Assembly: GCA_018242005.1 (NCBI GenBank)
Contig: JAFECU010000255.1
Span: forward strand, 1-36,654
Length of the DNA: 36,654 nt
Source of the DNA: Pseudomonadota bacterium
GTDB taxonomy: Bacteria; Pseudomonadota; Gammaproteobacteria; Burkholderiales; Burkholderiaceae_C
Direction of reading: 5' to 3'
The notes beneath the pieces were generated by a model. The model did no database searches. It saw only the letters and a list, made by a program, of their open reading frames with translations, and was not told the origin of the DNA. Of the stretch, positions 1-36,654 are shown piece by piece. The translations under genes were made by a program, and so were the position numbers. The first letter of the stretch is position 1. Every line of letters begins with the position of its first letter.

Positions 1-228
1 CCGGACACCTTCATCAGCTGCTACCCCAACGCCGGCCTGCCCAACCCCATGAGCGACACCGGCTTCGACGAGACGCCCGAGGTCACCAGCCGCCTGGTGC
101 ATGACTTCGCGGCCGAGGGCCTGGTGAACATCGTGGGCGGCTGCTGCGGCACCACGCCGGACCATATCGGCGCCATTGCGCGCGCGGTGGCGCCCGTGGG
201 CACGCGCCGGTTGTTCCAGCCGGCCTGA
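1..228 (+). CDS. metH: Homocysteine-binding module of split methionine synthase (3' end only)
   Basis: The last 75 codons of a gene that begins before the window. The translation carries YPNAGLPN and, near the end, [10 protein letters not shown], the zinc-thiolate cysteine pair and surrounding motif of the Hcy-binding (S-methyltransferase) domain of cobalamin-dependent methionine synthase. This domain accepts the methyl group onto homocysteine in the cytoplasm. In full-length MetH the chain continues into pterin- and B12-binding domains. Here it stops at TGA 226-228 right after the Hcy domain, so this is the free-standing first half of a split enzyme. The second half is not found anywhere downstream in the window, so it must lie upstream or elsewhere. 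The domain call is firm; the exact gene name is a family-level assignment. Confidence 0.88.
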
Positions 229-319
229 CGCGGCCTCCACAAACCGCACACAAAGGCGCAACGGCGCGGCAAGATTGCACGCCCATACTGGTGGGCTGCA
301 TTTCCGGAGCCCTTTCGCT

Positions 320-1693
320 GTGATCAACCACGCCCAACTGCTGGCCGACGAGGCCAGGTACTGCTCGTTCGGGGACACCGTCCACTACGTCAATCCGCCC
401 AAGATCTTCACCGGCTGCGAAGGCAGCTACATGTATGACGATGCAGGCACGGCGTATCTGGATCTGCAGATGTGGTACTCGGCCGTGAACTTCGGCTACA
501 AGAACAAGCGGCTCGAAGCCAAGATGATCGAGCAGCTGCAAACGCTGCCCCAGATCGCCAGCCAGTACCTGCACCCGACCAAGATCGAGCTGGCCAGGTT
601 CATCGCCCAGGACGCCGAGAAGAAGTGGGGCCACAAGGGCCGCGTGCACTTCAACGTGGGCGGCGCCCAGGCCATCGAGGATTCGCTGAAGGTCGTGCGC
701 AACGCGAGCGGCGGCAAGAGCCTGATGTTCGCCTTCGAGGGCGGCTACCACGGCCGCACGCTGGGCGCCTCCAGTATCACCAGCAGCTACCGCTACCGCC
801 GCCGCTTCGGCCACTTTGGCGACCGCGCGCAGTTCATTCCCTTCCCCTACCCGTTCCGCCGCCCCAAGGGCATGACGGCCGAGGAGTATTCGGACCAGAT
901 CGTGCGCGAGTTCGCGCGCAAGTTCGAGAACGAATACCACGCCATCTGGGACCCCAAGACCAACCAGTGCGAATACGCGGCCTTCTACGTGGAGCCTATC
1001 CAGGGCACGGGCGGCTACGTGGTGCCGCCGGCGAATTTCTTCAAGGGGCTGAAGAAGGTGCTCGACGACCATGGCATCCTGCTGGTGGTCGACGAGATCC
1101 AGATGGGCTTCTGGCGCACCGGCACGCTGTGGTCGGTGGAGAACTTCGGCGTCAACCCCGACGTGCTGGTCTTCGCCAAGGCGCTGACCAATGGCCTCAA
1201 CGCCCTGTCGGGCCTGTGGGCGCGCGAGGAGCTGATCAACCCCACGGTCTTCCCGCCCGGCTCCACGCATTCCACCTTCGCCTCCAACCCGCTGGGCACG
1301 GCCCTGGGCCTGGAAGTCATGAAGATGACCCACGAGGTGGACTTCGGCCGCCAGGTGCGCGAATCGGGCGCCTACTTCCTCGAAGGCCTCAAGGAGCTGC
1401 AGAAGCGCCACAAGGAAATCGGCGACGTGGACGGCCTGGGCCTGGCGCTGCGCGCCGAGATCTGCACCGAGGACGGCTTCACGCCCAACAAGGCGCTGCT
1501 CGACAAGATGGTGGACATCGGCCTGGAAGGCGGCCTCCAGTACGAGGGCCAGAAACGCGGCCTGGTGCTGGACGTGGGCGGCTACTACAAGAACGTGATC
1601 ACGTTCGCGCCCTCGCTGATGATCACGCGTGCCGAGATCGACGAGGCCATGGTGCTGCTCGATCAGTTGATCACCCGCGCCAAGGCAGCCTGA
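320..1693 (+). CDS. Class III PLP-dependent aminotransferase
   Basis: The product is a 457-residue cytoplasmic fold-type I aminotransferase of class III, the group containing ornithine, GABA and omega-amino-acid transaminases. Visible landmarks are the phosphate-binding GGAQAIE near residue 114, the GGYHGRT turn near 141, the cofactor aspartate in VVDEIQMGF (about D258) and the Schiff-base lysine in FAKALTNG (about K287). The GTG at 320 is chosen because GGAG lies 10 bases upstream (306-309) and the protein then starts just before the conserved N-terminal region; an ATG at 176 would add 48 residues of unlikely sequence. It lies 91 bp after the methionine synthase fragment and 19 bp before a GNAT gene, heading a four-gene plus-strand set. 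The amino donor and acceptor cannot be read from the sequence. The neighbouring arginase-like gene makes a basic or omega-amino substrate plausible, which is inference. Confidence 0.85.
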
Positions 1694-1712
1694 GCGGGGC
1701 AGCCGAGGCGCA

Positions 1713-2771
1713 ATGGCGGCGCAGCGCTTTCACAACCAGCTTGAACCCGGCGGCCTGCTCGCGCAGTTCGCTGCCCAGCCGCCCGAGGGCTTTTCGCCAC
1801 TGCCGGACTGGCCCGCGCCGGCCTTCACGGCGCCCTTTGACCTGCTGACCACGGCCGACGACGCGCTCAAGGCGCGCCTTGTGTCCTTGCCGGGCGGGCG
1901 GTGGCTGGCGCGGCGCCTGCGCTGGCGCACCGATTTCGTCGGCACCACGGTCAGCGAATACGCGGTCCTGCCGCGCATGGCCGCGCCCGCGCTGGCCGCC
2001 ACGCTGCGCGCGCGGGCGGGGCGCACGCGGCTGACCATCGTGAAGGATCTGCCGCAGGACTCGCCGCTGCTGCCCGCCGAGGACAACGCGCACGCGCGGC
2101 AGCTTTGCGACGCACTCGCCGGGGCCGGTTTCATACTTCTCGAAGGCCAGGCCCTGGCCTATGTGCCCATGGATTTCGCCAGCATCGACGAGTATCTGGC
2201 ACGCCTGTCCAGGAACCGGCGCAGCGATCTGCGGCGCAAGCTCAAGAGCCGCACGCGGTTGCACATCACGCGCATCGCCACGGGAGACGACTTTGCCGAT
2301 GAGGAACGCGTCGATGCCTATTACGCGCTGTTCGAGGCGGTCTACGACCAGAGCGAGATCCACTTCGACAAGCTCACGCGCGGCTTCTTCGCGGGTCTGC
2401 TGCGCAGCGGCGGCAACGGTGGCATCGTGTTCGAATACCGCGACGCGGCCAGCGGCGCGCTGCTCGGCTGGAACCTGTGCTTCGAGCACGGCGACAAGCT
2501 GCTCGACAAGTACATAGGCCTGAATTACCCGGCCGCGCGCGAGGCCAACCTGTACTTCGTGAGCTGGATGGTGAACCTCGAATACGCGCTGGAGCGGGGC
2601 CTGTCCCACTACGTGGCCGGCTGGACCGACCCCGAGGTCAAGGCCCAGCTCGGTGCACGTTTCACCCTCACCCGCCACGCCGTCTTCATCCGCAACCCGC
2701 TGCTGCGCGCGCTGGGCCGGCGCCTGGCCGGGCATTTTGAAAGCGACAGCCAATGGAGCGAGCAGAGCTGA
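1713..2771 (+). CDS. FemAB-like GNAT acyltransferase
   Basis: A 352-residue protein whose C-terminal two thirds match the Acetyltransf_6 (FemAB-like, peptidoglycan-biosynthesis-like) branch of the GNAT fold. There is a basic helix RNRRSDLRRKLKSR near residue 170, an aromatic/acidic stretch, and a long central strand-helix region. Family members transfer an aminoacyl or acyl group from a tRNA- or CoA-linked donor onto an amine; which donor is used here is not visible. No signal peptide or membrane segment is seen, so it should be cytoplasmic. ATG 1713 has a GAGG-like site just upstream. The 3' end overlaps the next gene by 19 bp, suggesting translational coupling. With two aminotransferases and a lipid-type methyltransferase nearby, N-acylation of an amine intermediate is a reasonable guess but unproven. 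Confidence 0.72.
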   Translation: MAAQRFHNQLEPGGLLAQFAAQPPEGFSPLPDWPAPAFTAPFDLLTTADDALKARLVSLPGGRWLARRLRWRTDFVGTTVSEYAVLPRMAAPALAATLRARAGRTRLTIVKDLPQDSPLLPAEDNAHARQLCDALAGAGFILLEGQALAYVPMDFASIDEYLARLSRNRRSDLRRKLKSRTRLHITRIATGDDFADEERVDAYYALFEAVYDQSEIHFDKLTRGFFAGLLRSGGNGGIVFEYRDAASGALLGWNLCFEHGDKLLDKYIGLNYPAAREANLYFVSWMVNLEYALERGLSHYVAGWTDPEVKAQLGARFTLTRHAVFIRNPLLRALGRRLAGHFESDSQWSEQS

Positions 2772-3655
2772 ACCCGTGGCGCCCCGTGGTACTGGACCTG
2801 GACGGGTCGGTGGGGCCGCTGCCGGACGAGCTGCGTCTGCCGCTGCGGAATTGGCAGGAGGCGGTGCGCTTTGGCTGCGGCCTCACGCGCTTTGCGCGGT
2901 TCCGCGCTGCGCTGCAGGCCGCATTGCCGCCGCGCCACGGCACGGTGCTCATGGGCAGCGGTGATTTTCATCACCTGTCCTGGCCGCTGATGGAGCGCTG
3001 CATCGCCCGCCAGCGCGAAGCCCTGCGCGTGGTGGTGCTGGACAACCACCCCGACAACATGCGCTTTCCCTGGGGCGTGCACTGCGGCTCCTGGGTGCGG
3101 CGCGTGGCACTGCACCCGGCAGTGGCCCATGTGCATGTGGCGGGCATCACCTCGCAGGACATAGGCCGCGCGCATGCCTGGGAAAACTACCTGGCGCCGC
3201 TGCGTCAGGCCAAGCTGACCTACTGGAGCTGCGGCGTGGACACCGGCTGGGCGCGGCGCCTGGGGCTGCAGCAGGCCTTTCGCGGCTTCGCCAGCGTGGC
3301 GGAACTCACGCAGGCACTGGCGCAGATGCTGCGCGAGCAGCCACAGGCGACCTACCTTAGCATCGACAAGGACGTGTTCGCCCCCGAGGTGGTGCGCACC
3401 AACTGGGACCAGGGCCGGATGCAGGAGGCCGAGGCGCAGGCCATCATCGACGCACTGCGCGGACAGATCGTGGGCAGCGACATCACGGGCGATGTATCGT
3501 CCTGGCGCTACGCCACCTGGTGGAAGCGCCTGCTGTCGGCCGGCGACGGTCAGGACACGCTGATCGACCCGGCCCTGCTTGCCGACTGGCAGGCTGGCCA
3601 GCATGCGCTGAACGCCAGGCTGGTGGCGCAGATACAAGGAGGGAATGAAACATGA
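2753..3655 (+). CDS. Divergent arginase-fold (ureohydrolase-like) protein
   Basis: A 300-residue protein with no obvious close named family, but it carries the three metal-binding blocks of the arginase/agmatinase/deacetylase fold in the right order: GSGDFHH (residues 68-74, in place of GGDHS), LDNHPDN (96-102, in place of DAHxD) and SIDKDV (203-208, in place of SxDxD). All the aspartate and histidine ligands expected for a binuclear Mn site (H73 or H74, D97, H99, D101, D205, D207) are present. Ureohydrolases cleave guanidino groups to urea plus an amine, or hydrolyse related C-N bonds; the substrate here is unknown. The gene overlaps the GNAT gene by 19 bp and shares an ATGA junction with the methyltransferase gene, so it belongs to this operon. 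A non-catalytic or different hydrolytic role cannot be excluded. Confidence 0.65.
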   Translation: MERAELNPWRPVVLDLDGSVGPLPDELRLPLRNWQEAVRFGCGLTRFARFRAALQAALPPRHGTVLMGSGDFHHLSWPLMERCIARQREALRVVVLDNHPDNMRFPWGVHCGSWVRRVALHPAVAHVHVAGITSQDIGRAHAWENYLAPLRQAKLTYWSCGVDTGWARRLGLQQAFRGFASVAELTQALAQMLREQPQATYLSIDKDVFAPEVVRTNWDQGRMQEAEAQAIIDALRGQIVGSDITGDVSSWRYATWWKRLLSAGDGQDTLIDPALLADWQAGQHALNARLVAQIQGGNET

Positions 3656-4902
3656 TCGACGCCTTGCTGGAGCGCCTGCTGCGCCGCGCCTTCACCCCGC
3701 TGGTGCGGCGCGGCCAGCTGGAGGTGGTGCTGCCCGCGGGCCGCGTGCTGCGTTTCGGTGACGACGGCGAACCCCAGGTGCGCATGCGCTTTGCCGACCG
3801 CCAGGCCGCCTTTGCGCTGCTGCGCGACCCGGACCTGAACCTGGGCGAGATGTTCATGCAGGAGCGCCTGGTGGTGGAGCTGGGCACGGTCTACGACCTG
3901 CTCGAACTGCTGCTGCGCGACGCGCGCCATGCCCCCGTGCCCCTGAGCGTGCGCCTGCTCGACGCCTGGCGCATGCGCCTGCGCACCGTCCTGCAGAACA
4001 ACCTGCCGCAGAAGTCGCAGGCCAACGTGGCGCACCATTACGACCTGGACGACCGGCTGTACCGGCTGTTCCTGGACCCGGAGCGGCAATATTCCTGCGC
4101 CTACTTCGAGCGCGGCGACGAGACGCTCGAGCAAGCCCAGCAGGCCAAGATGCGCCATATCACGGCCAAGCTGCTGGTGGAGCGGGGCCAGCGCGTGCTC
4201 GACATTGGCTGCGGCTGGGGCGGCCTGTCTCGCTACCTGGCCGAGGTGGCGGGTGCGGGCCATGTGACGGGCATCACGCTGTCTGCCGAACAGGTCGGCG
4301 TCGCGCGCGAGCGCGCCGCGCTTTCGCCCTGCGCCGAGCGGCTCGAATACCGGCTGGAGGACTACCGCGACACGCGCGGGCCCTTCGACCGCATCGTGTC
4401 GGTGGGCATGTTCGAGCATGTGGGCACGCGTTTTCACGACCGATTCTTCCGACAGTGCCACAACCTGCTGGCCGAGGACGGGGTGATGCTGCTGCACTTC
4501 ATTGGGAACAGCGATGTGCCGGACTTCAACAACCCCTGGATCGAGAAGTACATCTTCCCCGGAGGCCATATTCCCTCGATGTCGGAGTTCACGCCGGCGA
4601 TCGAGCGCGCGGGCCTGGTGATCTGCGACATCGAGGTGCTGCGCCTGCACTACGCGCAGACGCTGCGGCTGTGGCGCGAGCGCTTCCTGCTGCAGCGCGC
4701 CAGGGCGGCGCAACTGTATGACGAACGCTTCTGCCGCATGTGGGAGTTCTATCTGTCGATGTCGGAGACGGCCTTTCGCTACCAGGACATCGCCGTCTTC
4801 CAGCTTCAGCTGGCGCGCCGCCAGGATGCCGTGCCGCTGACGCGCGACTACATCGCCGAGCGCCGCGAAGCGCTGCGCAGGCGGGAGCTGCGGCTCGCCT
4901 GA
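3652..4902 (+). CDS. Cyclopropane-fatty-acyl-phospholipid synthase family SAM methyltransferase
   Basis: A 416-residue protein of the Cfa/mycolic-acid cyclopropane synthase family, slightly longer than E. coli Cfa. It has the family sequence HHYDLDD (128-134), YSCAYF (147-152), the SAM-binding glycine loop VLDIGCGWGG (182-191), and the downstream IFPGGHIPS segment that holds the bicarbonate/active-site histidine in characterised members. These enzymes transfer a methyl group from SAM to the double bond of a phospholipid acyl chain at the inner membrane face; some relatives methylate rather than cyclopropanate. The start ATG overlaps the previous stop (ATGA at 3652-3655). It is the last gene of the plus-strand set; 78 bp separate it from the convergent aminotransferase gene. 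Whether it modifies bulk membrane lipid or a dedicated product of this cluster is open. Confidence 0.85.
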   Translation: MIDALLERLLRRAFTPLVRRGQLEVVLPAGRVLRFGDDGEPQVRMRFADRQAAFALLRDPDLNLGEMFMQERLVVELGTVYDLLELLLRDARHAPVPLSVRLLDAWRMRLRTVLQNNLPQKSQANVAHHYDLDDRLYRLFLDPERQYSCAYFERGDETLEQAQQAKMRHITAKLLVERGQRVLDIGCGWGGLSRYLAEVAGAGHVTGITLSAEQVGVARERAALSPCAERLEYRLEDYRDTRGPFDRIVSVGMFEHVGTRFHDRFFRQCHNLLAEDGVMLLHFIGNSDVPDFNNPWIEKYIFPGGHIPSMSEFTPAIERAGLVICDIEVLRLHYAQTLRLWRERFLLQRARAAQLYDERFCRMWEFYLSMSETAFRYQDIAVFQLQLARRQDAVPLTRDYIAERREALRRRELRLA

Positions 4903-4930
4903 AAACACGGCGCAAGCTCTGTAAGCCCTC

Positions 4931-4958
4931 CGTCATCCCCGCTTTCGCGGGGATGACG
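4931..4958. repeat. 28-bp palindrome, copy 1; likely bidirectional terminator
   Basis: A perfect 12-bp inverted repeat (4931-4942 and 4947-4958) around a 4-base loop lies in the 78-bp gap between two convergent genes. A diverged copy with two stem mismatches lies at 15030-15057. The position suits a bidirectional transcription stop, although no U-tract follows the stem on either strand. Confidence 0.7.
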
Positions 4959-4965
4959 CGTACAC

Positions 4966-5016
4966 ATCAGGCTTTGGCACTTATCCATCAAGCGCTACAT
5001 GCTCCAATATTTGAAG
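4966..5016. repeat. Remnant of dispersed palindromic repeat, overlapping a gene end
   Basis: The stretch starting GCTTTGGCACTTATCCATC and running into CAAGCGCTACATGC resembles the element at 33374-33473 (shared GGCACTT followed by a TCAT/CCAT block) and is markedly more AT-rich than its surroundings. It covers the stop codon and roughly the last ten codons of the minus-strand aminotransferase gene, so the C-terminal residues of that protein (LEHVALDG) appear to be repeat-derived. I recall elements of this look from Comamonadaceae intergenic regions; membership of one family is inferred by eye. Confidence 0.4.
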
Positions 5017-6204
5017 CAAACGCGCGAACCGCTCCTCATCCAGCCACGGGCTGTTGCTGACCGCCACGAGCCGCGCCGCCCAGTCGCGCGCACGCGGCAC
5101 GTCCTCGCCGCGCGCGCCGGCCAGCACATGGTCGTAGCGGCCATAGTCCGGCAGCGCATGGACGAAGGGCAGGGACAGGCCCAGGCCCGCGCCCCAATGC
5201 GCGCGCAGCAGCGCGTCGCGCGCGGCGCCACTGTGAAGGCGCAGCAGCAGCACCGGCCAGGTGCCGCGCGTGCCGGGAACAAGGTCGCCCACCACCTCCA
5301 ATCCGGGTATGGCGGCCAGGCGCGCCATACGCTCGTGTGCCTGGTCGGCCAGTCGCGCCTGAAAACGCCCCAGCCTGTGCAACGCACGCACAGCCACGCG
5401 GCGGCGCCAGGCGCCCAGCGCATGGCGCGGTATGACGTCGCCAAAATCGTCGCCCGCGGCCTGCACCCAGTCGCCGCGCGCCAGCGCCGTGCGCAGCGGC
5501 CGGCCATAGGCCCTGTCCAGGCCACTGGGGCGGTACAGCAGGGCGTAGCCCAGCAGCTCAAGGCTGCGGCGCCATTCCCAGTTGCGGCTCACGCAACGCG
5601 CGGCCTGGCCCGCCTCGCGCAGGGCCTCGCGCAGCGCGGCTTGGCGCGCCAGCAGCACGCCGCCTTCGTAGGTCGTCAGGCCCTTGCCCACGGCCAGGCT
5701 GTAAAAACCCAGGTCGCCCTGCCAGCCCACAGGCTCGCCGTGCACGCGCGCCCCCAGGGCCTGGGCCGAGTCCTCGATGACATAGGCGCCCACGGCACGC
5801 GCGCAGGCCAGGGCCGCGCCCACGTCGGCCACGCGGCCGCACAAATGCGTGGGCAGCAAGGCCAGCGTGCGTTCACTGCACAGCGCTGCCAACTGCTCGG
5901 GATTCATGTCCGGCCGGTCGGGCAGCAGGTCGCACAGGCGCGGCCGCAGGCCGCTTTGCGCCACGGCCAGCGCCACCAGCGGACAGGTGTAGGCGGGGAT
6001 GACGACCTCGGTGCGCGCGGGCGCCAGGCGCCTGAGCGCGGCCAGCGCCACCATCAGGGCCGACGTGCCCGAGCATTCGAGCTGCACGGCCGGCACGCGC
6101 AGCCAGCGGGCAAGGGCGCCGGCCAGATCGTCGTCGCCCCAGGGCCACAGGTCGGCCAGGTGCAGCGGCAGGCCCGCCGTGGGCGGCGGCATATGTTCAG
6201 CCAT
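4981..6204 (-). CDS. DegT/DnrJ/EryC1/StrS-type PLP aminotransferase
   Basis: A 407-residue cytoplasmic PLP enzyme. Family marks are IPAYTCP near residue 69, the cofactor aspartate in IEDSAQALGA (about D145) and the internal-aldimine lysine in AVGKGLTTYEGG (K174), matching the family pattern of a lysine just before a TTxEGG block. Members aminate keto sugars or cyclitols, often nucleotide-linked, with glutamate as donor; a minority act on non-sugar ketones. The ATG at 6204 is preferred over one at 6234 because it gives an 8-bp overlap with the preceding membrane-protein gene, like the other junctions in the chain. It is the last gene of the nine-gene minus-strand run. The C-terminus lies inside a repeat remnant. 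No sugar nucleotide genes are nearby, so an ordinary amino-sugar pathway is not supported. Confidence 0.83.
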   Translation of the reverse strand: MAEHMPPPTAGLPLHLADLWPWGDDDLAGALARWLRVPAVQLECSGTSALMVALAALRRLAPARTEVVIPAYTCPLVALAVAQSGLRPRLCDLLPDRPDMNPEQLAALCSERTLALLPTHLCGRVADVGAALACARAVGAYVIEDSAQALGARVHGEPVGWQGDLGFYSLAVGKGLTTYEGGVLLARQAALREALREAGQAARCVSRNWEWRRSLELLGYALLYRPSGLDRAYGRPLRTALARGDWVQAAGDDFGDVIPRHALGAWRRRVAVRALHRLGRFQARLADQAHERMARLAAIPGLEVVGDLVPGTRGTWPVLLLRLHSGAARDALLRAHWGAGLGLSLPFVHALPDYGRYDHVLAGARGEDVPRARDWAARLVAVSNSPWLDEERFARLLQILEHVALDG

Positions 6205-6676
6205 GGTGCGGCGGCTCGGCCAGATGGGCCGCACCCGCGCTGGCCGAGCCCGCGCCCGGATTGCCGCCCGCGTGGCCGGCGGGGTCGTCGTGCGCGCCGG
6301 CCTCGCTCGTTTCGCTGACGGCCAGGCAGGCGATGCCGGCCACGATGAACAGGCCGCCTATGAGCTGCGGCGCGCCGATCTGTTCGTTGAAGAACCAGTG
6401 CGAAAGCGCCATCACCGACAGGATCTCCAGGTGCGAGGCGGCAAACGCCGGGCCTATGGGGGCGTGGCGCAGCAGCGTCATCCATGAGAAAAACGCGCCT
6501 ATGTAGCCGATGAAGGCGCCGTAGATCCAGGGCTGGCCGAACACGCGCAGCAGCCAGGCGCCGGAAAATTCCAGCGGCAGCGCCGTGTTGCCGGCCTGCT
6601 TGAAGCTGAGCTGGGCCAGGGTGTCGAAGGCCATCAGCACCAGAAAGCCGATGAGGTAGAAGCGCTTCATCTTCAT
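6197..6676 (-). CDS. Small EmrE/EamA-like membrane protein (first of a pair)
   Basis: A 159-residue protein of the drug/metabolite transporter superfamily. It has four hydrophobic segments, approximately residues 6-22, 45-65, 78-98 and 102-122, with a conserved-looking glutamate in SHLEILSVMALS and the SFKQAG motif of short EamA-type proteins. Roughly the last 35 residues are a hydrophilic Gly/Ala/His-rich tail. Such half-size transporters work as dimers; ArnE and ArnF, which flip aminoarabinose-lipid across the inner membrane, have this size and are encoded side by side. The ATG at 6676 lies one base after the stop of the neighbouring DMT gene; a second ATG two codons later is possible. Co-occurrence with a second, dissimilar small DMT gene suggests a heterodimer that flips or exports an intermediate of this cluster (inference). 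Confidence 0.75.
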   Translation of the reverse strand: MKMKRFYLIGFLVLMAFDTLAQLSFKQAGNTALPLEFSGAWLLRVFGQPWIYGAFIGYIGAFFSWMTLLRHAPIGPAFAASHLEILSVMALSHWFFNEQIGAPQLIGGLFIVAGIACLAVSETSEAGAHDDPAGHAGGNPGAGSASAGAAHLAEPPHHG

Positions 6677-6677
6677 G

Positions 6678-7046
6678 TCAGTGCAGCCCGACGATGGCCA
6701 CGCCGATGGACACCAGGACGATGCCCGCGACGCGCATGGGCGCCAGCCGCTCCTTGAACAGGACGCGACCGAGCACCATGATGGCCACGATATTGATGGA
6801 GCCCAGCAGCACACCGTCCGACAGCGGCACCAGCGACAGAAAGGCCAGCCACAGCAGAAACTCGGCCACATAGCAGGCCATGCCGGCCCAGATCCAGGGC
6901 CGCGCCAGCATGAAGCGCCAGCGCGCCATGCCATCGAGCGCGCCGGGCTCGCTGGCCGCCGCCTTGAAGGCCAGTTGGCCACCGCTGTCCACCAGCACGT
7001 TGAGCACCCACAGCGTGACGGCCAGGGGCGAGAGCTCGCTACCCAT
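6678..7046 (-). CDS. Small EmrE/EamA-like membrane protein (second of a pair)
   Basis: A 122-residue, almost entirely hydrophobic protein with four predicted membrane segments and the EamA/EmrE-type pattern: an N-terminal helix ending in SGGQLAFKAA, a PLSDGVLLGSINIVAIMVLG stretch resembling the third helix, and a final helix AGIVLVSIGVAIVGL. It is clearly related to, but not a duplicate of, the neighbouring 159-residue protein. The start codon overlaps the upstream hydrolase gene by 8 bp. Half-size members of this superfamily need a partner, so the adjacent gene pair probably encodes the two halves of one inner-membrane transporter or flippase. The substrate is unknown. Confidence 0.77.
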   Translation of the reverse strand: MGSELSPLAVTLWVLNVLVDSGGQLAFKAAASEPGALDGMARWRFMLARPWIWAGMACYVAEFLLWLAFLSLVPLSDGVLLGSINIVAIMVLGRVLFKERLAPMRVAGIVLVSIGVAIVGLH

Positions 7047-7929
7047 CCAGGCCCGCTCCCGCGCCGTCCGCGATCCGGGCCACGAAGTCGTTCATGCTGG
7101 CGATCACGGTGCGGCGTTCACGGTCTATGGTGATCATGTGGTAGCAGTTGTCCAGCAGCACCAGTTCCACCTGGGCATGAATGGCGCCGCGCGCGATGTC
7201 ATGCGCGTTGCCGACGGCGGAGATGTCGTCCTCCTTCGCGTGCACCACCAGGCAGGGGGCGCGCAGCCTGTCGAGGCGACCGAGCACGCGCGCCGCCAGG
7301 CGCCGCAGTTCGATGATGGACCACCAGGGGTTGCCCGGCAGCCCGGCGGCGGCGCTGTCGCCGCTGTGCATCTGCTCGACGACGCGCGCGCGCAGCGCCT
7401 CGTCCTTGATGCCGTAGGGTGGCTGCTCCATGAACACGCGGTGGCGGCCTATGCCCAGCCGCCTGAACAGCGGCAGCAGAAAGGCCAGCCGCGTGTAGAA
7501 CGGAATGCTCCAGCCGTCGTAGCGGAAGGTGGTCGAGAGCGCGCACACACCATCGACCTGGTCGGGATGCTCCTCGGCCACGGCCAGCGAGAGCAGCGCG
7601 CCCATGGACAGGCCGGCCACCACCACGCGGTCCACATGGCCGCGAAAGCGCCGCAGGCCCGACTCCACGCTGGCCAGCCAGTCGGTCCAGCGCGTGTCCA
7701 CCAGGTCTTCCATGGCGCCGCAGTGGCCGGCCAGCTGCACGGCGTAGACGGTGAAGCCGTGCCGGTGCAGGCCCTTGGCCAGCACGCGCATCTCGGCCGG
7801 CGTGCCCGTCAGGCCGTGCACCAGCAGCACGCCGGTGCGCGCATGGGCGCCCATGCCCGGCATGACGAATTCGTGGCGCGTCTGGCACAGGCCGTGAAGC
7901 GCTTGCACGAACGGAGCGCGCGCATTCAT
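7039..7929 (-). CDS. Alpha/beta-hydrolase, carboxylesterase/lysophospholipase-like
   Basis: A 296-residue hydrolase with a complete apparent triad: the oxyanion HGLTGTP loop (38-44), the nucleophile in GLSMG (S108), an acid in HAKEDD (D234 or D235) and H264 in CYHMITID. The last segment resembles the SGHVITLD region of Est30-type carboxylesterases, which act on short to medium acyl esters; monoacylglycerol lipases are also related. There is no signal peptide, so it is likely cytoplasmic. ATG 7929 forms an ATGA overlap with the phosphatase gene, and its 3' end overlaps the small transporter gene. Within the cluster it could remove an acyl group or release a finished intermediate, but nothing in the sequence fixes the substrate. 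Confidence 0.78.
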   Translation of the reverse strand: MNARAPFVQALHGLCQTRHEFVMPGMGAHARTGVLLVHGLTGTPAEMRVLAKGLHRHGFTVYAVQLAGHCGAMEDLVDTRWTDWLASVESGLRRFRGHVDRVVVAGLSMGALLSLAVAEEHPDQVDGVCALSTTFRYDGWSIPFYTRLAFLLPLFRRLGIGRHRVFMEQPPYGIKDEALRARVVEQMHSGDSAAAGLPGNPWWSIIELRRLAARVLGRLDRLRAPCLVVHAKEDDISAVGNAHDIARGAIHAQVELVLLDNCYHMITIDRERRTVIASMNDFVARIADGAGAGLDG

Positions 7930-8621
7930 GCCGGCGCCTCCAGGCCCAGCAGCACGCCTTCGAGCAGGTCCCTGGCCTGGGTGAAGTCGGTGAATGGCGC
8001 GTGGGAGATGCCATGCTGCTCGCAGTGCGCGATGAGCTTGTACTTGGCGAGCACAAAGTCGGCCCGGCCCGAGACACAGAAGTCCGAGGTGCTGTCGCCC
8101 ACGTAGAGCACGCGCCCGGTCGGGCCCTGGGCCTCTGCCAGGCGCTCGCATTTGCAGTTGCCGCTGGCGCGCTCGCAACGTGGGCTGGCCCAGGGGAAGT
8201 CCAGGCGCCAGCTGCGCTCGCCGGTGTGCGCCAGGCGGTTGGCAACCACGGGCAGGTGGCCCAGACCGTGGCGGCGCAGCACATGGCGTATGCAGTAGTC
8301 CAGCCCGTCGCTGACCACCTGGACCTGCACGCCATGCTCCTGCGCCAGCTGCACGAAGCCCGCGAAACCAGGGTCGATGGCGATCTCGTCCAAATGTGCC
8401 TGCAGCTCGGCTTCGCTCATGTCCAGCAGCGCCACCTGGCCCTTCATGCATTCGCGCGAGCCGATCTCGCCGCGCTCCCACGCGTCTTCGAGCTCCCGCC
8501 AACCGGGCTGGCCGAAGCGGGTGAGCAGGGTGTCGGTCACGTCCAGCAGGCTGATGGTGCCATCGAAGTCGCTCTGTATGGTCCAGCCGCTTGCGTCCAG
8601 GAAAGTGATGCGTTTATTCAT
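7926..8621 (-). CDS. HAD-IB phosphatase (MtnX/PHOSPHO1-like)
   Basis: A 231-residue HAD-superfamily phosphatase. Motif I is SDFDGT (D18 nucleophile, D20 acid/base), motif II is VSDGLDY (S102) and motif IV is YVGDSTSD (171-178). A helical cap between motifs I and II fits subclass IB, which includes phosphoserine phosphatase, MtnX and the PHOSPHO1 phosphocholine/phosphoethanolamine phosphatases. A cysteine cluster, C147, C154 and C156 around K155, sits where MtnX and PHOSPHO1 relatives carry a Cys/Lys substrate-loop motif. That makes a small phospho-alcohol or phospho-keto substrate more likely than serine phosphate. It overlaps both neighbours by a few bases. The precise substrate cannot be read. 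Confidence 0.78.
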   Translation of the reverse strand: MNKRITFLDASGWTIQSDFDGTISLLDVTDTLLTRFGQPGWRELEDAWERGEIGSRECMKGQVALLDMSEAELQAHLDEIAIDPGFAGFVQLAQEHGVQVQVVSDGLDYCIRHVLRRHGLGHLPVVANRLAHTGERSWRLDFPWASPRCERASGNCKCERLAEAQGPTGRVLYVGDSTSDFCVSGRADFVLAKYKLIAHCEQHGISHAPFTDFTQARDLLEGVLLGLEAPA

Positions 8622-9537
8622 GGAAAGTCACCCTCACGTTCTGCCCCACGCGCGCGCCCTGCGGCACCTCGTCGAAGGCCAGCAGGCAGTCCACCACGCG
8701 CACGGGGCCGCGCAGCGCGTCGTCCTGCAGCCGGGCCTGGCCATACACGGGGCTGATGCGGAGCACCCTGGCATCCGGCAGGGCCTGCTGCGCACCGCCG
8801 GCGTCGCTGTCAGCGACAACGCTGGCGCGCATGCCCACGCGCACGGCGTTGACAAAGCTTTCGTTGAGCTCGGCGCGCACGAGCAGCGGCCGCGCCGGCA
8901 GCAGCACCACGGCGGTAGCGCCGCTGCTCACGGCCGTGCCCGGCTGCGCCGCCACGCGCACGGCCACGCCGGCCTCGGGCGCGCGCAACTCCAGACGGCG
9001 CTGCTGCGTCTGCTGCTGTTGCAGCTTGGCCTGGGACACACGCACCTCGGACTGGGCCAGATCGGCCTCGGCCTGGGCGTCCTGAAGGGCCTGCGCGGCC
9101 TCGTCCCGGTTCTGGGGGTCGGCCGCGCCCTCGCGCACCGCGGCCTGCCAGCGGTCAAGCGCCCGGCGCAGCGCGGGCAGGCGCGCCGCCTTGGCCTTGG
9201 CTCGGGCCTGGGCCAGCTGCAGCTCGGAGCGCGCCACGGCCTGCTCGGCCTGCAGGTCGTCGCCCACCAGGCGCAAGAGCGGCTGCCCCTTGTTCACCTG
9301 CTGCCCTTCCTTGACCAGGACCTGCTGAACCACGCCGGACGTGGCCGGGGCCAGTTCCAGCAGGCCACCCTCAACCTCGACCTTGCCGCGCGCCACGGCG
9401 ACGGGGGTCCTGTGCTGCGCCGCGGCGGCGGGAGTCTGTACCTGTGCATGCGCGTCGCGCTGCGGCGAGCAGCCGGCCAGGGCCACGCCCAGCAGCAGCG
9501 CCGCGGCCAGGGACAGGAGTTGCGTTTTGTGCTTCAT
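8614..9537 (-). CDS. HlyD-type membrane-fusion lipoprotein
   Basis: A 307-residue periplasmic adaptor. The N-terminus is a lipoprotein signal with lipobox LAGC and acylated C23. It is followed by a biotinyl/lipoyl half-motif (SGVVQQVLVKEGQQVNKGQPL), a long glutamine- and alanine-rich coiled-coil hairpin from about residue 98 to 185, then the second half-motif and a beta-barrel segment. This is the MacA/DevB-type layout linking an inner-membrane ABC permease to an outer-membrane channel. It lies directly upstream (transcriptionally) of the phosphatase and directly downstream of its ATPase, with an ATGA junction. The hairpin is shorter than in some RND adaptors. Family is clear; cargo is not. 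Confidence 0.85.
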   Translation of the reverse strand: MKHKTQLLSLAAALLLGVALAGCSPQRDAHAQVQTPAAAAQHRTPVAVARGKVEVEGGLLELAPATSGVVQQVLVKEGQQVNKGQPLLRLVGDDLQAEQAVARSELQLAQARAKAKAARLPALRRALDRWQAAVREGAADPQNRDEAAQALQDAQAEADLAQSEVRVSQAKLQQQQTQQRRLELRAPEAGVAVRVAAQPGTAVSSGATAVVLLPARPLLVRAELNESFVNAVRVGMRASVVADSDAGGAQQALPDARVLRISPVYGQARLQDDALRGPVRVVDCLLAFDEVPQGARVGQNVRVTFHE

Positions 9538-10268
9538 TCTTGGTTGACCGTGTTGGGGCGCCAGTCGTTGCGGATGGCACCGTCCTCCATGCCCAGCACG
9601 CGGTCGGCATGGCGCACCAGGCGCGGGTCGTGGCTGACGCACAGCACCGTCGTGCCATGCGCGCGCGCCGCGCGGTGCAGGATGTCGATCACGCGCTGGC
9701 CGCTCTCGGCGTCCAGCGCGCTCGTGGGCTCGTCGGCGAACAGCAGCTGCGGCTCCTTGGCCATGGCGCGGGCAATGGCCACGCGCTGGCGCTCGCCGCC
9801 GGAGAGCTCGGCTGGGCGCATGTGGCTGCGGTGGCTCATGTCCACCTCGTCGAGTGCTCGCTCGGCGCGGTGCAGGCTCTCGGCATTCTTGAGCCCCATA
9901 TAGCCCAGCGGCAGCTGCACCTGCTCCAGCGCCGTGAGCGCGGGAAACAGATTGAAGCCCTGGAACACGAAGCCCGTGTGGCGCAGGCGGAAATGCTCCA
10001 GCGCGCGTGCGCCCATGGCGCCCAGGTCTTCGCCCAGGGCCATGGCCTGGCCCTCGTCGGGGTGCTGCAGGCCCGACAGCAGCGACAAGAGCGTGCTCTT
10101 GCCACAGCCCGAGGGGCCGGAGATCAGGCTCAGCTCGCCCGGGTACAGCGCAATCGACAGGCCCTGCAGCACTTGCACGCGCACATGGCCCGACAGAAAG
10201 GACTTGGAGAGGCGCACGGCCTGCAGGCTGGGCTGGCCGAGGGGGGTGTCGGGCATGCGCGCGGTCAT
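9534..10268 (-). CDS. ABC transporter ATPase (MacB/LolD/DevA-like)
   Basis: A 244-residue nucleotide-binding protein with Walker A GPSGCGKST (51-59), a Q-loop in FVFQGFNLFPALTA (about 100-113), signature LSGGERQR (155-162) and Walker B LLFADEPTSALD (175-186), followed by the H-loop SHD. The FQxFNLxPxLTA Q-loop and overall length are those of the LolD/MacB/DevA group, whose permeases work as mechanotransmitters rather than classic substrate channels. The ATG at 10268 lies 5 bp after the stop of the permease gene and the stop overlaps the adaptor gene start, so ATPase and permease should be made in balanced amounts. Confidence 0.92.
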   Translation of the reverse strand: MTARMPDTPLGQPSLQAVRLSKSFLSGHVRVQVLQGLSIALYPGELSLISGPSGCGKSTLLSLLSGLQHPDEGQAMALGEDLGAMGARALEHFRLRHTGFVFQGFNLFPALTALEQVQLPLGYMGLKNAESLHRAERALDEVDMSHRSHMRPAELSGGERQRVAIARAMAKEPQLLFADEPTSALDAESGQRVIDILHRAARAHGTTVLCVSHDPRLVRHADRVLGMEDGAIRNDWRPNTVNQE

Positions 10269-10273
10269 GGCAT

Positions 10274-11419
10274 TCAACGCAGCAGGGCCGCCGGATCGGC
10301 GCGCAGCACACCGCGCACCGCGCCCAGGCCCGACAGCAGCGACAACACCGCCACCAGCACGCCGCAGGCCGCCACGGCGGCAACATTCAAGGACACGGGG
10401 ACGCGGTAGACCGCGGCCAGGCCCAGCAGGGCGGCGCTGGCCAGGGCCGCGAGCACAAAGCCCGACAGGCCGATCCAGAAGGACTGTTCGACCACCACGC
10501 GCCCCAGGGCCGCTCGGCTCACGCCCAGGGCGTTGAGCGTGGCGTATTCGCGCGCCGAGCCCACGACCACGGTGCGCAGCGACTGACTGGTGACCACGGC
10601 GCCGACGATGCACACCACAATGGCCATGAACAGCACGCCCGCGCCGGCGCCCGTGTCCAGCATCCAGTAGAGCTGAGAGCGGTGGGCGAAGTCGCGCGCC
10701 GTCCATACCTCATAGGGGCCGAAGGCGCTGTGCTGCGGCTCCTGCAGGCGCTGGCGTACCACCTGGGGATCGACGCCGGCGCGCACGGCAGCCACGAAAT
10801 AGGTGGGACCCGACTGGGCGGCGGCGCCCGCGATCTCGCGCGCCGTCTCCAGCGAGGCCAGCACATTGGCCCCGCCCAGGCCGCGCAGGCCGTCCACCAC
10901 GGCCACCACCTGCACGCGATGGCCGTTGATCCAGGCCTGGCCACCCTCGCGCGCGCCCAGGCTGGACAGGTCGGCTCTATCCACGATCACGGCGCCGGGC
11001 TCGCGCAGGCGTTCGCGCTGCCAGCCGCTCAGGGCGTGGGAGAACATCAGGGCGCCGGCGCCCGTGCGTATGCCCGAGAGGTAGATGGACACGCCGCCGC
11101 CGCCCACATCCGCGGCCGAGGTGCGCCAGTCGCCGTCCACCCACTGATAGGGCTCGACGGCCGTGATGTCAGGGTCCATGCGCAGGCGCATCTCGACATC
11201 GGCGCCGATGCCGCGGCCGAAGTTCACGCTCTGCGTGCCCGGAAAACCGATCCACAGATCGGCGCCCGAGGCCGTGACGTACAGCGCCGCGGCGCCAAAG
11301 ATGCCCAGCACCAGCGCCGCCTGCATGGCCAGCAGCACGCCCGAGAAGCCCACGGCGAAGACGCTGGGCACGAAGCGGCGCCATTCGTAGACCAGGGTCT
11401 TGCGCGCCAGCGCGATCAC
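10274..11419 (-). CDS. FtsX/MacB/DevC-like ABC permease
   Basis: A 381-residue inner-membrane protein. A first membrane helix at about 19-48 is followed by a periplasmic domain of some 200 residues. Three closely spaced helices follow, at about 256-284, 311-336 and 342-368, ending in the FtsX-type tail (VRGVLRADPAALLR). This topology, one helix, a large periplasmic domain and three helices, is diagnostic of the FtsX-like permease family used by MacAB, LolCDE and cyanobacterial DevBCA. The permease and ATPase are on separate chains, as in DevCA rather than MacB. DevBCA-type systems export glycolipids and MacAB-type systems export peptides, lipopeptides and macrolides. The stop of the outer-membrane factor gene overlaps this start. 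Confidence 0.87.
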   Translation of the reverse strand: MIALARKTLVYEWRRFVPSVFAVGFSGVLLAMQAALVLGIFGAAALYVTASGADLWIGFPGTQSVNFGRGIGADVEMRLRMDPDITAVEPYQWVDGDWRTSAADVGGGGVSIYLSGIRTGAGALMFSHALSGWQRERLREPGAVIVDRADLSSLGAREGGQAWINGHRVQVVAVVDGLRGLGGANVLASLETAREIAGAAAQSGPTYFVAAVRAGVDPQVVRQRLQEPQHSAFGPYEVWTARDFAHRSQLYWMLDTGAGAGVLFMAIVVCIVGAVVTSQSLRTVVVGSAREYATLNALGVSRAALGRVVVEQSFWIGLSGFVLAALASAALLGLAAVYRVPVSLNVAAVAACGVLVAVLSLLSGLGAVRGVLRADPAALLR

Positions 11420-12924
11420 GATGCGCCTCCCGTCGTTGGCGCAGCCAGCTCGGGGGCCAGCGGCGCGCCGCCCAGCGCCTTGTAGAGCGACACATAGGCC
11501 AGGGCCCGTGCCGCACGCGCCGTGGCGACCTCACCCTGCGCGCGCAGCAGCGCGCGCTGATCGGACAGGGCCGACCAGTCGCTGCCCAGGCCCAGGCGCT
11601 GGCGCACGGCCTGGGCCGCGCCGCGCTGGCGCAGCTGATCCTGCGCGCCGGCCAGGGCCTGCTCGCGCGCCCGCTGAGCCATGAGCGCGGCCAGTGATCC
11701 CTCGACCTCGGCCAACCCCTCCAGGATGCTCTGGCGGTAGGCCAGGATGGCGCCCTGCAGCGCCTCTTCGCCGGCGTCGGCCTGGGCACGGCGGCGCCCC
11801 CAGTCGAACAGCGGCACGTCGATCAGCGGGCCCAGCAGCGGCAGGTCGTTGGAGCGGGCGCGGTAGTTCTGCGTCAGGTTGTACGAGTACAGCAGCGAGC
11901 CCGCGAGCTGAAAGCGCGGGTACAGGGCCGCGCGTGCCAGGCCGGCCTCGGCCGCGCGCTGCTCCACCTGGGCCTCGGCCAGCCGGATATCGGGGCGCGA
12001 GCGCAGCAGCTGCGCCGGCAAATCGCCCAGGGCCAGGCCATCGAGCTCGGGCAGGGTGGCTGCCGCATCGTCCTGCAGCCAGGCGGGGTCGGGCCGGTCG
12101 CGCCCCAGCAGCAGCGCCAGCCCATGGGCGGCGCGCGCCTGGGCCTCGGTGAGCTGCGCGGCCGCGGCGGCGCTGGTCTGCGCCTGGGCCTGCAGTTGGC
12201 GCAGCTCGTCCTGCGAGCCCAGGCGCTGCTCGCGGCGCACCTCGGCCAGCTGCTGCGCGCGCGCGTCCAGGCGCGCCAGGTCGGCCAGCAGTGCGCGCTG
12301 GCGCTGGGCCAGGCGGATATCGAGATAGCGGTGCACCACGTCGGCCACCAGGGCCACGCGCGCGGCCTGCAGGCGCGCGCCGGCATCGAGCAGGTCGGCG
12401 CGGGCGGCGCGCGCGCCGGACTCGGAGGCGCCGAACAGGCCCAGATCCCAGACCATGTCGATGCTGGCCTGGAAAAATGAATCGATGGCCGCAATGTCCT
12501 GCAGCGTGCGCACGCTGGCCGTGACCACGGGCCGATAGGCACTGGCGGCCGTGGCCGACAGCAGGCGCTGGCGCCGCAGCCGCGTCACGGCCTGGGCGAC
12601 GTCAAGGTTGTGCGCCAGAGCCTCGTCCACCAGGGCATCGAGGCGCGCGTCGCCCCAGGGCTTCCACCAGGCACGCATGTCCACGGGCGCGGCGCCAGGA
12701 GTCACCGGGGGCGCGGGCTGGGTCCATTGCGCGGGCGTGGAGCGGTCGAGTTTGACCTCCACGGGCGCTGCGCAGCCCGCCAGCCACAGGGCCGCGCCCA
12801 GGCATGCCAGGGGTGCGGTGGCGATAGATTTCACGCGGAAGTGGTGCAAGTCAGGGCGGCGCATGCGGGTGCCGCTCTTGGCGCTGCGCCACTGCGGCTC
12901 GGGAAAGAGACGGAAAGCGGACAT
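11416..12924 (-). CDS. NodT-type outer-membrane efflux lipoprotein
   Basis: A 502-residue outer-membrane factor (TolC/OprM family). A lipoprotein signal ends in lipobox LAGC (WLAGCAAP). Two related halves follow, with long alanine/glutamine-rich helices and the characteristic PLLGPLIDVPLFDWGRR strand near the middle of the second half. It forms the trimeric exit duct for the exporter encoded by the next three genes. ATG 12924 is preferred because GAAGG lies about 7 bases upstream, although it gives an unusually long 47-residue leader; an ATG at 12864 gives a more normal signal peptide but has no good ribosome site. This is the first gene of the nine-gene chain and faces the divergent regulator gene. 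Confidence 0.86.
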   Translation of the reverse strand: MSAFRLFPEPQWRSAKSGTRMRRPDLHHFRVKSIATAPLACLGAALWLAGCAAPVEVKLDRSTPAQWTQPAPPVTPGAAPVDMRAWWKPWGDARLDALVDEALAHNLDVAQAVTRLRRQRLLSATAASAYRPVVTASVRTLQDIAAIDSFFQASIDMVWDLGLFGASESGARAARADLLDAGARLQAARVALVADVVHRYLDIRLAQRQRALLADLARLDARAQQLAEVRREQRLGSQDELRQLQAQAQTSAAAAAQLTEAQARAAHGLALLLGRDRPDPAWLQDDAAATLPELDGLALGDLPAQLLRSRPDIRLAEAQVEQRAAEAGLARAALYPRFQLAGSLLYSYNLTQNYRARSNDLPLLGPLIDVPLFDWGRRRAQADAGEEALQGAILAYRQSILEGLAEVEGSLAALMAQRAREQALAGAQDQLRQRGAAQAVRQRLGLGSDWSALSDQRALLRAQGEVATARAARALAYVSLYKALGGAPLAPELAAPTTGGAS

Positions 12925-12977
12925 GGGTCGCCTTCGAAGCAGGCTATTGCAACGCCCCAAGGTGGCGCATCGGTGCA

Positions 12978-13020
12978 CGCAATGTGGAGAATGTATGGAG
13001 GCCCGCGCCAAGTCCATAAT
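12978..13020 (+). promoter_or_regulatory. Candidate response-regulator operator and promoter in divergent gap
   Basis: In the 149-bp gap between the divergent exporter chain and regulator gene, TGGAG occurs twice in tandem 11 bp apart (12985-12989 and 12996-13000), each preceded by AATGT. OmpR-class regulators typically bind such one-turn tandem repeats. On the other strand this reads CTCCA-N6-CTCCA within ATTCTCCACATTG, reminiscent of the BaeR box. A -10-like CATAAT lies at 13015-13020 with no good -35, and the repeats sit where an activator would cover the -35. Read by eye only. Confidence 0.4.
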
Positions 13021-13073
13021 TTCCGTCGGCGCGGCCGTCCGGTCGCGCACTCTTTTGACGCAGTTCCCCCAGC

Positions 13074-13796
13074 ATGTCCGCATCCGCCCCCAGCGCCGCA
13101 ACTCCGCTCGTGCTCGTCGTCGAGGACGAGCCGGCCATTGCCAGCATTCTCTGCGCCTACCTGGAGCGCGAGGGCCTGCGCGCGCGCACCGCGGCCGATG
13201 GAAACCAGGCCTTGCAGCTGTTTCGCCAGCTGCGCCCGGACCTGGTGCTGCTGGACATCCACCTGCCCGAGGTGGACGGCATCGACGTTCTGCGCACGAT
13301 TCGCGACGAGGGCCAGACGCCGGTGATCATGGTCACGGCGCTGGCCGACGATATGGACAAGCTGCTGGCGCTGCGCCTGGGCGCGGACGACTATGTGGTC
13401 AAGCCCTTCAACCCGCCCGAGGTGGTGCCGCGCGTGCGCGCCGTGCTGCGGCGCACGCAGCTGAGAGCCCACAGTGCGCCCGCACCGATACGCGTGGGCG
13501 CCATAGAGATCGACGCCAGCGCCCACAGCGCCTGCGTCTACGACGGCGAAGGCCTGGCGCAGGCGCTGCCGCTGACGCTGACCGAATTTCGCCTGCTCAG
13601 TTGCCTGGCGGCGCAGCCACGGCGCTGCTTCTCGCGCGGCTATCTGATCGAGCAATGCCTGCCCGAGAGCGAGGCCCTGGAGCGCGTCATCGACTCGCAC
13701 ATGTCCAAGCTGCGGCGCAAGCTGCAGTTGGCCGGGCAGGACGGCTTGATAGAAACCGTGCGCGGCATTGGTTACCGGCTATGGCCCGCCGCCTGA
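13074..13796 (+). CDS. OmpR/PhoB-family response regulator
   Basis: A 240-residue two-domain regulator. The receiver domain has the acidic pair E17/D18, the phospho-acceptor D61 in LLDIHLPEVDG, the switch threonine in MVTALAD and the lysine in YVVKPF. The C-terminal winged helix (about 140-236) includes LTLTEFRLL, the recognition helix ERVIDSHMSKLRRKL and the wing IETVRGIGYRL. It resembles BaeR/AdeR-type regulators that control efflux operons. ATG 13074 begins the usual short leader before the first beta strand. It overlaps the kinase gene by 16 bp and is divergent from the exporter operon, the natural target by position. Confidence 0.93.
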   Translation: MSASAPSAATPLVLVVEDEPAIASILCAYLEREGLRARTAADGNQALQLFRQLRPDLVLLDIHLPEVDGIDVLRTIRDEGQTPVIMVTALADDMDKLLALRLGADDYVVKPFNPPEVVPRVRAVLRRTQLRAHSAPAPIRVGAIEIDASAHSACVYDGEGLAQALPLTLTEFRLLSCLAAQPRRCFSRGYLIEQCLPESEALERVIDSHMSKLRRKLQLAGQDGLIETVRGIGYRLWPAA

Positions 13797-14959
13797 ACCA
13801 CACCATCGATCGCATCTGGGTGCGCTTCGGCCTGTGGATCGCCGCGACGTCGCTGTGCTCCATCGCACTCATGGCGGCGTCCATGTTGCTGTTTTCCGAG
13901 CTGCGGTACCGCGACTTCTACAACGGCCTGCCCCTGGCCATTCGGGAAGAACTCGACGAGCTGCGCGCCAACGCCCAGGACAACAGCCCGCGCGTGCGCC
14001 AGATCTACAGCCAGTACGGCAATGATGACCTGCTGTTCGGCGAACGCTGGCCGCTTGGCATAGGCCTGGCGCTGTGCCTGCCCTTCGGCCTGGCCGTGGG
14101 CTTTTGGGTGTCGCGGCGCATCACGCGGCCGCTGACCTCCATGGTCGAGGCGGCGCAGCGCGTGGGCGAGGGCGACTACAGCGCGCGGGCCCTGGCGGGC
14201 AAGACGCATGGGGAGATGATCGAGATGATTGGCGCGTTCAATCACATGATCGACTCCGTGCAGGCGCTGGAGGAAGAGCGCCGCGCCACGGCGGCCTCGA
14301 TCTCGCATGAGCTGCGCACACCGCTGGCCGTGCTGCAGGCGCGGCTGAGCGCGCTGTGTGACGGCGTGATTGCGGCCGATGCGCATGAATTCCAGACCCT
14401 GCTGGCCCAGGTGGAGCACCTGGGGCGCATGGTGGCGGACCTGCACACGCTGTCCATGGCCGACGCGGGGCAGTTGTCGCTGCACCTGCAGCGCCTGGAC
14501 CTGAACGCGCTGGCCGCCGAAACCGTGGAACAGCTGCGCCCGCAGCTACAGAAAAGCGGCATGGCCGTGGATCTGCGGCTGCCGCTGGAAGAGGGGCTGG
14601 CCGACATCCGCGCCGACCGCGACCGCATGCGCCAGATCATCTCGAATCTCGTGGGCAACGCCATACGCCACGCGGCGCAGGGCGGCTGGCTGGGCCTGGA
14701 GATTCGCGCCGAGGCGTCGGATGACGGGCGCACCTGGGTCTTGCTGTGCATCAGCGACGCCGGCCCTGGCCTGCCCGACGAGGTGCGCAGGCAGCCGTTC
14801 CAGCGCTTTGCCCAGGCCCCGGGCAAGCGGCGACGAGAGGGTTCGGGCCTGGGCCTGTCCATCGTGCGCGCCCTCACCGAGGCGCAGGGTGGTACGGTAC
14901 GATTCGACACCTCCGAGCGCGGCGGCACGCGCTTCACGCTGCGCTTTGCCCAGGCATAG
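13781..14959 (+). CDS. Sensor histidine kinase
   Basis: A 392-residue inner-membrane kinase: first membrane helix at about 16-39, a small periplasmic loop of roughly 50 residues, second helix at about 91-110, a HAMP linker (111-163), the dimerisation domain with H176 in SISHELRTPL, and an ATPase domain with N box ISNLVGNAIRHA, DAGPGL and GSGLGLSIV. The short sensor loop suggests detection at or within the membrane rather than of a soluble ligand by a folded periplasmic domain. The start overlaps the response regulator stop by 16 bp, so the pair is co-translated. It most resembles BaeS-type kinases that answer envelope stress. Confidence 0.92.
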   Translation: MARRLNHTIDRIWVRFGLWIAATSLCSIALMAASMLLFSELRYRDFYNGLPLAIREELDELRANAQDNSPRVRQIYSQYGNDDLLFGERWPLGIGLALCLPFGLAVGFWVSRRITRPLTSMVEAAQRVGEGDYSARALAGKTHGEMIEMIGAFNHMIDSVQALEEERRATAASISHELRTPLAVLQARLSALCDGVIAADAHEFQTLLAQVEHLGRMVADLHTLSMADAGQLSLHLQRLDLNALAAETVEQLRPQLQKSGMAVDLRLPLEEGLADIRADRDRMRQIISNLVGNAIRHAAQGGWLGLEIRAEASDDGRTWVLLCISDAGPGLPDEVRRQPFQRFAQAPGKRRREGSGLGLSIVRALTEAQGGTVRFDTSERGGTRFTLRFAQA

Positions 14960-15029
14960 AGGTCTGCCGCAACGACAATGCACTCGGCAGCTTGGCTCAA
15001 GTGGCGATTTCCGTTGAAGAGCCCCGCTT

Positions 15030-15057
15030 CGTCATTCGCGCGACAGCGGGGATGACG
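15030..15057. repeat. 28-bp palindrome, copy 2
   Basis: Second copy of the palindrome at 4931-4958. The right arm (15046-15057) is identical; the left arm has two changes and the 4-base loop differs. It lies downstream of the kinase gene in a 225-bp gap before the porin gene. That gap otherwise holds a CTGCCG/CGGCAG inverted repeat (14964-14969, 14985-14990) without a U-tract, and a T-rich stretch with TTGACT at 15122-15127. Confidence 0.65.
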
Positions 15058-15184
15058 GCCTCAGCGTTCATCGCGTGCCGTGGGAAGACGAATCAGTAGG
15101 TATCGCTGCCCGGGCCTTTTTTTGACTGTCACAAAGTTCTGGCACTGTTGCGGCCGCGCGCCGCCGCGCCGCCCCGAAATTTTC

Positions 15185-16525
15185 ATGCAAGCTGTCTTCA
15201 ACACACAACGCCGACTGGCGTACCTCTTTGCGTCCGCCGCCCTGGCCTTGCTGCCAACGCACGGCCACGCCGAAGCACCCGAGACGGAGGACTGGAACGC
15301 CAGATTCCAGTCCACCTATGTCTGGCAGGACAAGCACGGCTTTCCCGCGCCCTACACCGGCGCTCACAGCCTGAGTCCCGACAGGGAGCTGAGCTATTCG
15401 TTCACGGCCACGGCCATGCTTGGCTGGCGGCCCTGGGGCGGCGCCGAGCTGTACTTCAACCCCGAGGCGGCGCAGGGCGTGCCGCTGTCCGGACTGACCG
15501 GCCTGGGCGGCTTCACCAATGGCGAGATCGCGCGCTCCTCCGGCCCCACGCTGAAGTTCTACCGCGCGCGCCTGTTCCTGCGCCAGACCTGGGGCCAGGG
15601 CGGCGGGCAAGAGGCGGTGGAGTCCGGGCCCAACCAGCTCGCGGGCAGCGTGGACAGGCGCCGCTTCGTTCTGACGGCGGGCAATCTGTCGGTGATCGAC
15701 CTGTTCGACAACAACGCCTACAGCCATGACCCGCGCACGCAGTTTCTCAACTGGTCCATCATGGCCCACGGCGCCTATGACTATGCGGCCGACGCGCGCG
15801 GCTACTCCTGGGGCATCGCATGGGAGTGGTACCACGACGACTGGGCGCTGCGCGTCGGGCGCTTTCTGCAGCCCACGCTGCCGAACGAGCAGCCGCTGGA
15901 TCTGCGCATCCTGCAGCACTATGGCGACCAGATCGAGATCGAGCATGCCCATACCCTGGGTGAGCAGCCGGGCAAGCTGCGCCTGCTGGCCTTTCGCAAC
16001 CGCGCGCGCATGTCGCGCTACCGGGATGCGCTGGACCTGGCGGCACGCAGCGGCGGCGTGCCAAGCATCGACGATGTGCGCACGGGCACCCAGGTCAAGG
16101 TCGGCGTGGGACTGAGCCTGGAGCAGGCCCTGACGAGCGAGGTGGGATTGTTTGGCCGCGCCAGCTGGGCCGACGGCAAGACCGAGATCTATGCCTTCAC
16201 CGCCATCGACCGATCTCTATCGGGCGGCCTGCTGATCCAGGGCAAGGCCTGGGGGCGCGCGCAGGACAGCCTGGGCCTGGCCCTGGCGCGCAACGGCCTG
16301 TCGCGCGTACACCGCGACTATCTGGCCGCGGGCGGCATGGGTTTTTTCATTGGCGACGGCCGCCTGAACTATCGTCCCGAGGCCGTGCTCGAAGCGTTCT
16401 ACAACCTGCAACTGGCCAAGGCGGCCTGGATCACGCTGGATTGGCAACACATACGCAACCCCGCCTACAACGCCGATCGCGGACCCGTCAACGTGTTGTC
16501 GGCGCGCCTGCATACGGAGTTTTGA
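15185..16525 (+). CDS. OprB-type carbohydrate-selective porin
   Basis: A 446-residue outer-membrane protein with a Sec signal peptide cut after about residue 29 (PTHGHA). Many alternating-polarity strands follow, with an aromatic C-terminus ending in Phe (LHTEF), as expected for a beta-barrel recognised by the BAM complex. The blocks TYVWQDKHGFPAPYTG near the mature N-terminus and SDRELSYSFTAT-like, YFNPE and GNLSVIDLFDNNAYS segments are those of the carbohydrate-selective porin OprB family. ATG 15185 is selected because it gives a complete signal peptide; there is no strong ribosome site. The next gene, an Mg2+ ATPase, starts only 84 bp downstream. The solute is not deducible, and the family name does not prove sugar transport. 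Confidence 0.82.
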   Translation: MQAVFNTQRRLAYLFASAALALLPTHGHAEAPETEDWNARFQSTYVWQDKHGFPAPYTGAHSLSPDRELSYSFTATAMLGWRPWGGAELYFNPEAAQGVPLSGLTGLGGFTNGEIARSSGPTLKFYRARLFLRQTWGQGGGQEAVESGPNQLAGSVDRRRFVLTAGNLSVIDLFDNNAYSHDPRTQFLNWSIMAHGAYDYAADARGYSWGIAWEWYHDDWALRVGRFLQPTLPNEQPLDLRILQHYGDQIEIEHAHTLGEQPGKLRLLAFRNRARMSRYRDALDLAARSGGVPSIDDVRTGTQVKVGVGLSLEQALTSEVGLFGRASWADGKTEIYAFTAIDRSLSGGLLIQGKAWGRAQDSLGLALARNGLSRVHRDYLAAGGMGFFIGDGRLNYRPEAVLEAFYNLQLAKAAWITLDWQHIRNPAYNADRGPVNVLSARLHTEF

Positions 16526-16552
16526 TCCCGCCTGCATGGCCCCTGGTATACA
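16522..16552 (+). promoter_or_regulatory. Weak candidate promoter/operator before Mg2+ ATPase gene
   Basis: TTGATC (16522-16527) and TATACA (16547-16552) are spaced by 19 bp. CTGGTATACAAG (16543-16554) is also nearly palindromic about GTATAC, a form seen in GntR-type operators. Either reading is tentative. The 84-bp gap has no long leader like the Mg2+-sensing leader of enterobacterial mgtA. Confidence 0.25.
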
Positions 16553-16609
16553 AGTCAAAATTCGAGCGCCCTGACCGGTTCGGCAAGAGGCGTTCAGGAG
16601 AGCGCTGCC

Positions 16610-19330
16610 ATGCATAACCGGATTCTGCGAGAGGTATTTGTCGGCTTCGTGCGCACGCGCCGCATGGTGCGGCATTTCAGCCGCCTGGCCCTGCTGGAGA
16701 CCCTGACGCGCACGGGCGTCAGCCGGGAACTTCCGGTGGCGCAGTCGAAGGCCCTGACCGCCGCGGCCAACGCCGAGGCTCAGGCACTCCTAAAGCAGCT
16801 GGGCAGCAGCGAGGCCGGCCTGAGCGAGGAGCAGGCCGACGCCGTGCGCGAGCGCGTGGGCCCCAATGAGGTGGAGCAGGAAAAGCCCCTGCCCTGGTGG
16901 ATGCAGCTGTGGCACTGCTTTCGCAACCCTTTCAACCTGCTGCTGACGCTGCTGGCCACCATCTCCGTGCTGACCCATGACCTGAAGGGGGCCCTGGTCA
17001 TCAGCACCATGGTGGTGCTGTCCACGCTGTTGCGGTTCTGGCAGGAGGGCAAGTCCAACAGGGCTGCCGACGCGCTCAAGGCCATGGTCAGCAACACGGC
17101 CACGGTGCTGCGCGGCGCCCTGCCCGATGGCAAGGGCGCACAGCGCGTGGAGCTGCCCATCAAGCTGCTTGTGCCGGGCGACCTGATTGCGCTGTCGGCC
17201 GGCGACATGGTTCCGGCCGACTGCCGCGTGCTCGCCGCCAAGGATCTGTTTGTGGCGCAGTCGGCCATGACCGGCGAGTCCATGCCGGTGGAAAAGACGG
17301 CCCTGCAGCGCGATGCCGGCGTCAGCAACCCGCTGGAGCTCGACAACATCGTGTTCATGGGCACCAACGTGGTGTCGGGCTCGGCCACGGCCTTGGTGGT
17401 GGCCACCGGCAACGGCACCTATTTCGGCGCACTGGCCAACCGCGTCATCGCCACCGACCGCGCGCCGACGTCCTTCCAGGCGGGTGTGAACAAGGTCAGC
17501 TGGCTGCTGATCCGCTTCATGTTCGTGATGGCGCCGCTGGTGTTCTTCATCAACGGGTTCTCCAAGGGCGACTGGCTCGAAGCCCTGCTGTTCGCACTGG
17601 CCATCGCCGTGGGGCTGACGCCCGAGATGCTGCCCATGATCGTGACCTCGACGCTGGCCAAGGGCGCGGTGTTCCTGTCGCGCAAGAAGGTCATCGTGAA
17701 GCGCCTGGACGCGATCCAGAACTTCGGCGCCATGGATGTCCTCTGTACCGACAAGACCGGCACGCTGACGCAGGACAAGATCTTTCTGGCGCGCCATGTC
17801 GATGTCTGGGGCGAGGAGTCCGACGATGTGCTGGAGCTCGCCTACCTCAACAGCTACTACCAGACCGGGCTGAAGAACCTGCTGGACGTCGCCGTGCTGG
17901 AACACGCCGAGGTGAGCAGCGAGCTGGAGCCGGCCAAGAATTTCCGCAAGGTCGATGAGATACCGTTCGACTTCACGCGCCGGCGCATGTCGGTGGTGGT
18001 GGCCGAGCATGACGAGCACCACCTGCTCATCACCAAGGGCGCGGTGGAGGAGGTGCTGGCCGTGTGCACCCAGGTGCGCCATGGGGAGGCGGTCGAGCCG
18101 CTGACGCCCGAGCTGCTCGAGCGCATTCGCGCCGTGACGGCCGAGCTCAACGAGGAGGGTCTGCGCGTGGTGGCCGTGGCCGCCCGCGAGGACCCGCCCA
18201 CGCGGACGGTCTACAGCCTGGCCGACGAAAGCGCCCTGACCCTGATTGGCTATGTGGCCTTCCTGGATCCCCCGAAGGACTCGACGGCCGCGGCGCTCAA
18301 GGCGCTGGCCGAGCACAGCGTCACGGTCAAGGTGCTGACCGGCGACAACGAGCTGGTGGCCGCCAAGATCTGTCGCGAGGTGGGCCTGGCGCAGCAGGGT
18401 GTGCTGCTGGGCGGCGCTATCGAGGACATGAGCGACCAGGACCTGGCCCTGGCCGTGGAGAGCCACAACCTGTTTGCCAAGCTCACGCCGCTGCACAAGG
18501 AGCGCATCGTGCGCCTGCTCAAGGCCAATGGCCATGTGGTGGGCTTCATGGGCGATGGCATCAACGACGCGCCGGCGCTGCGCGCGGCCGACATCGGCAT
18601 CTCGGTGGACAGCGCGGTGGACATCGCCAAGGAGGCGGCCGACATCATCCTGCTGGAAAAGAGCCTGATGGTGCTGGAGCAGGGCGTGCTGGAGGGCCGG
18701 CGCACCTTCGCCAACATGCTCAAGTACATCAAGATGACGTCCAGCTCCAACTTCGGCAACGTCTTCTCGGTGCTGGTGGCGTCGGCCTTCATTCCCTTCC
18801 TGCCCATGCTGCCCATACACCTGCTGGTGCAGAACCTGCTGTACGACATCTCGCAGATCGCCATACCGTTCGACAACGTGGATGAGGAGCAGCTGCGCCA
18901 GCCGCTGCGCTGGCAGCCGGGCGATATTGGGCGCTTCATGGTCTTCTTCGGGCCCATCAGCTCGGTGTTCGACATCACCACCTTCGCCATGATGTGGTAC
19001 GTCTTCGGCGCCCAGACGCCGGCGCAGCAGACGCTGTTCCAGTCGGGCTGGTTCGTCGTGGGCCTGCTCACGCAGACCCTGATCGTGCACATGATCCGCA
19101 GCCCCAAGCTGCCCTTCATTCAGAGCCGCGCGGCCACGCCGCTGCTGGTGATGACCGGCATCATCATGGCCGTGGGCGTCTTCCTGCCCATGGGGCCGCT
19201 GGCGCATTACTTCAAGCTGCAGGCGCTGCCGCCGCTGTACTTCGCGCTGCTGCCGCTGATCGTGCTGGGTTACATGATGTTGACGCAGGCCATGAAAGGC
19301 ATCTACAAGCGCCGCTGGGGCTGGCAATAA
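16610..19330 (+). CDS. mgtA: Magnesium-translocating P-type ATPase
   Basis: A 906-residue P3B-type ATPase, close in length to E. coli MgtA. Visible elements are the actuator loop AMTGESMPVEK, the membrane segment with AVGLTPEMLPMIV, the phosphorylation motif DKTGTLTQD (D381), the nucleotide-domain lysine motif TKGAVEEV, the hinge MGDGINDAPAL and a hydrophobic C-terminal bundle. The APEM-type sequence (TPEMLPMIV) in transmembrane helix 4 is typical of MgtA/MgtB rather than Ca2+ pumps. The protein imports Mg2+ across the inner membrane when external Mg2+ is low. A GGAG-like site (CAGGAGAG) precedes ATG 16610. It follows an outer-membrane porin gene by 84 bp and may be co-transcribed with it. 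Confidence 0.93.
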   Translation: MHNRILREVFVGFVRTRRMVRHFSRLALLETLTRTGVSRELPVAQSKALTAAANAEAQALLKQLGSSEAGLSEEQADAVRERVGPNEVEQEKPLPWWMQLWHCFRNPFNLLLTLLATISVLTHDLKGALVISTMVVLSTLLRFWQEGKSNRAADALKAMVSNTATVLRGALPDGKGAQRVELPIKLLVPGDLIALSAGDMVPADCRVLAAKDLFVAQSAMTGESMPVEKTALQRDAGVSNPLELDNIVFMGTNVVSGSATALVVATGNGTYFGALANRVIATDRAPTSFQAGVNKVSWLLIRFMFVMAPLVFFINGFSKGDWLEALLFALAIAVGLTPEMLPMIVTSTLAKGAVFLSRKKVIVKRLDAIQNFGAMDVLCTDKTGTLTQDKIFLARHVDVWGEESDDVLELAYLNSYYQTGLKNLLDVAVLEHAEVSSELEPAKNFRKVDEIPFDFTRRRMSVVVAEHDEHHLLITKGAVEEVLAVCTQVRHGEAVEPLTPELLERIRAVTAELNEEGLRVVAVAAREDPPTRTVYSLADESALTLIGYVAFLDPPKDSTAAALKALAEHSVTVKVLTGDNELVAAKICREVGLAQQGVLLGGAIEDMSDQDLALAVESHNLFAKLTPLHKERIVRLLKANGHVVGFMGDGINDAPALRAADIGISVDSAVDIAKEAADIILLEKSLMVLEQGVLEGRRTFANMLKYIKMTSSSNFGNVFSVLVASAFIPFLPMLPIHLLVQNLLYDISQIAIPFDNVDEEQLRQPLRWQPGDIGRFMVFFGPISSVFDITTFAMMWYVFGAQTPAQQTLFQSGWFVVGLLTQTLIVHMIRSPKLPFIQSRAATPLLVMTGIIMAVGVFLPMGPLAHYFKLQALPPLYFALLPLIVLGYMMLTQAMKGIYKRRWGWQ

Positions 19331-19385
19331 ACAAAGGGAAGACTAGACTTTGCGCCCATAGGAACGCAGGCAAGGCAGGCGCACC

Positions 19386-21059
19386 ATGGAATGGACTACC
19401 CATCAGGTCTTCAACCAGTACCCCGAGCTGAGCGACTACGACCCGCTGGCCACCGACCCGGCGCTGTGCGAGGCGCTGGCGCGCGCCGGCGCCGACTGGG
19501 CCCGCCCCGCACTGGACGCCTACGCGCAGCGCCTGGGCACGGCGGAGACCTTTGCGCTGGCCCAGCAGGCCAACCGCCACGGGCCCGAGCTGCAGCGCTT
19601 TGACAGCCGCGGGCGGCGCGTGGACGCGCTGGAGTTTCACCCCGCCTGGCACGCGCTGATGGCGTTGTACCGCGCGCAGGGCCTGGTATCGCTACCCTTT
19701 AGAGAGCAGCGCGCGGGCCGCTGGACGGCCTGGGCCGCCGGTTTCTATCTGCATGGCCAGGTGGAGCAGGGCACGTTGTGCCCGGCGACCATGACGCAGG
19801 CGGCGATACCGCTGCTGCAGAAGGAGGACGGGCTCTGGGCCCAGCTCAGGGACGCGCTCTACAGCGACGCCTACGACGCGCGCGACCTGCCCGTGGCGCA
19901 CAAGGCCAGCGTCTGGCTCGGCATGGGCATGACGGAGAAACAGGGCGGCTCGGACGTGCGCGCCAACACCACGGTGGCCACACCGGTCGCAGCCGGCGGG
20001 CGCGGCGGCGAATATCTGCTGCGCGGGCACAAGTGGTTCTTCTCGGCGCCGCAGTGCGACGCGCATCTGGTCACGGCGCGCGTGGGCGCGGACGAGCCGT
20101 CCTCGGCGGGTGTGGCCTGCTTCTACGTGCCGCGCTGGCGCCCCGACGGCAGCAGGAACGCCGTGCGCGTGCAGCGCCTGAAGGACAAGCTCGGCAACCG
20201 CAGCAACGCCAGCAGCGAGGTGGAGTTCGAGGACGCCTGGGGCGTGCTGATGGGCGAGGAAGGCCGCGGCATTCCCACCATCATCGAGATGGCGGGCACC
20301 ACGCGCCTGAACTGCGTGGTGGGCAGCGCCGCCATCCTGCGCCAGGCCACGGTGCAGGCCATTGCCTACGCGCGCCGGCGCCAGGCCTTTGGCCGCCCGC
20401 TTTCCGATCAGCCCCTGATGCGCGCCGTGCTGGCCGACCTGGCGCTGGAGAGCGAGGCCGCGCTGCTGCTGCTGATGCGCCTGGCCCAGGCCTTCGAGCG
20501 CGAGGGCGAGGGCGACCCGGCCCAGCGCGCCTGGAAGCGAGCCATGACCCCGGCCGCCAAGTTCTGGGTCTGCAAGCGCGCCGTGGAGCTCACGGGCGAG
20601 GCCATGGAGGTCTTTGGCGGCAATGGCTACATCGAGGACGGCGTGATGGCGCGGCTGTTTCGCGAGGCGCCGGTCAACTCCATCTGGGAAGGCTCGGGCA
20701 ACGTCATGTGCCTGGACCTGCTGCGCGCCCTGCAGCGTGAGGGCGATGCCGCCCAGGCCCTGCTGGCCGAGCTGCAGGCCGGCGCTGCGGGCGAGCCACG
20801 CCTGACGCGCGCCCTGCAGGCACTGCAGGCGCTGCTGGCCGCGCCGCCCGACCAGGCCGAGGCCCTGGGCCGCCTGATCGCCCAGCGCCTGGTGCTGCTG
20901 GCCCAGGCCTGCCTGCTGCGCCAGCATGCGCCAGACTGCATGGCCGACGCCTTCATCGCCACGCGCCTGGGTGCCGATGGCATGGCCGGCGTGGCCGGCG
21001 CCCTGGACCTGCGCGGCATGGACCTGGGCGCCATCCTCGACCGCGCCTTTCCGGGCTGA
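19386..21059 (+). CDS. AidB-type acyl-CoA dehydrogenase family flavoprotein
   Basis: A 557-residue flavoprotein, long for an acyl-CoA dehydrogenase but matching E. coli AidB (541 residues). Diagnostic blocks are FHPAWHALM near residue 80, GMGMTEKQGGSDVRANT near 180 (FAD-binding loop), LNCVVGSAAILRQA, and EVFGGNGYIEDGVMARLFREAP followed by IWEGSGNVMCLD. The C-terminal extra domain of about 100 residues corresponds to the DNA-binding region of AidB. AidB belongs to the adaptive response to alkylating agents and retains some acyl-CoA dehydrogenase activity, with physiological substrate unsettled. No ada or alkB gene is near, so a role in alkylation defence cannot be claimed from context. It begins 55 bp after mgtA. 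Confidence 0.85.
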   Translation: MEWTTHQVFNQYPELSDYDPLATDPALCEALARAGADWARPALDAYAQRLGTAETFALAQQANRHGPELQRFDSRGRRVDALEFHPAWHALMALYRAQGLVSLPFREQRAGRWTAWAAGFYLHGQVEQGTLCPATMTQAAIPLLQKEDGLWAQLRDALYSDAYDARDLPVAHKASVWLGMGMTEKQGGSDVRANTTVATPVAAGGRGGEYLLRGHKWFFSAPQCDAHLVTARVGADEPSSAGVACFYVPRWRPDGSRNAVRVQRLKDKLGNRSNASSEVEFEDAWGVLMGEEGRGIPTIIEMAGTTRLNCVVGSAAILRQATVQAIAYARRRQAFGRPLSDQPLMRAVLADLALESEAALLLLMRLAQAFEREGEGDPAQRAWKRAMTPAAKFWVCKRAVELTGEAMEVFGGNGYIEDGVMARLFREAPVNSIWEGSGNVMCLDLLRALQREGDAAQALLAELQAGAAGEPRLTRALQALQALLAAPPDQAEALGRLIAQRLVLLAQACLLRQHAPDCMADAFIATRLGADGMAGVAGALDLRGMDLGAILDRAFPG

Positions 21060-21074
21060 GCAAAGGAATTACAG

Positions 21075-21135
21075 CAAAAACAGGCTTTGACACAGGCGTA
21101 TAAATAGCAGGCTGCTCATATATTCATAGTAAACA
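21075..21135. repeat. Remnant of dispersed repeat between genes
   Basis: An AT-rich stretch (AAACAGGCTTTGACACAGGC, then TATAAATAGCAGGCTGCTC and TATATTCATAG) fills the 78-bp gap. The ACAGG-type half and the AGCAGGCTGCTC segment resemble one arm of the palindromic element at 33374-33473. The reading of it as a decayed copy is by eye. It also supplies the upstream DNA of the threonine ammonia-lyase gene, which has no evident ribosome site. Confidence 0.35.
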
Positions 21136-21137
21136 TC

Positions 21138-22337
21138 ATGCTCACCCTCCAAGACATTCAGGACGCCGCGGCCCGCCTGCGCGGCCAGGTGCTGGACACG
21201 CCCTGCGTGGAATCGCGCACGCTCTCGCAGATCGTGGGCGCGCAGGTGTTCCTCAAGTTCGAGAACCTGCAGTTCACCGCCTCGTTCAAGGAGCGCGGCG
21301 CCTGCAACAAGCTCGCCCAGCTCACGCCCGAGGAGCGCGCGCGCGGCGTGGTCGCCATGAGCGCGGGCAACCATGCCCAGGGCGTGGCCTACCACGCACA
21401 GCGCCTGGGCCTGCGCGCGGTCATCGTCATGCCGCGTTTCACGCCCGGCGTGAAGGTGGAGCGCACGCGCGGCTTTGGCGCCGAGGTGGTGCTGCATGGC
21501 GACACGTTGGAAGAGGCGCACCAGCACGCCCATGTGCTCGCCGAACAGCAGGGCCTGACCTTCATACACCCTTACGACGACGAGGCCGTGGCCGCGGGCC
21601 AGGGCACGCTCGCGCTGGAGATGCTGGCCGAACAGCCGGACCTGCAGGCGCTGGTGGTCTCGGTGGGCGGCGGCGGCCTGCTGGCCGGCATTGCCACCGC
21701 GGCACGCGCCATCAAGCCCGATCTTGAGATCGTCGGCGTGCAGACGGCGCGCTTTCCGGCCATGGTCAATGCCATCAAGGGCACGCAGCATGAGCAGGGC
21801 CAATCGACGATCGCCGAGGGCATCGCCGTGGGCCAGCCGGGACAGATGACACGCGAGGTCATCGCCCGCCTGGTCAACGACATGCTGCTGGTGCAGGAGG
21901 GCGATATCGAGCAGGCCGTGCTCATGCTGCTGGAGATCGAAAAGACCCTGGTCGAGGGCGCGGGCGCAGCCGGCCTGGCGGCACTGGTGCGCTACCCCGA
22001 GCGCTTTCGCGGCCTGAAGGTGGGACTGGTGCTCTCGGGCGGCAACATCGACCCGCTGCTGCTGGCCGCCATCATCGAGCGCGGCATGGTGCGTTCCGGG
22101 CGGCTGGCACGCATCATGGTCAGCGCGCGCGACGTGCCCGGCGTGCTGGCGCGCATCACGGCCACCGTGGCCGAGGCCGGCGCCAACATCGAAGAGGTGC
22201 ATCACCAGCGCGCCTTCACCCTGCTGGCGGCGCAGAACGTGGAGATCGAGCTGGTGCTGCAGACGCGCGGCAAGGCCCATGTGCAGCAGGTGCTCGAGCG
22301 GCTGCGCGCCGCGCACATGGAGGCCGAGCTGCGCTGA
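21138..22337 (+). CDS. ilvA: Threonine ammonia-lyase, single-ACT form
   Basis: A 399-residue fold-type II PLP enzyme. The cofactor lysine is K51 in FTASFKERGA, the phosphate-binding glycine loop is SVGGGGLLAG (174-183), and SAGNHAQG binds the substrate carboxylate. Residues from about 326 to the end form one ACT domain (RIMVSARDVPGVLARITATVAEAGANI). This is shorter than E. coli IlvA, which has two ACT-like units, and longer than TdcB, which has none. It deaminates threonine to 2-oxobutyrate, feeding isoleucine synthesis or threonine breakdown; the ACT domain implies allosteric control by an amino acid. The symbol follows common usage for this form. It lies alone, followed by an unrelated small gene. 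Confidence 0.88.
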   Translation: MLTLQDIQDAAARLRGQVLDTPCVESRTLSQIVGAQVFLKFENLQFTASFKERGACNKLAQLTPEERARGVVAMSAGNHAQGVAYHAQRLGLRAVIVMPRFTPGVKVERTRGFGAEVVLHGDTLEEAHQHAHVLAEQQGLTFIHPYDDEAVAAGQGTLALEMLAEQPDLQALVVSVGGGGLLAGIATAARAIKPDLEIVGVQTARFPAMVNAIKGTQHEQGQSTIAEGIAVGQPGQMTREVIARLVNDMLLVQEGDIEQAVLMLLEIEKTLVEGAGAAGLAALVRYPERFRGLKVGLVLSGGNIDPLLLAAIIERGMVRSGRLARIMVSARDVPGVLARITATVAEAGANIEEVHHQRAFTLLAAQNVEIELVLQTRGKAHVQQVLERLRAAHMEAELR

Positions 22338-22424
22338 TGCGGGTTAGGCCCGTGCGCCAGACCGCACGCGGTCGCTACACTGGGGCCATCTTCGCCATCC
22401 ATAACGTACAGAGGAGACCGCCAC

Positions 22425-22586
22425 ATGGCACATGAACACCACTTCGCCCCCCATGCCGCCGACGTCGAGGCGAACCACCCCAACGATCCCACCGAATCCG
22501 TGGTGAACATCATCCCCGTGGTGCTCCCTGCCGTGGGCGCGGCCATGATCTTCCTGCTGGCGCTGATCGCCATCTCCATGGCCTGA
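22425..22586 (+). CDS. 53-residue His-rich small membrane protein
   Basis: A small gene with an excellent ribosome site (GAGGAG at 22411-22416, 8 bases before ATG 22425). The first 23 residues are hydrophilic and rich in His, Asp and Glu (MAHEHHFAPHAADVEANH and on). The remaining 30 residues form one membrane helix with a proline kink (IIPVVLPAVGAAMIFLLALI) ending six residues from the C-terminus, so a tail-anchored arrangement is likely. The -10-like TACACT at 22376-22381 and a strong terminator at 22628 make it an independent transcription unit. I do not recognise the family. Metal binding by the His cluster, or a subunit role in a membrane complex, are only possibilities. Confidence 0.7.
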   Translation: MAHEHHFAPHAADVEANHPNDPTESVVNIIPVVLPAVGAAMIFLLALIAISMA

Positions 22587-22627
22587 GAGTCGGCCTCTTC
22601 CCCCTCGCCCCCTTTCGAAAAATGCCG

Positions 22628-22653
22628 AGGCCCCGCAATGCGGGGCCTTTTTG
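22628..22653 (+). terminator. Intrinsic terminator after small membrane protein gene
   Basis: A 9-bp GC-rich stem (AGGCCCCGC, 22628-22636, with GCGGGGCCT, 22640-22648) around a 3-base loop runs straight into a T-tract on the plus strand, a textbook factor-independent terminator. It insulates the small gene from the pckG promoter 80 bp downstream. Confidence 0.88.
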
Positions 22654-22732
22654 CTTCCGTCACCTGAGTCGCGGCCAAATACAATATCGCATAACGTCAT
22701 GCGTTTTATGCATTGAATCGCAGGTGAGGCAA

Positions 22733-22761
22733 AAGACAAATCCTGGCGGTCTTCATAGAAT
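22733..22761 (+). promoter_or_regulatory. Sigma-70-type promoter of pckG
   Basis: AAGACA (22733-22738, four of six matches to the -35 consensus) and TAGAAT (22756-22761, five of six to the -10) are spaced by exactly 17 bp. Just upstream, GCATAA (22689-22694) and TTATGC (22706-22711) form an inverted repeat that could be an operator. Transcription would begin near 22768, leaving a leader of about 145 bases. Confidence 0.5.
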
Positions 22762-22794
22762 CTAAGGTTCGTCCTCTGGTCGCGCGCGCCTTTC

Positions 22795-22887
22795 ACTCCG
22801 GCACGCGCCTGATGGCCGGAGTTCAAGCCGTTTTTTCAAAGGCAGTGCGCAGTCGGTCCGGCCGGGGCGCGCCTCTTTTGAAAAAAC
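22795..22887 (+). promoter_or_regulatory. Structured 5' leader of pckG
   Basis: Two inverted repeats lie in the long untranslated leader. ACTCCGGC (22795-22802) pairs with GCCGGAGT (22815-22822). An 11-bp pair, GTTTTTTCAAA (22830-22840) and TTTGAAAAAAC (22877-22887), encloses 36 GC-rich bases and can be extended by GGC/GCC with a bulge. The second pair would close a long stem ending about 25 bases before the pckG start. Neither stem is followed directly by a U-tract in the way of a terminator. I recognise no known riboswitch. Confidence 0.45.
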
Positions 22888-22912
22888 TGTTTTCAACTTC
22901 AGGAAGCCTCCG

Positions 22913-24781
22913 ATGAACGCACCCACCCTGCAAGGCCTGAACATTCAGGCCCCCGCATACGTCAAGAACGCCCGCCTGATCGCCTGGGTGGCCGAAATGG
23001 TCGCCCTGTGCAAGCCCGCCAGGATCCACTGGTGCGACGGCTCGCAGGAGGAATACGACCAGCTGTGCCAGCAGCTCGTCGATGCCGGCACCTTCAAGAA
23101 GCTCAACCCCGCCAAGCGCCCGGGCAGCTACCTGGCCTGCTCCGACCCGTCGGACGTGGCGCGCGTCGAAGACCGCACCTTCATTTGCTCCGAAAAGAAG
23201 GAAGACGCCGGCCCGACCAACAACTGGATGGCGCCCCATGAGATGCGCGCCACGCTGCGGCCCCTGTTCGACGGCTGCATGGCCGGCCGCACCATGTACG
23301 TGGTGCCGTTCTCCATGGGCCCGCTGGGCTCACCCATTGCCCATGTGGGCGTGGAGCTGTCCGACAGCGCCTATGTGGCCGTCAACATGAAGATCATGAC
23401 GCGCATGGGCCGCGCCGTGTACGACGTGATCGGCGTGGACGGCGAGTTCGTGCCCTGCATGCACACGGTGGGCGCGCCCCTGGCCGCCGGCCAGAAGGAC
23501 GAAACCAGCTGGCCCTGCAACCCCAAGGTCAAATACATCGTGCACTACCCCGAAACGCGCGAGATCTGGTCCTACGGCTCGGGCTATGGCGGCAACGCCC
23601 TGCTGGGCAAGAAATGCCTGGCCCTGCGCATCGCATCGACCATGGGCCGCGACCAGGGCTGGCTCGCCGAGCACATGCTGATCCTGGGCGTGTCCAGCCC
23701 CGCGGGCAAGAAGTACCACGTGGCCGCTGCCTTCCCCAGCGCTTGCGGTAAGACCAATTTCTCCATGCTCGTGCCCCCGAAGGCCTTCGACGGCTGGAAG
23801 GTCACGACGATTGGCGACGACATCGCCTGGATCAAGCCCCAGGCCGACGGCAGCTTGCGCGCCATCAACCCCGAGGCCGGCTACTTCGGCGTGGCCCCGG
23901 GCACGAACTACCCCACCAACCCCAACTGCATGGCCAGTCTCGACAGGAACGTGATCTTCACGAACGTCGCACTGACCGATGACGGCGACGTGTGGTGGGA
24001 AGGCATGGAAAAGGACACCGGCGTGGTGCCCGCCCACCTGATCGACTGGCAGGGCCGCGACTGGACGCCCCAGATCGCCAAGGAAACCGGCGCCAAGGCC
24101 GCCCACCCCAACGCCCGCTTCACCGTCGCCGCCACCAACAACCCGGCGCTTGATGAGGCCTGGGACGACCCGGCCGGCGTCAAGATCGACGCCTTCATCT
24201 TCGGCGGCCGACGCTCGACCACCGTGCCCCTGGTGACCGAGGCGCGCAACTGGACCGAGGGCGTCTACATGGCCGCCACCATGGGCAGCGAAACCACCGC
24301 CGCGGCCTTTGGCGCGCAGGGCGTGGTGCGCCGCGATCCGTTCGCCATGCTGCCCTTCATGGGCTACAACATGAGCGACTACTTCCAGCACTGGCTGACC
24401 CTGGGCGCCAGGATCGCGGGCCAGGGCGCGCAGCTGCCCAAGATCTTCACCACCAACTGGTTCCGCAAGAATGCCGAGGGCAAGTTCGTCTGGCCCGGCT
24501 ATGGCGAGAACATGCGCGTGCTCAAGTGGATGATCGACCGCGTCGAAGGCAGCACCCCGGGCCAGGAAACGGCCTTTGGCATCGCCCCGCACTATGCCGA
24601 GATCAACTGGAATGGCCTGGAATTCAGCGCCCAGCAGTTCGACAGCGTGACCAGCATCGACAAGGCCGCCTGGGCCGAGGAGCTGAAACTGCACACCGAG
24701 CATTTCGACAAGCTCGCCTACCACCTGCCACAAGAACTGCTGGCCACCAAGGCCGCGCTGGAACGGCGCCTGGCCGCCTGA
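22913..24781 (+). CDS. pckG: Phosphoenolpyruvate carboxykinase (GTP)
   Basis: A 622-residue cytoplasmic enzyme that converts oxaloacetate and GTP to phosphoenolpyruvate, CO2 and GDP, the entry step of gluconeogenesis from TCA-cycle carbon. The length and the kinase-1a loop [10 protein letters not shown] (274-283), with the reactive cysteine C278 before GKT, identify the GTP-dependent class; ATP-dependent enzymes have a different loop. Also visible are [17 protein letters not shown], the acidic EGMEKDTG region and [20 protein letters not shown] stands 7 bases before ATG 22913. The gene has its own promoter, a structured leader and a terminator, so it is a single-gene unit likely tuned to carbon source. 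Confidence 0.96.
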
Positions 24782-24825
24782 ATGACGCGGCGGCACTGCC
24801 AGCCGCCGCCTTCAAGCCCCACCCC

Positions 24826-24852
24826 GCACCCCGCAGTGGGTGCTTTTTTTTT
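24826..24852 (+). terminator. Intrinsic terminator of pckG
   Basis: GCACCC (24826-24831) pairs with GGGTGC (24838-24843) around a 6-base loop and is followed by nine T residues (24844-24852). It stands 44 bp after the pckG stop. Confidence 0.8.
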
Positions 24853-24875
24853 GGGGCGGCGCGCTGGCACGGCCC

Positions 24876-24900
24876 AATAAAAAAGGCACCCGAAGGTGCC
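24876..24900 (-). terminator. Intrinsic terminator of the convergent small membrane protein gene
   Basis: On the minus strand GGCACC and GGTGCC (24895-24900 and 24885-24890) form a 6-bp stem closed by the very stable TTCG tetraloop, followed by six U residues (24879-24884). It lies 38 bp beyond the stop at 24939. Confidence 0.8.
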
Positions 24901-24938
24901 CCGATGCGACTGGCGACGGCCCCCGGGGACCGTCCGTG

Positions 24939-25379
24939 TCAGCGGTAGCGGCGCATGTCCTCAACGGCAATGCCGTTCATGGCGCGGCTCAGGTCGGCCA
25001 TGATGCGCGCATCGTGCAACGCGGCGTTCCAGGTCTTTTCGTCCTCGGCGGCGCGGCGGCGCGCGTCGGCCCATGAACGGGCGGCGCCGCGCACGGCGGC
25101 TGCGACACGGCGCGCAGGAGCGGCCAGCAGCGCCATGCCCAGGAAGGCGATCAGCCACAGCAGCATCCAGCCGGCCAGCAGATGGCCATCGCTCCAGGAG
25201 TCCACCATCTCATTGGCCACGACCAGCAGTGCCGCCACCAGGCCCGCAAGCAGCAGCGATGCGCCGTTGCGTGTGGGGTCGAAGCGGGAAGCGCCTTGAC
25301 GCAGATGGTCCATGGCACCTTCAATGCGTGCGAGGCCTTGGTGCTGTTGGGGAAAGTCGATAGCTGCAAATTTCGTCAT
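24939..25379 (-). CDS. Small membrane protein of unknown function
   Basis: A 146-residue protein I do not recognise. Residues 1-38 are hydrophilic (MTKFAAIDFPQQHQGLARIE at the N-terminus). Two membrane helices at about 39-57 and 66-86 follow, then a basic, alanine-rich cytoplasmic tail with a likely coiled region (RRRAAEDEKTWNAALHDARI) ending in MRRYR. ATG 25379 is preferred over one ten codons upstream because the shorter form starts at a natural-looking N-terminus, though neither has a clear ribosome site. It has its own terminator and is divergent from a LysR regulator gene across a 121-bp AT-rich gap, so it is a candidate target of that regulator. Confidence 0.6.
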   Translation of the reverse strand: MTKFAAIDFPQQHQGLARIEGAMDHLRQGASRFDPTRNGASLLLAGLVAALLVVANEMVDSWSDGHLLAGWMLLWLIAFLGMALLAAPARRVAAAVRGAARSWADARRRAAEDEKTWNAALHDARIMADLSRAMNGIAVEDMRRYR

Positions 25380-25459
25380 GATGTAAAACCCAATTGCCAC
25401 ATGCGGCAAAACTGCCTGGCAATGGCGTCATCATAGGGTTTACCCTAGTCTTCGTCAAA

Positions 25460-25496
25460 TTGATATGATGAATCGTTGATATTCATGTTATTGATG
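25460..25496. promoter_or_regulatory. Candidate LysR operator in divergent gap
   Basis: TTGAT recurs at 25460, 25476 and 25491 (the first two as TTGATAT, 16 bp apart), and ATGAAT (25468-25473) is an inverted match to ATTCAT (25481-25486) with 7 bases between. The patch is strikingly AT-rich and sits just before the regulator gene, where LysR-type proteins bind their own promoter. Pattern read by eye; no ribosome site precedes the regulator start. Confidence 0.35.
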
Positions 25497-25500
25497 CCGC

Positions 25501-26481
25501 ATGACCTCGCCCTCCAACTTCCGCACGCTGGATCTGAACCTGCTGCGTGTCTTTGACGAGGTCATGCTCGAACGCAACCTCACGCGCGCGGCCGAGAAGC
25601 TGGCCATTACCCAGCCGGCGGTCAGCAATGCGCTGCGCCGCCTGCGCGAGTCGCTCCGGGACGAGCTGCTGGTGCGCGCCGGCCATGGTGTGGAGCCCAC
25701 GCCGCGCGCCCTGGCTTTGTGGCCCGCCGTTCGCCAGGCTCTGGGGCAGCTGCAGGAGTCGCTGGCACCCGATGGCTTCGAGCCCGCCACGGCCCGGACG
25801 ACCTTCGTGCTGGCCATGGCCGATGCCACCGGCGCCACGCTGATTCCGCCGCTCATAGAGATCATGGAGCACGAGGCCCCGGGCATCTCGCTGCGCGTGG
25901 TGCCGCTGACCACGCGTGACCCGCGCCGCATGCTCGATGACGAAAGCGTGGACATGGCCGTAGGCTATTTCCCGGCGGCGCTGGCCGATCTTACGGCGCG
26001 TGCCCAGGTCGAAAGCGCCGTGGCCCATGACAGCCAGCGCCTGTACGCCAGCCAGTATGTGTGCGTGATGCGGGCGGGCCACCCGCTGGCCGATGCACCG
26101 CTTTCGCTGGACCAGTACTGCGCGGCGCGCCATCTGCTCGTGAGCTTTTCGGGCAAGCCCTATGGCTTCATCGACGGTGCGCTCACCGCACTGGGGCGCG
26201 AACGGCGCATCGTGCTCACCGTGAACCAGTTCTTCACCGCCGGCCGCGTGGTGGCCAGCACCAATCTGCTCACCGTGCTGCCGCTGCACTTCGTGGCCCT
26301 GGCCAACGCGGGCGGCGATCTGGTCTGGCGTCCACTGCCCTTTCAGCTCCCCGCCGTGCATGTGGATGCGCTGTGGCATCGCCGGCGCCTGCACGATCCG
26401 GCCCACCGCTGGCTGCGCGAGACCATGGTGCGCGCGGCTGCCAACTCGGCCATGCCCGTCAATCCGCACCCCGCACCATGA
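25501..26481 (+). CDS. LysR-family transcriptional regulator
   Basis: A 326-residue regulator. The N-terminal winged helix-turn-helix (about 9-70) reads LDLNLLRVFDEVMLERNLTRAA, then ITQPAVSNALRRLRE, the typical LysR recognition helix. A periplasmic-binding-protein-like effector domain (about 95-305) follows. The absence of the usual hydrophobic start and the DxNLLRVFDEVMxERNLTRAA form are close to the NodD/LinR/PcaQ-like branch. The effector is unknown. ATG 25501 has no Shine-Dalgarno sequence. The stop codon overlaps the start of a metallophosphoesterase gene (ATGA at 26478-26481), so the two are co-translated; the divergent small membrane protein gene shares the promoter region. Confidence 0.9.
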   Translation: MTSPSNFRTLDLNLLRVFDEVMLERNLTRAAEKLAITQPAVSNALRRLRESLRDELLVRAGHGVEPTPRALALWPAVRQALGQLQESLAPDGFEPATARTTFVLAMADATGATLIPPLIEIMEHEAPGISLRVVPLTTRDPRRMLDDESVDMAVGYFPAALADLTARAQVESAVAHDSQRLYASQYVCVMRAGHPLADAPLSLDQYCAARHLLVSFSGKPYGFIDGALTALGRERRIVLTVNQFFTAGRVVASTNLLTVLPLHFVALANAGGDLVWRPLPFQLPAVHVDALWHRRRLHDPAHRWLRETMVRAAANSAMPVNPHPAP

Positions 26482-27314
26482 AGCTGCAACTGCTGTCGGA
26501 TCTGCACCTCGAGGTCCACCCGCATTTCAGTCCCAGCCCCGCACCCGGCGCCGACCTGCTGGTGCTGGCGGGCGACATAGGCTCGTACCAGCCGGGCTCG
26601 CAGCTCCAAGACGATGACTTTGGCCTGGCGCGCTTTTCGCCGCTGCCGCAGTATGCTGGCTGGCCCACGCCGGTTGTCTTCGTGCCCGGCAACCATGAAT
26701 ATGACGGACAGGACTTCGATGCCGCCCACGCGCGCCTGCGCCGCAGCTGCGACCGCCTGGGGCTGATCTGGCTGGAGCGCGAGAGCTTGCTGCTGCAGGG
26801 CCTGCGCCTGGTGGGAACCACGCTGTGGAGCGACTTCGACGCCCTGGCCGCGCAGGCCCCTCCGGCACAGCGGCTCAGGCAACGCGAGAAGGCCTTTCGC
26901 GCTGCCGACTTCTACCTGCGCAAGACCGGCGCCACACGCCGCGGCGAACCCTTTCTTGCGCCGCAGTTGCGCGAGCAGGCCCTTTTGTGCCAGGACTGGC
27001 TGCGCGCGGCCCTGGCGCAGCCCTTTGATGGCGCAACGGTGGTCATTACCCACTTTGCGCCCAGCCTGCGCAGCGCCGACCCGCGCTACGGCCTGAGCCC
27101 CGGCACGGCAGGCTTTTGCAACGCCCTGGACGACTGCCTGCCCCAGGCCCGGCTGTGGCTGCACGGCCATCTGCACGCCCCCAGCGACTACCTGGCCAGC
27201 GGCCGGCATGCCGACGGCAGGGCCTGGCGCTGCCGCGTGGTGGCCAATCCACTCGGCTATGCGCGCAAGGGCGAGCAGGCAGCATTTCGGCCGCACTGCC
27301 TGCTCACCGTATGA
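26478..27314 (+). CDS. Calcineurin-like metallophosphoesterase
   Basis: A 278-residue enzyme with the full set of metal-site motifs of the calcineurin-like phosphoesterase fold: SDLHLE (D8, H10), LAGDIG (D33), PGNHEY (N72, H73), THFAPS (H192) and LHGHLHAP (H231, H233). No signal peptide is seen, so it acts in the cytoplasm. The family hydrolyses phosphomonoesters or diesters of very varied substrates, and nothing here narrows the choice. The start codon lies inside the end of the LysR gene (ATGA), chosen because the conserved first strand begins at once. The pairing with a LysR gene suggests co-expression rather than a shared pathway. Confidence 0.85.
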   Translation: MKLQLLSDLHLEVHPHFSPSPAPGADLLVLAGDIGSYQPGSQLQDDDFGLARFSPLPQYAGWPTPVVFVPGNHEYDGQDFDAAHARLRRSCDRLGLIWLERESLLLQGLRLVGTTLWSDFDALAAQAPPAQRLRQREKAFRAADFYLRKTGATRRGEPFLAPQLREQALLCQDWLRAALAQPFDGATVVITHFAPSLRSADPRYGLSPGTAGFCNALDDCLPQARLWLHGHLHAPSDYLASGRHADGRAWRCRVVANPLGYARKGEQAAFRPHCLLTV

Positions 27315-27353
27315 TGGGCGCGGGTCTGAGAACCCGTTCACGGAGGACTACAG

Positions 27354-27776
27354 ATGAACATCCTGCTTGCTGTCGATGGCAGCCCCTACACCAAGAAGAT
27401 GCTGGCCTACCTGGCCGCACACGATGAGATGCTCGGCAGCTCCCACGCCTACACGGCCATCACGGTGCAGCCGCCGCTGCCCCCGCGCGTGCGCGCCGCC
27501 CTGGGCAAGGAGACGGTAGACGGCTACTACGCCGATTCGGGCGAGAAGGTGCTGTCGCCCGTGGTCAAGTTCATGGCCCGCCATGGTGTGGACCTCAAGA
27601 CCGTGACCAAGGTCGGCACGGCCGGCGAGACCATCGCCAAGACGGCCGAAACCGGCCGGTACGACCTCATCGTCATGGGCACGCACGGCCACGGCTCTCT
27701 GGGCAAGCTGGTCATGGGCTCGGTCAGCACCCAGGTGCTGGCGCATTGCACGGTGCCCGTGCTTCTGGTGCGCTGA
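27354..27776 (+). CDS. Universal stress protein (UspA family)
   Basis: A 140-residue single-domain Usp with N-terminal strand MNILLAVDGS and the ATP-binding signature G109-x2-G112-x9-G122-S123 near the C-terminus (GTHGHGSLGKLVMGSVSTQ). This is an ATP-binding rather than UspA-like non-binding member. Such cytoplasmic dimers are induced by growth arrest and stress. GGAGG at 27342-27346 lies 7 bases before ATG 27354. The gene converges on the TetR gene with only three bases between the stop codons, so the two transcripts probably overlap. Confidence 0.92.
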   Translation: MNILLAVDGSPYTKKMLAYLAAHDEMLGSSHAYTAITVQPPLPPRVRAALGKETVDGYYADSGEKVLSPVVKFMARHGVDLKTVTKVGTAGETIAKTAETGRYDLIVMGTHGHGSLGKLVMGSVSTQVLAHCTVPVLLVR

Positions 27777-27779
27777 TTT

Positions 27780-28391
27780 TCAGGACACGAGGCCACCGAG
27801 GCAGGTGGCCATGGCCCAATCGATGATCTGGGAGTCTGCATGACCATGCTCGCGCAGCAGGGCGGGCATGGGGTCGGTGGCGCGCGCCAGCAGGGCGCAC
27901 AGCAGCACCTCTGGCGGCAGGTCGCGGCGCAGCTTCGCGTCTGCCTGGGCCTCGGCGATCCAGCCCAGGATGCGCGCATGAACGCCCTGCATGGAGGCGC
28001 GGTAGGCGTCGCAGCCGCGCAACGCCTGGGCCAAGGCCGAGTTGCGACCCGGCAGCAGCGGCGTCTCATCGCCCAGCTGCAGCGCCAGCAGCCAGTGCAG
28101 CAGGGCCTCAAGGCGCTGCAACGCGGAAAGGCCCGCGGGTAGTTCGTCCAGGAAGCGCTGCAGGCGCCCTACTACATGCACCATGACGGCCGCGCAGAGG
28201 TCGTCCTTGCCGGAGAAATGCTTGTACAGGCTGGCCTTGGCTATGCCCACGGCGCCGGCCACCTCATCCACGGTCATGGTTTCGAAGCCCTTTTCGCCGA
28301 GCAGGCGGCTGGCCGCCTCGACGATGGCATCCTCTCGCGCGCGGTGCATCTGCGCCTTGAAGGAGTGGCGGGGTGGCGACAGCGTGTTCAT
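27780..28391 (-). CDS. TetR/AcrR-family transcriptional regulator
   Basis: A 203-residue repressor-type protein. The N-terminal helix-turn-helix (about 18-63) reads AREDAIVEAASRLLGEKGFE, then TVDEVAGAVGIAKASLYKHFSGKDDL, the classic TetR pattern. An all-helical ligand domain with a TetR_C-type DETPLLPGRN segment follows. ATG 28391 is used; a start three codons upstream is equally possible, and neither has a clear ribosome site. It lies 73 bp downstream of, and in the same direction as, the hydrolase gene, so it may control that gene. The ligand is unknown. Confidence 0.88.
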   Translation of the reverse strand: MNTLSPPRHSFKAQMHRAREDAIVEAASRLLGEKGFETMTVDEVAGAVGIAKASLYKHFSGKDDLCAAVMVHVVGRLQRFLDELPAGLSALQRLEALLHWLLALQLGDETPLLPGRNSALAQALRGCDAYRASMQGVHARILGWIAEAQADAKLRRDLPPEVLLCALLARATDPMPALLREHGHADSQIIDWAMATCLGGLVS

Positions 28392-28464
28392 GCAGGCCAT
28401 GGTAGCCAGACCGTGATAACCCCAAAAGCCCCGCGGCGTGACAGACCATCGCGCCCAGGCGCGG

Positions 28465-29247
28465 TCAGTGAAGCCGCCGCCGGGGCTGGGCCAGAAAGTC
28501 CAGCAACGCACCCTCGAAGCCCTCAGGGTCTTCCAACTGGGGCCAATGGCCGACGCCGGGCAGCAGCACGGCGCGCGCATCGGGCAACACATGGGCCAGG
28601 GCCAGCAGCGCCTCGGGCGGGGTACAGCGGTCCTGCTCGCCGCCTATGAGCAGCGTGGGCAGATGCAGCCGCAGCAGATCGGGTGCCCGGCGTGCGAAGC
28701 CGGACAGCGCCTGCAGCGCCCGGCGGTAGGTGGCGGCATGCACCTGGCCCAGGGCATGGCGCGCCAGCTGCAGGCCCGCGGGCAGTGCGCCGCTGCCGGC
28801 GTCGCGCGCGACCACCTGCTCGGCCAGGCGGGCCATGCTCAGTCCCTGGTCCAGCGCCTGCAGGCGCGGCGCCACCCAGGCGGCGCCGGCCGCCTCATCG
28901 AGCGCCGGACCGCCTGCGCACAGCACCAGCCGGCGCACGCGCAGGGGCACGCGCAGCGCCATTTCCAGCGCCAGCATCGCCCCAAAGCCGTGGCCGACCA
29001 GCGTGGCCTCGTCGCACTGCAGGGCATCGAGCAGCAGCAGGCAACGCTGCGCCAGACCCTTGAAGCCGTAGGGCTCGACCGGCGCGCTGCGGCCATAGCC
29101 CGGCATATCCCAGGCCACGGCCCGGTAGCCGGCCTCCGCCAGCGTTTCGAGCTGGGGGGCAAAACCCAGACGGTCGCTGTCGGCGTCATGCAGCAGCAGC
29201 ACGGTGGGGCCGGTGCCCAGCAGGGAAAAGGTGGGTAGCAGGGACAT
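28465..29247 (-). CDS. Alpha/beta-hydrolase homologue with glycine at nucleophile position
   Basis: A 260-residue protein with clear alpha/beta-hydrolase layout: WDMPGYGRSAP (47-57), the nucleophile-elbow position VGHGFGA (84-90), the acid in GGEQDRCTPP (D206) and the histidine in GVGHWPQLEDPEGF (H234). The elbow reads G-H-G-F-G, so the expected serine is glycine (codon GGC at 87). The oxyanion region is also atypical, LLLHDAD instead of HG. Asp and His of the triad are kept. It may use another mechanism, bind a ligand without hydrolysis, or be decayed, though the frame is intact. It is divergent from a flavin reductase gene across 55 bp and followed by the TetR gene. Confidence 0.82.
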   Translation of the reverse strand: MSLLPTFSLLGTGPTVLLLHDADSDRLGFAPQLETLAEAGYRAVAWDMPGYGRSAPVEPYGFKGLAQRCLLLLDALQCDEATLVGHGFGAMLALEMALRVPLRVRRLVLCAGGPALDEAAGAAWVAPRLQALDQGLSMARLAEQVVARDAGSGALPAGLQLARHALGQVHAATYRRALQALSGFARRAPDLLRLHLPTLLIGGEQDRCTPPEALLALAHVLPDARAVLLPGVGHWPQLEDPEGFEGALLDFLAQPRRRLH

Positions 29248-29283
29248 GGTGGGCACATGGCAGCAGGCTTGTGCCCGCCGACC

Positions 29284-29290
29284 GATAATA
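29284..29290. promoter_or_regulatory. Shared -10 region of divergent genes
   Basis: GATAATA is the only AT-rich patch in the 55-bp gap between the divergent hydrolase and flavin reductase genes. It gives GATAAT toward the reductase and TATTAT toward the hydrolase, both near-consensus -10 boxes. No convincing -35 is seen on either side, and the reductase would have a leader of under ten bases. Confidence 0.4.
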
Positions 29291-29302
29291 GCCCTCCGCC
29301 TC

Positions 29303-29884
29303 ATGCGCCGCGCCCCTTGTTTTGTGACTCCCCCCCTGCCCCGCTCTGCCGCCGCCCTGCCGCCCCGCTTTTCGCCGCGCGAATTCCGCGACGCACTGGG
29401 CATGTTCGCCACGGGCGTGACGATCGTGACCGCCTGCGACGCGGACGGGGCGCCTATAGGCATGACGGCCAATTCGTTCAATTCGGTCTCGCTCACGCCG
29501 CCGCTTGTGCTGTGGAGCCTGGCGCACAAGGCCACGTCACTGCCCGTGTTCTCCAAGGCCAGGCACTATGCGATCAACGTGCTGACGGTGGAGCAGCGCG
29601 CTCTGGCCGAGCGCTTTGCCACGCGCGGCATTGACCGCTGGGCCGGTGTGGCCCACCGCCCCGGCCTGCATGGCGCGCCGCTGCTCGACGGCGCGGCCGC
29701 CGTGTTCGAATGCTTCAACCGCAGCCAGTATCTGGAGGGCGACCACACGATTTTCGTCGGCGAGGTCGAGCGTTGCAGCCACCAAGGCGGCGCCTCGCCC
29801 CTGCTCTACCACGGCGGTGTCTTCTTTACCGAGCACGCGCTCGGCCGCCTGTCGGCCGCCGCGGCCAGCCCCATGGGCAAATAG
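29303..29884 (+). CDS. Flavin reductase-like FMN-binding protein
   Basis: A 193-residue protein of the flavin reductase (HpaC/FlaRed) domain family. It contains MFATGVTIVT near residue 35, the FMN-binding GMTANSFNSVSLTPPLVLWSL block, FNRSQYLEGDHTIFVGEV and the GG(V/R)F-type strand near the end. Members supply reduced flavin, using NAD(P)H, to a partner monooxygenase. ATG 29303 begins a basic leader; an in-frame GTG at 29324 is an alternative and would remove seven residues. Neither has a Shine-Dalgarno site, and the transcript may be nearly leaderless. The partner oxygenase is not in this window. Its stop is 12 bp from the convergent minE stop. Confidence 0.87.
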   Translation: MRRAPCFVTPPLPRSAAALPPRFSPREFRDALGMFATGVTIVTACDADGAPIGMTANSFNSVSLTPPLVLWSLAHKATSLPVFSKARHYAINVLTVEQRALAERFATRGIDRWAGVAHRPGLHGAPLLDGAAAVFECFNRSQYLEGDHTIFVGEVERCSHQGGASPLLYHGGVFFTEHALGRLSAAAASPMGK

Positions 29885-29896
29885 GCCGGCTGTGCC

Positions 29897-30166
29897 CTAC
29901 TTGGCCGCCGTTGCCTCGGGCAGCTCGATCTTGACCGCCAGCACCTCCAGGTCGTCCTGGCGCTCGAAGTGCACCTTGAGGTCTTCGGCGTTGATCTTCA
30001 CGTACTTGGAGATCACGTCCAGCAGCTCGCGCTGCAGCGCCGGCAGGTAGTCGGGCTTGCCGGCGTTGCGGCCGCTGCGTTCGTGGGCCAGGATGATCTG
30101 CAGGCGTTCCTTGGCGACCGCGGCGGTCTTTTTCTTTTCGCCGAGCAGAAAGGACAGCAGGGACAT
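29897..30166 (-). CDS. minE: Cell division topological specificity factor MinE
   Basis: An 89-residue protein of normal MinE length. The N-terminal amphipathic membrane-targeting segment ([13 protein letters not shown]) precedes the MinD-binding region ([18 protein letters not shown]), and the C-terminal topological-specificity domain forms the dimer ([18 protein letters not shown]). It stimulates MinD ATPase and drives pole-to-pole oscillation that keeps MinC away from mid-cell. It is the last gene of minCDE, starting 6 bp after minD. No terminator fits between it and the convergent flavin reductase gene. Confidence 0.97.
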
Positions 30167-30172
30167 GGTCGC

Positions 30173-30988
30173 TTACCTCCCGCCGAAGATGCGCTTGAAG
30201 AAGCCGGGCTTCGCCGCCTCGACGAAGCGCAGGGGTTTTTCCTCGCCCTGAAAGCGCGCCACCACGTCCTTGTAGGCCTCGGACACATCCGTGCCTGACA
30301 GGTGGATGGCAGGCAGGCCCTGGTTGGAGGCCTGGAGCACGTTTTCAGACTCGGGAATCACGCCGATGAGCTTGATGCGCAGGATGTCCTGGATGTCCTC
30401 CAGGCCCAACATCTGGCCGTCCTGCACGCGGTTGGGGTTGTAGCGCGTGATCAGGAGGTGCTCCTTGATGGGCTCCTGCCCCTCGATGGCACGCTTGGTC
30501 TTGCTGCTGAGCATGCCCAGGATGCGGTCGGAGTCGCGCACCGATGACACCTCGGGGTTGGTCACCAGGAGCGCCTCGTCGGCAAAGTGCATGGCCATGA
30601 GGGCGCCGCTCTCGATGCCGGCGGGCGAGTCGCAGACGATGTAGTCAAAACCCATGTCGGCCAGGTCCTTGAGCACCTTCTCCACACCCTCCTGCGTGAG
30701 TGCGTCCTTGTCACGCGTCTGGCTGGCGGCGAGCACGAACAGGTTCTCGCACTGCTTGTCCTTGATGAGCGCCTGATGCAGGTTGGCCTCGCCCTGGATG
30801 ACGTTGATCAGGTCGTACACCACGCGGCGCTCGCAGCCCATGATGAGGTCCAGGTTGCGCAGGCCGACGTCAAAGTCGATGACGGCGGTCTTGTGGCCGG
30901 CGAGCGCCAGGCCCGAAGCGAAAGCGGCACTGGTGGTGGTCTTGCCCACACCCCCCTTGCCGGAGGTCACGACGACGATTTTGGCCAT
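30173..30988 (-). CDS. minD: Septum site-determining ATPase MinD
   Basis: A 271-residue ParA/MinD ATPase with the deviant Walker A motif KGGVGKTT (K11 signature lysine, K16), switch I around DFDVGLRNLD, switch II DSPAGIESGA, and the C-terminal amphipathic membrane-targeting helix rich in Lys, Phe and Arg (AAKPGFFKRIFGGR). It binds the inner membrane in its ATP form, recruits MinC, and is released by MinE. It stands 44 bp after minC and 6 bp before minE in the usual order. Confidence 0.98.
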   Translation of the reverse strand: MAKIVVVTSGKGGVGKTTTSAAFASGLALAGHKTAVIDFDVGLRNLDLIMGCERRVVYDLINVIQGEANLHQALIKDKQCENLFVLAASQTRDKDALTQEGVEKVLKDLADMGFDYIVCDSPAGIESGALMAMHFADEALLVTNPEVSSVRDSDRILGMLSSKTKRAIEGQEPIKEHLLITRYNPNRVQDGQMLGLEDIQDILRIKLIGVIPESENVLQASNQGLPAIHLSGTDVSEAYKDVVARFQGEEKPLRFVEAAKPGFFKRIFGGR

Positions 30989-31032
30989 GTTCTGAAAGAT
31001 CCTAGGTTTGCTGTCTTGAATGGGTTGTTGGG

Positions 31033-31803
31033 TTACAGCGGCTCTATGAGCAGCTTTTCGCCGTCAAGCCGCACCTGGGCCGGCTTGCCGCGCACGTTGT
31101 CGGGCAGCTCGGTCTCGGTCGTGCGGTAGATGCCGGCCACGGAGACGAGCTGCGGCTCCAGGCAGGTGGTGAAGATGCGCGCGCTGGTGTCGCCGCGCGC
31201 GCCGGCAATGGCCCGCCCGCGCAGCGGCGCGTAGACATGGATGTTGCCGTCGGCAATCACCTCGGCGCCAAAGCTGACCACGGCCATCACCACCAGGTCG
31301 GAGCCACGCGCATAGACCTGCTGGCCCGAGCGCAGCGGCTTGTCCACCACCAGCGCGCCGGGTGCGGGCGCCGATGCGGGCACCTCGACCGGCACCTGCA
31401 CCTGCACCTCGCGCACGACTTCGCGGATCACCTCGCGCACGGGGCTCTCGCGCGGCTGCGTGCGCGGCGCGGGCAGCTCGGGCGCGGCGACCAGGCCGGC
31501 GGCATGGGCGGCGGCCATCTGCGCGGCGCTGCCGCCGCGCACGGCCACCGGCTGGGTGCGGTGGCTGCGCAGCATCTGCACCAGGGCGGCAAAGTCAATG
31601 GGCTGGTCCTCGGCCTGCAGGGCGGACAGGTCGATCAGCACCGGGTCGTTGTCGAAGAAATCGGGATCGTCGGCTCTGCGAGCCTCCAGGTCCGCGGCGG
31701 CGCTGGCGACGTCAACGGTCTTGAGCACCACGGCCACCACGGGCAGCTGGGCGCTCTTGAGGTCTAGATGGGTGCGGGCCTGGCCCGCCGTTTCAACGGC
31801 CAT
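31033..31803 (-). CDS. minC: Septum site-determining protein MinC
   Basis: A 256-residue FtsZ-polymerisation inhibitor. The N-terminal domain (about 1-110) is followed by a long Pro/Ala/Val/Arg-rich linker (REVIREVVREVQVQVPVEV region, about 140-170). The C-terminal right-handed beta-helix includes LRSGQQVYARGSDLVV, NGxIHVYAPLRGRA-like DGNIHVYAPLRGRA, GARGDTSARIF and CLEPQLVSVAGIYRT, which bind MinD. It is the first gene of the minCDE operon, preceded by a hairpin with a U-tract. The linker is longer than in E. coli MinC. Confidence 0.95.
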   Translation of the reverse strand: MAVETAGQARTHLDLKSAQLPVVAVVLKTVDVASAAADLEARRADDPDFFDNDPVLIDLSALQAEDQPIDFAALVQMLRSHRTQPVAVRGGSAAQMAAAHAAGLVAAPELPAPRTQPRESPVREVIREVVREVQVQVPVEVPASAPAPGALVVDKPLRSGQQVYARGSDLVVMAVVSFGAEVIADGNIHVYAPLRGRAIAGARGDTSARIFTTCLEPQLVSVAGIYRTTETELPDNVRGKPAQVRLDGEKLLIEPL

Positions 31804-31818
31804 GAAGCGATGGGGTGG

Positions 31819-31840
31819 AAAAAAGGCGCCGCGCGCGGCG
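31819..31840 (-). terminator. Terminator-like hairpin immediately upstream of minC
   Basis: On the minus strand CGCCG-CGCG-CGGCG (31827-31840) is followed, after CC, by six U residues (31824-31819), 15 bases before the minC start. An AT-rich -10-like stretch (ACTTTATG on the minus strand, 31853-31860) lies upstream of it. It could end transcription from pssA or attenuate a minC promoter located before it. Confidence 0.45.
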
Positions 31841-31912
31841 GCTCCTCAAAGCCATAAAGTGTACCCGGCAGCCCTCCCGGCAACTGCATCAGGAAGTGTC
31901 CGAGCTTGTGCT

Positions 31913-32533
31913 TCAGAGCTTGGGGATGCGGATGCGGCTGATCATCAGCGAGCCCGACAGCGCGAACAGCAGCACCAGCGGGTGCAGCGTGAAGCCGCCG
32001 ATCATGATCTTGCCCAGCCACAGATGCTCGCGCACGGCGCCCATGGCTGCGGCCAGTGCGAGCAGGCCCACGAGCACGATGGAGGTGGGAATGGGCGTGC
32101 CCTCGAAGTATTTCACCTTGCCGTCCTGGCCCGAGAGGGTCTCGGCCGTGATGTTGAAGCGCGCCAGTCGCGACACGCCGCAGGCCACGAAGAACGCCAG
32201 CACCACGCGGTCGTACATGCCCTGCATGCCGCAGGCGTAGGCGATGATGGCCGGAGCCACGCCGAAGGAGATCACGTCGGCCAGCGAGTCGAGCTCGCGC
32301 CCCATGGCCGAGCTCTTTTGCCGCCAGCGCGCAATGCGCCCGTCGAACACGTCGAACACCAGCGCCGCCAGCACCAGCGCGCAGGCAAAGAAGACATGGC
32401 GCCGGTCCGACGTTTCCAGAAAGGTCATGCTGGAGAACAGCGCCCCCACGCCGCAGACCGCGTTGCCCAGCGTGAACCAGTCCGCAAGGTGGAATTCGCG
32501 GATCATCGAGAAGCGTTTGTGGGGAGAGGCCAT
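31913..32533 (-). CDS. pssA: CDP-alcohol phosphatidyltransferase, phosphatidylserine synthase type
   Basis: A 206-residue inner-membrane enzyme carrying the CDP-alcohol phosphotransferase signature: D-x2-D-G-R-x2-A-R, then G-x3-D-x3-D (FDVFDGRIARWRQ followed by MGRELDSLADV). About six hydrophobic segments follow the usual pattern. It uses CDP-diacylglycerol and, in the PssA group, L-serine, to make phosphatidylserine, the precursor of phosphatidylethanolamine. The short form with N-terminal MIREFHLADWFTLGNAVCG fits type II PssA; transfer to another alcohol cannot be excluded without a tree. The gene lies 109 bp before minC and 39 bp after the crotonase-family gene, all on the same strand. Confidence 0.85.
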   Translation of the reverse strand: MASPHKRFSMIREFHLADWFTLGNAVCGVGALFSSMTFLETSDRRHVFFACALVLAALVFDVFDGRIARWRQKSSAMGRELDSLADVISFGVAPAIIAYACGMQGMYDRVVLAFFVACGVSRLARFNITAETLSGQDGKVKYFEGTPIPTSIVLVGLLALAAAMGAVREHLWLGKIMIGGFTLHPLVLLFALSGSLMISRIRIPKL

Positions 32534-32572
32534 GGCGTGATTATCGGCGCCCGCCAGGCCCGCGCCGGCACA

Positions 32573-33361
32573 TCACTGAAATCGCGGAGCGCGCTTCTCG
32601 ATGAAGGCGGTGACAGCCTCGCGGTGATCGCCCGTCTTGTGGGCGATGGCCTGGTAGCCGGCCGACAGCTCCAGCAACGTGGCCAGCGTGGCGCCCTGCC
32701 CTTCACGCAGCAGGCGCTTGGTCATGCGCATCACGGCGCCGGGGTTGGCGGCTATCTTTTCGGCCAGCGCCCGCGCCGTGGGCAGCAGCTCGCCCGGCGG
32801 CACCACGCGGCTGACCAGGCCGCAGGCCAGCGCCTCCTGCGCGCCGATGGCCTCGCCGGTGAAGGCCATCTCGGCCGCCTTGGCCATGCCGACGGCGCGC
32901 GGCAGCAGCCAGGCGCCGCCGTCGCCGGGGACGATGCCCACGCGTACAAAGCTCTCGGCAAAGGTCGCCGTGTCGGCCGCGATGCGGATGTCGCACATGC
33001 AGGTCAGGTCCAGCCCCGCGCCTATGGCCGGACCGTTGACGGCGCAGATCACGGGCACGTCGAGGTTGCACAGCGCATTCGGGATCTGCTGTATGCCCTG
33101 GCGGTATTCCTCGCGGATCAGGTCGGGCGTGAGCGCGTCGTCGAAGAAGCGCTTCATGTCCTTGACGTTGCCGCCCGAACTGAAGATGGGGCCGGCGCCG
33201 GTGAGGATGATGACCTTGACGCTGGCGTCCTTGCGCACCGCGTCGCACAGTTGCACGAACTCCGCCACCGCCGTGTTGCCGGTGAGCGCATTGCGCGTCT
33301 CGGGCTGATTCATGGTGACGGTGAGGATGGCGCCGTCGCGCTCTTGGGTCAGAAAGGCCAT
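32573..33361 (-). CDS. Enoyl-CoA hydratase/isomerase (crotonase) family protein
   Basis: A 262-residue crotonase-fold protein. The first oxyanion-hole strand is FSSGGNVKDMKRF (60-72), the second is NGPAIGAGLDLT (109-120), and the C-terminal trimerisation helix ends at KRAPRFQ. ATG 33361 is chosen because TGGAG lies about 7 bases upstream; an earlier in-frame ATG lacks one. The two catalytic glutamates of classic hydratases are replaced: by alignment, Glu144 is D118 and Glu164 is F138 (ESFVRVG), with D147 in PGDGG as another acid. The protein may be a subfamily using another base, or an isomerase. It lies 106 bp from the dehydrogenase gene. Confidence 0.85.
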   Translation of the reverse strand: MAFLTQERDGAILTVTMNQPETRNALTGNTAVAEFVQLCDAVRKDASVKVIILTGAGPIFSSGGNVKDMKRFFDDALTPDLIREEYRQGIQQIPNALCNLDVPVICAVNGPAIGAGLDLTCMCDIRIAADTATFAESFVRVGIVPGDGGAWLLPRAVGMAKAAEMAFTGEAIGAQEALACGLVSRVVPPGELLPTARALAEKIAANPGAVMRMTKRLLREGQGATLATLLELSAGYQAIAHKTGDHREAVTAFIEKRAPRFQ

Positions 33362-33373
33362 GGGGCACTCCAT

Positions 33374-33473
33374 TATCAAAAAAGGAGCTACTGGCACTTG
33401 TCATTCATGGGTTTCAGATGTTTTCAACCATTAACCCAATAAATACAGGTGCAAGCAGCTATGGTTTTCAAAG
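33374..33473. repeat. About 100-bp imperfect palindromic repeat element
   Basis: The left arm contains AGCTACTGGCACTTGT (33386-33401) and the right arm (33445-33460), read in reverse, gives AGCTGCTTGCACCTGT, 13 of 16 matching; flanking runs TATCAAAAAA and TTTTCAAA extend the pairing. The AT-rich centre holds CATGGGTTTCAG and TTAACCCAATAAA. It fills the gap between the crotonase and dehydrogenase genes and reaches the dehydrogenase stop codon. It has no coding capacity. Confidence 0.55.
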
Positions 33474-34487
33474 CACGACTTCCACGTCGGCAATGCGGCG
33501 CACCATTTCCAGCGTCATGCCCTCATGCGCCAGCAGGGCCTGGCCCGCCACGTCGTGCCAATACGACTCACTGCCGGCGCTCTGGCGCCAGGCGTGCAGG
33601 CGGCGCGTGAACAGCTGCAGGTCGTATTCGGCCGTGAAGCCGATGGCGCCGTGGATGGCGTGGGCCAGTTCGCTCACGGCCAGTGCCGCCTCGCTGCAGC
33701 GCGCCTTGGCCGTGGCCACGCGCAGGCGATCGGGCTGCCAGCCTGCGCCGCTGCAGCCCAGCTGCGCGGCCATGCGCGCGGCGAAGACATGCTCGCTCAT
33801 CACGGCCAGCTGATGCTGTATGGCCTGAAACTTGCCAATGGGGCGGCCGAACTGCTGGCGCTCGTTGGCGTATTGCAGCGTGCGCTGGAACACCTGGGCC
33901 AGCGCGCCCGCCATCTGCGGCGCCAGCACCGCGGCCTGCAGCGTGCGCGCATCGGCATCCCGTTCGATGCTGGGCGCGGCCTGCACCTGCGCGGCTGTCC
34001 AGGTGCATGCGGCATCGAGCGGCAGCGCCTGGGGCGACTCCTGCGCGCCGGCCACGGCCATCAGTCGCCAGGCGTCGCCGGCCTGCACCAGCACCCCCTG
34101 CGCCACGCGACCGCCGCGCACCAGGACGCAGCGCAGGCCGCCATCGGCCAGCGGCTCGCCACGCGCCAGGGCGATGCTGCCCGCGGGCCGCTGCACGTCG
34201 GCCGCGGCCAGCAGGGCGCGCGCCAGCATGGTGTCGGCCAGCGGCAGTGGCAGCGCGTGCGCACCGCATTGCTCGAGCACGCCAAACACCTGCGACAGGC
34301 CCAGGCCGGCGCCGCCTTCGGCCTCGGGCAGCAGCGCATCGGGCAGGCCTGCGGCCTCGATGTGCTGCCACAGCGCGGCGGACTCGGGCGCGTCGCGGCC
34401 GCCGGCCTCGATGGCGCGCACCACGGCGCCCGTGCATTCGCCCGCCAGCAGCTGGCGGGCCGCATCGGCAAAGAGATCGTTGTCCAT
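33468..34487 (-). CDS. Acyl-CoA dehydrogenase family protein (short, FadE-like partner subunit)
   Basis: A 339-residue acyl-CoA dehydrogenase homologue with weak N-terminal and middle domains and a better-preserved C-terminal helical domain: RTLQYANERQQFGRPIGKFQAIQHQLA (a FAD-contact motif), then SELAHAIHGAIGFTAEYDLQLFTRRL. It is shorter than the usual 380-residue enzyme. Small divergent members like this often form alpha2-beta2 complexes with a larger partner. The larger dehydrogenase encoded 90 bp upstream in transcription is the evident candidate. The gap between them includes a short GC-rich hairpin. Substrate unknown. Confidence 0.85.
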   Translation of the reverse strand: MDNDLFADAARQLLAGECTGAVVRAIEAGGRDAPESAALWQHIEAAGLPDALLPEAEGGAGLGLSQVFGVLEQCGAHALPLPLADTMLARALLAAADVQRPAGSIALARGEPLADGGLRCVLVRGGRVAQGVLVQAGDAWRLMAVAGAQESPQALPLDAACTWTAAQVQAAPSIERDADARTLQAAVLAPQMAGALAQVFQRTLQYANERQQFGRPIGKFQAIQHQLAVMSEHVFAARMAAQLGCSGAGWQPDRLRVATAKARCSEAALAVSELAHAIHGAIGFTAEYDLQLFTRRLHAWRQSAGSESYWHDVAGQALLAHEGMTLEMVRRIADVEVVL

Positions 34488-34541
34488 GCACGGTCCTTTC
34501 AGTGATTCATGTCACGTTCATGCCCAGGGCTGGCATTGCTT

Positions 34542-34559
34542 CCTCCCCCAGAGGGGAGG
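34542..34559. repeat. Short GC-rich hairpin between dehydrogenase genes
   Basis: CCTCCCC (34542-34548) and GGGGAGG (34553-34559) form a 7-bp stem with a 4-base loop in the 90-bp gap. On the minus strand no U-tract follows. A purine-rich strand just before the downstream start may include the ribosome site region. Otherwise the gap shows nothing. Confidence 0.4.
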
Positions 34560-34577
34560 GAATGAAAACCGGCGCGC

Positions 34578-35735
34578 TCATCTCAGCCCCAGGCCGCGCG
34601 CGATCATGCCGCGCAGGATGTCGCGCGTGCCGCCGCGCAGCGAGAACGAGGGCGAGGCCTCGGTGATGTATTTCAGCGTCATGAGCAGTTCCACGGGCAC
34701 ATCCTCCGCCTCGCGCGCAAACAGGTCGTCGGCAATCGCCGCGGGAATCATCTGCTCCAGCGTCGTGCCCAGTTCCTTGACCAGCGCGGCCTCGACGATG
34801 GGGCTCTCGCCGCGCACCAGCTTTTCCTGTATCGCCACCGACATGGCGCGCAGCGGCGCAAGCTGGGTCAGCACCTTGCCCGCCAGGCGCGTCGCCGCCT
34901 GCGTGCGGCCCTGCGGCGTGCGCACGTAAGCCAGCCACTGGTCGAACAGCACAATGGAGGAGAACAGCCGCTCGGGCCCGCTGCGCTCAAACGCCAGCTC
35001 GGCCGTCACCTGCTCCCAGCCCTGGCCCTCGGCACCGATGAGCGCGTCGGGGCCGAGCTGCACGTTGTCGAAGAACACCTCGCAGAAATGGCGGTCGCCC
35101 GACAGGTCCTCAATGGGGCGCACGGTCACGCCCGGAAGTGACAGATCGACGATGACCTGCGACAGCCCCTTGTGGCGGTCGCTCGCCTCACCCGAGGTGC
35201 GCACCAGCGCGATCATGTACCGGCAGTGGTGGGCGTTGGTGGTCCAGATCTTCTGGCCATTCAGCACAAACCCCTTTTCATTGGGCGTGGCGCGTGTCTT
35301 CACGCTCGCCAGGTCCGAGCCCGAACCCGGCTCGCTCATGCCGATGCAAAAGAACGCCTCGCCGCGGCAGACCTGGGGGATGTAGAAGCGCTTTTGCGCC
35401 TCGGTGCCGTATTTCAGGATCAGCGGCGCGCTCTGGCGGTCGGCGATCCAGTGCGAGCCCACGGGCGCGCCACAGGCCAGGTATTCCTCGACCAGCACAT
35501 AGCGCGCAAAGGCGCTGCGCCCGCCTCCACCGTATTCGCGCGGCAGGGTGATGCCAATCCAGCCGTTCTGCCCCAGCTTGCGGCTGAGCTCCGCGCTGTA
35601 GCCGCCCCAGGAGCGCGCGCGCACATGGGCCGGCAGGCGGGCGATGGCGCTCTGCAGAAAGGCGCGCACCTCGGCGCGCAGGGCCTCGTCCTCGGCGGGA
35701 ATGCGCGTGAGCGCGAGTGAATCCAGGGTGCTCAT
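34578..35735 (-). CDS. Acyl-CoA dehydrogenase
   Basis: A 385-residue flavoenzyme of standard length: N-terminal helical domain, FAD-binding CIGMSEPGSGSDLAS (130-144) and WTTNAHHCRYMIAL (164-177), the middle beta domain and the C-terminal helices. The usual C-terminal catalytic glutamate (in YEGT of medium-chain enzymes) is absent: the segment reads LRGGTRDI. A glutamate at E250 in AFERSG aligns with the alternative base of isovaleryl-CoA dehydrogenase. The enzyme removes hydrogens from the alpha-beta bond of an acyl-CoA and passes electrons to ETF. It probably pairs with the smaller homologue downstream. It is 18 bp from the TctC gene. Confidence 0.9.
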   Translation of the reverse strand: MSTLDSLALTRIPAEDEALRAEVRAFLQSAIARLPAHVRARSWGGYSAELSRKLGQNGWIGITLPREYGGGGRSAFARYVLVEEYLACGAPVGSHWIADRQSAPLILKYGTEAQKRFYIPQVCRGEAFFCIGMSEPGSGSDLASVKTRATPNEKGFVLNGQKIWTTNAHHCRYMIALVRTSGEASDRHKGLSQVIVDLSLPGVTVRPIEDLSGDRHFCEVFFDNVQLGPDALIGAEGQGWEQVTAELAFERSGPERLFSSIVLFDQWLAYVRTPQGRTQAATRLAGKVLTQLAPLRAMSVAIQEKLVRGESPIVEAALVKELGTTLEQMIPAAIADDLFAREAEDVPVELLMTLKYITEASPSFSLRGGTRDILRGMIARGLGLR

Positions 35736-35753
35736 CCCGGTGCTCCTTGTGCG

Positions 35754-36654
35754 TTACTGCTGCGGCACCTTGGCCTGCTGCACGATGCGCTTCCACAGCG
35801 CAATCTCGCCCTTCTGGAATTCATGCATCTGTGCCGGCCCGCCGGTCATGGGCGTGGCGCCCAGGCGCTCGTAGAAGGCGCGTGTCTCGTCCATCCTGGA
35901 GATCGCGGTGAACAGCTCGGCCAGCTTCGCGGTCTCGGCCGCAGGCGTCTTGGCCGACACCATGGCACCCACCCAGGTGTAGGCCTCGAAGCCGGGCAGG
36001 CCGGCCTCGCCCATGGTGGGCACATCGGGCGCATTGGCCACGCGCTGGTCGGCGGCCACGGCCAGGACCTTCACGCGCCCGCCCCTGGCCAGCTCCAGCA
36101 CGGCCGTGACCTCGGCAAACGCGTAGTCCACCGTGCCCGAGGCCACGGCCGTCATGGTCTCGCCCGCGCTCTTGAACGGCACATGCACGGTATGCAGGCC
36201 GGCCTTGTCATTGAGCAGCTCGCCCATGAGCTGATAGCCCGCCGATCCGGCGCCAAAATTCACCTTGCCCGGGTTGGCTCGGGCATGGGCCAGCAGGCCC
36301 TGGAGGTCGCCATAGGGTGCGGTGGGCGGCACGACCAGCATGGCGGGTGCGCGCATCATCATGGTCAGGGGCGAGAAGTCCTTCACCGGGTCGTAGGGCA
36401 GTTCCTTGAACAGCGCGGCGTTCACGGCCAGCGTGGAGTTGCTGCCGATGAACACCGTGTACCCATCGGCCGGCGCCGTCAGCACCTGCTTGACGGCCAG
36501 AAAGCCGTTGGCGCCCGGCTTGTTCTCCACCACCACGGGCTGACCGGTGAGGTCCTGCAGCTTCTTGGCGAAATAGCGCGCCGAGGTGTCGGTGCCGCTA
36601 CCCGGGCCGAAGGGCACGACGAACTTGATGGTCTTGGACGGAAAGGCCTGGGCC
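35754..36654 (-). CDS. TctC/Bug-family solute-binding protein (5' end outside window)
   Basis: The C-terminal 299 residues of a Bug-type (tripartite tricarboxylate transporter) periplasmic binding protein. The signal peptide is cut off, but the mature start AQAFPSKTIKFVVPFGPGSGTD is visible, with FPSKTI and PF-PG-G-D as family marks, then RYFAKKLQDLTGQPVVVENKPGANG, the DYAFAEV loop and the ELFTAISR tail. Bug proteins bind carboxylates or aromatic acids and are greatly expanded in Burkholderiales, often without their own permease genes nearby. The neighbouring acyl-CoA dehydrogenases suggest an organic acid substrate, which is inference. The stop is TAA at 35754-35756. Confidence 0.92.
   Translation of the reverse strand, partial: AQAFPSKTIKFVVPFGPGSGTDTSARYFAKKLQDLTGQPVVVENKPGANGFLAVKQVLTAPADGYTVFIGSNSTLAVNAALFKELPYDPVKDFSPLTMMMRAPAMLVVPPTAPYGDLQGLLAHARANPGKVNFGAGSAGYQLMGELLNDKAGLHTVHVPFKSAGETMTAVASGTVDYAFAEVTAVLELARGGRVKVLAVAADQRVANAPDVPTMGEAGLPGFEAYTWVGAMVSAKTPAAETAKLAELFTAISRMDETRAFYERLGATPMTGGPAQMHEFQKGEIALWKRIVQQAKVPQQ

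Follow-up and report, generated by a model that had tools for sequence, protein, structure and literature searches.

Positions 320 to 14959 of the window, which is the whole stretch of 36,654 nucleotides analysed here, hold two convergent operons and a divergent two-component pair. A start codon and a single stop were verified for every gene, and the open frames together with HMM searches confirmed the gene families and the convergent and divergent layout described in the initial annotation. The nine minus-strand genes form a chain in which neighbours overlap or lie at most 5 nt apart, with DegT starting at the ATG at 6204. The features, with E-values from HMM searches, are as follows.

320..1693, plus strand: AT3, class III PLP aminotransferase (PF00202, E 3.7e-71)
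1713..2771, plus strand: FemAB, tandem-GNAT protein (FemAB_like, 4.9e-10, plus Acetyltransf_6)
2753..3655, plus strand: ARG, ureohydrolase of predicted arginase fold (Arginase, 9.9e-7)
3652..4902, plus strand: CFA, cyclopropane-fatty-acid-synthase-type methyltransferase (PF02353/CMAS, E 2.3e-89)
4932..4957, no strand: hairpin, inverted repeat between the convergent operons, possible two-way terminator
4981..6204, minus strand: DegT, DegT/DnrJ/EryC1/StrS-type aminotransferase (PF01041, 9.9e-35)
6197..6676, minus strand: Eam2, small membrane protein of EamA/SMR type, weakly matching ArnF
6678..7046, minus strand: Eam1, small membrane protein of EamA/SMR type, weakly matching ArnE
7039..7929, minus strand: Est, S33 alpha/beta hydrolase, monoacylglycerol-lipase-like (PF12146, 8.4e-23)
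7926..8621, minus strand: HAD, MtnX-like HAD-IB phosphatase (PF12710, 2.5e-14)
8614..9537, minus strand: MFP, membrane-fusion lipoprotein (HlyD families, 4.1e-13; LAGC lipobox read by eye)
9534..10268, minus strand: ABC ATPase, DevA-like (best NCBIfam match TIGR02982, below cut-off)
10274..11419, minus strand: FtsX-type permease, DevC-like (PF02687)
11416..12864, minus strand: OEP, NodT-like outer-membrane channel lipoprotein (PF02321; TIGR01845, E 1.8e-59, just below cut-off)
13074..13796, plus strand: RR, OmpR-class response regulator, AdeR-like
13781..14959, plus strand: HK, HAMP histidine kinase, BaeS/AdeS-like

A promoter scan of 12800-13120, to which we gave no weight, returned no sigma-70-like promoter site and one terminator-like site.

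Of all proteins in the set AT3 is the best conserved, with identities of 63-96% in the relatives listed and a single exception at 54% (genome G228), and none of the 25 NCBIfam models listed for it scored above cut-off. HAD exceeds the cut-off of TIGR01489 and has a solved relative in MtnX (PDB 2fea), and Est matches monoacylglycerol lipase (PDB 4lhe/3rli) over residues 28-129, with an E-value of about 1e-32. In the most distant relatives the set is reduced to HAD, AT3 and Est, FemAB being absent from the stretches taken, and in Roseomonas the aminotransferase found in the rearranged version shares only 24% identity with AT3.

The assignment of FemAB as an acyltransferase was refined by comparison of structure models, in which its predicted fold is closest to the aminoacyl-tRNA-dependent ligases Sbb17, FemX and MprF; the closest relatives include the streptothricin-type ligases Sbb17/Sba18, which come from antibiotic pathways. 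The modelled tandem GNAT fold of FemAB is that of the aminoacyl-tRNA-dependent Fem/MprF ligase group, and the protein may itself be an aminoacyl-tRNA user. CoA-dependent tandem GNATs and N-myristoyltransferases share this fold at lower Z (12-14), so that acyl-CoA or acyl-ACP is also a possible donor. A ceramide-synthase-like function is less probable given the nearness of the fold to the aminoacyl-tRNA-dependent ligases, yet still conceivable; no ceramide synthase appeared among the 50 matches listed, which does not count against it. The FemAB profile gave no match at E 0.1 against the sequences of solved structures.

The model of ARG falls within the ureohydrolases (arginase/agmatinase superfamily), a fold that we assign to it on this basis, and its nearest relative is the antibiotic-pathway enzyme proclavaminate amidino hydrolase. 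Residues H73, D97, H99, D101, D205 and D207 are invariant in 30 sequences, and we take them to be the six ureohydrolase metal ligands (His, DxHxD and DxD, by the motifs of the superfamily and a weak alignment). In arginases one glutamate holds the guanidinium; in the weak alignment of ARG with arginase this position pairs with G246, and an acid follows at 247. FemAB and ARG occur together in all of the best 80 loci among the matches listed, and the pair is lost in some lineages.

In DegT, K184 and D155 are invariant in 24 sequences and presumably play PLP roles. Its best solved relatives are enzymes acting on cyclitols and sugars, to which it is closer than to ArnB, one of its weaker relatives; beyond these relatives, nothing else at the locus hints at a cyclitol or sugar substrate. 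The two small membrane proteins score far below the NCBIfam curated values (ArnE, 27.1 of 92 bits; ArnF, 21.2 and 23.9 of 99 bits). The EamA match is just over cut-off (E 1.3e-6) on a longer frame that takes in Eam2, and just under it (E 5.4e-6) for Eam1 alone. CFA, listed as part of the set by the initial annotation, is present here but is an optional member, found in only 12 of the 60 loci that extend 9 kb or more to either side.

The exporter had been called DevBCA/MacAB-like; by NCBIfam matches, DevBCA is the nearer of the two types. DevBCA exports heterocyst glycolipid through a TolC-like channel. The likeness lies in the ATPase, best matched by DevA (217.2 of 295.8 bits), in the permease, for which DevC is the sole NCBIfam match at E<=1e-5 (45 of 290.35 bits), and in the MFP, for which DevB is one of several matches (60.9 of 129 bits). 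The present set differs in that all three subunits score below the curated cut-offs, a NodT-type channel gene of its own stands beside them, and the exporter is linked to aminotransferases; the exporter genes are lost in some lineages. RR and HK are nearest to envelope and efflux regulators (AdeR/BaeS-type) and lie next to OEP in all nine family genomes with a wide enough view, which agrees with the proposed dedicated two-component control. They had appeared optional in the 60 loci (RR in 21, HK in 11) because that narrower view of about 10 kb ended too near ARG.

The set is carried by many genera of Burkholderiales and Rhodanobacteraceae and by Xanthomonas and Pseudomonas, among them Comamonas, Delftia, Variovorax, Rhodanobacter and Luteibacter, with rearranged versions in Rhizobium, Agrobacterium, Roseomonas and Bartonella; the carriers of these roughly dozen genes are water, soil and plant bacteria, and plasmid copies exist. 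Our scan yielded at least 546 pattern stretches encoding ARG, of which several may come from one genome, and at least 80 distinct loci. The 80 loci analysed, the best among the matches listed, come mainly from Comamonadaceae and Rhodanobacteraceae, and some share contigs with loci L021-L035 (for example, L036 with L021). Sixty of them, with at least 9 kb on either side, were counted, and the other 20 (<9 kb on one side) were excluded. The identity limits were 50% for RR, 38% for HK, 50% for ABC, 60% for AT3, 55% for CFA and 30% for the others; another neighbourhood comparison used 55, 40, 50, 45 and 40% for RR, HK, ABC, AT3 and CFA, respectively.

Among these 60 loci, FemAB occurs in 60, AT3 in 56, HAD in 52, Eam1, Eam2 and Est in 51 each, DegT in 48, MFP and ABC in 47 each, FtsX in 45 and OEP in 44, and all 12 genes are together in 38, counts that are lower bounds because the far end of the chain may lie beyond the view. 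Gene order varies by lineage, whereas gene content is retained. In nine family genomes, picked from 15 because the whole chain was visible, DegT through HK are kept in every one, compared to one of nine for OprB, P-type ATPase and PEPCK and two of nine for AidB and PALP among the outward genes; within the view around ARG, the metH tail used as a flank control appears in 5 of 80 loci. The expected co-occurrence of ARG, DegT and the small pair across genera was thus found both in the 60 loci and in the nine genomes.

Where the modules stand apart (e.g. L039, L062-L064, L078, L100, L108 and L114), the missing part usually turned up at another site of that genome (DegT in 9 of 12, AT3 in 4 of 4 and FtsX in 5 of 5), in line with one conserved system. 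DegT was not found in three of the 12 split-locus genomes searched, nor the FtsX permease in any of four Pseudomonas- or rhizobium-like genomes carrying the rearranged set, so neither is universal. AT3 and ARG co-occur even where unlinked: among 200 family genomes, ARG is found in 16 and AT3 in 17, with all 16 ARG-positive genomes also AT3-positive, and among 398 phylum genomes 16 have both, one ARG alone and nine AT3 alone (eight of these nine inspected, G346 left out), all being counts that ignore kinship. Distance correlations of 0.50-0.97, calculated without an unlinked control, were given no weight.

The initial annotation proposed that an amine or lipid product is made, flipped and exported, and of this proposal the conserved system stands. 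An acyl-bearing product is favoured because acyl-chain genes (Cfa with desaturase, ketoacyl synthase with ACP, and MBOAT) adjoin other copies and Est is lipase-like; a membrane lipid is not compelled, since neither a glycosyltransferase nor a lipid-head-group enzyme is among the genes of the set. From gene families and neighbourhoods we infer the product, its lipid nature and the direction of transport, and consider it about an even chance that a conserved modular system makes, aminoacylates, trims, flips and exports an amine-bearing, acyl-containing compound. AT3 would aminate and the MtnX-like HAD would dephosphorylate a precursor to give an amine-bearing head group or an aminated acyl intermediate, with help in some lineages from a ketoacyl synthase and a carrier protein dedicated to the task; such a dedicated synthase was rejected for the genome of the window, whose only copies (40% and 37%) were taken as housekeeping. 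The lipase-like Est may trim an acyl ester, FemAB may attach an amino acid (or an acyl group) to the amine, and ARG may cleave a C-N bond within the group added by FemAB, both being dispensed with in some relatives, and DegT would supply a further amine in most lineages. Eam1 and Eam2 would serve as an ArnE/F-like flippase, and in the beta- and gammaproteobacterial sets the DevBCA-type complex and the NodT channel, under the putative control of the envelope-stress-type two-component pair, would export the product or place it in the outer membrane.

A more specific form of this reading, which we regard as very unlikely, has FemAB moving arginine from Arg-tRNA onto the acceptor made by AT3 and HAD, and ARG removing urea to leave ornithine, followed by ArnE/F-like flipping and DevBCA-type export. 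Ornithine is not known to have a tRNA. If this reading is true, the exported product, a cationic lipid-like metabolite, would represent a new class in alpha-, beta- and gammaproteobacteria. Should the broader reading be right, Gram-negative envelopes would gain an exported acyl compound that bears an amine, and the partnership of a Fem/MprF-like ligase and a ureohydrolase would be new; whichever reading holds, the genes form a defined and widespread set with clear knock-out targets. Judged by titles and opening abstract lines, none of the open-licence PubMed Central papers listed in our searches appeared to describe the set.

The proposed pathway shares single elements with several known ones. 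Compared to MprF/Fem/VlmA-type ligases, FemAB lacks a fused flippase domain and is paired with a ureohydrolase in the best 80 loci, and no tRNA synthetase gene is among the window's set. The product would resemble the OlsBA-type aminolipids (ornithine, glutamine and glycine lipids), described as amine-bearing acyl lipids in PMC11631085, but no OlsB/OlsA-type acyltransferase was named among the HMM and NCBIfam matches of the set. Amine formation, a carrier protein and an N-acyltransferase are also features of the Caulobacter ceramide pathway (PMC11324152); the present set has AT3 instead of a serine palmitoyltransferase, and no reductase or acyl-ACP synthetase. According to PMC3222319, the N-terminal domain of RtxA (rhizobitoxine; DHAP to serinol) aminates a phosphorylated carbonyl with loss of the phosphate, and AT3 and HAD could together perform such chemistry, a likeness at the level of chemistry, homology between AT3 and RtxA aside. 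As initially annotated, HMM scans of 320-14959 found no polyketide or NRPS genes or modular synthase in the set, and some relatives have just a free-standing ketoacyl synthase with a carrier protein; the set is devoid of the genes targeted by cluster finders, namely those for polyketides, peptide synthases and sugar nucleotides. A defence system was rejected, as the ABC ATPase was the sole match of anti-phage defence models among the 10 proteins scanned; ARG had no match in phages, and in viral contigs none was confirmed.

A secreted small-molecule natural product (peptide-like, an antibiotic or a siderophore), which FemAB-type ligation would assemble with unusual amines from DegT and AT3 and which the DevBCA/NodT machinery would pump out, would suit the antibiotic-pathway relatives of both FemAB and ARG, the patchy spread (16 of 200 family genomes) and the plasmid copies. 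We nevertheless judge it unlikely in view of the recurring acyl-chain genes, the absence of a second peptide ligase from the genes scanned, and the stretches of distant relatives that keep HAD, AT3 and Est without FemAB. The small pair's weak likeness to ArnE and ArnF, the distant kinship of DegT with ArnB and the two-component control recall instead the Arn pathway, which puts 4-amino-4-deoxy-L-arabinose on lipid A. In an Arn-like envelope modification, DegT, in the role of ArnB, would aminate a carrier-linked group, FemAB would add and ARG remove a protecting acyl group, as the ArnA formyltransferase and ArnD do, and the small pair would flip the product in the manner of ArnE/F, making the surface charge more positive against cationic peptides; the constant pairing of FemAB with ARG (80 of 80 loci), the envelope and efflux character of the regulators and the MipA/OmpV-type genes adjoining several relatives' copies are compatible with it. 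However, no ArnA, ArnC, ArnT or sugar-nucleotide genes are among the HMM matches for the genes of 320-14959, DegT is dispensable and nearer to other sugar/cyclitol aminotransferases, and the place of ArnD is taken by a ureohydrolase, from which ArnD differs in fold. This reading therefore appears distinctly unlikely.

AdeR/BaeS-type regulators, small multidrug-resistance-type proteins and a ureohydrolase fold would also befit an efflux or envelope-stress locus whose enzymes would render harmless an amine or guanidine compound entering the cell; but in relatives the corresponding place is taken by acyl-carrier and ketoacyl synthase genes, which speaks for synthesis, and Fem-type ligation would be an unusual step in detoxification, which makes this the most improbable account in our estimate. 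Hardly more probable is the accidental proximity of two or three functions that have nothing to do with one another, namely AT3-FemAB-ARG, an operon for small transporters and esterase, and an efflux pump together with its regulators, an idea suggested by the modules that part company in some genomes. Chance neighbourhood was ruled out by the 60-locus counts and by the wide view of nine genomes against the scarce outward genes, and unrelated functions are largely refuted by the modules, which cohere across orders in varied gene order, unlike their outward neighbours, and when split are mostly co-present in the genome.

The window (contig C172, GC 68.6%) belongs to a draft genome of 3.96 Mb in 313 contigs that is 91% complete, and the gene fragment at its start is the tail of what we take, by eye, to be metH. 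Pfam and NCBIfam assignments bear out the gene set at 320-14959 that the initial annotation had put forward as a candidate amine/lipid synthesis, flippase, exporter and two-component system, and the layout is as it described:

320-1693, plus strand: class III PLP aminotransferase (AT3)
1713-2771, plus strand: tandem-GNAT protein (FemAB)
2753-3655, plus strand: arginase-fold ureohydrolase (ARG)
3652-4902, plus strand: cyclopropane-fatty-acid-synthase-type methyltransferase (CFA)
4932-4957: hairpin between the plus-strand AT3-FemAB-ARG-CFA genes and the minus-strand chain
4981-12864, minus strand, in order: aminotransferase (DegT), small EamA/SMR-type membrane proteins Eam2 and Eam1 (the small pair), S33 hydrolase (Est), MtnX-like phosphatase (HAD), adaptor lipoprotein (MFP), DevA-like ATPase (ABC), permease (FtsX) and NodT-like channel (OEP)
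13074-14959, plus strand: response regulator (RR) and histidine kinase (HK)

Neighbouring genes of the minus-strand chain overlap or lie at most 5 nt apart, and DegT to OEP is therefore very likely a single operon. The window continues outwards as follows:

15080-24781: OprB porin, P-type cation ATPase, AidB-like acyl-CoA dehydrogenase, PLP-dependent enzyme with ACT domain (PALP) and GTP-type PEP carboxykinase (PEPCK)
24939-25409: 156-aa reading frame of high GC3, for which a Pfam search gave no match at E 0.01
25501-36617: ordinary genes, those scanned including a LysR regulator, universal stress protein, alpha/beta hydrolase, flavin reductase, MinE/MinD-like/MinC, CDP-alcohol phosphatidyltransferase and an acyl-CoA dehydrogenase-type gene

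Of 200 genomes from the source organism's family, 16 encode the ARG protein, counting the source genome, and the neighbourhoods in the remaining 15 were examined. AT3-FemAB-ARG lies opposite a whole or partial DegT to OEP chain in 10 of the 15 (L021-L024, L027-L029, L031-L033). Three loci (L025, L026, L030) show AT3-FemAB-ARG only, L025 with a DegT fragment at the contig edge; L035 has ARG-FemAB plus a fragment of a DegT (46%), and L034 has the same genes in a different order, with DegT and the small pair absent from the viewed stretch. A wider scan of named genomes by ARG alignment confirmed at least 546 of at least 588 stretches, and in the best 80 of these, which were retained, FemAB always adjoins ARG. 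Gene counts were based on the 60 of the 80 with at least 9 kb on each side, and are lower bounds because the last genes of the chain may lie beyond view: AT3 56, HAD 52, Est 51, DegT 48 and CFA 12; Eam1 51, Eam2 51, MFP 47, ABC 47, FtsX 45 and OEP 44; RR 21 and HK 11. All 12 core genes stand together in 38 of the 60.

When nine family genomes were viewed over a longer stretch, all nine showed DegT, Eam2, Eam1, Est, HAD, MFP, ABC, FtsX, OEP, RR and HK with their order kept. The next outward genes are shared in one (OprB, P-type ATPase, PEPCK) or two (AidB, PALP) of the nine, namely only in the same-genus genome and G147, and on the opposite flank the metH tail lies near ARG in 5 of the best 80 loci. 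The conserved unit therefore spans AT3 to HK, and general synteny does not account for it, given how rarely the outward neighbours are shared. Most Rhodanobacteraceae loci place HAD at the AT3 end, and in several the regulator and kinase genes that follow OEP are less similar.

AT3 (E <= 1e-140) was found in 17 of the 200 family genomes, covering all 16 with ARG; only G018 has AT3 alone. Among 398 genomes drawn from the phylum, 17 have ARG, 25 AT3 and 16 both, the sole ARG-only genome being a weak match (E 7e-5). Fisher tests gave p = 1e-22 (family) and 2e-21 (phylum), for genomes that are not independent of one another. Where the ARG locus is incomplete, the missing part lies elsewhere in the genome for DegT in 9 of 12, AT3 in 4 of 4 and FtsX in 5 of 5 cases; AT3 and FtsX are about 5 kb or less apart in two Dyella genomes (L100, L108). 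FtsX was found in none of four Pseudomonas- or rhizobium-like genomes with a rearranged set. In G431, Pseudomonas-like with its genus guessed, the genes are divided between two contigs, one with FemAB-ARG and the small pair, the other with FemAB'-Est-AT3-HAD.

The set also varies by module. G202 (L177) holds AT3, the small pair, Est, HAD, the exporter, RR and HK together, and a search of its genome found no ARG; this suggests a tailoring role for the FemAB-ARG pair. Among the remotest relatives sampled, L179 and L184 carry HAD-AT3-Est by itself or next to regulators, and L180-L182 carry it together with genes for a ketoacyl synthase and an acyl carrier protein; the L183 synthase is at the contig edge. 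ARG was not found in the genomes of these relatives. No DegT was seen adjoining the Rhizobium, Agrobacterium or Pseudomonas-type sets, and the aminotransferase of the Roseomonas set is another protein, which shares 24% identity with AT3. At L178:8912-11232 a 54% identical AT3 relative adjoins a 314-aa protein that by eye looks sulfotransferase-like, and the stretch showed no HAD, Est or ARG.

Ketoacyl synthase is present in 14 and ACP in 10 of 64 clustered loci, mostly from Rhodanobacteraceae and extending to Xanthomonas sacchari; G075 also carries the synthase (65%). The Rhizobium set is flanked by Cfa and a desaturase, and the Bartonella set by an MBOAT. Mainly because such acyl-chain genes lie beside relatives, we propose an acyl-bearing product. 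Beyond gene content, co-occurrence and predicted fold, we infer the mechanism throughout: AT3 and HAD would yield an amine-bearing intermediate, Est may trim an ester, FemAB may aminoacylate and ARG hydrolyse a C-N bond, DegT would add a second amination in most lineages, the small pair would flip the product and the DevBCA/NodT complex would export it.

The component families are already known, and by the tests made the whole set falls outside the DevBCA, Arn, OlsBA and NRPS/PKS systems. We regard a natural-product reading as rather unlikely and an Arn-like reading as slightly less likely, and interpret the set as a synthesis, flip and export operon with a predicted product. None of the curated models met in the analysis describes the whole set, and the open-licence full texts searched held no paper that apparently does.

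A dedicated ketoacyl synthase, mostly with an ACP gene, adjoins AT3 or FemAB in L034, several of L069-L111, L116, L146 and L180-L183; the window's own genome has no close copy of such a synthase. MipA/OmpV-type outer-membrane protein genes also recur next to the set, in clusters of 8 and 4 loci, for example:

L076:4155-4952: Pfam-confirmed
L120:15600-16424: by annotation
L143:7623-8561: by clustering only

In the ARG tree, Pseudomonas asuensis clusters with Herminiimonas, and a Bartonella plasmid copy with G591, from the family of the rhizobium-like G394, beside G431. These cross-order groupings suggest transfer between orders, a reading weakened by long branches. Plasmid-borne copies exist among the relatives.
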